From an uncultured Candidatus Thioglobus sp. (lineage in GTDB: Bacteria; Pseudomonadota; Gammaproteobacteria; PS1; Pseudothioglobaceae), in assembly GCA_905618925.1 (NCBI GenBank), contig CAJQTG010000002.1:1-52541 (forward strand): a stretch of 52,541 bases of DNA, read 5' to 3'. A program made the translations under genes and the position numbers. How positions within the stretch are numbered: the first letter of the stretch is position 1; the number at the start of each line of letters is the position of its first letter. The notes under the pieces were generated by a model. That model did no database searches and was not told where the DNA came from. It was given only the letters and a program-made list of their open reading frames with translations. Positions 1-52,541 of the stretch are shown one piece after another.

Positions 1-78
1 TTCATGCTCGGAAATATAGTGAATTTATTATGGATAAGAACTCCCCCATAATACAATAAAAAAAAGGAAAAATATAAT

Positions 79-873
79 ATGATATCTCTTAACCCATTTT
101 CTGAAATTTCAGCGTTTATTCCATCTTTTGTAATGCAAACCTATGTAATTGCAATGTTTGTTCTTGTTATTGGCGCCACACTTTTTGATGTAGTTCATAA
201 AAAGAGTGCTCAATATTTCTTCAATAACTCAGTAAAGGCAAAAAAATCCGCAACCAGAAACGTAGGCTCTGGAGAAAAGGCCTCTATTGCGTTTAAAACT
301 GCAACTAATGAAATATTAACTTCATCAGAATTTTGCAGCACTAGAAGAAGACTGGCACATCTTTTAACAATGTATGGATTTATCATTTTTGTTATTGCTA
401 CAGTCGTAATGATTTTTTCTTACTCAACTCCTAACGCAATGACTCCTTCAATTTGGCCATTAGCATGGCATTTAGGTGCAGCTATGCTTTGTGTTGGTGG
501 GTATTGGTTTTGGTTCTTTATAAGAGTTGATGTTGCTGCTGAAGGTAATAAGTGGTTCAGAGTAATTAGGGCAGATTTATTTGTTCTATCTCTTTTAGCT
601 ATGTCTACTTTTGCACTCATTTGGTCTTACATGCAGTCCAATGGAGTTGATATCTGGCAAACTATATTTTTTGGGCTATTCATTGGAGCTAGTACTGTTC
701 TATTTGGTGGCGTCTTATGGTCAAAATTTGCCCATATGTTTTACAAGCCTGCTGCAGCTTATCAAAAGCGAGTTACTAAAGCTGATGGCTCAAGAGAAAA
801 TCTTCCTGAACCTGCTGATATGCCAGAGAAATTTGGCCTTGGAATTAAGCGCGAAGCGCCAAGACACTACTAA
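79..873 (+). CDS. aprM: AprM, membrane anchor of APS reductase
   Basis: This 264-residue inner-membrane protein is the first gene of the aprMBA operon. About five hydrophobic helices are visible, near residues 15-40, 95-118, 127-148, 166-186 and 193-213, with a polar basic loop at about 41-93. In sulfur oxidisers of this lineage AprM replaces the QmoABC complex and is thought to link cytoplasmic AprBA to the quinone pool. That function comes from gene context and is not proven biochemically. The gene lies 27 bp upstream of aprB. An A-rich ribosome site (AAAAGGAAA) precedes the ATG. The identification rests on topology, length and the conserved position before aprB. Confidence 0.85.
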   Translation: MISLNPFSEISAFIPSFVMQTYVIAMFVLVIGATLFDVVHKKSAQYFFNNSVKAKKSATRNVGSGEKASIAFKTATNEILTSSEFCSTRRRLAHLLTMYGFIIFVIATVVMIFSYSTPNAMTPSIWPLAWHLGAAMLCVGGYWFWFFIRVDVAAEGNKWFRVIRADLFVLSLLAMSTFALIWSYMQSNGVDIWQTIFFGLFIGASTVLFGGVLWSKFAHMFYKPAAAYQKRVTKADGSRENLPEPADMPEKFGLGIKREAPRHY

Positions 874-900
874 TAATAACTAATTTTCGGAGAAAATATT

Positions 901-1371
901 ATGCCAACTTTTGTATACATGACTAGATGCGATGGCTGTGGACACTGTGTAGATATCTGTCCATCTGACATTATGCATATTGATAAAACTATTCGACGTG
1001 CAGTCAATATTGAACCAAACTTTTGCTGGGAGTGTTATTCATGTGTTAAAGCATGCCCTCAAAATGCAATTGATGTAAGAGGTTATGCTGACTTTGCTCC
1101 AATGGGACATAGCGTAAGAGTCCTTCGTGAAGAAGAAAAAGGAACTATCTCTTGGAAAATTAAATTTAGAGATGGTCGTGAGAAAAACTTTGTGTCCCCA
1201 ATCACTACTCAACCATGGGGTGAAAAAATTCCAAGACTTGCGGACCTGGAAGTTCCTGATCAAGCTGCGCTTGACTCACAACTTCTATGTTTTGAGCCTG
1301 ATGCTCTTAACGTTGAAACTGGATTACCAGTAATAAATAAAGATAAGCTAAAAGAGGGAGTTTACTACTAA
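901..1371 (+). CDS. aprB: Adenylylsulfate reductase beta subunit
   Basis: This is the 156-residue iron-sulfur subunit of APS reductase. In sulfur oxidisers the enzyme runs in reverse, joining sulfite and AMP to make APS. Two [4Fe-4S] sites are visible: C10, C13, C16, C20 followed by proline, and C42, C45, C48, C52 followed by proline. The rest forms the C-terminal extension that wraps around AprA, and length is typical. A GGAG ribosome site precedes the ATG. The stop codon shares one base with the aprA start (TAATG), which indicates translational coupling. Confidence 0.96.
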   Translation: MPTFVYMTRCDGCGHCVDICPSDIMHIDKTIRRAVNIEPNFCWECYSCVKACPQNAIDVRGYADFAPMGHSVRVLREEEKGTISWKIKFRDGREKNFVSPITTQPWGEKIPRLADLEVPDQAALDSQLLCFEPDALNVETGLPVINKDKLKEGVYY

Positions 1372-3206
1372 TGGCTAAGAGAAAAACTGTTTGGGAAGAC
1401 TGTGATATATTAGTTGTTGGTGGAGGTATGGCTGGAACTGGTGCTTCTTATGAGGCAAGATACTGGGGGCGTGATATGAGAATTATATGCGCAGAAAAGG
1501 CAAACATCGATCGAAGTGGTGCTGTAGCTCAAGGCCTCTATGCGATTAACTGCTACATGGGAATGCAGTGGGATGAAAATCAGCCCGAAGACCATGTTCG
1601 ATATGCACGCAATGACTTGATGGGACTAGTTCGTGAGGACCTCGCTTTTGATATGGCTCGACATGTCGACTCTGCCGTTCACAAATTTGAAGAATGGGGC
1701 CTGCCCATTATGAGGAATGAAGAGACTGGTCGTTACCAGCGTGAAGGTAAATGGCAAATCATGATTCATGGTGAAAGCTATAAACCTATCGTTGCAGAAG
1801 CGGCGCGTAAGTCAGTAGACAAAATTTATAACCGAATTATGATTACGCATCTTTTAATGGATGAAGCTAAGGAAAACCGAGTTGGTGGAGCAGTTGGCTT
1901 TAATTGCCGTACTGGTGACTATCATGTTTTCCGTGCAAAAGCTGTAATTGTAGGAGCAGGTGGTGCTTCCCATATCTTTAAACCCCGTTCAGTTGGTGAA
2001 GGAATGGGAAGAACTTGGTATGCTCCGTGGAGTAGTGGATCAGCCTATGCGCTTCCAATTCAGGTGGGCGCTAAAATGACACAGATGGAAAACCGAATTG
2101 TGTTAACAAGATTTAAAGATGGTTATGGGCCAGTTGGTGCTTATTTTCTCCATCTCAAAACATATACTCAAAATACTTATGGTGAAGAGTACGAATCTAA
2201 ATGGTATGAACATACTAAAGCTATGGTTGGTGAATATATTGATCATACACCGACGCCTACTTGTCTCCGTAACCATGCATTTATAGAAGAAGTAAAGGCT
2301 GGAAGAGGACCGATTCATATGGTCACCATGGAAGCCTTTCAAGATCCACATCTAGAAGTAATCGGATGGGAAAATTTCCTAGGAATGACAGTTGGTCAAG
2401 CAGTTGTTTGGGCTTCTCAAAATATTGATCCTAAATATACTAATCCTGAGTTAACTACATCTGAACCTTACGTAATGGGATCTCATGCTACTTGTTCTGG
2501 TGCATGGGTTAGTGGTCCTGAAGATATTTCCCCACCTGAGTATTTCTGGGGATACAACCGAATGCTAACTGTTGAAGGTCTATTTGGTGCTGGTGATACT
2601 GTTGGTGGAACCGCTCATAAATTTTCCTCAGGTTCTTTTACTGAAGGCAGAATAGCTGCAAAAGCAGCCGTTAAATATATCCAGGATATGGGTGATGATA
2701 AGATTCAAGTTAGTAACAAACAGTGTGATGATCTAAAAGAGATTATTTACAAACCATTAGAAAACTATACAGTGGGTCATAATGAAATTACTGGCGGAAC
2801 TGTATCACCAAGTTATATATTACCTATTCAAGGACTTCAGCGCCTTGAGAAAATTATGGATGAATATTGTGGTGGTATAGGCGTTAACTATATGACAAAT
2901 GGAAACCTACTTAATAAATGTATAGAGCTCTTAGAAATATTGCAAGAAGATCTTGAACATATTGGTGCCGAAGACCTTCATCAGCTTATGCGTGGATGGG
3001 AATTAAAGCATCGTACAATCACTTCAGAATGTGTTGCACAGCATACATTATTTCGTGAAGAAACACGCTGGCCAGGTTACTACTATAGAGGTGATCATAT
3101 GAAACTAGATGATGAGAATTGGCATTGCCTAACTGTTTCTAGACGTGACCCAAAAACTGCTAAATGGACTATGGAAAAAGCTCCCCTTTATCATATAGTT
3201 GATTAA
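1371..3206 (+). CDS. aprA: Adenylylsulfate reductase alpha subunit
   Basis: This is the 611-residue flavoprotein subunit of APS reductase, in the fumarate reductase/succinate dehydrogenase flavoprotein superfamily. The N-terminal dinucleotide-binding loop GGGMAG is at residues 17-22, followed by the family segment ANIDRSGAVAQGLYAIN. The length is normal for AprA. It catalyses interconversion of APS and sulfite plus AMP in the cytoplasm with AprB. The strong AGGGAG ribosome site lies inside the end of aprB. It is the last gene of the aprMBA operon and is followed by a hairpin at 3229-3251. No qmo genes are next to it. Confidence 0.97.
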   Translation: MAKRKTVWEDCDILVVGGGMAGTGASYEARYWGRDMRIICAEKANIDRSGAVAQGLYAINCYMGMQWDENQPEDHVRYARNDLMGLVREDLAFDMARHVDSAVHKFEEWGLPIMRNEETGRYQREGKWQIMIHGESYKPIVAEAARKSVDKIYNRIMITHLLMDEAKENRVGGAVGFNCRTGDYHVFRAKAVIVGAGGASHIFKPRSVGEGMGRTWYAPWSSGSAYALPIQVGAKMTQMENRIVLTRFKDGYGPVGAYFLHLKTYTQNTYGEEYESKWYEHTKAMVGEYIDHTPTPTCLRNHAFIEEVKAGRGPIHMVTMEAFQDPHLEVIGWENFLGMTVGQAVVWASQNIDPKYTNPELTTSEPYVMGSHATCSGAWVSGPEDISPPEYFWGYNRMLTVEGLFGAGDTVGGTAHKFSSGSFTEGRIAAKAAVKYIQDMGDDKIQVSNKQCDDLKEIIYKPLENYTVGHNEITGGTVSPSYILPIQGLQRLEKIMDEYCGGIGVNYMTNGNLLNKCIELLEILQEDLEHIGAEDLHQLMRGWELKHRTITSECVAQHTLFREETRWPGYYYRGDHMKLDDENWHCLTVSRRDPKTAKWTMEKAPLYHIVD

Positions 3207-3228
3207 TCAGATTTAAAGTATTTAGAAC

Positions 3229-3251
3229 TGGGATCTCATTTTGAGGTCCCA
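3229..3251 (+). terminator. Hairpin after aprA
   Basis: A 10-bp stem (TGGGATCTCA with TGAGGTCCCA, one G-U pair) closes a three-base loop 22 bp after the aprA stop. No T-run follows, so it may be a 3'-end stabilising hairpin and not an intrinsic terminator. Confidence 0.5.
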
Positions 3252-3309
3252 ATAATAATACCATTAGATTATCATATAATCCAATCTTAAAAACTACTAG
3301 GTGAACTAA

Positions 3310-3660
3310 ATGAATCTTCTTGAGAAAACTAATGAAGAAATACTTGAAATTGCAGATCCATTGATGGATGAGCTCGTTGCATCATCGAATAAACGAGATT
3401 ACCTAGGCTTTATTAAACACTTTTCAAAAGAAATGTTGATGGGTGCCAATGAAATTGAAATGGGAAAGCAATGGACAAAAAATAAAATGTTATCAAGCTT
3501 ATCTGTTGAAAGAGAGTTCTTAGGCTGCCTTAGAAGAGGAGAACATGTTTCAATTCTATATAAGCAAACCAGTGATGAAGTTCCTGGAGAATTTTTAAGT
3601 CGACTTGTTTTAGGTATTCAGGATTCTGAAGTCAAAATATTTGGTGCAACTATTTTTTAA
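3310..3660 (+). CDS. Conserved small hypothetical protein
   Basis: I do not recognise this 116-residue soluble protein. It starts with an amphipathic helix (LLEKTNEEILEIADPLMDEL), followed by alternating helix and strand stretches (YLGFIKHFSKEM, then HVSILYKQTSDEV). The pattern recalls the NTF2/SnoaL-like fold of small cone-shaped proteins, but I see no catalytic signature. There is no signal peptide or membrane segment. The ribosome site AGGTGA is six bases before the ATG, which supports real translation. It stands alone between the aprA hairpin and slyD. Confidence 0.7.
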   Translation: MNLLEKTNEEILEIADPLMDELVASSNKRDYLGFIKHFSKEMLMGANEIEMGKQWTKNKMLSSLSVEREFLGCLRRGEHVSILYKQTSDEVPGEFLSRLVLGIQDSEVKIFGATIF

Positions 3661-3720
3661 TACCTCTTTACATTTATTGAATTCACATCTTTCTATTCAA
3701 TCAAATACACTATTAAATAT

Positions 3721-4191
3721 ATGAGCGAAACAATTTCCATAAATAAATTTGTTGAATTAACTTACAGAATCATAGATCAATCTAATGGTGAAGTTATAGA
3801 ACAGGTCGAAGAGCCATTAGGTTATGTTCAAGGAGATAACTCATTATTATTCAATCAAGTAACCAAAAAGCTTGAAGGCAAATGTATTGGTGATGAAGTA
3901 GAGATCTTGCTAAAAGCAGAAGATGCTTTTGGAAAAAAGGCTGATGAACTAATTTTTACAGATGATATCGATAATGTTCCACCAGAATATAGGTTTATTG
4001 GGGCATCTGTTACTATGCAAAATGATACAGGGGGTACTAAAGATTTTATAGTCTCAAGTATTGAAGATGGAACACTAACAATCGATGGTAATCACCCTCT
4101 TGCGGGTAAAGATATTATTTTTTATGTAGAGATTTTATCAATTCGTGATGCAACTTCTGATGAAATCATTGAGGGTGGAAAGTTAGATTAA
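3721..4191 (+). CDS. slyD: FKBP-type peptidyl-prolyl isomerase, SlyD-like
   Basis: This 156-residue protein has the SlyD layout: an FKBP domain split by an insert-in-flap chaperone domain. Visible family segments are a YVQGDNSLL-like stretch, EDAFGKK, and the closing NHPLAGKDIIFYVEI. SlyD isomerises proline bonds and binds unfolded chains in the cytoplasm. The metal-binding His/Cys-rich tail of E. coli SlyD is absent, because the protein ends after EIIEGGKLD, so a nickel role is unlikely. There is no clear ribosome site; the ATG follows an AT-rich stretch and may be close to the transcript start. It converges on the phosphoesterase gene. Confidence 0.88.
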   Translation: MSETISINKFVELTYRIIDQSNGEVIEQVEEPLGYVQGDNSLLFNQVTKKLEGKCIGDEVEILLKAEDAFGKKADELIFTDDIDNVPPEYRFIGASVTMQNDTGGTKDFIVSSIEDGTLTIDGNHPLAGKDIIFYVEILSIRDATSDEIIEGGKLD

Positions 4192-4208
4192 AAAATACAG
4201 TTAGTTTT

Positions 4209-4694
4209 TTAAAAAATATCATCATAGATGTGCTGCTCAATATTCCACTCTTTTTGATTTTCAATAGTCAGCGTTAGACATCTGGCAGCGCCATAATTTC
4301 GGATCTTTCCGGCAGAACCTGGGTTTATAACCCAAGGTGCTTGCTGCTTATCAATAACTTGTTTGTGGGTATGTCCATATATAATGACCTTTGAATCTGG
4401 ATAAGTCGCTCTCAAAGAATCATGACTTGGCTGAACATGTCCATGCAAATGCCCATGTTCTATTGCTATATTACCTCCAGGAAACTCTACTAACTCAACC
4501 TCACCAAAAGAAGATATATGCTGATCATTGTTACCTTTCACTGCAATCATTTTTTGTTTTGGGTTTAATACAGATAAAGAACTTTCATCTACGATATCTC
4601 CTGCATGAATGACAAAGTCACAATCATTCATAAGATTTATTACTCCTGGATGAATTGTTCCGTGAGTATCTGACAGGATGCCAATTTTTATCAC
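4209..4694 (-). CDS. YfcE/MJ0936-type metallophosphoesterase
   Basis: This 161-residue cytoplasmic phosphodiesterase belongs to the calcineurin-like family. The metal-binding motifs are complete: D9-T-H11, G32-D33, G54-N-N-D57, an EHGH motif in the middle and YGHTHKQV followed by NPGSAG near the C-terminus. Relatives hydrolyse small phosphodiesters in vitro, but the physiological substrate is unknown. The gene starts two bases downstream of the argG stop codon and is probably co-transcribed with it. Confidence 0.9.
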   Translation of the reverse strand: MIKIGILSDTHGTIHPGVINLMNDCDFVIHAGDIVDESSLSVLNPKQKMIAVKGNNDQHISSFGEVELVEFPGGNIAIEHGHLHGHVQPSHDSLRATYPDSKVIIYGHTHKQVIDKQQAPWVINPGSAGKIRNYGAARCLTLTIENQKEWNIEQHIYDDIF

Positions 4695-4696
4695 TA

Positions 4697-5890
4697 TTAC
4701 AGTGACTTTAATCTCAATCGAAGAGCATTAAGTTTGATAAAGCCCTCAGCATCTTTCTGATTATATGCTCCACCATCATCTTCAAAGGTTGCAATTTTTT
4801 CACTAAACAGGCTATTATCTGATTTACGGCCAACCACTGAGGTATTTCCTTTATATAGTTTCAGCCTTACTATGCCACTAACATTTTCTTGCGATGCATC
4901 AATTGCTGCTTGCAGCATTTCACGCTCTGGTGCAAACCAAAAACCATTATAAATAAGCTTGGCATACTTCGGCATTAACTCATCTTTAAGATGTGCGGCC
5001 TCTCGATCTAAAGTAAGTGACTCAATAGCTCGATGGGCTCTAAGCATAATAGTGCCAGCAGGGGTCTCATAACATCCGCGAGACTTCATGCCGACAAAAC
5101 GATTCTCTACAATATCTAGCCTACCGATTCCATGTGCACCGCCAAGTTGGTTCAATTTTTCCATGACATGAGCTGGTGACATTGACTCACCATTAATAGC
5201 AATGATGTCGCCTTTTTCATAAGTTAGTTCAATATATTCTGCGCGATCTGGAGCATCTTCAGGCGAAACTGTCCAGCGCCACATTTCATCCTCTGCTTCC
5301 TGCCATGGATCCTCTAGCAAGTCGCCCTCATAAGAAATATGAAGCAGGTTAGCATCCATTGAATACGGTGATTTCTTTGATTGTTTTTTATAATCTACTT
5401 CAATGTTATGCTCTTCAGCATATTTCATTAAGCTCTCACGAGAAGACAGCTCCCATTCACGCCAAGGTGCGATGATTTTAATTTCAGCATTAATGGCATA
5501 TGCACTTAGCTCAAACCTTACCTGATCATTGCCTTTTCCAGTTGCTCCATGAGAAATTGCATCTGCACCAACCTCTTTTGCAATTTCAACCAGACGCTTA
5601 GAGATCAAAGGTCTAGCAATAGAAGTACCTAAAAGATACTCCCCTTCATAAATTGCATTTGCTCGAAACATTGGGAAAACAAAATCACGTGCAAATTCTT
5701 CACGCAAATCTTCAACATAAATTTCTTTTATTCCCATTGCTTCAGCTTTAAGACGAGCTGGCTCAACCTCTTCACCCTGGCCAATATCTGCTGTAAAGGT
5801 TACTACTTCACAATCATATGTTTCTTGCAACCATTTAGCAATAATGCTAGTATCTAATCCGCCCGAGTATGCTAATACAACTTTATTCAT
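4697..5890 (-). CDS. argG: Argininosuccinate synthase
   Basis: This 397-residue enzyme condenses citrulline and aspartate with ATP to argininosuccinate in arginine biosynthesis. The N-terminal ATP pyrophosphatase loop AYSGGLDTS is at about residues 7-15. The family segments [16 protein letters not shown] and [14 protein letters not shown] are intact, and length is normal. Its start codon overlaps the end of the DUF2914 gene by one base, and a phosphoesterase gene follows after two bases. The block from ycgN-like to the phosphoesterase is therefore probably one transcript. Confidence 0.97.
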
Positions 5891-6282
5891 TATTTGTTTT
5901 TGTAGTTAAATTCTTTTTTATAAAGCACTTCATTTTCAGAAGTAAGTACTTCGACTATCCATTTTCCTGTCCAGGTATGCCAAAGGTTTTTCGATGACCA
6001 GACCCTCCAACGAGGACCTTTAATATCAAAAACAACATCAGCCATCACTTTATTATTGTATATCCAGCGATGTGTAATACTTGTACCTTGTAGATTACGA
6101 ATGTTTGTAAAAAAGTAGATTTTACCCAAAGAATTGTTAAGCTCCCCAACAATATTAAAGGGCTCTCTATCTACAATCTCTGTCGCAAATTCTGCTTTTG
6201 AAATATTTAGATGTGGCCATTCATTTGCAAATGCATTAGTGAATACAAATAAGATGAAAATTAATATGGTTAATTTTTTCAT
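5890..6282 (-). CDS. DUF2914 periplasmic protein
   Basis: This 130-residue protein has a cleavable signal peptide ([19 protein letters not shown], cut near residue 19). The remaining domain matches DUF2914: the segments [28 protein letters not shown] and [10 protein letters not shown], then a final strand set ending in YKKEFNY. The function is unknown. The fold is presumed to be a beta-rich periplasmic domain. The gene lies directly between the ycgN-like gene and argG, and its last base overlaps the argG start, so it is likely expressed with arginine synthesis for reasons the sequence does not explain. Confidence 0.85.
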
Positions 6283-6732
6283 TTAATCTACCCAATTTAT
6301 AATATGTTCAAATAAAAGATCTTTTGAAACCTCATTATCTCTATAAGTCCTTCCTCTTACAGAAATACCTGCCAAATGAACACTATTTTTATCCCCACTT
6401 ATTAGCGGGTGCCAAATAGGCAACTCTTTTCCCTCGTATAGTAGCCGATATGCACATGTACTTGGAAGCCAATTAAACTTTTTTCCCCAATCTGGCTTAA
6501 TACTTAAGCAGTCTGGAACATATTTCTGACGGTCGTCATAATGCGGGCAAGAACACTCCTCTTCATCTAAATAATGACAAGCGATATCTGTAAAGTAGAT
6601 CTTTTCAGAATCCTCATCTTCCAGTTTATGCAAACAGCATCTTCCGCACCCATCACAAAGCGACTCCCACTCTTTAGAGCTCATCTGAGATAAAGTTTTA
6701 ATTTCCCAAAAAGGTTTATCTAAATTTTCCAA
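6283..6732 (-). CDS. ycgN: YcgN/UPF0260 cysteine-cluster protein
   Basis: This 149-residue protein has the cysteine pattern of the YcgN (UPF0260, YkgJ-like) family: CDGCGRCC near residues 26-33, then ACHYLDEEECSCPHY, a cysteine in VPDCLSIKP, and the closing block LPSTCAYRLLYEGKELPIWHPLISG. The cluster probably binds zinc or an iron-sulfur centre, but no biochemical role is established. It lies upstream of and adjacent to the DUF2914 gene on the same strand. Confidence 0.9.
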   Translation of the reverse strand: MENLDKPFWEIKTLSQMSSKEWESLCDGCGRCCLHKLEDEDSEKIYFTDIACHYLDEEECSCPHYDDRQKYVPDCLSIKPDWGKKFNWLPSTCAYRLLYEGKELPIWHPLISGDKNSVHLAGISVRGRTYRDNEVSKDLLFEHIINWVD

Positions 6733-6770
6733 AGTTTTTTGTAAGTTACCATTACTATTCGATACAATAA

Positions 6771-7658
6771 TTATAAACTTATTGTAGAAAATAATCTTTC
6801 AATTCCAATAGCAACGCCCGAACAATGTGGAAGGCCCGCATTCATATCTCTCAAAAAACCCTCATCAACTAATGAGTTTTTCTTTGAAATCTTTTCTCTT
6901 TTATATAACTCATTATTAAATCGATCTCGATATTCATCAGCAGATTGTATTTCTTCATAACCATTAGCAACTTCAATGCCATTTAGATACAATTCAAAGC
7001 GATGAGCTATAGGGCCTTCGATTTTTGCAAGAGCTGACTGTTCCTTAGGATAATCATAAATAAAACAAATAGGTATTTGATTTATCTTTGGCTCAATGAG
7101 ATGAACAAAAAGAAGGGTTTGAAGATCCTCAACCCAGTCATAATCTGAGTTTAAACCCAATGAATTTGCAATTTTCTTTAAGTCTTCCAAATCAGCATCT
7201 AATATATCAATATTGCCGAACTCAGAAAAAGCTTGTGCATATGATATTTTAGTTATAGCATCAGTTTTTCCAAGCACTTTCAGTAAATCTGTAATTTCAT
7301 TAACTAAAGAATGCATATCAAAATCAATACGGTAGAACTCCAGCATTGTAAATTCGTTAGAATTATTACTCCCATATTCATTGTCTCTATAAACTTGGCA
7401 AATTTGAAATATATCTCCACTGCCTTTAGATAAAAGTCGCTTCATTTCTAACTCAGGGGATGTATGTAAATATAGATCAGTTGGCCTAGAGATATCACGA
7501 TTAACTTTCACTTCAATGCTATCAATATAGACATCGGTTGTGGGAGAGAATAAAAGGGATGGAGTTTTTACTTCAGTGACCTTACGAGAATAAAAAAACT
7601 CTCTAATTTTTATAATTAAATCTTGATAATGAACTAGAGTTTTTTTAACTTCGGACAT
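6771..7658 (-). CDS. epmA: Elongation factor P (R)-beta-lysine ligase
   Basis: This 295-residue protein is a class II lysyl-tRNA synthetase-like enzyme without an anticodon-binding domain (EpmA/PoxA/GenX). Motif 2 is seen as NEFTMLEFYR and motif 3 as GVAIGIERLF. It attaches (R)-beta-lysine to the conserved lysine of EF-P. The gene follows efp by 11 bp on the same strand, so enzyme and substrate are co-expressed. It is slightly shorter than the E. coli protein (about 325 residues). The aminomutase EpmB is not in this window. Confidence 0.93.
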   Translation of the reverse strand: MSEVKKTLVHYQDLIIKIREFFYSRKVTEVKTPSLLFSPTTDVYIDSIEVKVNRDISRPTDLYLHTSPELEMKRLLSKGSGDIFQICQVYRDNEYGSNNSNEFTMLEFYRIDFDMHSLVNEITDLLKVLGKTDAITKISYAQAFSEFGNIDILDADLEDLKKIANSLGLNSDYDWVEDLQTLLFVHLIEPKINQIPICFIYDYPKEQSALAKIEGPIAHRFELYLNGIEVANGYEEIQSADEYRDRFNNELYKREKISKKNSLVDEGFLRDMNAGLPHCSGVAIGIERLFSTISL

Positions 7659-7669
7659 GTCAGCATATA

Positions 7670-8230
7670 CTAGGCGCGACCTGAATACTCATTTGTTCTA
7701 GTATCAACTTTGACCTTGTCTCCAATACCAACGAACAAAGGAACCTGGACAACAACGCCTGTATTTAAAGTTGCTGGCTTACCGCCAGTTCCAGCTGTAT
7801 CTCCTTTGAGGCCAGGGTCTGTATCGATTACCTCTAATATGACTTGAATTGGAGGAACCACTGTAATTGGATTATTATTCCATAAAGTCACAATACAAAT
7901 ATCTTGCTCCACTAAATAGTCTATTGCATTTCCCATAGACTCTTCACTCAGGTCAAATTGCTCAAATGATTCAGGCTCCATAAAATGCCATTGTTCACCA
8001 TCACTATAAAGGTACTGCATTTCTAGCTCCATAACATCTGCACCCTCAAGTGACTCACCTGATTTATATGTCTTCTCAAGAGTTTTGCCTGTAATAAGAT
8101 CTTTAAATTTAACTCGATTAAATGCCTGACCTTTACCGGGTTTTACAATTTCATTATTAACAATTGAACATGGATTTCCATCGAGAATCAATTTCAAACC
8201 ATTTTTAAACTGGCTAGTACTGTAATTCAT
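7670..8230 (-). CDS. efp: Translation elongation factor P
   Basis: This 186-residue protein has the normal EF-P length and three-domain layout. It relieves ribosome stalling at consecutive prolines. The modification loop reads KPGKGQAF near residues 31-38 and offers the lysine used by EpmA, whose gene follows directly. The C-terminal OB domain ends in [16 protein letters not shown], the usual EF-P ending. The promoter should lie in 8231-8397, which it shares divergently with sucC. Confidence 0.97.
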
Positions 8231-8276
8231 ATTGTTTTGATCCTAAAGTTTTAAGAGAAAATACATAGATTTATAA

Positions 8277-8314
8277 ATGGATATTTTAATAAGTTATAAA
8301 AGAAATATATCCAT
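8277..8314. repeat. Inverted repeat in efp-sucC intergenic region
   Basis: Eight-base arms (ATGGATAT at 8277-8284 and ATATCCAT at 8307-8314) flank 22 AT-rich bases in the divergent efp/sucC promoter region. It could be an operator or a leader hairpin. No regulator can be assigned. Confidence 0.3.
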
Positions 8315-8397
8315 AATTTAAAAATTTGAAATAAAGCCAACAAACGAAGAATGTTAAAATACCCTTCCACATATTTTAACCCTAATATTTTAATTAT

Positions 8398-9558
8398 ATG
8401 CATATACATGAATACCAGGCAAAAGGCTTATTTAAGAAACATAATATTAAAGTTCCTGAATTTATTGTTATTTCAAATAGCAATGAAACTCAATCTGCTT
8501 GTGAGAGACTTGGTGGTTCAATTTGGGTTGTTAAAGCTCAAGTTCATGCTGGAGGCAGGGGGAAAGGTGGAGGCGTTATTGTATGTAGTAAAGTTCAGGA
8601 TGCAGTTAATGCCAGTAAGAAATTAATAGGTACTAATTTAATCACTCCTCAGACTGATGCAAATGGTCAGCCTATCAATGAAGTCATTATTGAGGCTGGT
8701 CAAGACATTTTTAAAGAGCTCTACTTGGGGCTTCTTGTTGATCGCGCTTCAGAAAATATCACAATTCTTGCTTCTACAGAAGGTGGGGTGGATATCGAAA
8801 AAGTTGCCTCTGAAACACCTGATAAAATTATTAAACATCAAATAGATCCTCTAGGTAAATTATCAATCGAGGAATGTACAAATGTTGCTAAAGAACTTGG
8901 GTTAGATTTATCACTTCATGATGAGTTTGCATCGACGCTTCTTGGACTTTATGCTATTTTTACAGAGTATGATGCCAACCTAATAGAAATAAACCCACTT
9001 ATTATTACTGGTAAAAATGAGATCATGGCTCTTGATGGTAAAATTGATTTTGATGATAATGCACTCTATAGAAATAAATCAATTGCTAGTCTTAGAGATA
9101 TCGCGCAAGAAGATGAAAAAGAAAGAAGTGCGAGCGAACATCAATTAAATTATATCTCTCTAGATGGCTCTGTAGGCTGCATGGTGAATGGCGCAGGATT
9201 AGCGATGGCGACGATGGATTTAATAGAATATCATGGTGGATCACCAGCTAACTTTTTGGATGTAGGTGGAGGCACAACTGCTGATAGAGTTGCAAAAGCG
9301 TTTGAAATAATTCAAAGTGGAGAAAATGTTAAATCTATTTTGGTAAACATTTTTGGAGGCATAGTGCGTTGCGATCTTATTGCAAATGGTATTTTACAAG
9401 CAATAGAAAAAGTAGGATTAACGCTTCCAATTATTGTAAGACTCGAAGGTACAAATGCACAAGAAGGCCTTCAAATTCTAAATAGTAGTAACTTTAATAT
9501 CATTACTGAGGCTGACTTAACTAAGGCCGCCAAACAAGCTGTGGAGATGGCCAAATGA
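8398..9558 (+). CDS. sucC: Succinate-CoA ligase beta subunit
   Basis: This 386-residue ADP-forming subunit carries an ATP-grasp domain at the N-terminus ([12 protein letters not shown], then [15 protein letters not shown]) and a CoA-ligase domain ending in [17 protein letters not shown]. It converts succinyl-CoA to succinate with ATP formation in the TCA cycle. The length is normal. No ribosome site is evident before this ATG, but the canonical MxIHEYQAK start leaves no doubt. The sucD start overlaps its stop (ATGA). Confidence 0.97.
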
Positions 9559-10421
9559 GCGTACTAATTAACAAAGAAACCAAAGTAATTTGTCAAGGTT
9601 TTACTGGCAAGCAAGGTACTTTTCATTCTGAACAATCTATTGCATATGGTACAAAATTTGTAGGTGGTGTAACACCTGGTAAAGGTGGGCAAACCCACTT
9701 GGATAAACCAGTCTTCAATTCTGTTGAACAGGCTATGAGTGAAACAGGCGCTAATGCCACCATGATTTACGTTCCACCTAGGTTTGCATTTGCTTCTATA
9801 GTCGAGGCGATTGAAGCTGAGATGCCAGTAATTGCATGCATAACTGAAGGTATTCCTGTGCAAGACATGATTAAAATTAAAGCCATTCTTGCAGGCAGTA
9901 AGTCAAAATTAATTGGCCCAAACTGTCCAGGATTAATCACTCCAGATGAATGTAAACTTGGCATTATGCCGGGCAATATCCACAAGAGTGGTTCAGTTGG
10001 TATTGTCTCTCGTTCAGGAACATTAACATATGAGGCAGTTCACCAAACTACTCTTGCAGGACTTGGTCAAAGTACTTGTATTGGAATTGGCGGTGACCCA
10101 GTTCAAGGAATGAATTTTATTGAATGCCTTAAATTGTTTGAAAAAGATGATGACACGCAATCAATAGTAATGGTTGGTGAGATTGGTGGAAATGCCGAAG
10201 AAGAGGCCGCGGAGTATATTAAGTCAAATATTTCTAAACCTGTTATTTCATATATTGCTGGGCTTACTGCCCCTAAAGGAAAAAGAATGGGCCATGCAGG
10301 TGCAGTAATAAGTGGTGGGTCTGGGGATGCCAAAAGTAAAATTCAAGCACTAGAAAATGCGGGAGTAAGTGTCTCACCTACACCAGCATTAATGGGTCAA
10401 ACTTTGCTTGAAGCTCTCTAA
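9555..10421 (+). CDS. sucD: Succinate-CoA ligase alpha subunit
   Basis: This 288-residue subunit binds CoA through its Rossmann domain ([14 protein letters not shown] near residues 15-28). It carries the phosphorylated histidine in the block [18 protein letters not shown]. The segment [21 protein letters not shown] is diagnostic. It overlaps sucC by four bases, consistent with a coupled two-gene operon for one heterotetrameric enzyme. Confidence 0.97.
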
Positions 10422-10452
10422 AAAAATAATGCATTCTCTTTCAGTCAATTAA

Positions 10453-11598
10453 ATGAACGTAATTAGAAGCAGTAGATTTGCAGTTTCAGTAATTTTTGCT
10501 ATTAATGGTGTTGTATTTGGGACATGGGCATCTCGAATTCCAGAAATTTCAGATTTTCATAACTTATCACCTGCTGCTTTAGGTTTATTAATATTTCTAC
10601 TAGGTTTATCAGCTGTCGTCGCATTCTCAATCTTTGGGAGAGCTTCAGATCGTTATGGAGCGTCAACTGTAACAAAAAGAACCACTTGCCTATTAATACC
10701 TCTTACTCTTATCTTTATAGCTTTTGCAAACTCAATATGGATGCTTGTAGCAGCTATCATTTTCTTTGGAGCAATTCATGGAGGTAATGACGTAGCCATG
10801 AATGCCTGGGCCGCAGAAGTTGAGCGTAAAAATAATCGCCCATTAATGTCGTCTTTTCACGCAATGTGGAGCTTGGGCGGTGGCCTTGGTGCAGGTTCAG
10901 GAGTATTAACTGCTTACTATAAAATTGAAATGCCAATGCATTTTACAATTACTTCAATTATAATTTTTTTAGTTATGCTTAGTGTTGTAACTATCCCTTT
11001 CAACTCTGAAAAGAAAGAAAAAGACAGTAAAGCTCCATTTATTTCTATGCCAAAAGGAGCCTTGCTTCCTGTTGCCTTCATTACTTTTTTTGCCTCATTA
11101 GGAGAGGGCATGGTCGCAGATTGGAGTGCTATTTTTCTTAGAAGTGTCACAGATCTTTCAAATGGTGGTGCGGCTATAGGGTTTACAGTTTTTTCTGTTT
11201 GTATGTTTGCAATGAGACTTATGGGTGACAAAATTGCATTAAAGTTTGGCGCTTCTGTAACAGCGCGTTATTCTGGATTAGTTGCTTTAGCAGGCTCTTT
11301 AATTGTATTAACATTTGAGTCACTCGTGCCATTAATGATTGGCTTTGGTCTTATAGGCCTAGGTATTGCTGTTATCATCCCTCTAGCTTTTTCTCGCGCT
11401 GGTAAAGATAAAGAAATATCTCAGGGAACTGCAATTGCAAGTATTGCAACACTTGGGTATGGAGGAATGTTACTTGGCCCATTATTTGTAGGCCTGATTG
11501 CTGAGATAACTTCAATTAAAACAGGCTTTTTACTTCTACCAATCTTAGCTTTCTTAATTTTTCTGCTTTCAAAACATCTTTCCATTAAATCACTCTGA
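10453..11598 (+). CDS. MFS transporter, YbjJ-like
   Basis: This 381-residue major facilitator protein has about twelve membrane helices. The family loop is GRASDRYGAS between helices 2 and 3. The sequence NGVVFGTWASRIPEI near the N-terminus and HGGNDVAMNAWAAEVER in the first half are typical of the YbjJ group, whose substrate is not known. The second half repeats the six-helix bundle. It starts 31 bp after sucD without a visible ribosome site. Its 3' end overlaps the convergent queA gene by nine bases. Confidence 0.85.
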   Translation: MNVIRSSRFAVSVIFAINGVVFGTWASRIPEISDFHNLSPAALGLLIFLLGLSAVVAFSIFGRASDRYGASTVTKRTTCLLIPLTLIFIAFANSIWMLVAAIIFFGAIHGGNDVAMNAWAAEVERKNNRPLMSSFHAMWSLGGGLGAGSGVLTAYYKIEMPMHFTITSIIIFLVMLSVVTIPFNSEKKEKDSKAPFISMPKGALLPVAFITFFASLGEGMVADWSAIFLRSVTDLSNGGAAIGFTVFSVCMFAMRLMGDKIALKFGASVTARYSGLVALAGSLIVLTFESLVPLMIGFGLIGLGIAVIIPLAFSRAGKDKEISQGTAIASIATLGYGGMLLGPLFVGLIAEITSIKTGFLLLPILAFLIFLLSKHLSIKSL

Positions 11599-12609
11599 TT
11601 TTTTCTCTAAAAACATTGCGTCGCCATAGCTAAAAAAACGATATTGCTCCTTAATTGCATGGCGATAAGTCTCAAACATTTCCTCATAGCCAATAAAAGC
11701 ACTAACCAACATCAAGAGCGAGGATTTTGGTAAATGAAAGTTTGTAATCATAGCGTCTACTATTTGAAACTTAAATCCTGGATAGATAAAAATGTCAGTA
11801 TCTCTCTTTTGGTTTTTTAACTTCCCATTGACTATAGCGGACTCTAACGTTCTAACAGCTGTAGTGCCTACAGCAATTATTCTCCCACCAAGCGCCTTTG
11901 CTTGCTCTATCTTATCTATTGTTTCAGTAGAAATTTCATAGTACTCACTGTGCATTTTATGACTCTCAATATCCTCAACTTTAACAGGCTGAAAAGTTCC
12001 TGCTCCAACATGTAGGGTTACAAATGTATGATTGATGCCTTGATTTTCTAGGCTAGATAACAACATCTCATCAAAATGAAGTCCTGCAGTAGGTGCTGCA
12101 ACTGCACCATCATTTTTTGCATATACTGTCTGATACCGACTCTGATCTTCTTTAGAGTCATCTCTATTAATATATGGTGGTAAAGGGATATGCCCAATTT
12201 TATTAAGTATGTTTAGAATAGAATCAGACTCAAAGTCCACCTTATAAATACCATCGTTCTTACCACATATCTTGAAGTGACTTTTATTTTCAAGGACTAT
12301 ATAACTTCCAATTTTTGGAGATCTACTTGACTTAATCATTACTAATGCTTCATGGTCATTAATCAATCGCTCAACTAGAACTTCAACCCTACCTCCAGAA
12401 TCTTTATGGCCGAATAATCGAGCGGGTATAACTTTTGTATCATTAAGAACTAATAAGTCATGTGGCTTGAGAAAATCACCTAATTGAGAAAAAGTAGAGT
12501 CAACAAATATATCTCTTGAGACTAGTAGTCGTGAATCAGTCCTACTTGAACTAGGGTATTGAGCGATTAAAGGCTTTGGCAAGTCAAAATCAAAATCACT
12601 TAACTTCAT
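11590..12609 (-). CDS. queA: tRNA preQ1-34 S-adenosylmethionine ribosyltransferase-isomerase
   Basis: This 339-residue enzyme transfers the ribosyl group of S-adenosylmethionine to preQ1 at tRNA position 34, forming epoxyqueuosine. Family blocks are intact: [20 protein letters not shown] at the N-terminus, [29 protein letters not shown] and [21 protein letters not shown]. The length is normal. The start overlaps the 3' end of the rnfB-like gene by 14 bases, and the 3' end overlaps the MFS gene from the opposite strand. Confidence 0.97.
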
Positions 12610-13330
12610 TATTTACCTTCGAGGCATTAACTCGGCGCATTGCTGCATCAATTTTTTCTTTCTGAGCCTTATCTTTTGACATTTTTTCTTTCAAAGCAAT
12701 CATCCTTGCCTCCAGTCGATCTGACCTTTCCTGTTTGTTTCTTTCTAAGCGCATTTCACGAAACTCAAACCTTCCTTTAGCTATTTCTCTTTGTTTTTTT
12801 TCTTGAGTTTGTTTTTTATACAATTCTTCATAAAATTGGTAATAATTAATAAAAGGGATTGTATTAGCTGGCTTAACTTCAATCATATCAATACAATCTA
12901 CCGGACAAACTGGTAGGCATAAATCACAGCCTGTGCATTCTTCAGCAATAACCTGAGTCATTACTTTCGATGACCCTACAAAGGCATCCACAGGACAAGC
13001 CTTAATACATAAAGTGCAGCCAATACAGACTTTTTCATCAACTAAAGCAATTCGTTTTGTCTTGGTTTCGCCATGCTCTTCATTTAAAAGTAGAGCCTCA
13101 ACACCTAGAAGCTCTGCTAAAGCATCAACTCCTTCTTGTCCACCTGGTGGGCATTGGTTGATTTCAGCATCACCATTTGCTATAGCCTCAGCGTATGGTC
13201 TACATCCTTGAAAGTCACATTGGTTACACTGTGTTTGAGGCAAGATAGCATCAATTTGATCAACTAACGGACTCCCTTTTTCTTTAGAAGCGTAACCCAT
13301 ACCAGTTAGGATTAAAAAATTCTCATTCAT
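12596..13330 (-). CDS. rsxB: Anchorless RnfB/RsxB-type ferredoxin protein
   Basis: This 244-residue protein carries the RnfB core. A DUF-type iron-sulfur domain ([19 protein letters not shown], then CPPGG) is followed by two ferredoxin [4Fe-4S] motifs ([12 protein letters not shown] and [12 protein letters not shown]). The N-terminal membrane helix of classical RnfB is missing. A highly charged, probably coiled-coil tail of about 80 residues follows the clusters. No other rnf genes are present, so this is likely a stand-alone soluble electron carrier. Initiation at Met11 ([10 protein letters not shown]) is a possible alternative. Confidence 0.88.
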
Positions 13331-13417
13331 ATCGCTGGTGATTTTAAACTAAATATAGTTTATAGTTTTTGCTCACTATGAAAGTTACACTTCAAAAAAA
13401 GGAAAATTGAAAGACTT

Positions 13418-13516
13418 ATGCAGTATATATTTTTTGCTTTCTTAACAACATTTGAAATGCAAAAATTTTACTTCAAGACTGGTATTCATATTAGACCTAA
13501 TAAAGGGTGGACTTAA
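13418..13516 (+). CDS. Possible 32-residue peptide
   Basis: A short ORF lies in the otherwise empty rnfB-fpr gap. It begins MQYIFFAFLTTFEMQKFYF and ends GWT, overlapping the fpr 3' end on the opposite strand by four bases. A GGAAAA stretch lies 14 bases upstream, rather far for a ribosome site. The hydrophobic start could make it a membrane peptide. It may equally be chance. Confidence 0.18.
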   Translation: MQYIFFAFLTTFEMQKFYFKTGIHIRPNKGWT

Positions 13517-14286
13517 GACTCAACAAAAGCACGTTCAATAACAAAGTGGCCAGGCTCCACATTACGAGCTTCTACGAAACCTTTAGACTCAAGCATATCT
13601 ACTAACTCCTTAAGCATACTAGGGCTTCCACAAATCATAAAACGATCGTCTATTAAATTAGGCTGAGGCTGCTTCAAATCTAAAAACAACTTGCCACAAC
13701 TCATCAGGGTAGTAAGACGGCCATTATTTTTAAAGGGTTCACGGGTTACTGTAGGATAATAGACTAGCTTCTCTTTAACTATTTCTCCAATATATTCATC
13801 ATTTGGCAAAACATTTTCAATGTAATCAGAGTAGGCCAGTTCAGAAACCTCACGCACTCCATGAGCCAAGATAACTCTGTCGAATTGATCGTAAATTTCT
13901 GGATCTTTAATGATGCTCATAAACGGCGCTAAACCTGTTCCAGTACAAAGTAAGTAAAGGTAGCGTCCAGGAAGCATATTGTCTGGAATTAAGGTTCCTG
14001 TGGACTTCTTTCCCACGAGCACTTCATCACCTACAGCAAGGTTTTGCAGCTTGGAGGTAAGAGCACCATCTTGTACTTTAATACTATAGAACTCAAGCTC
14101 ATTCTCATAATTAGCACTAGCTATACTATAGGCACGCATCAATGGCTTGCCATCAGAAGGAAGGCCAATCATAGTAAAGTGGCCATTTTTGAAACGATAT
14201 CCTGGCTCACGAGTAGTACGAAAGCTAAATAATGTGTCATTCCAGTGGTGAACATGAGTCACTCTTTCAGTTATTAATGTCGACAT
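13513..14286 (-). CDS. fpr: Ferredoxin-NADP+ reductase
   Basis: This 257-residue flavoenzyme has the bacterial Fpr layout. The FAD domain carries the RAYSIAS motif near residue 50, and the NADP domain carries LLCTGTGLAPFMSII and FMICGSPSML. It ends in HFVIERAFVES, typical of subclass I bacterial enzymes with a C-terminal tail over the flavin. It moves electrons between NADPH and ferredoxin or flavodoxin and could feed the sulfite reductase encoded upstream. Its promoter lies in 14287-14357. Confidence 0.94.
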   Translation of the reverse strand: MSTLITERVTHVHHWNDTLFSFRTTREPGYRFKNGHFTMIGLPSDGKPLMRAYSIASANYENELEFYSIKVQDGALTSKLQNLAVGDEVLVGKKSTGTLIPDNMLPGRYLYLLCTGTGLAPFMSIIKDPEIYDQFDRVILAHGVREVSELAYSDYIENVLPNDEYIGEIVKEKLVYYPTVTREPFKNNGRLTTLMSCGKLFLDLKQPQPNLIDDRFMICGSPSMLKELVDMLESKGFVEARNVEPGHFVIERAFVES

Positions 14287-14357
14287 ACACTCTCTCTTTG
14301 AATTATTAATTGCATAGCTTTTTTGTATATAAAATTTGGGTAAATTATACTATTAAT

Positions 14358-14798
14358 CTAGTATTTTTGCTGAAGCCCTGAATTGTTTACAGCCTCTTGG
14401 TAACAAATACTAAACCCATTGGCATAATCTTCTTCATTCAAGCCTATATAAGAATCAAGTAATATATAGCTAGTAACCCCAGACCTAATCATGAATTGCA
14501 ATTGGTCTAAGTGGGCATTAATGCCAATAATTTCACCTGAAAACTGCCATCTCTTACTTAATAAATAAGCCTGAGAATAACCCCTACCATCATCAAAATT
14601 ATTGAAATCAAGAGCAATTAATTCTATAAAATCAAAATGGCCTTTAATCAAGGAAACGTCATCCGAAGGACCAATAATAACTCCCACAGAGAGGTTTGAT
14701 AGCTTATCGATATTTTCAAGCCATTCTTGAAACGAAACAAGATCAACACTTTCATACTCTTTATTTAGTATGCTTTCTATTTGAAGAATTTCACTCAT
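14358..14798 (-). CDS. DUF934 protein, sulfite reductase partner
   Basis: This 146-residue protein matches DUF934, whose hallmark FDDGRGYSQAYLLSKRW is present near residues 87-103. DUF934 genes are commonly found directly after cysI-type hemoprotein genes in proteobacteria and are presumed to help sulfite or nitrite reduction; the mechanism is unknown. The start overlaps the reductase stop by eight bases, showing tight coupling. There are no cysteines for a metal cluster. Confidence 0.88.
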   Translation of the reverse strand: MSEILQIESILNKEYESVDLVSFQEWLENIDKLSNLSVGVIIGPSDDVSLIKGHFDFIELIALDFNNFDDGRGYSQAYLLSKRWQFSGEIIGINAHLDQLQFMIRSGVTSYILLDSYIGLNEEDYANGFSICYQEAVNNSGLQQKY

Positions 14799-16428
14799 AT
14801 ACTTTCTCCTTAAATGGAGTAATGCCGATTCTTTTAAAGACCTCAGTAAATCTCTCTTGATTTTGGCGATGCTCTAGGTATACATTAACAACAGTTTCTA
14901 CAGCATCAACAATATTTTCACCGCTTACAGATGGCCCTAATTTCTTCCCAATAACAGTTTCATAAAGCGTCTCTCCTGCTAAAGTTATTTGATAATACTC
15001 TTCACCATTTTTTTGCATACCTAATAAACCAATATCAGCTACATGGTGATGGGCACAAGAGTTTTCACATCCAGAGATATTAATATTTAAATTACCAATA
15101 TCGAGTAGCTTTTTCATATCATTAAAACGCTCCTGCACTCGAGTGGCTATTGGTATCGAAACAGCCTTAGCTAAATCACAATAATCCCTACCAGGGCAGG
15201 CTACTATCTGAGCTAGGGTCCCTTGATGCGGAATAGCTAAATCATATTTTTCAAGAGACTGCCATAAATTAAAAACTTGGTCTTTTCTGACATATGGAAA
15301 AACTATAGTTTGTCTTTTGGTTGTTCTAAGCTCACCTGCACTATACTTTTCAGATAAGTCTGCAAGTATTCTCATCTGCTCGGAGGTCGCATCACCAGGA
15401 GCTGCGCCTAACTTAGTAAGCGATATATTAACAATACTGAAGCCATCAACTTTGTGGCTACGAACATTATTATTTTTCCAAATACTGTAATTAAAGTCAA
15501 CTTTTTCTTCAAAACCACCTAAATCTATTGGCTTAATTGGCAAAGAAAAGTCTTTTTTTAGTTGCTCTAATTCAACTAGATTTAATTTTAACTTTGAATC
15601 GTTTTTAGTTTGCTGCCAATCTTCATCAACTAATCGAGAAAACTCCTCTGCGCCCAGTTCACGCACTAAAAACTTTATTCGCAATTTTTTCTGATGATCA
15701 CGACGACCTTTTAAATTGTAAATTCTCATGGTAGATTCAAGATAACTAAGGATATCTTCAACTTCAATAAATGATGCAGTTTCAGCTGCAATCATAGCTG
15801 CTGCCCCAAGCCCACCACCAACAAAAACACTAAAGCCCAATTGGCCTTTGCTATTTCTAACAAGCCTTAAACCAAGATCATGAATTCTTAATGCGGTTTC
15901 GTCTAGTTTTGCTCCATTTATAGCAATTTTAAATTTCCCAGGTAACCATGAAAATTCTGGATGAAGGTTGAACCAGCGTCGTATTAATTCACAGTAAGGT
16001 CTTGCATCCTCAATTTCACCCTCTGTTAAACCAGATAAAGGGTCAGCTGTTATATTCCTTGTAGCTTTTCCACTAGTCTGTATTGCATGCAGGCCCTCAT
16101 CTGATAGCTCACGAAGCAAATTAGCAATTTCAGGAAGCTCTATCCAATTAAATTGAATATTTTGTCGAGTTGTAAAATGTCCAAAACCTCTATCATATTT
16201 GTCCGCAACATTAGCAAGCGATCTTAGCTGTGGAGAGCTAAGTGTTCCATATGGAATAGCTACTCTTAACATATGGGCATGAAGTTCCATATAAAGCCCA
16301 TTTCTAAGCCTAAGACTTCTAAACTTGGCATCATCTAACTCACCAGCCAAATGGCGTTTTAATTGTTTCTCAAATTGATCGACTCGTTCAACTAGAAAAT
16401 TACTATCTTCGGCGTTATATTGATACAT
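14791..16428 (-). CDS. cysI: Nitrite/sulfite reductase hemoprotein
   Basis: This 545-residue siroheme protein has two ferredoxin-like half domains and two siroheme/[4Fe-4S] domains. The cluster cysteines appear as CPGRDYC and, further on, GCENSCAHHHVAD. The first-half segment RQNIQFNWIEL is also a family mark. It reduces sulfite to sulfide (assimilatory) or nitrite to ammonia; the DUF934 partner favours sulfite. In an organism that oxidises sulfide this is probably biosynthetic. It is transcribed divergently from an Lrp/AsnC regulator across a 144-bp AT-rich region with palindromes. Confidence 0.9.
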   Translation of the reverse strand: MYQYNAEDSNFLVERVDQFEKQLKRHLAGELDDAKFRSLRLRNGLYMELHAHMLRVAIPYGTLSSPQLRSLANVADKYDRGFGHFTTRQNIQFNWIELPEIANLLRELSDEGLHAIQTSGKATRNITADPLSGLTEGEIEDARPYCELIRRWFNLHPEFSWLPGKFKIAINGAKLDETALRIHDLGLRLVRNSKGQLGFSVFVGGGLGAAAMIAAETASFIEVEDILSYLESTMRIYNLKGRRDHQKKLRIKFLVRELGAEEFSRLVDEDWQQTKNDSKLKLNLVELEQLKKDFSLPIKPIDLGGFEEKVDFNYSIWKNNNVRSHKVDGFSIVNISLTKLGAAPGDATSEQMRILADLSEKYSAGELRTTKRQTIVFPYVRKDQVFNLWQSLEKYDLAIPHQGTLAQIVACPGRDYCDLAKAVSIPIATRVQERFNDMKKLLDIGNLNINISGCENSCAHHHVADIGLLGMQKNGEEYYQITLAGETLYETVIGKKLGPSVSGENIVDAVETVVNVYLEHRQNQERFTEVFKRIGITPFKEKVYE

Positions 16429-16572
16429 TTTTTTAAATTATTAAAACTATGATGCAAATTATAGTAATATATTCTATATTCTTATTTATTTATTAGTAAT
16501 ATAGAATAATATTACTATTAATTATTAAATTATAGAATAATATTTTAAATAAATACAATATTAGGTGAGATT
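16429..16572. promoter_or_regulatory. Divergent cysI/lrp control region with palindromes
   Basis: This 144-bp, almost pure AT region between the two divergent starts contains a perfect palindrome, AGTAATAT-AGAATA-ATATTACT, at 16495-16516. Related half-sites lie near 16462-16482 (TAGTAATATATTCTAT) and 16530-16545 (TATAGAATAATATT). Repeated AT-rich palindromes suit an Lrp/AsnC octamer, and the adjacent regulator is the obvious candidate. Confidence 0.5.
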
Positions 16573-17049
16573 ATGGATGCTATTGACATTAAATTATTAG
16601 AGCTACTCCAGAATAATGCAGAACTAACCATCCAAGAGCTTTCGAAAGAAGTTCATTTATCTACTACTCCATGCTGGAAAAGAATCAACCAACTAAAAAG
16701 TAATGGTTATATAAATAAAACAGTCTCACTTGTTGATAGAAAAAGAGTCGGAGCAAAAGTAACTGCAATGGTATCTATTAAAGTAAATAATCACAATCAA
16801 GAAAGAATTAGTATTTTTGCTAAAACCATTCAGGATATACCTGAAGTTATTGAGTGCTATCGTATGAGTGGTGAAACAGATTATCTTCTTAAAGTTGTTG
16901 TTAGTGACATCGAAAGCTATGATACTTTCTACAAAAATTTAATTGAAAAGGTTCAATTTCTTAAAGTTACTTCAAATTTTGCAATCGAAGAAATTAAAAG
17001 TACTACTGAAATACCATTAACTAAGCTAGAACAGCTTAGGAAAAAATAG
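16573..17049 (+). CDS. Lrp/AsnC-family transcriptional regulator
   Basis: This 158-residue regulator has an N-terminal winged helix-turn-helix (DIKLLELLQNNAELTIQEL, then STTPCWKRINQLKSNGYI) and a C-terminal RAM ligand domain with the turn MSGETDYLLKVVVSD. Proteins of this family form octamers that respond to amino acids. It faces the sulfite reductase gene and probably controls it and itself through the palindromes in between. AGGTGA precedes the ATG by five bases. The effector cannot be told from the sequence. Confidence 0.93.
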   Translation: MDAIDIKLLELLQNNAELTIQELSKEVHLSTTPCWKRINQLKSNGYINKTVSLVDRKRVGAKVTAMVSIKVNNHNQERISIFAKTIQDIPEVIECYRMSGETDYLLKVVVSDIESYDTFYKNLIEKVQFLKVTSNFAIEEIKSTTEIPLTKLEQLRKK

Positions 17050-17050
17050 C

Positions 17051-17788
17051 CTATTGATTAACCACTTTTATTAACCCAATGATACAAACAAATAATAATG
17101 CACCTCCAATCCATCTCTTAAATTTCGCATCATTCTCAATAAGTTGATCATGTGCTTTTAGGCCAATAATATGTCCTAATCCAGCTACTGGAATTAGCAT
17201 CAGTGAGAATTTCCAGTCTATATATACACCTACAAATAAAAATGCAGCCATCTTTATTGATACTATTAAGAACCAAAGAACAAATAGTGTATTTCTTAGT
17301 TTCTTTACCTCAATATTCGCTGCATATACCGCAACAAGAAGAGCTCCACCAGTCAATGAGGTTCCTGAGATGTATCCACCTACAATTAAGAGCAGGTGAT
17401 TTACCCAATTCTTTTTGGATGCTATATTTCTGTTTGTTATCCAAGTAATCGCATAAAAACTTGTTATTGAATACACAATAAAAGTCATTATTATTGGTGA
17501 CAAACTAAGAAGCCCAATAACGCCCATAATTTGTGCTGGAAGAATCCATGGTAGTGATCTTTTTAAGTAAGGCCAATCAACCTGTTTTAATGAATTTGAG
17601 AGTGTTACACTTGAGAAGAATAATAGATGTATTCCAATTATTGGGAGCCAGTCAATTGGAGAGCCTCCTACAAGCATTAAAATTGGCAATCCAAGAACTG
17701 CGCCACCAAATCCCAACCCTGTTCTTACAAAGCCAATCCAAGTAAATATCAATCCAATAATTGCGATTTCTAAAGGCGTTAAGCTCAT
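17051..17788 (-). CDS. TSUP (TauE/SafE) anion transporter
   Basis: This 245-residue membrane protein has about eight hydrophobic helices and the duplicated TSUP pattern: GFVRTGLGFGGAVLGLPILML in the first half and GGYISGTSLTGGALLVAVYAAN in the second. Family members move sulfite, sulfoacetate or related anions. With a sulfite reductase and APS reductase nearby, sulfite or another sulfur anion is the likely substrate, but this is inference. It converges on the Lrp gene with one base between the stops. Confidence 0.87.
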   Translation of the reverse strand: MSLTPLEIAIIGLIFTWIGFVRTGLGFGGAVLGLPILMLVGGSPIDWLPIIGIHLLFFSSVTLSNSLKQVDWPYLKRSLPWILPAQIMGVIGLLSLSPIIMTFIVYSITSFYAITWITNRNIASKKNWVNHLLLIVGGYISGTSLTGGALLVAVYAANIEVKKLRNTLFVLWFLIVSIKMAAFLFVGVYIDWKFSLMLIPVAGLGHIIGLKAHDQLIENDAKFKRWIGGALLFVCIIGLIKVVNQ

Positions 17789-17817
17789 AACCTAATCAGA
17801 AATTAATAAAAACTAAT

Positions 17818-17839
17818 AAAGTAATTACAAAGTAATTAC
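17818..17839. repeat. Tandem 11-bp repeat at glmM 3' end
   Basis: AAAGTAATTAC occurs twice in direct succession (17818-17828 and 17829-17839) and overlaps the glmM stop codon. It may be a slipped duplication; no function is evident. Confidence 0.5.
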
Positions 17840-19173
17840 TTAGATTTAATGACATTTACTAAGTAATTTGCAGATTTAGTAGCTAACTCTAAATCATTGC
17901 ATTCAACCATCACTCGAACTAACGCCTCTGTTCCTGATTTTCTGATAAGAATTCGCCCCTTATCTGATAGCTTAGACTCGATCAAACTAATTGCATCAAC
18001 TAGATTGGGGTTATTTTTTAAATCAACATCAGATTCAGTTTTAATATTTATAAGAACCTGAGGATACTTAGTCATCTTACTCTTGAGATCATAGAGGTTT
18101 ACTTGTGACTTAGAGATAACTTCTAATACCTGCAAAGCAGCTATTATTGCATCGCCTGAAGTTGACTTATTAAGGCAGATAATATGTCCAGAGCCCTCAC
18201 CACCAAGAATTGCATTATTATTTATTAACTCATCCATGACATGCCTATCGCCTACATCTGCTTCAATAAAATTGAGCCCAAGCTCTAAAATACCTTTTCG
18301 CATACCTAAATTAGTCATCTTTGTTCCAACTACTGTATTGGATTTAAGCTCACCATTTTTTTTCCAAGCACTAGCAATAATATAAACAAGCTCATCACCA
18401 TCTACCTTTTCACCTAGATGATCAACCATTATTAACCTGTCTCCATCACCATCAAAAGCAATTCCAAGATCTGCCTTTTGCTTTAAAACTTCTTTTTGGA
18501 GTTGTTTTGTGTCTGTTGCTCCACAATTTCGATTAATGTTATATCCGTCAGGATTATTATTAATCATTAAGGTTGAAGCGCCTAATTCTTTAAAAACATC
18601 TTCAGCAATATGATAAGTTGCACCATTGGCACAGTCTATTATAATTTTTAAATTTGATAAATCACATTTTTTATCAAATGTTGATTTACAAAACTCAATA
18701 TATCTACCTAGTGCTTGGCCATATCTCTTTGCTTTCCCAATTGATGCTGAATTTACACTAACCATTGGCATTGCAATTTTCTCTTCTATTGCTTTTTGCA
18801 CTTTGTCACTAAACTTTACGCCTTTGCTTGAGAAGAATTTGACTCCATTATCTTGGTATGGGTTATGAGATGCACTTATTACTACCCCCGCAGAAGCTCC
18901 AAATGCTTGGGTCAGATAAGCAATTGCTGGCGAAGGCATAGGTCCAAGCATACCCACATTAACGCCTGCTGATAAAAAACCAGCTTCAAGTGCAGATTCA
19001 AATAAGTATCCTGAAACCCTTGTATCTTTTCCAATAATTACACTTGCAATACCATTCTCAGTTTCACGCAAAACTGACCCTACAGCCCAACCAACTTTTA
19101 ACAAAAAATCGGCAGTTATAGGCGCTACTCCAACCTCTCCTCTAATTCCATCAGTGCCAAAAAAATTATTCAA
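17836..19173 (-). CDS. glmM: Phosphoglucosamine mutase
   Basis: This 445-residue enzyme converts glucosamine-6-phosphate to glucosamine-1-phosphate for UDP-GlcNAc synthesis. The active-site serine loop is [15 protein letters not shown] near residue 100, the metal loop is DGDGDR near 240 and the sugar loop is GGEGSGH near 325. The phosphate-binding C-terminal [14 protein letters not shown] is intact. It follows folP by two bases, in the classic ftsH-folP-glmM order. Confidence 0.97.
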
Positions 19174-19175
19174 AA

Positions 19176-19997
19176 CTACTCCCTAAAACTTTGTATTTGT
19201 TCCCAGACTGTGAGCGCATCCTTTGTTTCTGAAACATCATGAACTCTAATAATATCAGCACCATTCTCAGCTGCAATTAACGCAGCAGTAACGCTTCCAA
19301 TGAGTCTCGAGTCAACATCTTTATCCCCTAATAGGGCTCCAATCATTGATTTTCTTGAGAGTCCGGCTAGAATTAAAACTCCAAAATCATGAAACTCAGA
19401 AAGATTCTTCAGTAAGGCTATATTATGACCTAAGTTCTTACCAAAGCCAAACCCTGGATCTATTGTAATAGAGCCTAGCTGAATACCTGCGCTTTCACAT
19501 GCGGCAATTCGCTCATGAAAAAATTCTTTAACATCATCGACAACATTGTCATACGTTGGGTTGGCTTGCATAGTCCTTGGGTTGCCTTGCATATGCATTA
19601 AACAGACGTCGGCTCCTAACTCAGCTGCCATTTGAAGAGCACCATCCGACCTCAATGCATTAACATCATTAATGATGCTTGCACCTGCTGCAAAAGCCTC
19701 CTTCATAACAATAGGTTTAGAGGTGTCAATTGATATTGGAACATCTATACTGCCACTCAATGCTTCAATTACAGGTATAACTCGTTTTAATTCGTCATAG
19801 GAAGAAACTTCAGGAGCACCTGGCCTTGTTGACTCACCACCAATATCGATAATTCCCGCGCCTTCTGCAACCATTAATTGGGCCTGAGTAACCGCGCTAA
19901 TTGAATCCAAGAACAAGCCTCCATCCGAAAAGGAGTCAGGCGTAATATTTAAAACGCCCATGATGATTGGTTGATTTACCATCATCAAGCTCTTCAA
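19176..19997 (-). CDS. folP: Dihydropteroate synthase
   Basis: This 273-residue TIM-barrel enzyme joins p-aminobenzoate to dihydropterin pyrophosphate in folate synthesis. Signatures are [14 protein letters not shown] at about residues 14-27, [11 protein letters not shown], and the pterin-site segment [13 protein letters not shown]. The start codon directly follows the ftsH stop. Met5 or Met6 is an equally plausible start because both lie before the conserved region. Confidence 0.97.
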
Positions 19998-21926
19998 TTA
20001 TGCAAACTGCTCAGTACTTCCGTCAGTCTCTGGTTTTTTATCTGAAGATGGTTTTGCACTCTCAGTTTCTCCACTTCCAGTACCAAGCTCAGATGAAGCC
20101 TCCTCTGAATCTATTACTTCGGCCGGCCCTCGCATTGGAATTCTCGCCATTAAGTCATCAATCTGATTAGTGTCAATTGTTTCAAATTCAACTAAGGCTG
20201 CAGCCATTGCGTCCAGTATATCCCTGTTATCTTCAAGAATTTTGTAGGCTAATGAGTAATTAGTATCTATTATTTTTCGTATCTCACTATCTACCTTAGT
20301 AAAAGTTTCATCTGAAATATGCTTATGTTTTGTGACTTGGCGTCCCAAAAATACTTCGCCCTCCTCCTCTCCATAGGACATTGGACCCATGACACTTGAC
20401 ATACCCCACAGCTTTACCATTTTATGAGCAATATCAGTTGCACGCACAATATCATTACTAGCGCCAGTAGTTACCGCATCTTCTCCAAATACTATCTCTT
20501 CTGCAATACGGCCACCAAACAATGATGCAACTTGGCAATTAAGCTTTCTTTTTGAAATACTGTAACTATCTTTTTTAGGTAGGAACATAGTGACACCTAG
20601 AGCTCTACCTCTAGGAATAATACTTACTTTATAAACTGGATCATGCTCAGGAACTAACCTTCCAACAATCGCATGGCCAGCCTCATGGAAAGCTGTCATT
20701 TCTTTTTCAGAAGCATCCATAACCATTCCTTTGCGCTCTGAACCCATCATAATTTTGTCTTTCGCTTTTTCAAACTCACCCATTCCGACTAATTCCTTAC
20801 TCAGGCCTGCGGTTATTAATGCAGCCTCATTTGTCAAATTAGCTAAATCAGCGCCAGAAAATCCAGGGGTGCCTCTTGCAATGTCTATTGATTTAACATT
20901 TTTTGCAATTGGTAGTTTTCTCATATGTACTTTTAAAATAGCATCACGGCCATTAATATCAGGTAACCCAACAGTCACTGTTCGGTCAAACCTTCCTGGC
21001 CTAAGTAGAGCTGGATCTAAAACATCAGGTCTATTAGTTGCCGCAACAACAATAATACCTTCTGATCCCTCAAAACCATCCATTTCTACCAGCATTTGGT
21101 TAAGCGTTTGTTCACGCTCATCATGTCCACCACCCATTCCTGCACCACGCTGGCGACCTACAGCATCAATCTCATCAATAAAGATGATACAAGGTGCATT
21201 TTTTTTGGCTTGTTCAAACATATCTCGAACTCTAGATGCTCCAACACCAACGAACATCTCCACAAAATCAGAACCTGAAATGAAAAAGAAAGGAACATCG
21301 GCCTCACCAGCAACAGCTTTAGCTAATAATGTTTTACCTGTTCCTGGAGGACCAACCATAAGAACACCTTTAGGAATTCTTCCGCCAACTTTAGTAAATT
21401 TGCCAGGATCAGAAAGAAAGTCAACAAGCTCACTCACTTCTTCTTTAGCTTCATCAACGCCAGCAACATCTTCAAAAGTGACGTGCGATTCATCTTTTGT
21501 AATTAGGCGCGCTTTAGACTTTCCAAATGACATAGGATTATTTTTTCCGCCCATAGCACCACCTGCACCTTTCATTGTGTACATAATGACACCAATTAGT
21601 AGTAGTATTGGTGCGAGTGAAATGAGTAGCTGCTTTATAAAACTTTCTCTTGCCGGCGGCGTAGCTTGAACTGAGACACCATTATTTAGTAAGTCGCCCA
21701 TTAGCCCAAGATCTCCTGGACTGTATGTATCAAATTTTTCACCGATTGCGGTAACACCGCTAATATTGCTACCAGCTATCTTGACACTGGAAACGTTTCC
21801 TTGCTTCACATTTTGGATAAATTGAGAATAACTTATCTCGTTTGTTTCATCCGCAACATTAAACTGACCAAAAAGAGAGGCAAGTACGCTGCCTAGGACC
21901 AACCATAGTAAAATATTTTTATACAT
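19998..21926 (-). CDS. ftsH: ATP-dependent zinc metalloprotease FtsH
   Basis: This 642-residue membrane AAA+ protease has a short N-terminal helix (about 5-21), a periplasmic domain of about 80 residues and a second helix near 105-120. Walker A is GPPGTGKT, Walker B is IIFIDEIDA, the second region of homology is [19 protein letters not shown], and the zinc site is HEAGH. It degrades misassembled membrane proteins and regulators. The C-terminal tail is acidic and low in complexity. It heads the ftsH-folP-glmM operon behind a possible heat-shock promoter at 21981-22007. Confidence 0.97.
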
Positions 21927-21980
21927 ATTATTAAATTTAACCTGAATTAGAAATGTAAATATACCCTATTGATTTTCTAT

Positions 21981-22007
21981 ATATAGGTTTTGATAGCATT
22001 TTTCAAG
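21981..22007 (-). promoter_or_regulatory. Possible sigma-32-type promoter of ftsH
   Basis: On the minus strand CTTGAA (22007-22002) is followed after 14 bases by CCTATAT (21987-21981), close to the heat-shock pattern CTTGAA-N13-17-CCCCATNT. ftsH is a known sigma-32 target in gammaproteobacteria. The -10 match is partial. Confidence 0.38.
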
Positions 22008-22103
22008 GTTTAATCAATATATTTTATAACTATGACATAATGACAATCTATAGGTTAAAACCCCCTTAGTTTCATTATTTTATATCCTGTTTTCTTAAAA
22101 AGC

Positions 22104-23126
22104 ATGAACATTAAACCCGAACAACTCCAAAATCACCTATCAAACCAGCCTGCATCTCTTTATTTTGCTTTTGGCTCTGAGATACTTTTGGTTGAGCAAT
22201 CTCTAACAATTATAAAAGATAGCGCTAAAAAGCTTGGATTTAATGAGCGCTTTAGATATGATATTGATGGTAATTTTTCTTGGGATGCTATCTTTAATTT
22301 GATTTCTAGTCCTTCACTTTTTGCAGATAAGCGAATCATTGAGTGTCGACTTACAACTGGAAAGATAGGAGTTAAAGGCTCTAAGGCGCTTTCTGAGCTA
22401 ACCGAAAACCTTCCAGAAGATATTATGCTAATCATCTCTTCTGGAAAACTAGATATGGCACAACAAAAAAGCAAATGGTTTAAAGCTCTTGATAAAAAAG
22501 GAGTTATTATTCAGCACTGGGAGGTTCAAAGTGATCAACTTGTCGGTTGGATTGTTAATCATATGTCACAACTTGGCCTCAGCTCAAGCAATGAGGTTGC
22601 GAATGCTATAGCTTACTGCACTGAAGGAAATCTTCTTGCTACTATGCAGGAGATACAAAAACTTCAAATTGCATACCCGGATGGAAATATAGATTTGGAT
22701 GAGTATTTAAGTCAAATTGACCAGCAATCTCAATACACAGTTTTTGGAATGATTGATGCTGCACTTAAGGGTGACACGAATAAAGTAAATAAAATTTTTA
22801 GCTCCCTTGTTGATGATTCAACGCCACCAGTAATTTTAATTTCATCGCTCTACCGTGAAATAAAAAGCTTAGTTACAATGTCAATTGAACTTAAAACCAA
22901 TCAGACAATCGACACAATTCTTAATAATCATCGAGTCTGGCAGAAGAGAAAGCCTTTGATATCAATTGCCCTTAAAAAACACAGTTATCAGCAGCTGCAA
23001 AAACTACTTTTAGCACTAGGGCGTATTGACCGCTCTGTCAAAGGCATGGATAATCTTAATGTTTATGATGAACTACAAGCTGTAGTCATCACTTTATCAG
23101 GGAAGAATAGTGGGCTCAGTAACTGA
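22104..23126 (+). CDS. holA: DNA polymerase III delta subunit
   Basis: This 340-residue protein has the HolA layout: an N-terminal AAA+ domain lacking a Walker A motif ([17 protein letters not shown], then [13 protein letters not shown]), a middle lid domain with [16 protein letters not shown], and a C-terminal collar domain ending near [16 protein letters not shown]. It opens the beta clamp in the clamp-loader complex. The length matches the E. coli protein (about 343). No clear ribosome site is seen. The proA start lies inside its 3' end. Confidence 0.93.
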
Positions 23127-24369
23127 ATTAATATCTAACATAGGTCAAAAAGCCATAATTGCCTCCAATACTCTGCGCATCGCCGACACAGATACAAAAA
23201 ATGCTGCATTACTTAATATTGCTGCAGCAATTCAAGAAAATAAGCAAACTATTCTTGATGCAAATTCATTAGATATAAAGGCTGCAAAAAAAAATAATAT
23301 TGATTCAGCGCTTTCGGATAGATTAATGCTTAATGATGAGAGGCTGGAAAGTGTTATTGAAGGCCTTAATCAAATCGTCTTATTGAATGATCCTATTGGT
23401 GAGGTTTCTGAGCTAAAGACTAGACCTAGCGGAATTAAAATTGGAAAGATGATGGTGCCACTTGGCGTTATAGGAATGATTTATGAGTCCCGTCCTAACG
23501 TCACAATTGATGCCGCGGCTCTTTGTATTAAATCTGGTAATGCGGTCATTCTAAGAGGTGGCTCTGAAGCTATCAACTCGAACATGGCTTTTTATAGCTG
23601 CATTAAAAAAGGACTAAAGAAAGCTGGGCTCAATCCAAACTCTGTTCAACTCATTGAAACCACTGATCGTGAAGCGGTGACTGAGCTTGTTAAAGCCAGT
23701 GACTATGTTGATGCCATTATTCCAAGAGGCGGCAAGGGGCTTATAAAAAATGTAAGTAGTAATGCTAGAGTCCCAGTTATTAAACACCTTGATGGCGTTT
23801 GTCATACCTATCTAGATATCAATGCTGACCCTCAAAAGGGAATTGATATTGCATTTAATGGCAAAACACGTCGATATGGAGTGTGTAATGCTACCGAGAC
23901 TCTCCTTGTTCATGAAGGTTTTGATCCAAAAGCACTATCCAGACTTATAGAGCTCTACATTGAAAAAGAAGTTGAAATACGTGGCTGCGAAAAATCACAG
24001 AAACTTTCCAGTGCTATTAAAAATGCAACGGAAGAAGACTGGTATGAAGAGTATCTTGCGCCAATTCTTTCAATGAAAATTGTTGAGTCAGTTGATGAAG
24101 CTATTTCTCACATCAATAAATATGGCTCGTCTCATACTGATGCAATCGTAACTGAAAATGAGATAAATTCAAAAAAATTCCTCTCTGAAGTCAACTCATC
24201 ATCTGTCATGGTAAATGCATCAACTGGATTTGCTGATGGTTTTGAATATGGGCTAGGCGCAGAAATTGGAATAAGTACTGGTAAATTTCATGTCAGAGGT
24301 CCAGTTGGACTTGAAGGGCTGACATCAAAAAAATATATCGTCATAGGTGACGGACAAATAAGGCCATAG
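23110..24369 (+). CDS. proA: Glutamate-5-semialdehyde dehydrogenase
   Basis: This 419-residue enzyme reduces gamma-glutamyl phosphate to glutamate semialdehyde in proline synthesis. The segments [22 protein letters not shown] (NADP site), [10 protein letters not shown] and the catalytic cysteine in [11 protein letters not shown] are present. It starts with GTG inside the holA coding region (17-base overlap) and has an AGGGA site seven bases upstream, which supports this start. The length is normal. Confidence 0.96.
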
Positions 24370-24381
24370 AGAGTATATACA

Positions 24382-25566
24382 ATGACAATCAATGAAACGC
24401 TAGCGATTATTCAACGAGGAACTGAAGAAATTCTGCCCTTAGATGAGCTAAAGAAAAAACTGGAAAAAAATAAACCATTAAGAGTTAAGTTAGGAATGGA
24501 TCCAACGGCTCCAGATCTTCATCTCGGGCACACAGTTGTGATTAACAAGATGAAACAACTTCAAGACCTTGGTCATGAAATTATTTTTTTGATTGGAGAC
24601 TTTACTGGCATGATTGGAGATCCAACTGGAAAAAATGTAACTCGGAAGGCACTAACTAAAAGTGAAGTTTTAGAAAATGCTAAAAGTTATGAGGATCAAG
24701 TCTTTAAGATTCTTGACAAGGATAAAACAAAGATAGCGTTTAATTCTGAGTGGATGGGTAAGATGAGCTCGTCAGAAATGATTTCTCTTGCATCAAAACA
24801 TACTGTTGCTAGGATGCTTGAGCGTGATGATTTTTCCAAACGTTATAAATCAGGTCAACCAATTTCAATACATGAGTTTTTATATCCGCTAGTTCAAGGA
24901 TTTGACTCTGTTGCACTTCAGGCTGATATTGAGCTTGGAGGCTCTGATCAAAAATTTAATCTATTAGTTGGTAGAGACCTTCAAAAGCAAGCAAATATGG
25001 AGCCTCAGATTATTCTTACTATGCCAATACTAGAGGGGCTTGATGGCGTTCAAAAGATGAGCAAGTCACTTGACAACTATATTGGTATTGACGAACCTGC
25101 AGACAGCATGTTTGGAAAATTGATGTCGATTTCAGATGAGCTGATGTGGAAATACCTCGAGCTTTTAAGCTTTGAATCAATGGAAACAATCGAATCCTGG
25201 AAAAAAGAAGTTGTGGATGGAGAAAATCCAAGAAACATTAAGTTTCGCCTTGCTCAAGAAATTATTACGCGCTTTCATGATAGTGATCAAGCCAAAAAAG
25301 CACAGCAAAACTTTATCGACCGATTTGCAAAGAATCAAATTCCAGATGAGATGGATGAGTTCACTTTCTCACAAGGAACTAAGATTGCAAACCTACTTAA
25401 AGACTCTAACCTAGTATCGTCAACATCCGAAGCATTTCGAATGATTAAACAGGGCGCTGCAAAAATGGATGGTGAGAAGATAAGTGACAAGGATTTAACG
25501 CCCGTTGCTGGAACATCAATCTACCAAGTAGGTAAAAGAAAGTTTGCTAGAGTTACAATTAGCTAA
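24382..25566 (+). CDS. tyrS: Tyrosyl-tRNA synthetase
   Basis: This 394-residue class I synthetase has the HIGH-type motif DLHLGHTVV near residues 45-53, the KMSKS motif in [10 protein letters not shown] near 228 and a C-terminal S4 RNA-binding domain ([19 protein letters not shown]). It belongs to the TyrRS branch typical of many marine gammaproteobacteria. It follows proA by 12 bp and precedes ssrA by 33 bp. Confidence 0.96.
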
Positions 25567-25599
25567 TTTACATTAATCAAGAGTATAATATAGCTATCT

Positions 25600-25949
25600 G
25601 GGGATGACATGGCTTCGACGAGGAGTTGGATTTCAAGGATGCATGTCGAGGACAAAGATTGCTCGTAAAAACGTTCTTTAAATAATAGTTGCAAACGAAA
25701 ACAACTACGCTTTAGCAGCATAATGCTAACCGTTACTTGAGAGTCGTCTGTACTTTTGGGATAACGGTCGCTTACAGACTCGCCACTATTATTATTTTAG
25801 GATAATAGGGTTAAAACCTAATCTAAAATCGCTTTCTACATCCCTGTTGGTCGGGTGGTAAAAAGTTAACTCAATAGGCCTTTACTAAACATGTAGACTT
25901 CTTGACTGAAAGTTTTCGGACGGGGGTTCAATTCCCCCCATCTCCACCA
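25600..25949 (+). ncRNA. ssrA: Transfer-messenger RNA (tmRNA)
   Basis: This one-piece tmRNA of 350 nt rescues stalled ribosomes. The 5' end GGGGATG pairs with CATCTCC before the ACCA end (one G-U pair), giving the seven-base-pair acceptor stem. The near-universal GGCTTCGACG follows at 25611-25620. The T-arm reads GGGGGTTCAATTCCCCC. The tag codons at 25691-25720 encode ANENNYALAA, followed by TAA. Its last 24 bases are the attachment core used by the neighbouring island, so the mature 3' end has been regenerated by the inserted element. Confidence 0.96.
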
Positions 25950-25950
25950 A
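25926..25950. repeat. attL: tmRNA 3' end attachment core
   Basis: These 25 bases, from the T-loop GTTCAATTCC through CTCCACCA plus one A, recur without mismatch at 42937-42961. They define the left boundary of the inner integrated element and complete the ssrA gene. Confidence 0.92.
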
Positions 25951-26075
25951 ACATCATATCTGCAACACCCTTAACAACAACCTTTACTTGATTATAAACC
26001 TTTACTGGTAAGGGTTGTAGTATTTTACTAACATCTCTCTAAAACTACTAACATGTACAGACATATACACTAAAT

Positions 26076-26097
26076 GAGTATATAATCGAGTATATAT
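26076..26097. promoter_or_regulatory. Probable integrase arm sites, left end
   Basis: GAGTATATA is repeated with a 12-bp period (26076 and 26088), just upstream of the integrase start. The same pair occurs near the right end at 42865-42886. Two AACCTTTACT copies at 25979-25988 and 25997-26006 may be further binding sites. Confidence 0.6.
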
Positions 26098-26137
26098 TGC
26101 TTAAACTATAATTACCTAAAGCTACATATACTCACTT

Positions 26138-27412
26138 ATGCTAACAGATATTCAAATCAAGAATGCCAAACCAAGTGATAAGCCATACCCACTTAAAGAC
26201 TTTGGGAATTTAAGCATTATCATCTACCCCTCTAAAGCTAAGATTTGGCAACATAGGTTTAGTATCAAAATAGATGGAAAGAGAAAAGAAAAAAATAGGA
26301 GAGGTGGAGTATATCCTGCTATGTCTATTAAACACGCTAGGGCATGGAGAGATAGTAATAATGAATTACTCGCTCAAGGAATTATTCCTCCAAAGAAATA
26401 TGCTCCAACCAATCAAGTAAGTTCTGAGGCGCCCACTTTCAAAGATATGTTTGATATGTGGCATAAGACTATGTCAAAGCAATGGTCAGATGATTATGCA
26501 ATTGATACCCAACAAAGAGGAGATATGTATTTACTCCCTCAACTTGGTAAGTTGCCTATAACTGAAATCAAGATTGGACTGATTAGAGATTTATTACTTG
26601 ATATTCAAGACACAGGAAAACTTGATACGGTTAAAAAGATTAAAGGTATTGTTACAAGAGTGCTTGGTTACGGAGTAAGCAGGGAGGTAATTGAGATCAA
26701 TGTTGCTTTATCACTATCACCTGATTTATTCATCAAGAAACCTGAGAAACATTATGCTCATGCCAAAACACCTCAAGAATTAAAGTCGTTGTTGTTAAAG
26801 CTAGGGCAAGTTAGTAGTGGTCGATCTGTCAAAACAGCTTTAATGCTAGTACCTCATCTATTGTTACGACCAAGTGAAGTAGCTGAATTAAAATGGGAGT
26901 ACTTTGATTATGATGCGAGATTGATTATTATTCCCGCTGAAGCAATGAAAGTAAAAAAGAAGATTCATCATGTTCCTTTGAGCAATATAACCTTTGAAAT
27001 ATTCACTAATCATAAGAATAAGAGTGTTGACTCTCCTTATTGTTTCCCTTCTCCAATGAATAAAAGTAAACCAATTGGTACTGAAAGTTTACTTCGTGCC
27101 ATTAGAAGAGCTGGAGTTAATGATGATGAGTTTACTACTCATGGAAATAGACATACAGCTGCAACAATCATTGGTAATCATTTGCCACAGCATAGAAGAG
27201 ATGTTGTAGATGCTCAATTACACCATAAGATTACTGGAGTTAGTGGAATTTACAACCGAGCAGAATACCTTGAAGAGAGGAAAACCCTTATGGAAGATTG
27301 GTCTAGTTATTTACATAGCCTTCTAGGAAAATCACCTTCAACAGAAACTTCCAATATGGATGGAAACATTGAGAAACTTAAAGCTAGTATTGACAGACTA
27401 ACAAAGAGTTAA
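26138..27412 (+). CDS. int: P4-type tyrosine integrase
   Basis: This 424-residue site-specific recombinase has an N-terminal DUF4102 arm-binding domain (residues 1-85, MLTDIQIKNAKPSDKPYPL), a core-binding SAM-like domain (about 105-190) and a catalytic domain. The catalytic set is complete: R244 in LLLRPSEVAELKW, a lysine near 271, H335 and R338 in HGNRH, H362 and the nucleophile Y372 in SGIYNRAEYL. It points away from ssrA, as is usual for tmRNA-borne islands. It is intact and probably active. The C-terminal tail after residue 395 is a short coiled segment. Confidence 0.95.
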   Translation: MLTDIQIKNAKPSDKPYPLKDFGNLSIIIYPSKAKIWQHRFSIKIDGKRKEKNRRGGVYPAMSIKHARAWRDSNNELLAQGIIPPKKYAPTNQVSSEAPTFKDMFDMWHKTMSKQWSDDYAIDTQQRGDMYLLPQLGKLPITEIKIGLIRDLLLDIQDTGKLDTVKKIKGIVTRVLGYGVSREVIEINVALSLSPDLFIKKPEKHYAHAKTPQELKSLLLKLGQVSSGRSVKTALMLVPHLLLRPSEVAELKWEYFDYDARLIIIPAEAMKVKKKIHHVPLSNITFEIFTNHKNKSVDSPYCFPSPMNKSKPIGTESLLRAIRRAGVNDDEFTTHGNRHTAATIIGNHLPQHRRDVVDAQLHHKITGVSGIYNRAEYLEERKTLMEDWSSYLHSLLGKSPSTETSNMDGNIEKLKASIDRLTKS

Positions 27413-27450
27413 ATAATCTACTTGTATGGCTTAGTATTAAGGTGTTTAGT

Positions 27451-27567
27451 TTTTAAACCTGACAATACTTCAAATAGATTTATTTTTTAAACCTATTAAC
27501 AGTTAATCTGCTTATTTAGTAAGCACCAAAAGTTTAGAATTTAAACCTATTCTTAATTAATAGGTTT
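27451..27567. repeat. TTTAAACCT repeats with a terminal hairpin
   Basis: TTTAAACCT occurs near 27452, 27486 and 27540. The last copy forms a 9-bp perfect stem (AAACCTATT at 27543-27551 with AATAGGTTT at 27559-27567) at the convergent 3' ends of the integrase and winged-helix genes. It could be a bidirectional terminator without a T-run, or iteron-like sites for the adjacent DNA-binding protein. Confidence 0.45.
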
Positions 27568-28075
27568 AATAACTGGTACTGGTTTTTTTAATTTTCTTAA
27601 CATCCTTCTTAAATTGACTATCTCTTTCTTTCTTTGTTTTAACATCAGGATTAACTCCAGACCTCCAATAACTTAAAGGGGCTTTTTTAGCAGGGTAATG
27701 CGTATAACGCATCCAACTACTATCACTCTTTAGTTGATCAATAGACTCCCATGTTAATGCATACAAATGAGGCAGCTTTGTTCCGTTTCCACTTCGCCCT
27801 CCGTAAGCATTAATTACTATAAACCCAGCTTCATACAGTGAATCTCGAGCCTTAAACATAGTGGTATTTGAACCAAACCAACCTTTCATGAGTGACCAGG
27901 TAATAACTAGATTTCCATTGTTTTTACCTCGGTACTGATAACCTAGTAGTATTAGCAAAGTATGCGCAGTGTAACTAAGGGATTTAAAAGATGAATGTTC
28001 AATAATACGTCTTGGTATTCCGGAAAAACTCTCTTTTTGTATATGATTACTTCTGGCCATTTGTACACTCCTCAA
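27566..28075 (-). CDS. Winged-helix island protein, replication-like
   Basis: This 169-residue basic protein has a central winged-helix type region: SYTAHTLLILLGYQYRGKNNG, then ITWSLMKGWFGSNTTMFKARDSLYEAGFIVI. This is the pattern of small replication-initiator-like or phage regulatory proteins that accompany integrase and AlpA genes on islands. The C-terminal 30 residues are lysine-rich. Initiation at Met6 is also possible. It overlaps the upstream 93-residue gene by 29 bases. The function as an initiator is inference. Confidence 0.6.
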   Translation of the reverse strand: MRSVQMARSNHIQKESFSGIPRRIIEHSSFKSLSYTAHTLLILLGYQYRGKNNGNLVITWSLMKGWFGSNTTMFKARDSLYEAGFIVINAYGGRSGNGTKLPHLYALTWESIDQLKSDSSWMRYTHYPAKKAPLSYWRSGVNPDVKTKKERDSQFKKDVKKIKKTSTSY

Positions 28076-28328
28076 TGTAGTGCTCTAATTTACTCATTGC
28101 ATCTTCAATTACAGAGGAATAAGAGGGGGTTTCAGTAGATTTCTCAAGTAGGTCAACATTACCTTTGACTAGGAAATTTCGTAGCCTGTATTCCCCTACG
28201 AAGTTAGACATGTGCTTGATGCTTGAGAAGAAGTGAAATCTAACTTTCTTGCCTATTTTCTTCTCTATTAATATCCAGTTGTATTTATCAGAATCGATAG
28301 CGAAAGTAGAATCAATAGCCTTTGCCAT
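28047..28328 (-). CDS. Small island protein of unknown function
   Basis: I do not recognise this 93-residue soluble protein. It has an N-terminal alternating pattern (KYNWILIEKKIGKKVRFHFF) with a positively charged centre, and an acidic C-terminal helix (VIEDAMSKLEHYIEECTNGQ). It sits between the AlpA-like and winged-helix genes and overlaps both, so all three are probably one transcript controlling the element. Confidence 0.6.
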   Translation of the reverse strand: MAKAIDSTFAIDSDKYNWILIEKKIGKKVRFHFFSSIKHMSNFVGEYRLRNFLVKGNVDLLEKSTETPSYSSVIEDAMSKLEHYIEECTNGQK

Positions 28329-28530
28329 TAGCTACCTCCTCATCTCTTAAGTCAACTCTTGATTGTAACCAAGCGTCTATTTCTGATAGTAACCAAGCAG
28401 AACCTCGCTCACCTACTTTGATTGGTTTGGGAAAACTGCCTTGTTGAACTAATTTGTATACTTGAGATTTACAAGTGTTGATGTAAATGGCCACTTCAGT
28501 AGCTTTGAGTAATTTACTTTGTAAGATAAT
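28312..28530 (-). CDS. alpA: AlpA-like excisionase/regulator
   Basis: This small helix-turn-helix protein of the AlpA family contains LLKATEVAIYINTCKSQVY, then GSFPKPIKVGERGSAWLLSEIDAWL. AlpA proteins activate integrase genes and act as excisionases. The family always begins a few residues before LLK, but the first standard start codon in frame is a GTG at 28494, which would cut off the first helix. Just after an in-frame stop, an ATT at 28530-28528 sits seven bases from an AGGA site and is a plausible rare start; I use it here. It heads the three-gene regulatory operon. Confidence 0.75.
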   Translation of the reverse strand: MILQSKLLKATEVAIYINTCKSQVYKLVQQGSFPKPIKVGERGSAWLLSEIDAWLQSRVDLRDEEVANGKGY

Positions 28531-28692
28531 CTAATTCCTGTATTTGGATAATACATTTAGTACTTCAAATAATAATATACCCAAATATAGAGTTATATCT
28601 AAATTAGTTGCATACTGGAAGTGTGAATTAATTTTGCCCCATACTCAAGCCTTTAGAATTAGCTAGTCAACTAAAGATATTACTAGTTAGAG

Positions 28693-28735
28693 AAGTCTTT
28701 AACAGCCCCTAGCTATGCTTCTCTAATTCCTGTCT
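28693..28735. repeat. S-repeat copy 1
   Basis: These 43 bases match 45410-45452 at 36 positions without gaps. They cover the last ten codons of the 44-residue ORF at 28709-28843 and a little downstream sequence. CTAATTCCTGT also recurs at 28531-28541. Confidence 0.7.
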
Positions 28736-28843
28736 TTCTATGTCATCAAGGTTACTTTGATGGGTGTCTTTTAATGTTCTCAATATTCCATCTTCATCAT
28801 TGCGACTAAGCCAAATAAAGATACATACAAAAATTATCCACAT
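28709..28843 (-). CDS. 44-residue membrane peptide candidate
   Basis: This small ORF starts two bases after the stop of the TolA-C-like gene, on the same strand. It begins MWIIFVCIFIWLSRNDEDG, a short membrane helix with a charged border, and ends in an acidic helix IERQELEKHS. A decayed copy of its 3' end, still readable as RQELESHN and stop, lies at 45433-45452 in the outer element. This suggests a real gene family of these islands. The function is unknown. Confidence 0.5.
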   Translation of the reverse strand: MWIIFVCIFIWLSRNDEDGILRTLKDTHQSNLDDIERQELEKHS

Positions 28844-28845
28844 AA

Positions 28846-29751
28846 CTAATTCACACTAAATAATATATATATTTCTCTATCAAATATATCATCATCTGAT
28901 GTGTATGGAAGTGGTGTTGACTTATAAACTGCCCGTTCAATAGAATTACTGAATGACCTTCCTTTAGAACTATCATCAACTTTACAGTTAGTAACATCTA
29001 CTGCGTGAACATTACCACTTCTATCTTGGACAACATAAACTTCACAAGACCAATCATCTTCAGCACCTTGATAACGCCAATTATCTCTTACCTTAGAAGC
29101 AATTTTATTTATATAAACAGACTGAGCAGTTTCTAAAAAACCCTCTAACTTTTTACAGCCATTATTGTTGCGTTCATAACCAACATTACATTCCCAACTA
29201 TCTCCAGAAGCAGAAGCATTTGGTGGAATCCAATCAGACGAAGAAGAATATGGAGCATTATCATCTCCCGAATCAAAGCTTTCTAAATGAGCAATCACTT
29301 CTGATACTTTTTCCTCATAATTACTCTTAGAGTAATGCTCTGCCAATGAACAGACTTCTTTTAAGTTCATATAACCAACACTATCAGGAGGTATATAGTT
29401 CCATGCTTCCATTCCCATAAGTTCAAGGTAGCCATCCAAACTTTCGCTATCACCTCTACCCATTGGTTTTTCAAATTGAGTTAGCGATAAAACTTTAAAA
29501 CGAAATAAATCACAATCACCTTGCCAAAACATTTTGCTACTCATATAGAGCTCGTTATCTAATGCTCCTTCAATTGCTTCGACATGATCAATCATAACCC
29601 AAACAACAACATTTCCATTATTTAGTTTTTTAACAGTTTGAAAGTCTATGTAATAGGTGTTACCATCTTCAGCTACGCTTGTTTTTGTCCACTCACCATA
29701 AGAGTTAAAGGACAGCATTAGAGAGAAGAGAAGTAGGAGTAGTTTTTTCAT
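28846..29751 (-). CDS. Adhesin E-like/TolA C-terminal fusion protein
   Basis: This 301-residue exported protein begins with the signal peptide MKKLLLLLFSLMLSFNSYG. Residues about 20-110 resemble the surface-adhesin E domain (EWTKTSVAEDGNTYYIDF, then VVVWVMIDH). A serine-rich linker with WECNVGYERNNNGC follows. The last 95 residues resemble the TolA/TonB C-terminal domain (YINKIASKVRDNWRYQG, paired cysteines in CEVYVVQDRSGNVHAVDVTNC, closing IYILFSV). No membrane anchor or proline-rich stalk is present, so it is not a canonical TolA. It is coupled to the upstream 90-residue membrane gene by an ATGA overlap. Confidence 0.65.
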   Translation of the reverse strand: MKKLLLLLFSLMLSFNSYGEWTKTSVAEDGNTYYIDFQTVKKLNNGNVVVWVMIDHVEAIEGALDNELYMSSKMFWQGDCDLFRFKVLSLTQFEKPMGRGDSESLDGYLELMGMEAWNYIPPDSVGYMNLKEVCSLAEHYSKSNYEEKVSEVIAHLESFDSGDDNAPYSSSSDWIPPNASASGDSWECNVGYERNNNGCKKLEGFLETAQSVYINKIASKVRDNWRYQGAEDDWSCEVYVVQDRSGNVHAVDVTNCKVDDSSKGRSFSNSIERAVYKSTPLPYTSDDDIFDREIYILFSVN

Positions 29752-30020
29752 TTATTCTTTTCTTCCTCAACAAGAATTTCAAACCTAGCTTGTTCTTTTA
29801 CTTTCTTCGCCAATATTTGCTTTTTACTATCTCCAAACAAACCAAGAAAGAGTGAATGGATTAAAGCAAACGGAAATAAAATAACAAAATAGGCAATTAC
29901 TAGAAGGGTGTTATACTTATAAAAAAGTTTAATTGCTCCATTAAAAGCAATACCTACCAATATAGCTACAATAATTAAGAATAATTCAGGTGGCAAATTC
30001 ATACTAGGATTGTATATCAA
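29748..30020 (-). CDS. Small two-helix membrane protein
   Basis: This 90-residue protein has two hydrophobic helices (about 10-30 and 38-62) and a basic then acidic C-terminal tail (KKQILAKKVKEQARFEILVEEE). I do not recognise a family. Met7 (MNLPPELF) may be the true start. Its stop overlaps the start of the TolA-C-like gene (ATGA), so the two are probably a unit at the cell envelope. Confidence 0.55.
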   Translation of the reverse strand: MIYNPSMNLPPELFLIIVAILVGIAFNGAIKLFYKYNTLLVIAYFVILFPFALIHSLFLGLFGDSKKQILAKKVKEQARFEILVEEEKNK

Positions 30021-30069
30021 CTTGGACTAAATTCCAAACTTCGTTTGATGTGTGAGGGGGGGGGTGGGA
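30021..30069. repeat. R-repeat 1 with G9 run
   Basis: It reads CTTGGACTAAATTCC, then TTTGATGTGTGAGG, then a run of nine G. It contains both halves of the island repeat and lies between the 90-residue gene and R-repeat 2. The space 30070-30240 holds no gene that I can support. Confidence 0.75.
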
Positions 30070-30240
30070 ATTTAGGAACCCTGAGGAAGTTTAGGAGTTT
30101 TTCACTAAAATTTTGCACCCTCCTTCAAAATTATTATACTAAGACTATGTTTCAAAATGAACCTAATAATTTAATAAACAAACCTTTTATAATTTATACA
30201 GGAGGGGTAGTAGTTTTTTCGTTCTAGAATTTTATATTTA

Positions 30241-30262
30241 CTTGAACTAAAGTCCAAATTTC
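30241..30262. repeat. R-repeat 2 (left half only)
   Basis: CTTGAACTAAAGTCCAAATT matches the left half of R1 and R6. It lies 32 bp beyond the 3' end of the EamA gene. Confidence 0.7.
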
Positions 30263-30293
30263 CTTTTTTGTTATCAAAGGAAAAGTATATTAA

Positions 30294-31238
30294 TTAGGTG
30301 CGTAAACTGGTTTTCACCGCTACTGGTTCTTTCTTTACTCCCTCTCGAATAAAAACAAAGAGTCCACTTGCAGTAATAAGTAGCATTCCTAATATTGAAT
30401 AAATATCAGGTATTTCGCTAAAAATAAAGTAGCCACTTCCAATAGCAAATATCAACATAATATACTCAAAAGGTGCAATAACTGGGGGTGAGCCAATTCG
30501 GTATGCAGATGTAAGTAGGAGCATTCCAGCACTTCCAACAGCTGCAATACTAAGAAGCATTACAAGTACTGAATTGTTGTAAATTGACCAATCTCTTATA
30601 AGGTATTCTAGGTTTTTAGCCTGAGAGGGTTCAAATTCGATTAACGGAATTATCAACCAAGCACCTAAAGCAAGTACAACACTACCTCCATATAGATGAA
30701 GCATCTGTTGGAAAACGCTATCTTTTTCGCTTGTATATTTAGCAAGCATCATTGATACTGAGTATGTAAAAGCAGTAATTATAGGCAGTAAAGTAAAGTA
30801 ATTAAATCCTGTAGGGCTTGGTTTAACAATAAGTAAAACACCAATAAAACCGACAATAATGGCACAAATACGGTAGAAACCAACTTCTGACTTAAACATA
30901 AACTTTGATAATATTGTTATAAATAATGGCGTCACAAAGAATAAGCTCGTTGCCTCTGCAAACTCCATTTTTGCCAACGCAAAATAGAAACATAAAAAAC
31001 CTATAAAAAATAGTAAGACTCTAGTGATGGCAAGAATTGGAAACGATGAACTGAAGTCGATACGACGCTTAGTTAATTTAAGAAAAATAATAAGTATGAT
31101 GCTGCCAACCATTCCACGAATAAACATTATTTGAGTCAAAGAAGCATAATCGGCAAGCTGACGAACTAAAACGTCCTGAATGCTGAAGAAAAACATTCCT
31201 ATCAAGATAAAAGAAATTCCCTGTTTGTCGTTGCTCAT
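30294..31238 (-). CDS. EamA/DMT-family transporter
   Basis: This 314-residue protein has ten hydrophobic helices arranged as two EamA repeats. The first repeat opens GISFILIGMFFFSIQDVLVRQLADY, and the second covers about residues 150-300. Relatives export amino acids, purines or other small metabolites; the substrate here is unknown. The gene is a single-gene cassette flanked by R-repeats 2 and 3. Its charged C-terminal tail is cytoplasmic. Confidence 0.85.
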   Translation of the reverse strand: MSNDKQGISFILIGMFFFSIQDVLVRQLADYASLTQIMFIRGMVGSIILIIFLKLTKRRIDFSSSFPILAITRVLLFFIGFLCFYFALAKMEFAEATSLFFVTPLFITILSKFMFKSEVGFYRICAIIVGFIGVLLIVKPSPTGFNYFTLLPIITAFTYSVSMMLAKYTSEKDSVFQQMLHLYGGSVVLALGAWLIIPLIEFEPSQAKNLEYLIRDWSIYNNSVLVMLLSIAAVGSAGMLLLTSAYRIGSPPVIAPFEYIMLIFAIGSGYFIFSEIPDIYSILGMLLITASGLFVFIREGVKKEPVAVKTSLRT

Positions 31239-31320
31239 ATTAATCTCCTAAATTTACTGCCAATTGAAGAGACTCTTCTTTTGAGCAAGGATTAATTTTT
31301 ATGCGATTATAAGCCTATTT

Positions 31321-31374
31321 TGGTCGGACGAGAGGATTTGAATCCTCTTTGATGTGTGAGGGAGGGTGTATATA
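31321..31374. repeat. R-repeat 3 with tRNA-Pro-like end
   Basis: TGGTCGGACGAGAGGATTTG (31321-31340) reads, in reverse complement, as a T-loop, acceptor strand and CCA end like tRNA-Pro. It is joined to TTTGATGTGTGAGGGAGGGT at 31348-31367, the best match to the right-end repeat R10. It separates the EamA and MetE-like cassettes. Confidence 0.7.
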
Positions 31375-31377
31375 AAG

Positions 31378-32454
31378 TTAAACTAATGCTGCCGCTTGAC
31401 ACATTACACGTAATTTTTCCTCTGCTAATTTTGAAGAAAGAAGCCCTAGACCACAATCTGGTGCAACCACCAAACGATTTCTATCAATGTGCTCTATCGC
31501 ATCTTTAAGCCTATCAACAACTTCGTCGACAGTTTCTAGATAGCTTGATGCAATTGCTATAGAGCCAAATATAACGGTTTTATGTTGGAATTTCTCCAGT
31601 AAACCTAGGTCATTACAGCAATGCTTGTCTTCAATTGATATTTGATCAAAGGCTGCTTCATCAATTGCCTTGCTAAGGTGATGGTAACTTAGGGGGTCAG
31701 CCTTCTTGTAATCAAAATCGTCCAAGTGCTCGGGGTAGCCGCAACACATATGAACTATCCTGCTTACCGATTTAGGAACGCCGTGAAAGCACCTTTCTAA
31801 GCCCTCCATGCCAAAATCTAAAGCATCTTTTACTGAGCGCGCAAAAAGAGGCTCGTCAACTTGGATATGCCTGCAACCCGCCTCTACAAGTGCAAGTATT
31901 TCTTTATTTATTGAATCGGCGAGGACGGCATTCAGTTTAGGGCGATCATCATAGTAACAGTCAGCCGTTGTATCCATAATTGTCAAAGGCCCTGGCAGGG
32001 TAAACTTGATATTTCTCGGAGTTAAGGCCTGACTTGCTAAGTAGTCATGAACGCTATAATTTGCTCCAGAATGTTTAATTTTACTTCGAATTGCTGGCAA
32101 ATCGGTTTCATAAGCGCCGTCTCTTAAAATACGTCGCTCAAGCCTCATAAAATCAAAACCCTCTAAATGACGACAATGGTAATGGATATAATTTTCTCGT
32201 CGCACTTCGCCATCTGTTGGAATTGAAATGCCTGCGCGAAGCTGGATGTCTAAAATTTCTTTAGTAGCTTTCAAAAATAGAAGCTCATGGGTGTCTCTGT
32301 TTTTTTGTATATCCAGATTATATTGGAGCGTTGTTTCAATTGTATCCATGGCTCCTTTTTCACGGGCCAAATCAAACCAATCTCGAACAGGCACAAAACT
32401 TGGCTTGGGAAAAGAACCTATAGTTGTCGTTTCAAGGGGATTTAACATTAACAA
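31378..32454 (-). CDS. Core-MetE-like methyltransferase
   Basis: This 358-residue protein matches only the C-terminal catalytic half of cobalamin-independent methionine synthase. It opens with TTTIGSFPKP, and likely zinc ligands are seen in IVHMCCGYP (His, Cys), IEDKH (Glu) and APDCGLG (Cys). FTLPGPLTIMDTT and ILALVEAGCRHIQVDEPLFA are family segments. Short MetE-like proteins lack the folate-binding N-terminal half and often use other methyl donors or serve amine or sulfonium catabolism. The substrate is not evident. It is a single-gene cassette between R3 and R4. Met3 is an alternative start. Confidence 0.85.
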   Translation of the reverse strand: MLMLNPLETTTIGSFPKPSFVPVRDWFDLAREKGAMDTIETTLQYNLDIQKNRDTHELLFLKATKEILDIQLRAGISIPTDGEVRRENYIHYHCRHLEGFDFMRLERRILRDGAYETDLPAIRSKIKHSGANYSVHDYLASQALTPRNIKFTLPGPLTIMDTTADCYYDDRPKLNAVLADSINKEILALVEAGCRHIQVDEPLFARSVKDALDFGMEGLERCFHGVPKSVSRIVHMCCGYPEHLDDFDYKKADPLSYHHLSKAIDEAAFDQISIEDKHCCNDLGLLEKFQHKTVIFGSIAIASSYLETVDEVVDRLKDAIEHIDRNRLVVAPDCGLGLLSSKLAEEKLRVMCQAAALV

Positions 32455-32542
32455 TCTTTCCTTATAGAAAGCAAAATAATAGAAGTGCGATAATCAAAAG
32501 AGCCATTAGTATGGGTAAAATTTTGTTTATTATAAGTCAGCA

Positions 32543-32580
32543 TGAACTTAAGTTCAAATCCTCTCAGATGAGCGGGGAGT
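32543..32580. repeat. R-repeat 4
   Basis: AAGTTCAAATCCTCTCAGATG followed by AGCGGGGAGT is a diverged copy of the R-repeat, between the MetE-like and PhyH genes. The left part contains a perfect inverted repeat, TGAACTTAAGTTCA. Confidence 0.6.
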
Positions 32581-32614
32581 TTACTAATGTTTGGCTAATA
32601 TATAGGTATTCTAT

Positions 32615-33409
32615 TTAGTCAGTCTTCATTTTGTTATAGGTTTCATGTATTAGGCCTTCTTTTCTTTGAAGCTCGATCCAGGCATCTTCATCAAACTCTC
32701 TTGTTGGAGGCTGGTCAATCTTGAAATGATTAAAATCATCAACACCTCGAACTAGCATAGCAGAATCATTATCAGTATGTGTTTGAAACATATCTGTTGA
32801 AATATAATTCATGCTTATTCCAACCCGTCGTTCATTACTTTGATTTGGAAAGGAGGAGTGCATCGTCCAGCCATGATGAAGGGAGGCCTCGCCAGCATTT
32901 AATGGCACAGGAATTGAGTCATCATCCGAAGCATTTTCAATCGTTTGTCCATGATGCAGAAGATTGTATTCATCACTGGATGTTTTGTGAGCGACTTGAC
33001 CCTTTTTATGACTACCCGGAATCATATGCATGCATCCATTTTCTACAGTCGCATCCGATAGAGCGACCCAAGCTGCAACCTGTCTATTATCACTAAATCC
33101 CCAATAGGTAAGGTCTTGATGCCAGCTTATATGCGTTTTTGATTTTGGCTCTTTTATAACAAAGGAAGTATTATAAAGTAGTATATTTGGACCTAAAATC
33201 TCTTCAATTTTATCGAGAAGCTTGTCATTGGTACCTAGTTTATAAGCAATATCAAGTGCAGTATGAATCTTATAGCGGTAATTAAGCAGGCCTATTCTTT
33301 GCTCAACACTTTCAAGTATCTCTCTATAGGAATTTGCTGTTTCAGCGTCAATCACTGAAATAGGCGCGTAAAAACCATCTGTCTCAAATTTTATTTTAAG
33401 TTGACTCAT
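32615..33409 (-). CDS. PhyH-family Fe(II)/2-oxoglutarate oxygenase
   Basis: This 264-residue protein resembles phytanoyl-CoA dioxygenase. The iron site is seen as HQD in THISWHQDLTYWGF and a distal histidine in HHGWTMHSSFPNQS. The 2-oxoglutarate arginine follows in ERRVGISMNYI. Marine PhyH relatives hydroxylate many small substrates, including osmolytes and phosphonates, so a specific substrate cannot be given. It is the last gene of a four-gene run (aldolase, oxygenase, dehydrogenase, PhyH). It ends at R-repeat 4. Confidence 0.88.
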   Translation of the reverse strand: MSQLKIKFETDGFYAPISVIDAETANSYREILESVEQRIGLLNYRYKIHTALDIAYKLGTNDKLLDKIEEILGPNILLYNTSFVIKEPKSKTHISWHQDLTYWGFSDNRQVAAWVALSDATVENGCMHMIPGSHKKGQVAHKTSSDEYNLLHHGQTIENASDDDSIPVPLNAGEASLHHGWTMHSSFPNQSNERRVGISMNYISTDMFQTHTDNDSAMLVRGVDDFNHFKIDQPPTREFDEDAWIELQRKEGLIHETYNKMKTD

Positions 33410-33487
33410 AACTCCTAAGAAAGGCTACCTTTTAGGGATTGTATTTCACTTTAAAACTTTTAGCAATAATCTATTGCAGAAAAAATA

Positions 33488-34381
33488 CTAATTTCTCAAT
33501 TCTTTCTGATTTTCTTCTTCAATTAATCGAACAACACTTAAATGAGGAGCTTCACTTCCATAAATTTTTGTTGCTTTCTGGTAAGTCTTCATTACCTTTT
33601 CTCCTAGAGGCATAGTTACTCCTAAGTGCTTACCAAGATCAACAATTAGCTTTATATCTTTTTCAGCAAGACCCAGAGTAAAAGAATCGTCATAACTTCC
33701 ATCAAGCACTTTTGGTATGTAGTTTTCTACTACGTAACTCTTTGAGCAGCTATTCATTAATACTGAATGAAAGGTACTTAAATTGAGGTTTGCTTTTGCA
33801 GCAATCATTAATGTCTCACCAATTCCTTGGGCTGTTAGGTAGTTCAAATGTAGTTGTGCCAATTTAGTTACATAGCCAGAGCCTGAAGGACCCATTCGTA
33901 TAGGTTTCGAAGCAATAACCTCTAATAGAGGTTGAAATTTATTGAGTACATCCTCATTAATTCCTAAAAAAATAGATAGTGTGCCGGCAGTCGCTCCTTC
34001 TGTGCCACCACTTACTGGAGCATCAACAAGGGTCAAATGTTGTGGCGCTCTTTCTTTAACTTTCTCCCACTCTACCAATTCATTGGTGCTGGTTTCAAAC
34101 CAAGTAGCGCCGATTTTTAGATTCTTTAAAATACCTTCCTCACCTAGTGCAAGAAGATTTATTTCTTTTGAACTGGGAAGAGAGGTAAAGAGAACGTCAC
34201 ACTGAGAGCACAAGTTGGGAACATTTTCTCCGTGTACTGCGCCTTTACTAATAATATCACTTAGTGCTGTGTCATTAATATCCAGAACGATTAAGTTGTC
34301 TTCGGCATTTTGACAATGCTTTAATAAATTCATTGCCATTCCTGAGCCCATATTTCCTAAACCAATAAATCCTATATTCAT
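33488..34381 (-). CDS. 3-Hydroxyisobutyrate dehydrogenase-family enzyme
   Basis: This 297-residue NAD(P)-dependent beta-hydroxyacid dehydrogenase has the Rossmann loop GFIGLGNMGSGMAMNL at residues 4-19, the substrate loop DAPVSGGTEGATAGTLSI and the catalytic lysine in GYVTKLAQL. Relatives act on 3-hydroxyisobutyrate, tartronate semialdehyde or related acids. With an aldolase and an acid-sugar dehydratase nearby, a role in reducing a semialdehyde from aldol cleavage is plausible. It follows the 2OG oxygenase by nine bases. Confidence 0.9.
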   Translation of the reverse strand: MNIGFIGLGNMGSGMAMNLLKHCQNAEDNLIVLDINDTALSDIISKGAVHGENVPNLCSQCDVLFTSLPSSKEINLLALGEEGILKNLKIGATWFETSTNELVEWEKVKERAPQHLTLVDAPVSGGTEGATAGTLSIFLGINEDVLNKFQPLLEVIASKPIRMGPSGSGYVTKLAQLHLNYLTAQGIGETLMIAAKANLNLSTFHSVLMNSCSKSYVVENYIPKVLDGSYDDSFTLGLAEKDIKLIVDLGKHLGVTMPLGEKVMKTYQKATKIYGSEAPHLSVVRLIEEENQKELRN

Positions 34382-34390
34382 ATTTTCTTC

Positions 34391-35275
34391 TCAGTCAGTT
34401 AAGTTATCGAGTCGCTCTAAATTACGTTCGTGATGAATTGGCATAGAGCGACCATAAAAGGCTTCAGCATGGTGAGGTCTATTAACCAAGTAGGGATTAG
34501 TGACATAGGTTGGCAGAGCTATAATTCTAGGTTCAGTGCCCTTAGTTACTGTCACTCTGTGCAATGAATAGCGACCTTTAAATATTTGTAAATCACCTGT
34601 TCTTAAACTGAGCACTTTTAGCTTATCTCTCTCACCATATAAAACACTTTTAACGTCATTAAAATTTTCATTTTTTGGTGAACGAATATCAGGCGCATAC
34701 TCAAAGTCTCCACCTTCATCTGATTCATTAACCAATATACTAACAGTGAAATCATTGCCATCAAAGTGCCATGGGAAGTAGTCGCCATCTTTCATTACGC
34801 TATAAGGATTTCGACCTAATGGCTCCGCCCAACGATAGATTGGTCCAACATTTAAGCACTCTGAAAAAAAATGAACCATAACATCTGAATCGTATATTTT
34901 TCTTAAAATAGAGTCTGTTTCTAAAAGGTCTGAGTTTATAAATGAAGACGTTCTTTCCTCAAAAAAACGCATAGGGTGGTCCTTAGGCAGTGAAGAGTCA
35001 TCTTTTGTAAGATAAGGATTGACGAAAGAATGTGCCCTTAGCGCGCCAGCCATAATCCGAAATGCTTCATCTCTCATTTTTTGTACTGCTGAACTAGTAA
35101 TGAAATTAGGAATGTGGGCACATCCCCATTTTTCTAGATCTTTACGGCAATCATTAACAAGCATCTCTCTTCTTGGACTCGTCAAATCATGAATAGGGAA
35201 TTCCTCAAGATCGATAAACTCGTCTAATCGAATTTCAAAAGAGCTAAAAGCCGATGGAGAAGCATTTTTTGTCAT
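34391..35275 (-). CDS. Second Fe(II)/2-oxoglutarate oxygenase
   Basis: This 294-residue protein is a cupin-fold 2OG oxygenase. The iron ligands appear as HFD in FPWHFDGNDFTVSILVNE and a distal histidine in GRYSLHRVTVTKG, and the 2OG arginine is in TEPRIIALPTY. It is distinct from the PhyH enzyme at 32615. The substrate is unknown. It lies between the aldolase (five bases upstream) and the dehydrogenase (nine bases downstream), so oxidation and aldol chemistry probably act on one compound. Confidence 0.8.
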   Translation of the reverse strand: MTKNASPSAFSSFEIRLDEFIDLEEFPIHDLTSPRREMLVNDCRKDLEKWGCAHIPNFITSSAVQKMRDEAFRIMAGALRAHSFVNPYLTKDDSSLPKDHPMRFFEERTSSFINSDLLETDSILRKIYDSDVMVHFFSECLNVGPIYRWAEPLGRNPYSVMKDGDYFPWHFDGNDFTVSILVNESDEGGDFEYAPDIRSPKNENFNDVKSVLYGERDKLKVLSLRTGDLQIFKGRYSLHRVTVTKGTEPRIIALPTYVTNPYLVNRPHHAEAFYGRSMPIHHERNLERLDNLTD

Positions 35276-35280
35276 AATCT

Positions 35281-36018
35281 TTACTTCTTATATGATGGAT
35301 CAAGTCGATCACATCGACGCAACAATGCAGGCCATTCATATAAACCAGGCTTAAATGCCTCGTATTGATTTGAAGCAATTGGCCATAGCTGCTCTAAACC
35401 AGAATCTAAATCTATCTTTGAGGCAGTTGCCGAGAGTGCAACTTCACACATCCGAATCAAATAATACATATTCATAAAGCATTGGCCAGCAGTCTCTCCA
35501 ACAGTTAAGAATCCATGATTTCTCATCACAAGACATGAGTTATTGCCTAAATTTTTTGCAATCCTTAGTCTTTCATCAGGGTCAACAGATAATCCTTCCC
35601 ATTCATGATAACCAATTTTTCCAAATAACATTGAAGAATCCTGAACAAGAAAAGGAATCTCCTTAAAGGCTGTTGCTGCAATAGCGCTTGGAGGATGTGC
35701 ATGAAAAACAAATTTGTTGTTAGGATGGTTTAGGTGGATTGCACTATGAATAATGAATCCAGCAGTGTTAAAATCTTTAGGGCCTTCTAGGACAGTGCCG
35801 TGCTCATCAACTTTAATTAAATTCGAGGCAGAAACCTCTTCATAGGAGAGTCCAAATTGGTGCATATAAAAATGATGATCAGAGCCTGGAACTCTTGCAG
35901 TGATATGATTCCAGACAGTATCATCCCAGCCATACATCGCTGTCAGTCGAAACATAGCGGCTAAGTCAATTCTTATATTATTTTGTTGCTCTTTTAAATC
36001 TGAGTCTTGACTAACCAT
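35281..36018 (-). CDS. Class II aldolase/adducin-family protein
   Basis: This 245-residue protein has the zinc histidines in FVFHAHPPSAIAA (about residue 105) and in VMRNHGFLTVG (about 180). AGFIIHSAIH carries an upstream histidine. The family includes fuculose-phosphate aldolase, ribulose-phosphate epimerase and oxo-acid decarboxylases. The closest look is to the larger aldolase/adducin-like enzymes of unphosphorylated substrates. It is the first gene of the minus-strand operon, divergent from the enolase-superfamily gene. Confidence 0.88.
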   Translation of the reverse strand: MVSQDSDLKEQQNNIRIDLAAMFRLTAMYGWDDTVWNHITARVPGSDHHFYMHQFGLSYEEVSASNLIKVDEHGTVLEGPKDFNTAGFIIHSAIHLNHPNNKFVFHAHPPSAIAATAFKEIPFLVQDSSMLFGKIGYHEWEGLSVDPDERLRIAKNLGNNSCLVMRNHGFLTVGETAGQCFMNMYYLIRMCEVALSATASKIDLDSGLEQLWPIASNQYEAFKPGLYEWPALLRRCDRLDPSYKK

Positions 36019-36147
36019 AGCCTATTAACCATACTTTTAAATCACAGATTATAATCTTACAATAAATATGATCAAGTTAATAAATTTAGTTCATAAAAGT
36101 GAAAAAAATTAACTCCTTATATTTGAATAATTGATAGAATATTTCTT

Positions 36148-37248
36148 GTGAAAATCTCAACTTTAAGCACTCAAATAGTAAATTTACCTTTTGAAAAGAG
36201 GATAACAACTGCAATCCACACAATGGAATCAGTTGGTTGTGTTTTACTAACAATAGAAACTGACGAGGGTGTTAAGGGTCAAAGCTATTTATTTACCCTT
36301 AACGCTCATAGAATTAAAGTTTTCAATCAGGTTTTGATCGATTTTTCGCACCATATAATTGGAAAAAATCCCCAATTTGTTGAGGCTATTTGGCAAGATA
36401 TTTGGCATAAAATTGATTTAGAAGGACGAAGCCAAATAGCTATTTCTGCCTTATCAACAATTGATACTGCACTCTGGGATATTAATGGAAAGATAGCAAA
36501 ATTACCACTTCATAGACTTTTTGGGGCTTTCCACTCAAAAATCAAAACATACGCAAGTGGTGGCTTATGGCTCTCTCAATCGATAGACTCTCTTCTACTA
36601 CAGGCAAGTGAGTTCATTGACCAAGGTTTTCGTTCTATGAAGGTTAGAGTTGGCAGTGAAGACTATTTAAACGACGTAGAGAGAGTTAAAGAGCTTAGAA
36701 AGGCAATTGGTCCCGATATTGAATTGATGGCAGATCTGAATCAAGGCTTGAGTCCTAAGGAAGCAATACGTCTTGGAGGGAAGTTAGAAGAATATGATTT
36801 ATTATGGCTAGAAGAACCAGTTGCGTCTTCTGATAGAAAGGGCCACGCAGAAGTTAAGGAAAACCTTAATATTCCAATTGCATCGGGCGAAAATGAATAC
36901 ACTCGATTCGGTATTCGTGAAATGATTGAAGCCAATGCCTGCGACGTTTTGATGCCAGACCTTCAGCGCATTGGAGGAATCTCAGAAATGAGAAAAGTTG
37001 CTCATTTAGCTGAAACTTACAACCTGCCAATATCAACTCATATATTTACAGAACAAAGCATAAGCGTTGCCGCTTCATTAAAGAATTGCATTTCAGTTGA
37101 GCATATGCCTTGGTTTTCAGGGTTATTCAACGAAAAAATTGATATTGTAAATGGCTATATTGAAGTACCAGAGCGGCATGGAATCGGCTTTACTTTTGAT
37201 GACGCTTACATAAAAAAATTCATTTATACCAACACTCACTCTATATAG
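36148..37248 (+). CDS. Enolase-superfamily acid-sugar dehydratase-like protein
   Basis: This 366-residue protein belongs to the mandelate racemase/muconate lactonising group. Visible residues are the KVR motif (SMKVRVG), metal ligands in LMADLNQG, LLWLEEPV and IASGENEYTRFG, then MPDLQRIGGIS and the general-base histidine in ISTHIFTEQS. An Asp-His dyad of this kind is typical of acid-sugar dehydratases. It starts with GTG and has no clear ribosome site. It is divergent from the aldolase operon and probably provides its substrate. Confidence 0.88.
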   Translation: MKISTLSTQIVNLPFEKRITTAIHTMESVGCVLLTIETDEGVKGQSYLFTLNAHRIKVFNQVLIDFSHHIIGKNPQFVEAIWQDIWHKIDLEGRSQIAISALSTIDTALWDINGKIAKLPLHRLFGAFHSKIKTYASGGLWLSQSIDSLLLQASEFIDQGFRSMKVRVGSEDYLNDVERVKELRKAIGPDIELMADLNQGLSPKEAIRLGGKLEEYDLLWLEEPVASSDRKGHAEVKENLNIPIASGENEYTRFGIREMIEANACDVLMPDLQRIGGISEMRKVAHLAETYNLPISTHIFTEQSISVAASLKNCISVEHMPWFSGLFNEKIDIVNGYIEVPERHGIGFTFDDAYIKKFIYTNTHSI

Positions 37249-37258
37249 GTATTTTTAA

Positions 37259-37285
37259 TTAATTCAAATCCTATTTGATGAGGAA
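37259..37285. repeat. R-repeat 5
   Basis: TTAATTCAAATCCTATTTGA followed by TGAGGAAG is a shortened R-repeat. It separates the enolase-superfamily gene from the DddP-like cassette. Confidence 0.55.
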
Positions 37286-37299
37286 GACACGTTGGTTAG

Positions 37300-38502
37300 T
37301 TAATAAATCAAGTTATCTTCAAAAGGGTAGTGACTTAAAACTTCAAGTTCCGTGTCGGTTACAAGAACCATTTGCTCTAGTTTTACACCAACTTCTCCTC
37401 CTTTTTCGCCGGAATAGCTTTCAACACACAATACCATGTTAGGCTCAACAATTCCATCATATCCATCCCTCGCCCAGTCTTCTTGATAATATATTTTGGG
37501 GTACTCGTCGGACAGGCCAGCCCCATGGTAAACACAAGGGTAACGGTTACTTATGAAAGCTTCTTTCCGCTGAAATGCTCCACGGGACAATTCTGAAAAA
37601 GTTATGCCTGGTTTAATTGCGTCAATATTAAAATGCAATTCATCATAGGCATGCTGATATGCTTTTCTCTGCTCACTATTTCCACTCCCTCCTCCACAAA
37701 CCCAGGACCTAGATATATCAGCCATATAACCTCTTGGTCCAATCATGTCCGTATCCATAGAGACCATATCACCAGTCTCAATGACTCGTTCCGATGCTTC
37801 CTGCAGCCAAGGGTTTGTTCTTGGACCGGATGACAACATGTGACCTTCAATCCACGAGCCATTATTAGCAATATTGACTTGATGTAGAATTGACCAGACT
37901 TGTCGCTCTGTTAATCCTGCAAAGGTATTTTCTTGCATCAGCTTTAATCCATATTCAGCAACATCTATAGAGTGCTTAATGCATTTAATTTCAGTATCGC
38001 ACTTAATAACTTTTGCTTTTTCAACTAAGCATTCTGCGTCACTTATTTGATAACCAAGAGTTTGTAATGAATTTGAGATGAGTGATGAAACTCTCTCTAT
38101 CGCAATATTTTTATTGTGACCATACTCCCTTACAAAATTATCAACGTCATTACTAAGTAGCTTGACACTATTACTAAGATCAAATCCACTATCGAAAGGG
38201 GTAATAAAATGTGGTCGTCGGTATTCAAAAACGTTAGGAAAGGTATGCCGAGTTGCTCCATGCATAACTAAAGGGCCATGAGCAGGAACAAACAAATAAC
38301 AAGTTGGAATGTGTGACTGAAAGAGCTGGTATTCGTCAAAATCAATAGCGTATCTCAAGCTAACAGGATTAACTAAGATTGATAGGCTAATATTTTGCTC
38401 AAGCATTGATTTGCGTAACCGTCCCAACCGATAATCAAACATATCGTTTAAAGCTTTATCTGAGAATTTTGGGGAGGGCACTATCTTTGTTGAAATGTTC
38501 AT
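37300..38502 (-). CDS. dddP: M24 metalloenzyme with DddP (DMSP lyase) active-site pattern
   Basis: This 400-residue protein has a creatinase-like N-domain and a pita-bread M24 C-domain. Metal ligands are D250, D252, D262, H326, E361 and E376. Y321 and D332 stand where DddP has its catalytic tyrosine and aspartate. Every one is offset by exactly 45 from the residues I recall for Ruegeria DddP (D295, D297, D307, Y366, H371, D377, E406, E421). DddP cleaves dimethylsulfoniopropionate to dimethyl sulfide and acrylate. M24 relatives such as ectoine hydrolase or prolidases remain possible. The start overlaps the FrhB-like stop by four bases. Confidence 0.72.
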   Translation of the reverse strand: MNISTKIVPSPKFSDKALNDMFDYRLGRLRKSMLEQNISLSILVNPVSLRYAIDFDEYQLFQSHIPTCYLFVPAHGPLVMHGATRHTFPNVFEYRRPHFITPFDSGFDLSNSVKLLSNDVDNFVREYGHNKNIAIERVSSLISNSLQTLGYQISDAECLVEKAKVIKCDTEIKCIKHSIDVAEYGLKLMQENTFAGLTERQVWSILHQVNIANNGSWIEGHMLSSGPRTNPWLQEASERVIETGDMVSMDTDMIGPRGYMADISRSWVCGGGSGNSEQRKAYQHAYDELHFNIDAIKPGITFSELSRGAFQRKEAFISNRYPCVYHGAGLSDEYPKIYYQEDWARDGYDGIVEPNMVLCVESYSGEKGGEVGVKLEQMVLVTDTELEVLSHYPFEDNLIY

Positions 38503-39767
38503 TCGAACTCTTTAGGCGTTGGCTCAGTAGTTTTTCCAGAACGTACTCTTGAGCGCGTACCTTCTCGTTGATATTGTCTATCCGACTCAGATAATTCATC
38601 TGCCAGCACAGAAATACGGAGGCGATCAGTTATTGGTACAATTTGATCTTCATCGCCTAATCCTTGGTGACGGTCATGCGCGGCATATTTCTTACGCATT
38701 TGATGAGGCTGGTAGGCGCTCATATCTTCCGGAGTAATATCGTACTCAATATTAATTGCACCAGCCTTCGCTGCAGCTTCCATTAATTCTAAGCCCACTG
38801 AAGTGCGAGCGACTATGGCGTTGGTTCCAGGATCGTTCTTACTACTTTCGCGAGTGGGAGACCCTCCAATCCACGTGTCAGATGCAGCAATATCAGCAGC
38901 CTCCCCAATACCGTCGGGACAAATCTTACATCTAAATGGTAGGTCCCACGAACTTGCATCTTCTCCCCAAAAATCAAGATAGTTTAGGTCCTTTACTTCG
39001 TCTGCAGTTTCAATTCGTGTAGGTCCTGGGCAACCTTGCCCACGATAACGAAGAGAGGTTAAATTTTCCAACTTGACCTCGGAGCGTAATACGAAAGCAT
39101 CTATCGATGATGGATTCATGAAGCCACCACATACAGGTGTTAGCCAGTACTTCACCAGCTTATTTACCCTATCGTCATAATGCGCCAAGTTTCGAAGAGC
39201 AGCAATATCACAAGGCTTGCCAATAAAAGCAAAAGGTTGACCTCGAGCTAATATCTTGTCTATGTCAATAAGTGGAGCAGATGGGCCGTAACGAGATCCG
39301 CCAGTATCTAAAACATCAGCCTCTGAAAAACTTAAATACCTTTCGCCAAAAGTTGGCTCCTTGAAAGAGGCTTTGGTATGCAAAATGAAATCAACTCTTT
39401 GATCTTTCAGAAGAAATTGAGCAAGCGCTGTCAGCACACCACCCGTTGAGCCTTCGAATCGTGTTTTAGGGTCTCCAGCCCAAGCTCTTGAAATTCGCAG
39501 CCATGGCCCCCAAACTTTGTCTATTCGGGTAGCAGGCGTAATCTCTTTGGTTGGAAGCCCTTCAATTCGAGTCCCAGGACATATATTAAAAATTTTTTCG
39601 ACAGTGTCATTATCCAGATCTCCAATAATCACTGGACGCTCATAGCCATTTACCGATTTAACAACCTTTATCTTATCCGGACCTGCAATCGATTGACAAA
39701 TACCACAACCCGCACACAGTCCTTGTTCAGATATTTTATTCATTCTATTATTGGCAGACTGATTCAT
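38499..39767 (-). CDS. FrhB/FdhB-type iron-sulfur flavoprotein
   Basis: This 422-residue protein matches the coenzyme F420 hydrogenase/dehydrogenase beta-subunit family. One [4Fe-4S] site is C18, C21, C24 with C63 followed by proline. The FrhB N and C domains follow, with GGSRYGPSAP, IGKPCDIAALRNLA and a second cysteine set in FRCKICPDGIGEAADI. Relatives pass electrons between ferredoxin-type centres and flavin, or reduce unsaturated bonds. F420 use is not implied. It is translationally coupled to the DddP-like gene, so the two probably act on one pathway. The C-terminal 40 residues are polar and probably disordered. Confidence 0.85.
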   Translation of the reverse strand: MNQSANNRMNKISEQGLCAGCGICQSIAGPDKIKVVKSVNGYERPVIIGDLDNDTVEKIFNICPGTRIEGLPTKEITPATRIDKVWGPWLRISRAWAGDPKTRFEGSTGGVLTALAQFLLKDQRVDFILHTKASFKEPTFGERYLSFSEADVLDTGGSRYGPSAPLIDIDKILARGQPFAFIGKPCDIAALRNLAHYDDRVNKLVKYWLTPVCGGFMNPSSIDAFVLRSEVKLENLTSLRYRGQGCPGPTRIETADEVKDLNYLDFWGEDASSWDLPFRCKICPDGIGEAADIAASDTWIGGSPTRESSKNDPGTNAIVARTSVGLELMEAAAKAGAINIEYDITPEDMSAYQPHQMRKKYAAHDRHQGLGDEDQIVPITDRLRISVLADELSESDRQYQREGTRSRVRSGKTTEPTPKEFE

Positions 39768-39826
39768 TATTTTAACGTTCTAAATTTAAAGAAATTTTTA
39801 TACTAAGATTATATTTCAATTTTTGG

Positions 39827-41392
39827 TTAACCTATTGTTTTTTGGAGCACTACTTTGGCGGGCTTACCTGTTTGCGTGCGTGGCATTTCTTGGAGTACTT
39901 CAAGTGATGTAGGGTTCATAAAACGACTAATAATAGGAGCGCAGAATAAGCGTAACTCTTCCAGGGTCAGTGTCTTGTTTTCTTTAAGCGTTACAAACGC
40001 CTTAACTTGCTCTTCACCGGTCCCATCTGGGATACCAATTACTGCGCAATCAGTCACAGAAGGGTGAGTAAATATGCTCTCCTCTATCTCGTAAGCTGAA
40101 ACCATTTCTCCCTTTACGCGAATCCTTTCTGACATGCGTGCTAGCCAATAAAGGTTGCCTTCGTCATCCAATTTAGCAAAATCTCCTGTGTGGAACCATG
40201 AATTGCGCCAAGCCTTGGCTGTCTCCTCAGGCATGCCAATATATTTGGATGCCATAATAGCGGGCTCAAGTGAGCGAATCACAAGCTCGCCAGATTCTCC
40301 TATAGGGAGTTCATTGTCATCTGCATCTACAATAGCTACTTTATATCGATCCAGAACCTTGCCAGCCCCGCTCTTATCAAAAAGCGGAAGCGCTACGCCG
40401 CCAGCTTCGGTAGAGCCGTATCCAGTGCCTCGGGCTAGTTTAAGCTGAAAGCGAGATTCAAAATCGTCATGGTCAACAGGCAAAGGGGTTCCCCATATAA
40501 AACGCAAACTATGCTGCGTTTCTTCAATGCACGGCTCTGCTGACCAAAGCAACTGCTGAACAGAGCCCATCGACATAAACCATGTTGCCTTATAGCGGCA
40601 AACATCACTCCAAAAATTAGACAGGCTAAAGCCCTGACGAATAACCACTCGGCCGCCAACCATCATGGCTGGCAATATGTCGTACTGTGTTGCTCCTACA
40701 TGATATAAAGGGTATGGACTGTAGACGCAATCTTGCTCAGTAATACTGAATGCCTCTATCATCGACTCTGCAGCTCGAACTGAGGATCTGTGAGGAATAT
40801 CACAACCTTTTGATACGCCCGTAGTGCCTGAAGTAAAAAGAATTACAGCCGTTCCTTCGTCACTAAAGTCACAAGAAAAATTTGAGCTGGACTGACCAAG
40901 AAGTGACTGCCACGGCAATATATTAAAACTTTGAAGGTGCTCTTTAGCCCTCTGTTGCTCATCGATCATGATAACTTGCTGTAAGTGCTTTAGGCTTTCA
41001 GAAATCTCAGATAACTGCTGCAAATGCTCTCCAGAGGTAATCAGTATTTTGCACTTTGTCATATTAATCATGCGCGCAAGTGAGGGGCCGCGTGCATTAC
41101 TATTAATAGCCACTTCGATTACGCCGATTTTTTTAAGTGCGTAGGAGCAAGCTAAAAATTGAACGCAACTTGGAAGCATTATGGCGATGTACTCTTCATC
41201 ACCAAAGCCGAGGTCAATAAGGCCATGGGCAATATGATTTGTTAGTTTATTAAATTCAGCATAGGTTAAGTGCTCGCCTGTTTCAGCTTGGGTCACAAAA
41301 GGTTTGGAGCCGTATTGCTTGGCAGAGTTTTGAAGGAGCAGACCGAGGTTTACTTTTTGACTTTCACGACCTGTGAGTGGCATCTTCTTCAT
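39827..41392 (-). CDS. AMP-forming CoA ligase, CaiC-like
   Basis: This 521-residue adenylate-forming enzyme has the P-loop LFTSGTTGVSKG, the motif YGSTEAGG, the hinge region WFHTGDFAKLDDEGNLYW and the C-terminal catalytic lysine in RTQTGKPAK. The length and short C-terminus fit crotonobetaine/carnitine-CoA ligase CaiC and similar acid ligases. In this cassette it could activate acrylate, DMSP or a betaine. It is the first gene of the ligase, FrhB-like, DddP-like run, 59 bp before the FrhB gene. Confidence 0.88.
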   Translation of the reverse strand: MKKMPLTGRESQKVNLGLLLQNSAKQYGSKPFVTQAETGEHLTYAEFNKLTNHIAHGLIDLGFGDEEYIAIMLPSCVQFLACSYALKKIGVIEVAINSNARGPSLARMINMTKCKILITSGEHLQQLSEISESLKHLQQVIMIDEQQRAKEHLQSFNILPWQSLLGQSSSNFSCDFSDEGTAVILFTSGTTGVSKGCDIPHRSSVRAAESMIEAFSITEQDCVYSPYPLYHVGATQYDILPAMMVGGRVVIRQGFSLSNFWSDVCRYKATWFMSMGSVQQLLWSAEPCIEETQHSLRFIWGTPLPVDHDDFESRFQLKLARGTGYGSTEAGGVALPLFDKSGAGKVLDRYKVAIVDADDNELPIGESGELVIRSLEPAIMASKYIGMPEETAKAWRNSWFHTGDFAKLDDEGNLYWLARMSERIRVKGEMVSAYEIEESIFTHPSVTDCAVIGIPDGTGEEQVKAFVTLKENKTLTLEELRLFCAPIISRFMNPTSLEVLQEMPRTQTGKPAKVVLQKTIG

Positions 41393-41498
41393 AAGCTTCT
41401 CTATATAAATGGGCTTTCAACGCTTTTCTAACCAAAAAATGATCTTTTTAGCTCAAGTAGGTAATAGTGATTATTTTTATAATGATAGTGTATATCAA

Positions 41499-41520
41499 TT
41501 TGAACTAAAGTCCAAACTTC
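41499..41520. repeat. R-repeat 6 (left half)
   Basis: TTTGAACTAAAGTCCAAACT matches the left halves of R1 and R2. It lies between the CoA-ligase cassette and the CoiA-like gene. Confidence 0.7.
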
Positions 41521-41525
41521 GATTT

Positions 41526-42629
41526 TTATCTTTTACCAATTCTCTGTTTCAATTGCTCCATTAGATTTTTCCATTCAGTCCAGTTTTTTACATCCATGGT
41601 TTTGGGTATCACATTAATATCAAACTCATCTTCAATTTGTTCATCGCTATAGTCTAATTTTTTCATAACCTCAACATAGTTATTAAGAATTGATGAAGCA
41701 ACCTTGATGTCAAAATAATGAAATCTATTTCTACAAATTCCTATGACATATGGAATTTTTGGCTTAGGTCTTCTATATACAATCTTTTCTCCATAACGCT
41801 TAAATATTTTAATTCCAAGTGACCCTTCAAACCAATCTTCATCATCCTTCATGTCATATTTTTTTCTTATTCTTAAATCTTCTTCAATGAATTTTTGCCC
41901 CCTAATCCTATCTTTTTCTTCTTGCTCTCTTCTATTCTTTTCTTGTTCAGCCTTTATTTCATCAATTTGTTTTTGAATCGGATCTAGTAGAACCTTATAA
42001 ACTTCATCTGACTGAGTGTTATTCATCATTTCAATAAAAGAGTTTCGTGAAAAAGCACTAGTATAAAAACCGTTATAGATTAACCATAGCTCATCAGTAC
42101 CAAAATCTATTAGCACTTTCGACTTACTGGAACCCCACTCCCTTATAAGCCTGTAATCTTCAGGGAACTCATACCCCAAAACTCTTGTCTTATTTCGCAT
42201 ATTTCTAACAAGATTTATTTCATCTTGAAACTGCTTAATATCAGTCGGGCGTCTTGTTCCATCAATCACCCATATCAGCTTATTGTAGAAGTAATCTCTG
42301 GAGTCACGCTCTTCTTTAGAAATCGCTGAATGTTGAAATTCAATAACCCATCCATTGCTAGTTTTAACATCTGCTATGTGTTTTTCACCGCTCTCATCTT
42401 TTTGGATTATCTCTTGCCACTTTTTAGGAAACTTGTTCTTCCAATTACGATGCCATTCTGTTTCATTCTCCCACCAATGGTCATCACACTTCTTCTTATG
42501 TGACCAATGATGTACTTTTATTTCGCCACACTTAGCAACTAGTTCAGAACCACAACAAGGACAAACTCCTTTAGCTCCTTTAGTGGCTTCAATACGCTCA
42601 TCTTTAAAAAGTGCGAACTTCATCTTCAT
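41526..42629 (-). CDS. CoiA-like nuclease
   Basis: This 367-residue protein has an N-terminal zinc-knuckle segment (CPCCGSELVAKCG, then HHWSHKK) and a PD-(D/E)XK-type nuclease core: HRNWKNKFP, HIADVKTSNGWVIEFQHS, and ISKEERDSRDYFY followed by LIWVIDG. This is the CoiA family, named from competence but widespread as stand-alone nucleases on mobile DNA. A charged coiled-coil (about 210-250) and an unclassified C-terminal domain follow. Its place at the end of the element suggests a defence or element-maintenance role, not competence. That is inference. Confidence 0.8.
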   Translation of the reverse strand: MKMKFALFKDERIEATKGAKGVCPCCGSELVAKCGEIKVHHWSHKKKCDDHWWENETEWHRNWKNKFPKKWQEIIQKDESGEKHIADVKTSNGWVIEFQHSAISKEERDSRDYFYNKLIWVIDGTRRPTDIKQFQDEINLVRNMRNKTRVLGYEFPEDYRLIREWGSSKSKVLIDFGTDELWLIYNGFYTSAFSRNSFIEMMNNTQSDEVYKVLLDPIQKQIDEIKAEQEKNRREQEEKDRIRGQKFIEEDLRIRKKYDMKDDEDWFEGSLGIKIFKRYGEKIVYRRPKPKIPYVIGICRNRFHYFDIKVASSILNNYVEVMKKLDYSDEQIEDEFDINVIPKTMDVKNWTEWKNLMEQLKQRIGKR

Positions 42630-42640
42630 AATTGAATTAT

Positions 42641-42770
42641 AAGTCCAAATCCTCTCTGATATACAAGGGAGAGTATATTAATGTACTCCCGATATGACTA
42701 GGCTCCTCCCCCATAGCCTTCAAAGTCTGTATATATATGCGAGGGATAGTAGATTTTTCTACCTATATGG
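42641..42770. repeat. R-repeat 7, long right-end form
   Basis: AAGTCCAAATCCTCTCTGAT opens a segment of about 130 bp. From 42668 on it aligns with 48507-48607: GGGAG..GTATAT, then GGCTCCTCCCCCATA, TTCAAAGTC, GTATATATATG and GAGGGATAGT. The rest of the 42630-42993 gap holds arm sites and attR1. No gene is seen. Confidence 0.75.
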
Positions 42771-42864
42771 AATATATAGAATATTATTCTAGTAATATCA
42801 ATGACTTACATATAGATAGATGTTAATTAGTTATTATATAATTAATTAGGTAGCAGTTTCTTTT

Positions 42865-42886
42865 GAGTATATGTCAGAGTATATAA
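42865..42886. promoter_or_regulatory. Probable integrase arm sites, inner right end
   Basis: GAGTATAT occurs at 42865 and 42877, a 12-bp period, the same motif and spacing as at the left end (26076 and 26088). The core repeat begins about 50 bp further on. Confidence 0.6.
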
Positions 42887-42936
42887 TTTTAGATTGTAAA
42901 TATTAAATGCTTTATTAATAGGGTTTACATGGGCAA

Positions 42937-42961
42937 GTTCAATTCCCCCCATCTCCACCAA
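42937..42961. repeat. attR1: tmRNA 3' end copy
   Basis: This is a perfect 25-base copy of the tmRNA 3' end (see 25926-25950), with no tmRNA body upstream. It is preceded by TAATAGGGTTTACA, which recurs as TAATAGGGGTTACA before the third copy. It is the right boundary of the inner element and the left boundary of the outer one. Confidence 0.92.
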
Positions 42962-42993
42962 GATATCTTTTATCTAAGCCTTTCATGGCAACC

Positions 42994-44304
42994 TTAACTA
43001 GCAATGGAGCCTTTACCCAAAGGCTTCTTGATATTGGCTAATAACTTTGACAATGAATCCACCAACAACTTTGCATTGTCCTGGGTAAAGACCAAAGGAG
43101 GTTTAATTTTAATAACATTATTATGTGGCCCATCATTACTAAGAAGTATGCCAAGTTCTTTCATTTTATCAGTAATTAACTTTGCCTTTTCTGTTGCCGG
43201 TTTCAGGGTTTTTCTGTCTTCAACCAATTCGATTCCAATAAATAATCCAGCACCTCGAACATCGCCAATCAATGAAAATTTATCTTTTAATAAACACAAC
43301 TCTGAGAACAAATAATTTCCTACATTTAGGGCATTCTGCTGCAACCCCTCCTGTTCGATTACATTGAGAACAGAGAGTCCAATTGCACAAGAAACTGGGT
43401 TGCCACCAAAAGAATTGAAATACTCCATGCCATTATTAAAGAAGCTTGCTATTTCAGCTGTGGTCACAACAGCTGCTATAGGATGGCCGTTACCCAGCGG
43501 TTTGCCAATTGTGACGATGTCCGGAATGACTTCTTGTGCCTCAAACCCCCAATAGGCAGAGCCCACTCTGCCCAAACCCACCTGAACCTCATCACTGATA
43601 CAAACTCCAGAGGACGCCCTTATCCATTTATACGACTCCGCTAAAAAATCATTTGGTAACGGGATTTGCCCACCACAACCTAAAATTGACTCAGCCATAA
43701 AGGTTGAACCCCCACCTTGCTTATTAATTGCCTCCTGAACCACTTGGGCATATTGTTTCCCCGCCGTTTTTGGGTTATTAAATTCACCCCTGAATAAGTC
43801 TGGCATCGGAACAACTTCAACATGTTTTGACTTTCCCTGCCCACCCTTACTATTAAATTTATAAGGACTGATATTGATTAGAGAGTCTGTGTTTCCGTGG
43901 TAGGCATGATCTAGGACAATTGTGCTATCATTGCCCGTATATGCTCTGGCCATTCTTAAAGCCAGCTCGTTCGCCTCACTACCCGAATTTACAAAATGAC
44001 AAATGGACAAGGGTTTGGGTAATTTTCTGCAAAGCTTCTCAGCCAACTCAACAATATTATCATGCAGGTAGCGAGTGTTAGTATTTAATAGTTGATTCTG
44101 CTCGTGAGCCGCATGGATAACAGCAGGATGGCAATGCCCAACATGACTGATATTATTAATACAATCTAAATACTCCTTGCCTTTTTCATCATACAAATAT
44201 TGCCCCCTCCCTCTGAGTATTTTTAGTGGCTCTGAATAAGCCAGAGAGAGTGATGGACCCAGGTGTTTTTTCCTCAACTTCAATGTATCTTTTTTGGATT
44301 TCAC
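42994..44304 (-). CDS. ETNPPL-like class III aminotransferase/phospho-lyase
   Basis: This 436-residue PLP enzyme closely follows the ethanolamine-phosphate/5-phosphohydroxylysine phospho-lyase pattern: [69 protein letters not shown] and the PLP lysine in [11 protein letters not shown], then [18 protein letters not shown]. Such enzymes remove ammonia and phosphate from a phosphorylated amino alcohol. The kinase gene lies three bases upstream, which matches a kinase-then-lyase route. The stop codon lies only 33 bp from the att core. A plain transaminase role is the alternative. Confidence 0.85.
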
Positions 44305-44307
44305 TTT

Positions 44308-45294
44308 TTAATATATTTTAAAATTACTTAGTTCTTTGTCAGCAAAATTTTTCAGAAATGTCCATGCGTATGGCTCAGTAACAGAAATATACTTGTTTTC
44401 AGGAAATAGTTTTTTTCGGTAGTTCGCTGTTACCACGCTAAAACACGCGCGTACACAAACAAGATGAATGAGTGAGTCAATTTCTTCGTCTCTTAATGGA
44501 TAAACTGATTGAAATCCCTGCACAACCGACTTAATCTTCGTCTCAGGCTCTGCTTCTTCTAGAATAAGATAAGTGATGGCAACGGCTAATTCGCTTGCTA
44601 AAAAAGTATGCGCCATATCACCAAAATCAATAACGCCAGATATGTGACCATTGTCATTTAGAAGTACATTGTAATCATTGCCATCATTATGAATATACTG
44701 GGTACGTAAATATTTTTCATTCGGCACAATGTTTAACTGATAATTTGCAATAAAATGACGCACTACATCTTTATCAGACTCACTGTCAATATAGTCTAAA
44801 TGACTTTTCAAAAAGTCAATATTTCTAACATCCCATATCCATTTACGCTTTAAATCCGGATAACCAAACTCTCGAAAAGCAACGTCCAACTTACCCATAA
44901 ATGCGCCAAATTCTTCTAATAAGAAAGGCTCAGGATTCTCAACATCCTTTATAAAGTGTCCTGCTAAAAAAGATTGTAGGCGAATAAAACAGCCATTATG
45001 CCGACTAATAAATTTACCATCTACAGTCTGAATCGTGCTTGGTACTTGTATAGAAGAATCAAAGTTGGCGATATGCTTCAAACTAGCGACCTGTAAATTA
45101 ATAAGCTCAACATCCTCCGCCGGATTTGAAATCTTTAATACAAATTCCTCACCATCTTCACGTTTCAAATAAAAATTCTGATCTCGCTCACTATCCAAGA
45201 CTTTAACTGAGACTTCAAAACCGTATAAAGTTTTTGCTATTTGGTGGGCTTCAGACGGGCTAAATCTTGATGGAGGAAAAGATATAACAGACAT
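44308..45294 (-). CDS. APH-fold small-molecule kinase (hydroxylysine kinase-like)
   Basis: This 328-residue protein has the aminoglycoside phosphotransferase fold. Catalytic segments are QYIHNDGNDYNVLL and the metal aspartate in GVIDFGDMAHTFLASELA. The N-lobe lysine is in FVLKISNPAE. Proteins of this type next to ETNPPL-like lyases resemble hydroxylysine kinase and phosphorylate an amino alcohol. Choline or ethanolamine is also possible. It is the first gene of the pair and reads away from the Rieske gene. Confidence 0.83.
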   Translation of the reverse strand: MSVISFPPSRFSPSEAHQIAKTLYGFEVSVKVLDSERDQNFYLKREDGEEFVLKISNPAEDVELINLQVASLKHIANFDSSIQVPSTIQTVDGKFISRHNGCFIRLQSFLAGHFIKDVENPEPFLLEEFGAFMGKLDVAFREFGYPDLKRKWIWDVRNIDFLKSHLDYIDSESDKDVVRHFIANYQLNIVPNEKYLRTQYIHNDGNDYNVLLNDNGHISGVIDFGDMAHTFLASELAVAITYLILEEAEPETKIKSVVQGFQSVYPLRDEEIDSLIHLVCVRACFSVVTANYRKKLFPENKYISVTEPYAWTFLKNFADKELSNFKIY

Positions 45295-45409
45295 AAGTAT
45301 TAAGTTACCAAAAAAAAGTAAAGCCAGTAAGGCTGAATTAATGCTGACAATTGTATCAAACTCTAGGCCTTGATAATGGCTTGTTTAGTGTTTGCTTGTC
45401 TTTCAGATT

Positions 45410-45452
45410 AAGTCTTGAAAAGTACCTAGTTATGGCTCTCTAATTCCTGTCT
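45410..45452. repeat. S-repeat copy 2 (remnant of small ORF end)
   Basis: It aligns without gaps to 28693-28735 (36 of 43 bases). On the minus strand it still reads RQELESHN and stop in the frame of the 44-residue ORF. It lies in the 45295-45529 gap between the kinase and Rieske genes, which otherwise holds only their promoters. Confidence 0.7.
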
Positions 45453-45529
45453 GATATGTGAGATGTAAATAAATTCACATTCAAGTAAAAATAGACTATA
45501 TTTATAAAAAAATTAGTTAAACTTTTTAA

Positions 45530-46708
45530 ATGAATTCAAATATTTACCTAAATTATCATTCCAATACATCGCTCGATAGTGTCGTTAAAAAACTTAATAT
45601 ATCTGCTCAAAAACCATTTGAAATGGCCACTCCAATACCTGCCGCTGCAAACCATTCAATTGAATTTTATAATCATGAGCTAGTTAACATTTTTAATCAA
45701 GAGTGGGTTTGTATCGGTCGAGATGACGAGATTCCATCAACTGGTGACTACCTTACTCATGAAATAGCTGGTACACCAGTTATGGTAGTTCGACAATCAA
45801 ATAAAAAGATAGCTGGTTTTATTAATGCATGTGCCCATCGCTTTACATGTCTTGTTCCAAAATTATCTGGCAATGCATTTGTTTTTACTTGTCCAAATCA
45901 CGCATGGACATATGATTTAGATGGCACTCTAAGACATGCTCCATTTATGGATATGAAACCTGGTTTTAATTTAGATCAATATCGGTTGCAAGCTCTCCAT
46001 ACTGAGATTTGGGAAGGCTTTATTTATATCACACTGTCAAAAAATCCTCAAAAAAAGATAGCCTCATCACTTAATAGTTTACATAAAAATATTGTCGGCC
46101 AATACGACATGGGAAGTTACCAAACTGTAATAAGGGAATGCATGACATGGGATGCTAATTGGAAAAACTTGATCGAAAATTTTACTGAAAGCTACCATGT
46201 TCCAATTGCACACCAAAAAACATTTGCTAATCATAAAAAACCTATTGAAGACTACATCTGTGGCGAGAATAATGATCATTATTGTTATCATTACGCGCCC
46301 CAAGAATCAGAAACTGGTCCTGGCGCAGCTCATCCAGAAAATACCAAACTGAAGGGTAAGTGGAGGCGCACAATGGTAGATTTTTGTGTTTTTCCTAACC
46401 ATCTAGTAACTCTGATGCCAGATTATCTTTGGTATGTATCAGTTATGCCTTCAGGTATTGGTCAATTTAAAGCAACGTGGGGAGTTGCAGTACCGTCAGA
46501 AATATTAGCTGATATTTCAGCAGAGGATTATGATGGCTGGCTTTCACAAATGGCTAGTTATATAAATACTGCAAATGACGAAGACCGAGCACTAGTGGAA
46601 GGCCTTTATCGTGGAAGTGCTTCATATAAATTACCGCAAGGAACGCTTCACCCAATTGAACGAAATCTTTGGCAATTCATCAGGTATCTATCTCAAATTT
46701 CTAGTTAA
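45530..46708 (+). CDS. Rieske non-heme iron oxygenase alpha subunit
   Basis: This 392-residue protein has a Rieske [2Fe-2S] site C101, H103, C121, H124 (CAHRF and CPNHAW). Its catalytic domain has mononuclear iron ligands H223 and H228 in ESYHVPIAH plus an aspartate near 350-352 (NDEDRALVEG). The size and motifs fit the group that demethylates or hydroxylates quaternary amines such as choline, carnitine and glycine betaine. No reductase gene is adjacent, so electrons must come from elsewhere. The first 31 residues are a variable extension, and Met32 is a possible alternative start. Confidence 0.88.
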   Translation: MNSNIYLNYHSNTSLDSVVKKLNISAQKPFEMATPIPAAANHSIEFYNHELVNIFNQEWVCIGRDDEIPSTGDYLTHEIAGTPVMVVRQSNKKIAGFINACAHRFTCLVPKLSGNAFVFTCPNHAWTYDLDGTLRHAPFMDMKPGFNLDQYRLQALHTEIWEGFIYITLSKNPQKKIASSLNSLHKNIVGQYDMGSYQTVIRECMTWDANWKNLIENFTESYHVPIAHQKTFANHKKPIEDYICGENNDHYCYHYAPQESETGPGAAHPENTKLKGKWRRTMVDFCVFPNHLVTLMPDYLWYVSVMPSGIGQFKATWGVAVPSEILADISAEDYDGWLSQMASYINTANDEDRALVEGLYRGSASYKLPQGTLHPIERNLWQFIRYLSQISS

Positions 46709-46796
46709 TCTTTTAAAATGATTTCAGGTCTATCTTAGTTATACTCACTATCTAAGTTTCTCCAAAAAAATAGAATGATATGTCAATTTAATTCTT

Positions 46797-46834
46797 AAAA
46801 GTCCAAATTCCGTTTGATGTGTGAGGCAGAGTTA
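46797..46834. repeat. R-repeat 9
   Basis: AAAAGTCCAAATTCCG followed by TTTGATGTGTGAGG is a near-consensus R-repeat. It lies between the Rieske and GMC genes. Confidence 0.75.
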
Positions 46835-46874
46835 ATTTAAACTATTGCTTAAAGTGTTTTAAGCGTTGAGTTTT

Positions 46875-48506
46875 ATGGAAAATTATGATTATGTAATAGT
46901 TGGCGCCGGCTCAGCAGGGTGTGTACTTGCAAATAAGCTTGGTGAAGATAAGAAACATAAGATCTTAGTTTTAGAGGCGGGTCCAATGGATTACAATTTG
47001 ATGATCCATATACCTGCTGGTGTTTATAAAGCTTATCGAAACCCAAAGATTAACTGGAATTATTCAACCGAGAATGAACCAGAGCTTTTTGATCGAAATG
47101 TTCCAATGCCTCGAGGTAAAGTTGTTGGAGGTTCTTCGTCTATTAACTCAATGGTTTATATGCGAGGTCATCCATTAGATTATGATCGCTGGCAAACTGA
47201 ATGTGGATTAAAGGATTGGTCTTATGATCAATGCTTACCTTATTTTAAAGAAGGTGAGAATTCAGATCGTGGTGAAGATGAGTGGCGAGGAGGTAGTGGC
47301 AATCTTGGCGTCACAAAAGGTTCTTTTGATAATCCTTTGTTTGATGCACTTGAAGAAGCGGGACGACAATCTGGACAAGGTTATTCTGAAGATCTTAATG
47401 GTTTTAATCCCGAAGGTATAGCAAGGTTTGATGCAACCCGAAAACATGGGCGTCGATGCAGTGCTGCTGGAGCATATCTAAGGCCAGCCCTTGCTCGAGG
47501 AAATATAACGCTCCTCACAAAAGCACAGGTGATGAAAATAAATATTACTGGTAATTCAGTAAATGGGGTTTCCTTTAAGCACAAGGGAAGGCTTCATTCA
47601 GTAGAAGCTAATAAAGAAGTAATACTATCGGGTGGGGCAATAAACTCCCCACATTTACTGATGCTTTCTGGTATCGGCCCATCAAAGCATCTGAAAGAGC
47701 ATGGAATAGACATTCATAAAGATCTTCCCGGAGTTGGCCAAAACCTCCAAGACCATTCGTGTGTCATATTACAATACGCATGCAAAAAAAGTTTTCCAAT
47801 ACATAAAGTTAATCAACCTCATCGAAAATTAGCAACCGGTATAAGATGGGTCTTTACTAGAAAGGGAATTGCAACTTCAAATATTTGGGAAGCGGGTGGA
47901 CTGATAAAAAGCAGTCCAAGTCTAGCATACCCTGACATTCAGTATCACTTTGGTCCAGTAGGACTTGAATATAATGACGACAAAATATCCTTACTACAAG
48001 CTTTTTCAATTCATGTAGATCATCTGCGACCTCGAAGTAGGGGGCAAGTAACTCTAAAGTCTGCAAATCCACTTGAAAAACCATTAATGACATTTAATTA
48101 CTTCCAAGACTCAGAAGATTTAGCTGATATGGTGAATGGATTTAAAAAAGCGCGTGAACTCATTTCACAGCCTGCATTTGATGAATTCAGGGGGGTCGAA
48201 TTAATACCGGGTCCACAAGTGCAATCTGAGGCTGACATTGAGCAGTTTATAAGAGATGCCGCAGAGACAGATTATCACCCCAGCTGTACTTGTGCTATGG
48301 GGGGTGGTGAAATGGCAGTTGTTGATGACCAAATGAAAGTACACGGAATCAAAAATCTTCGCGTTGTCGATGCCTCTGTTATGCCACAAATAATTTCAGG
48401 AAATTTAAATGCCCCAACTCAAATGATAGCTGCTCGTGCAGCAGATATGATTTTAGGAAAGGAACAATTAAGGCCTATAAAAGCAACTTTTGCGTTTGAA
48501 GTGTGA
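46875..48506 (+). CDS. GMC oxidoreductase, choline dehydrogenase-like
   Basis: This flavoprotein of about 543 residues has the FAD loop DYVIVGAGSAGCVLANKL at the N-terminus, the GMC signatures GKVVGGSSSINSMVYMRG and GAINSPHLLMLSGIG, and the catalytic His/Asn region YHPSCTCAMGGGE followed by SGNLNAPTQMIAARAAD. BetA-type enzymes oxidise choline to betaine aldehyde, but relatives take many alcohols. An in-frame TTG lies nine bases upstream, and I prefer the ATG. The stop codon is embedded in R-repeat 10, so the repeat replaced or supplied the gene end. It pairs logically with the Rieske gene. Confidence 0.9.
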   Translation: MENYDYVIVGAGSAGCVLANKLGEDKKHKILVLEAGPMDYNLMIHIPAGVYKAYRNPKINWNYSTENEPELFDRNVPMPRGKVVGGSSSINSMVYMRGHPLDYDRWQTECGLKDWSYDQCLPYFKEGENSDRGEDEWRGGSGNLGVTKGSFDNPLFDALEEAGRQSGQGYSEDLNGFNPEGIARFDATRKHGRRCSAAGAYLRPALARGNITLLTKAQVMKINITGNSVNGVSFKHKGRLHSVEANKEVILSGGAINSPHLLMLSGIGPSKHLKEHGIDIHKDLPGVGQNLQDHSCVILQYACKKSFPIHKVNQPHRKLATGIRWVFTRKGIATSNIWEAGGLIKSSPSLAYPDIQYHFGPVGLEYNDDKISLLQAFSIHVDHLRPRSRGQVTLKSANPLEKPLMTFNYFQDSEDLADMVNGFKKARELISQPAFDEFRGVELIPGPQVQSEADIEQFIRDAAETDYHPSCTCAMGGGEMAVVDDQMKVHGIKNLRVVDASVMPQIISGNLNAPTQMIAARAADMILGKEQLRPIKATFAFEV

Positions 48507-48607
48507 GGGAGGGTGTATATATACCTTCCCAATAGCAATGAGCCTCCCCCGTACCCTTCAAAGTCAGTATATATATGAGAGGGATAGTGTATATTTATCT
48601 TCTATAT
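48495..48607. repeat. R-repeat 10, long right-end form
   Basis: It begins TTTGAAGTGTGAGGGAGGGT over the GMC stop codon. It continues with GAGCCTCCCCCGTA, TTCAAAGTCAGTATATATATG and GAGGGATAGT, aligned to R-repeat 7. The rest of the 48507-48893 gap holds arm sites, attR2 and a hairpin. No gene is seen. Confidence 0.75.
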
Positions 48608-48698
48608 GAGAAGAAACTAATATTAATATAACTCATTGATATTGTTATATTAATTAGTATATCTTTAATATTTATCTAATTATCTAGGGGTTTTTATT

Positions 48699-48720
48699 GT
48701 GTGTACAAATGTGTGTACAA
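48699..48720. promoter_or_regulatory. Probable integrase arm sites, outer right end
   Basis: GTGTGTACAA occurs twice with a 12-bp period (48699 and 48711). The spacing equals that of the inner arm pairs but the motif differs, so the outer element may have used a different integrase. Confidence 0.6.
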
Positions 48721-48771
48721 TTATTTATAATAAATTAATTATCCTTTACTAATAGGGGTTACAGGTTGCTC

Positions 48772-48794
48772 TTCAATGTTCCCCATTTCCACCA
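48772..48794. repeat. attR2: degenerate tmRNA 3' end
   Basis: TTCAATGTTCCCCATTTCC plus ACCA matches the tmRNA end at 19 of 23 positions. It is preceded by TAATAGGGGTTACA, as at attR1. It is the probable original chromosomal junction of the island. Confidence 0.75.
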
Positions 48795-48809
48795 CTTAAA
48801 CCCATATAT

Positions 48810-48831
48810 GACAGCATTTTATTATGCTGTC
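48810..48831. terminator. Hairpin just outside the island
   Basis: Perfect 8-bp arms GACAGCAT and ATGCTGTC surround a six-base loop, 15 bp beyond attR2. No T-run follows on the plus strand. It may be the original ssrA 3' hairpin, left behind when the island inserted. Confidence 0.45.
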
Positions 48832-48893
48832 TAAAAATATAACTATATTGAACACCTTATTTATATAATCTCTTAAGAATTAATACAACATTA

Positions 48894-50159
48894 ATGAAAA
48901 TGCCTAAACAACAATGCATAGCCATCATTGGTGGAGGAGCAAGTGGAATTTTTGCCTCTATTCGATGCGCTGAAATTGCGAACGCAAAAAAAATTAATGT
49001 TGATATTCGAGTATTTGAAGCCTCATCAAAGTTTCTAAAGAAAGTTCGGATTTCTGGTGGTGGACGCTGCAACGTTACTCATCATATATTCGAAGTTAAT
49101 GATTTTTGCTTAAACTATCCTCGAGGTCGCAAAGAGCTACTTTCTCCTTTTCAAAATTTTCAAGCGGCGGATACAGTTGAATGGTTTGAAAAAAGAGGGG
49201 TAGAACTTAAGTATGAGGCTGATGGTCGAATGTTTCCAGTTACTGATAGCTCGGAAACTATTATTGATTGTTTTATGCAAGAAGCTGATAAAAATGGAAT
49301 TAAATTATTGAATAAGATGAATGTTAAAAGTCTAAAAAAACTAGATGATGGCAAAATATCCTTATTCATCAATGATGATGAGTCATTCATTGCTGATTCT
49401 GTATTAATTGCTACTGGCAGTATGCCTGGTGGTTATCGACTAGCTAGGAATCTTGGCCACTCAACTACAGAAATTGCGCCTTCACTTTTTACATTTAAAA
49501 TTAAAGATGCAATTTTAGAGAACTTACCAGGAACCTCTTTTTCTCAAGCTGCCTTGACTCTTAAAATTGATGGCGCAAAACCTTTTGAAGAAAAAGGGCC
49601 ACTTTTAATTACTCACTGGGGTTTAAGTGGGCCTGCATTGCTAAAACTTTCTGCATGGGCTGCAAGGGAAATGATGCACACCAACTATAAAGCAAAAATT
49701 ATTGTGAATTGGCTTGGTATTGAGCATCAAGAAGCTGCTGATAAACTCCTAAACACTATCAAAAATAATAATACAAAGACTTCAGTGGGTAACGCTTATC
49801 CAAACGATTTAACGAAACGTTTTTGGCTTCAACTTCTGATTAAGTGTGGAATTTCAAAAGAAAAAAATTGGTCAGAAATAAGTAAAAAAGAATTAAATCT
49901 CATTATGAAAAATTTATTTTGTTGTGAACTTGATGTGCTTGGAAAAAGCCGCTTTAAAGAAGAGTTTGTTGAATGCGGCGGAATAGATCTAAAGGAAATT
50001 AACTTTAAAACTATGGAGAGCAAAGTCTGCCCTGGACTATATTTCTCAGGGGAAGTTATGGATATCGATGGGATTACAGGGGGTTTTAACTTCCAAAGCG
50101 CGTGGACTTCTGGATGGATTGCTGGAAATCATATGATTCATCTTCGGGGTGAGGCTTGA
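48894..50159 (+). CDS. YhiN/HI0933-family flavoprotein
   Basis: This 421-residue FAD/NAD(P)-binding protein has the N-terminal loop AIIGGGASGIFASIRCAE, the family block KKVRISGGGRCNVTHH and the C-terminal FAD segment GEVMDIDGITGGFNFQSAWTSG (described in two parts by position: about 390-411). Members bind flavin, but the reaction is unknown. It is the first core gene right of the island. Confidence 0.88.
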   Translation: MKMPKQQCIAIIGGGASGIFASIRCAEIANAKKINVDIRVFEASSKFLKKVRISGGGRCNVTHHIFEVNDFCLNYPRGRKELLSPFQNFQAADTVEWFEKRGVELKYEADGRMFPVTDSSETIIDCFMQEADKNGIKLLNKMNVKSLKKLDDGKISLFINDDESFIADSVLIATGSMPGGYRLARNLGHSTTEIAPSLFTFKIKDAILENLPGTSFSQAALTLKIDGAKPFEEKGPLLITHWGLSGPALLKLSAWAAREMMHTNYKAKIIVNWLGIEHQEAADKLLNTIKNNNTKTSVGNAYPNDLTKRFWLQLLIKCGISKEKNWSEISKKELNLIMKNLFCCELDVLGKSRFKEEFVECGGIDLKEINFKTMESKVCPGLYFSGEVMDIDGITGGFNFQSAWTSGWIAGNHMIHLRGEA

Positions 50160-50177
50160 TTCTTTAATCAATAAATC

Positions 50178-51383
50178 TTACTTTATTTTTAATACAAAAG
50201 GCTCCGCACACTCACCTATAATTTCTGAAAGGAGTGAGCAGTCCTCAAGTGAAAATGTTAGCGGCAATCTTAAATCAAAAAGACTAGAAAGAATCTTATC
50301 TGACACCTCAAGACTTTGATGCTCCACATATTGCCAGCTCTTATGGTTACTTGTAAAACCATTTGGATCATCCCCTCCAAACCATTTAATTTCAACACCA
50401 TGCTTTTTATTTACTTCTAAAAAAGCCTTAGCATAATCGTTAGTGATGCCAGGTATTCTAAATTGAATTGAACTCCCTACATAACTTTCCTCAATAGAGC
50501 GCTCAGGAAGCTCAATCCCAATAACCTTTTTAAGTTTTTTCTCGACTAATTGATAACGCTCATTCCAGCGCTTAATATTTTTTTCAAGAGACTTTAACTG
50601 AGGCCTCAGAATTGCAGCCCTTAGGTTATCCATACGGCCCGAGTAGTTTGGAGTTTGCAGGCGAATATCTGTAAATACTTCTTTATCAGGTGCAGCGCCG
50701 TGTCTCTCATAAAGCATATAAGAGCCTGAAAGAATAATAGCACGCGCCATAAATTCTGCATCATCCGAAGTGAGTAACCCCCCTTCTCCTGAATTCATAT
50801 GCTTATAGGTCTGGGTGCTAAAGCAACCAGCAAGTCCAAAGTTACCACTCCTTTTTTCCTGCCATTTTGCGCCCATGGTATGGGCACAATCCTCAATTAA
50901 TATCAAATTATTATCTTCAACAATTTGCATCAATTTATTCATATCAACTAAATGCCCTCTCATATGAGATATTAGCAAAAAACGAGCATTACTTGATTTC
51001 ACCTTTCTTGAAAGATCCTCTAAATCAAGAACAAGGTTTTCATTAATCTCTATAAAAATAGGCTCACCACCAGCATTTGAAATTGAACCTGGGACTGGTG
51101 CAAGGGTATACATATTAGTCAAAACTTTTTCACCAGACTTAAGTCCAGCAGCCTTAAGAGAAACACTCATTGCATAACCACCAGATGCGCAAGCAAGACA
51201 GTATCTACTTCCTTGAAAACTGGCATATTCCTGTTCTAACAATGACACTTCAGAAAGCTCGTCTCCAACAGAGTTATATCGGTGGAGCCGTCCAGTTTTA
51301 AGAACCTCAATAGCCGAATCAATAGCCTCTTGACTAATAGGCTCTTGCTGAGTGAAGGGTCTTGAAAATACTTTTGTAGTCAT
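50178..51383 (-). CDS. DegT/DnrJ/EryC1-family aminotransferase
   Basis: This 401-residue PLP enzyme has the aspartate in LILIEDCAHTMGA and the PLP lysine in CFSTQTYKHMNSGEGGLL. The family makes amino sugars or amino alcohols for surface polysaccharides or secondary products. No sugar genes are nearby, so the substrate is unknown. It converges with the YhiN-like gene, with 18 bases between the stops. Its promoter should lie in 51384-51506. Confidence 0.88.
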   Translation of the reverse strand: MTTKVFSRPFTQQEPISQEAIDSAIEVLKTGRLHRYNSVGDELSEVSLLEQEYASFQGSRYCLACASGGYAMSVSLKAAGLKSGEKVLTNMYTLAPVPGSISNAGGEPIFIEINENLVLDLEDLSRKVKSSNARFLLISHMRGHLVDMNKLMQIVEDNNLILIEDCAHTMGAKWQEKRSGNFGLAGCFSTQTYKHMNSGEGGLLTSDDAEFMARAIILSGSYMLYERHGAAPDKEVFTDIRLQTPNYSGRMDNLRAAILRPQLKSLEKNIKRWNERYQLVEKKLKKVIGIELPERSIEESYVGSSIQFRIPGITNDYAKAFLEVNKKHGVEIKWFGGDDPNGFTSNHKSWQYVEHQSLEVSDKILSSLFDLRLPLTFSLEDCSLLSEIIGECAEPFVLKIK

Positions 51384-51506
51384 TATTGCTGCTAGTGATT
51401 TGCATATTAATAAGAAATCAAATAATATACAAAATCTAGAGCTTAGATATATTATTTTTTGTTACTTTACATATATAACGGAACAACAAACCTTATAATT
51501 TGCTTT

Positions 51507-51590
51507 ATGAAAAATACCCCTCCAGTTGTAATTGTTGCCGTTATCGTTGCCTTAATAGTAATACTTGTTCAGTACTTTTTTATTTACTAA
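51507..51590 (+). CDS. 27-residue single-helix membrane peptide
   Basis: The ORF begins [19 protein letters not shown] and ends QYFFIY. It is one membrane helix with a short cytoplasmic head. A perfect TATAAT at 51494-51499 places the transcript start at or next to the ATG, so the message may be leaderless; no ribosome site exists. Its stop overlaps the end of pckA on the other strand. Function unknown; small helper subunits of membrane complexes look like this. Confidence 0.5.
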
Positions 51591-52541
51591 CTGCTACTGG
51601 GCCTGCATCGACAATTGCTTGATCAACGTCAAATTTATTAAAGTTTTCTGCAAATAGATTCGCGAGTTTTATAGACTCACTATCATAACTTGACTTATCT
51701 TCCCATGTATCACGAGGATTAAGATAAGAGTCATCAACCCCTGGAATTGATTTAGGAATATCAAGGTTTAAGTAGTCAAGGTGAGTTACTTTTGATTCAA
51801 GTAGGGCGCCGCTTTGACAAGCAGAAACTATTGCGCGAGTAACAGGAATAGGGAACCTAGACCCTGAGCCACCTTGAGCACCCGAACCGCCTGTCCATCC
51901 AGTATTAACCAAATAAACTTGTGTATCAAACTCTGCAAGACGTTTAATTAGCAAGTTAGCATAACTACTTGCATTTCGAGGCATAAATGGGGCCCCAAAA
52001 CACGATGAGAATGCTGGATTAATGCCAGCCTCTGCTCCAAGCTCTGTTGAGCCAACGCGCGCTGTATAACCAGACAAAAAGTGATAGGCAGCAGACTCTT
52101 TAGTTAAGATTGAAACTGGAGGAAGGACACCTGAAACATCACAGGTTAAGAAAATAACAACTTTGGGCTCGCCTGCAGCATTTTTTTCAACGCGCTTTTC
52201 AACGTGTTCTAATGGGTATGAGCAACGACCATTTTCTGATATGGAAGTATCATCATAATCTGCATGTTTATCTGCATCTACTTTAACGTTTTCAACTATT
52301 GCGCCATGACGAATAGCATCCCAAATAATGGGTTCATTTTTCTTAGAAAGGTTGATCGTTTTTGCATAACAGCCTCCCTCAATATTAAATACTGAACCCT
52401 TAGCCCAGCCATGCTCATCGTCACCAATAAGGTAACGCTCGGGATCTGCAGAAAGGGTTGTCTTGCCAGTTCCTGAGAGGCCAAAAAACAATGCTGTGTC
52501 ACCATTTTCTCCTACATTTGCTGAGCAGTGCATTGGCAGAA
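51580..52541 (-). CDS. pckA: Phosphoenolpyruvate carboxykinase (ATP), 3' part
   Basis: About 320 C-terminal residues are visible and the 5' end lies beyond the window. The frame is open to the last base, with Leu-Pro before MHCSANVG as in complete PckA. The kinase-1a loop is [11 protein letters not shown], and the metal and nucleotide segments LIGDDEHGW and [11 protein letters not shown] are intact, as are [19 protein letters not shown] and the C-terminal domain. It converts oxaloacetate and ATP to PEP and CO2 in gluconeogenesis. Confidence 0.96.

What the first reader, a model, noticed from the sequence alone, without database searches (positions are those of the whole stretch)
30021..48607. 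A directly oriented intergenic repeat divides the island into cassettes
Copies R1 to R10 (30021, 30241, 31321, 32543, 37259, 41499, 42641, 46797, 48495) share CTTGAACTAAAGTCCAAATCC and/or TTTGATGTGTGAGGGAGGGT. All are in the same orientation, all lie between genes or gene groups, and none was seen in the core flanks. Each cassette encodes one or a few enzymes. The long form occurs only at the two right ends, so the short copies may be scars of earlier right ends, or recombination sites for cassette gain. This is the best candidate for an undescribed assembly system.
Basis: partly seen in the sequence, partly recalled or inferred. Interest (0 to 1): 0.82.

Follow-up and report, generated by a model that had tools for sequence, protein, structure and literature searches.

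The report
Gene-cassette arrays in marine Thioglobus bacteria
Marine sulfur bacteria of the SUP05/Thioglobus group carry rows of small gene packages joined by one same-facing short DNA sequence, and different strains hold different packages that meet at that sequence, as in integrons but without the known integron enzyme or its sites.

Summary
A 33-bp core (AAAGTCCAAATTTCGTTTGATGTGTGAGGGAGG; 'long' copies add ~80 bp) occurs nine times, same-facing, between genes in the 30-48.6 kb ssrA island. It also occurs elsewhere in the genome, in 27 of 29 genomes of the genus and 2 of 2 of a sister genus, and weakly in 2 of 52 others of the family. In 130 fetched loci I count 308 copies; 177 of 181 neighbouring pairs face the same way. 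Of 310 cross-genome pairs of copies that share a flank, 6 share both. Of 174 segments between copies, 73 recur in another genome and 38 of these (about 20 distinct cassettes) are bounded by copies at both ends there, including two of the window's eight segments. This is a gene-cassette array system. It is not an integron: no IntI over cut-off (0 of 29), no attC boxes (0 of 66 long sites), no consistent hairpin. Exchange maps inside the core, but I found no enzyme. An unidentified trans-acting recombinase is my best explanation; RecA or end-joining at short homology is the main rival.

The parts
25600..25949 (+). ssrA (tmRNA); its 3' end (25926-25950) is the island attachment core
   Evidence: ARAGORN and Rfam RF00023, 196.8 bits; 25-bp repeat
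26138..27412 (+). P4-type tyrosine integrase of the ssrA island
   Evidence: Pfam Arm-DNA-bind_3, Phage_int_M, Phage_integrase; 'P4-type' is my reading of that domain set
30018..30072 (+). cassette junction R1 (short)
   Evidence: model R1, 36.6 bits, E 3.0e-9
30238..30295 (+). cassette junction R2 (short, divergent right half)
   Evidence: model R1, 31.1 bits
30294..31238 (-). cassette R2-R3: EamA-family transporter
   Evidence: Pfam EamA; 98% copy in G002 not bounded by sites, 82% copy in G015 with a site at one end
31333..31378 (+). cassette junction R3; its left side is a minus-strand tRNA-Pro 3' end remnant
   Evidence: model R1, 34.1 bits; sequence against the genus tRNA-Pro(GGG) 3' end
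31378..32454 (-). cassette R3-R4: cobalamin-independent methionine synthase-like protein
   Evidence: Pfam Meth_synt_2; 96.4% copy in G002 with a site 7 bp from one end
32539..32591 (+). cassette junction R4 (short)
   Evidence: model R1, 29.4 bits
32615..37248 (.). cassette R4-R5: five genes (PhyH, 3-hydroxyisobutyrate-dehydrogenase-like, HalD-like, class II aldolase, enolase-superfamily)
   Evidence: Pfam; 97% copy in G002 bounded by sites at 1 and 30 bp
37251..37303 (+). cassette junction R5 (short, divergent)
   Evidence: model R1, 27.1 bits; the same copy with matching sequence on both sides for the 140-bp flank shown in G002
37300..41392 (-). cassette R5-R6: M24 peptidase family, FrhB-like, AMP-binding enzyme
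   Evidence: Pfam; homologues 81-85% aa in the G018 array, there split over two segments
41496..41542 (+). cassette junction R6 (short, right half degenerate)
   Evidence: model R1, 16.3 bits, E 0.009
41526..42629 (-). cassette R6-R7: CoiA-N-domain protein
   Evidence: Pfam CoiA_N
42637..42764 (+). cassette junction R7, long form (right end of island 1)
   Evidence: nhmmer long profile; model R1, 38.5 bits
42937..42961 (+). attR of island 1: exact copy of the ssrA 3' end
   Evidence: 25/25 direct repeat
42994..46708 (.). cassette R7-R8: class-III aminotransferase, APH-domain protein, Rieske oxygenase
   Evidence: Pfam; 96% partial copies in G037 and G036, the latter with a site 17 bp from one end
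46789..46842 (+). cassette junction R8 (short)
   Evidence: model R1, best hit of the own genome, 41.7 bits, E 6.7e-11
46843..48478 (+). cassette R8-R9: GMC oxidoreductase
   Evidence: Pfam GMC_oxred; 98.3% copy in G037 bounded by sites at 1 and 0 bp; 96% copies in single-contig genome G030 and in G016 with a site 2 and 1 bp from one end
48479..48607 (+). cassette junction R9, long form (right end of island 2)
   Evidence: nhmmer long profile
48771..48795 (+). decayed ssrA attachment copy (19/25)
   Evidence: direct repeat family D3, 76%

Best explanation
The repeat is the junction site of a gene-cassette array system of the Thioglobus/SUP05 group. Shown: cassettes of one or a few genes sit in rows, joined by same-facing copies of a 33-bp core; rows differ between genomes and homology switches at the core; the same cassette is found bounded by sites in different genomes with different neighbours. 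Inferred: cassettes are moved by recombination between two cores, which removes or inserts the DNA between two same-facing sites as a unit. In cassettes that share their left body, roughly the first 13-18 bp of the core travel with that body, which puts the exchange in the centre or right half of the core (TTTCGTTTGATGTGTGAGG). Because the core is conserved across species while its flanks are not, and because unrelated copies differ at about 7 of 33 positions with no flanking homology, I think a sequence-specific recombinase supplied in trans recognises it. The enzyme is unknown. The long form (core, ~45 bp, then a second shorter AAAGTC...GAGGGA unit) often marks array ends near tRNA/ssrA attachment sites, so arrays grow inside or beside tRNA-targeted islands.
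For: Co-orientation: 177 of 181 neighbours. Junctions: 304 of 310 flank-sharing pairs share one flank only; at >=90% flank identity 73 of 78. In one call, sites gave 91 of 93 and ordinary intergenic points of the same loci 60 of 114. Alignment ends: 98 of 836 lie within 60 bp of sites in both genomes; random placement mean 1.6, largest 5 in 200 trials. 38 of 73 recurring segments bounded by sites at both ends elsewhere. Breakpoints: 14 groups of left-sharing pairs fit best with a break after position 13-18; left edge 14.7 and right edge 31 log units worse. Taxon-limited conservation. Single-contig genome G030 has an 8-site, 7-segment row (six single genes, one pair) next to tRNA-Met. 1 of 184 sites lies inside an ORF.
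Against: No recombinase was identified. G012 and G008 carry arrays but show no Pfam tyrosine recombinase hit besides two Xer-like ones (G008 is 82% complete), and 4 of 29 genomes have a serine recombinase hit. Likeness of the long site to the genus dif is not beyond chance (330 or 1135 of 3000 shuffles as good). Right-sharing pairs do not show the mirror-image linkage (best fit: none of the core travels with the right body), the bootstrap is broad, and breaks after position 7-12 are only 2-3 log units worse in the left set, so one crossover point is not established. Over all pairs, mean core mismatches are only a little lower for left-sharing (6.2) and right-sharing (5.3) than for unrelated pairs (6.8). 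Left junctions differ by 12-24 bp in several pairs. 35 of 73 recurring segments lack a site at one or both ends. One inserted cassette (G015 against G018) was not cut at a site on its outer ends.
Confidence: 0.52

Rival explanations
1. The repeat is an ordinary dispersed intergenic repeat, and cassettes are exchanged by RecA-dependent or microhomology recombination between copies; no dedicated enzyme exists.
For: No dedicated recombinase found. One insertion (G015 against G018) has a 13-bp shared stretch at an outer junction and no site there. In single-contig genome G030 a core copy is fused to a truncated integrase gene at what I read as a short shared stretch. The exchange point within the core is not sharp.
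Against: Unrelated copies differ at 6.8 of 33 positions on average and lack flanking homology, a poor substrate for RecA (general knowledge). ComEC is found in 3 of 29 genomes, so classical transformation looks absent in most, though many genomes are incomplete. Context switches at the core in 304 of 310 pairs.
Confidence: 0.28
2. Accretion scars: each site is the remnant of the right end (arm region) of a tRNA- or ssrA-targeted element; serial integration followed by loss of att and integrase leaves rows of cargo.
For: Both long copies in the window lie 164-173 bp before ssrA-end copies. Four tRNA-Met loci have a long site 196-197 bp from the tRNA end. A tRNA-Pro end remnant abuts R3. Intact tRNA ends lie near right sides more than left (12 of 200 against 2 of 195; random windows 46 of 4000).
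Against: 188 of 200 right flanks show no intact tRNA end (the pattern misses decayed ones and ssrA). Accretion alone does not explain the same cassette in different genomes bounded by sites at both ends with different neighbours.
Confidence: 0.13
3. The repeat is a regulatory unit (promoter on the opposite strand plus terminator) carried by many genes; it marks gene borders only for that reason.
For: On the opposite strand the left flank reads as a sigma70-like promoter in many copies (my reading by eye); the left gene reads away from the site in 108 of 159 cases.
Against: In 51 of 159 cases the left gene reads towards the site and 41 sites lie between convergent genes, yet copies in a row still face one way. 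Regulation does not predict the homology switch.
Confidence: 0.05
4. The changed junctions are assembly errors at repeats.
For: Many genomes are metagenome-assembled (titles) and some contigs end at sites. Contig C57 of G015 holds the same sites twice in inverted copies, which may be such an error.
Against: Rows of sites also occur in two single-contig genomes, G006 and G030, and in genomes titled SCGC, i.e. single cells (meaning of SCGC recalled); the R8-R9 cassette ends 2 bp from a site in G030. Copies are short and diverged.
Confidence: 0.02

Closest known systems
Integrons and CALINs (attC cassette arrays)
   Same: Rows of exchangeable, often single-gene cassettes joined by co-oriented sites; variable content; genes mostly one way relative to the site (104 against 56).
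   Different: No IntI over cut-off in 29 genomes; no RYYYAAC/GTTRRRY boxes in 66 long sites; no consistent hairpin; many cassettes seem to carry their own promoter-like leader (my reading).
p-dif (Xer) modules of plasmids (recalled)
   Same: Gene modules bounded by short recombination sites; Xer-like recombinases are the only ones seen in nearly all genomes here.
   Different: p-dif sites alternate in orientation (recalled), these face one way; dif likeness is not beyond chance.
Tycheposons and tRNA-anchored additive genomic islands (Prochlorococcus, Methylophilaceae)
   Same: tRNA-adjacent islands with tyrosine recombinase and metabolic cargo in streamlined aquatic bacteria.
   Different: In the passages I saw (PMC10872708) islands are marked by a tRNA-Met border or by repeated tRNA-end copies; no 33-bp junction between single genes is mentioned there.
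Minimal mobile elements and intergenic repeat families (recalled)
   Same: Small exchangeable gene units between conserved genes; dispersed intergenic repeats.
   Different: Those exchange by flanking-gene homology and transformation (recalled); here the junction itself is the repeat and ComEC is found in 3 of 29 genomes.

Membership tests
Integron / CALIN | integron integrase IntI (not required for CALIN) | tested here: not met
   TIGR02249: 0 of 29 genus genomes over the cut-off; the best hits look like XerC/XerD
Integron / CALIN | attC R boxes RYYYAAC ... GTTRRRY (motif recalled) | tested here: not met
   0 of 66 long sites on either strand; random windows 24 of 5000 on one strand
Integron / CALIN | site folds as a single-strand hairpin | tested here: not met
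   0 of 6 predicted pairs covary; 1 of 10 long sites with z below -2, drawn strand only
Integron / CALIN | co-oriented sites between exchangeable cassettes | tested here: met
   177 of 181 neighbours co-oriented; 38 segments bounded at both ends in a second genome
p-dif / Xer module | XerC/XerD (dif-like) sites | tested here: inconclusive
   shuffles as good as the genus dif: 330 or 1135 of 3000; half-sites 80, 183 and 1670 of 2000
p-dif / Xer module | sites in alternating orientation (recalled) | tested here: not met
   4 of 181 neighbours opposite
Tycheposon-like tRNA island | border at a tRNA gene | tested here: inconclusive
   seen for the ssrA island, five tRNA-Met loci and tRNA-His loci; intact tRNA end near 12 of 200 right flanks
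Tycheposon-like tRNA island | tyrosine recombinase in the island | tested here: inconclusive
   present in the window and L077; only two Xer-like hits in G012 and in G008, which carry arrays
Minimal mobile element | spread by natural transformation | tested here: inconclusive
   ComEC in 3 of 29 genomes; absence in incomplete genomes is weak evidence
Rfam RNA family | match to a described RNA | tested here: not met
   only tmRNA in the window at gathering cut-offs

The most novel reading that the evidence does not exclude
A second, independently evolved gene-cassette capture system: a short double-stranded junction site, acted on by a host-encoded recombinase still to be named, lets streamlined ocean bacteria gather, drop and swap single metabolic genes in fixed tRNA-side rows without IntI, attC hairpins or transformation.
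Probability: 0.42. Interest if true: 0.93.

Novelty: new variant of a known kind. Interest (0 to 1): 0.8.

Why it matters
SUP05/Thioglobus are abundant sulfur-oxidising ocean bacteria with small genomes (general knowledge). A cassette system would explain how they keep changing their metabolic gene set, and it gives a sequence handle (the core) for finding movable genes in ocean metagenomes. If an enzyme is found, it would be a cassette recombination machinery outside the integron family, with a double-stranded site, of interest for evolution and as a genetic tool.

Tried and rejected
Integron with a missed integrase: rejected after TIGR02249 (0 of 29 over cut-off), R-box (0 of 66) and folding tests. 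Known RNA family: only tmRNA. Xer/dif site: tempting by eye, not beyond chance. Replication-strand rule for orientation: I looked at site strands in G006 and G030 and saw no simple pattern, but did not map origin or terminus, so this is not a test. Promoter/terminator only: does not fit 51 of 159 neighbours. Virus-borne: 0 stretches in IMG/VR for one exact pattern. Circular excised cassettes: 0 of 27 whole contigs have overlapping ends. Defence genes: 0 PADLOC matches for the ten proteins given. Clean empty site: the G015/G018 case is messy at its outer ends. I first read G035 against G030 as a five-cassette deletion between two sites; one search showed that the shared left flank is only ~176 bp of a signal-peptide gene family, so I dropped it. 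That family also inflates the left-sharing count; the >=90% identity counts (29 left, 44 right, 5 both) are safer. The 38 both-end-bounded segments include reciprocal entries; I group them by hand into about 20 distinct cassettes. Contig C57 of G015 holds an inverted copy, so about four sites are counted twice among the 308. Loci were chosen from capped listings of best hits, so copy numbers are lower bounds. Rows dropped before counts: sites with short flanks or duplicates (308 to 251), 48 edge or far sites, HSPs under 250 bp and endpoints near sequence ends, segments under 200 or over 9000 bp or with opposite sites. Literature: searches (0 papers; 8 listed of 8; 15 of 218; 15 of 59; 15 of 1,204; 20 of 6,317; 4 of 4) listed no title on such repeats or cassettes in Thioglobus/SUP05; I saw listings and abstract starts only, plus passages of PMC10872708. 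The library lacks most subscription papers and the lists were cut, so this is weak evidence of absence.
Full report
OBSERVATION. The nine listed copies exist. Exact-string searches recover only some, but a 60-position sequence model built from the nine finds all of them, eight at E 3.0e-6 or better and R6 at 0.009 in the 1.25-Mb own genome (partly by construction). All are on the + strand and no hit lies in the core flanks of the window. The long form occurs at 42637-42764 and 48479-48607. Each is followed 173 and 164 bp later by a copy of the ssrA 3' end (25/25 and 19/25).

THE SITE. Pooling 84 copies gives the core AAAGTCCAAATTTCGTTTGATGTGTGAGGGAGG. Twenty-two long copies show the core, about 45 bp including a variable stretch, and a second shorter unit that also starts AAAGTC and ends near GAGGGA. 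Among 308 copies in 130 loci of 28 genomes, 66 are long (>=95 bp) and 242 short; about four are counted twice because one contig holds an inverted copy. Of 184 copies, one lies more than 60 bp inside an ORF of 100 aa or more.

DISTRIBUTION. In one search, 18 of 19 genomes of the genus (own included) and 0 of 11 from other genera had the site at E <= 0.001. In the family search (E <= 1e-4, stricter filters) 27 of 29 genus genomes and 2 of 2 of one sister genus had it, against 2 of 52 other family genomes with 1 and 3 matches. An exact 27-base pattern found 48 stretches in one genome per species of GTDB r220; 43 are titled Thioglobus, Pseudothioglobus, SUP05 or gammaproteobacterium, and 5 lie in records titled Rhodospirillales (3), Uhrbacteria (1) and PS1 clade (1). 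The PS1-clade contig has the length of contig C54 of genus member G007 (14,577 bases); the other four may be mixed bins or real, not followed up. The pattern found nothing in IMG/VR.

ARRAYS. Neighbours within 6 kb face the same way in 177 of 181 cases; the median spacing of neighbours within 12 kb is 1.24 kb. Single-contig genome G030 has eight sites in 7.2 kb beside tRNA-Met, with six single genes and one two-gene pair between them. Genes in or beside rows include IMP-dehydrogenase family, phosphodiesterase, PhyH, glycoside hydrolase family 5, fumarase-like lyase, arginase family, desaturase and transporters. Genes tend to run against the drawn direction of the site (104 against 56), but sites stay co-oriented where genes turn; 41 of 159 lie between convergent genes.

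(a) Ends of blastn alignments between array loci of different genomes fall within 60 bp of a site in both genomes for 98 of 836 endpoints; random placement over the loci gave a mean of 1.6 and a largest value of 5 in 200 trials. So most endpoints are not at sites, but far more than chance are. (b) Of 251 distinct copies with flanks, 310 cross-genome pairs share a flank; 208 share only the left, 96 only the right, 6 both; at >=90% identity 29, 44 and 5. In an earlier subset of 164 copies the figures were 52, 39 and 2, while 435 ordinary intergenic points of the same loci gave 60 pairs sharing one side and 54 sharing both. Pairs are not independent, and a family of signal-peptide genes inflates the left count. 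(c) Of 174 segments between co-oriented neighbours, 73 were found (>=85% covered) in another genome, 38 of them bounded by sites (within 40 bp) at both ends there, about 20 distinct cassettes by my grouping; 35 were not. In the window, the five-gene cassette R4-R5 is in G002 (97%, sites at 1 and 30 bp) and the GMC-oxidoreductase cassette R8-R9 is in G037 (98.3%, sites at 1 and 0 bp) and, with one end at a site, in G030 (96.1%) and G016 (96.5%). The other six window segments were not found bounded at both ends.

ANCHORED ROWS. At the tRNA-Met locus the flank shared between genomes (5.3-7.6 kb, 75-79% identity) runs up to or into a long site. In G030, G004, G035 and G033 that site begins 196-197 bp from the tRNA end, and beyond it the pairs compared share no match longer than 193 bp. 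In G006 the long site lies further away, and G006 and G004 share one 1.3-kb cassette (95%). Beside another conserved gene (c216) G016 and G030 both have a site, with different cassettes beyond it.

WHERE THE EXCHANGE HAPPENS. In left-sharing pairs with intact spacing (18 pairs, 14 groups) the first 13-18 core positions follow the left body best; breaks after 7-12 are 2-3 log units worse, the left edge 14.7 and the right edge 31 worse. In right-sharing pairs (35 pairs, 17 groups) no part of the core clearly follows the right body. The combined best fit is after position 13; over 200 bootstraps 45 chose 13 and 31 chose 32. I conclude that exchange lies within the core, in its centre or right half, and that a single point is not established. 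Left junctions sometimes differ by 12-24 bp.

ENZYME. No integron integrase over cut-off (0 of 29). All 29 genomes have a tyrosine recombinase hit; the commonest look like XerC/XerD, and G012 and G008, which carry arrays, show two such hits and no others. Serine recombinase hits occur in 4 of 29 and ComEC in 3 of 29. Likeness of the long site to the genus dif is within chance. No attC boxes (0 of 66) and no consistent fold.

VERDICT. A cassette-array system of this bacterial group is well supported. Site-specific recombination by an unnamed trans-acting enzyme is the likeliest mechanism (about one in two), with RecA or end-joining at short homology as the main rival. It works like an integron array and fails the integron membership test.

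Noticed in passing
L077, L223, L225-L231 (tyrosine integrases, mostly next to tRNA-His, -Lys or -Pro): Integrases at different tRNA genes share a very similar C-terminal catalytic half but differ more in the N-terminal half, as if the targeting half is exchanged; the one at tRNA-Arg (L232) is more distant (read by eye).
   Followed up: partly
window 31318-31345 (minus strand), left side of R3: A remnant of a tRNA-Pro 3' end (fits the genus tRNA-Pro(GGG) end with one base missing, by eye) abuts the cassette junction.
   Followed up: partly
L224:5150-5520 (single-contig genome G030): Behind a tRNA-like 3' end a junction core is fused directly to the last ~60 codons of an integrase gene, apparently at a short shared stretch.
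   Followed up: partly
L078, L117, L121, L146, L147, L221, L247 left flanks of sites: A family of genes shares leader, start and signal-peptide region but differs downstream, as if new proteins are built behind one secretion leader.
   Followed up: partly
L070:2907-4739, L069:8679-10169: Genes that are usually housekeeping (BipA/TypA, NAD(P)HX epimerase/dehydratase) sit between junction sites in G018; the second also in G017.
   Followed up: no
window 34391-35275: A HalD-like (halogenase D) protein lies in the five-gene cassette R4-R5.
   Followed up: no
tRNA-Met and ssrA ends: L221:7800-7870, window 48690-48725: Paired GTACACA-like direct repeats lie between the attachment end and the long site, possibly integrase arm sites (read by eye).
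   Followed up: no
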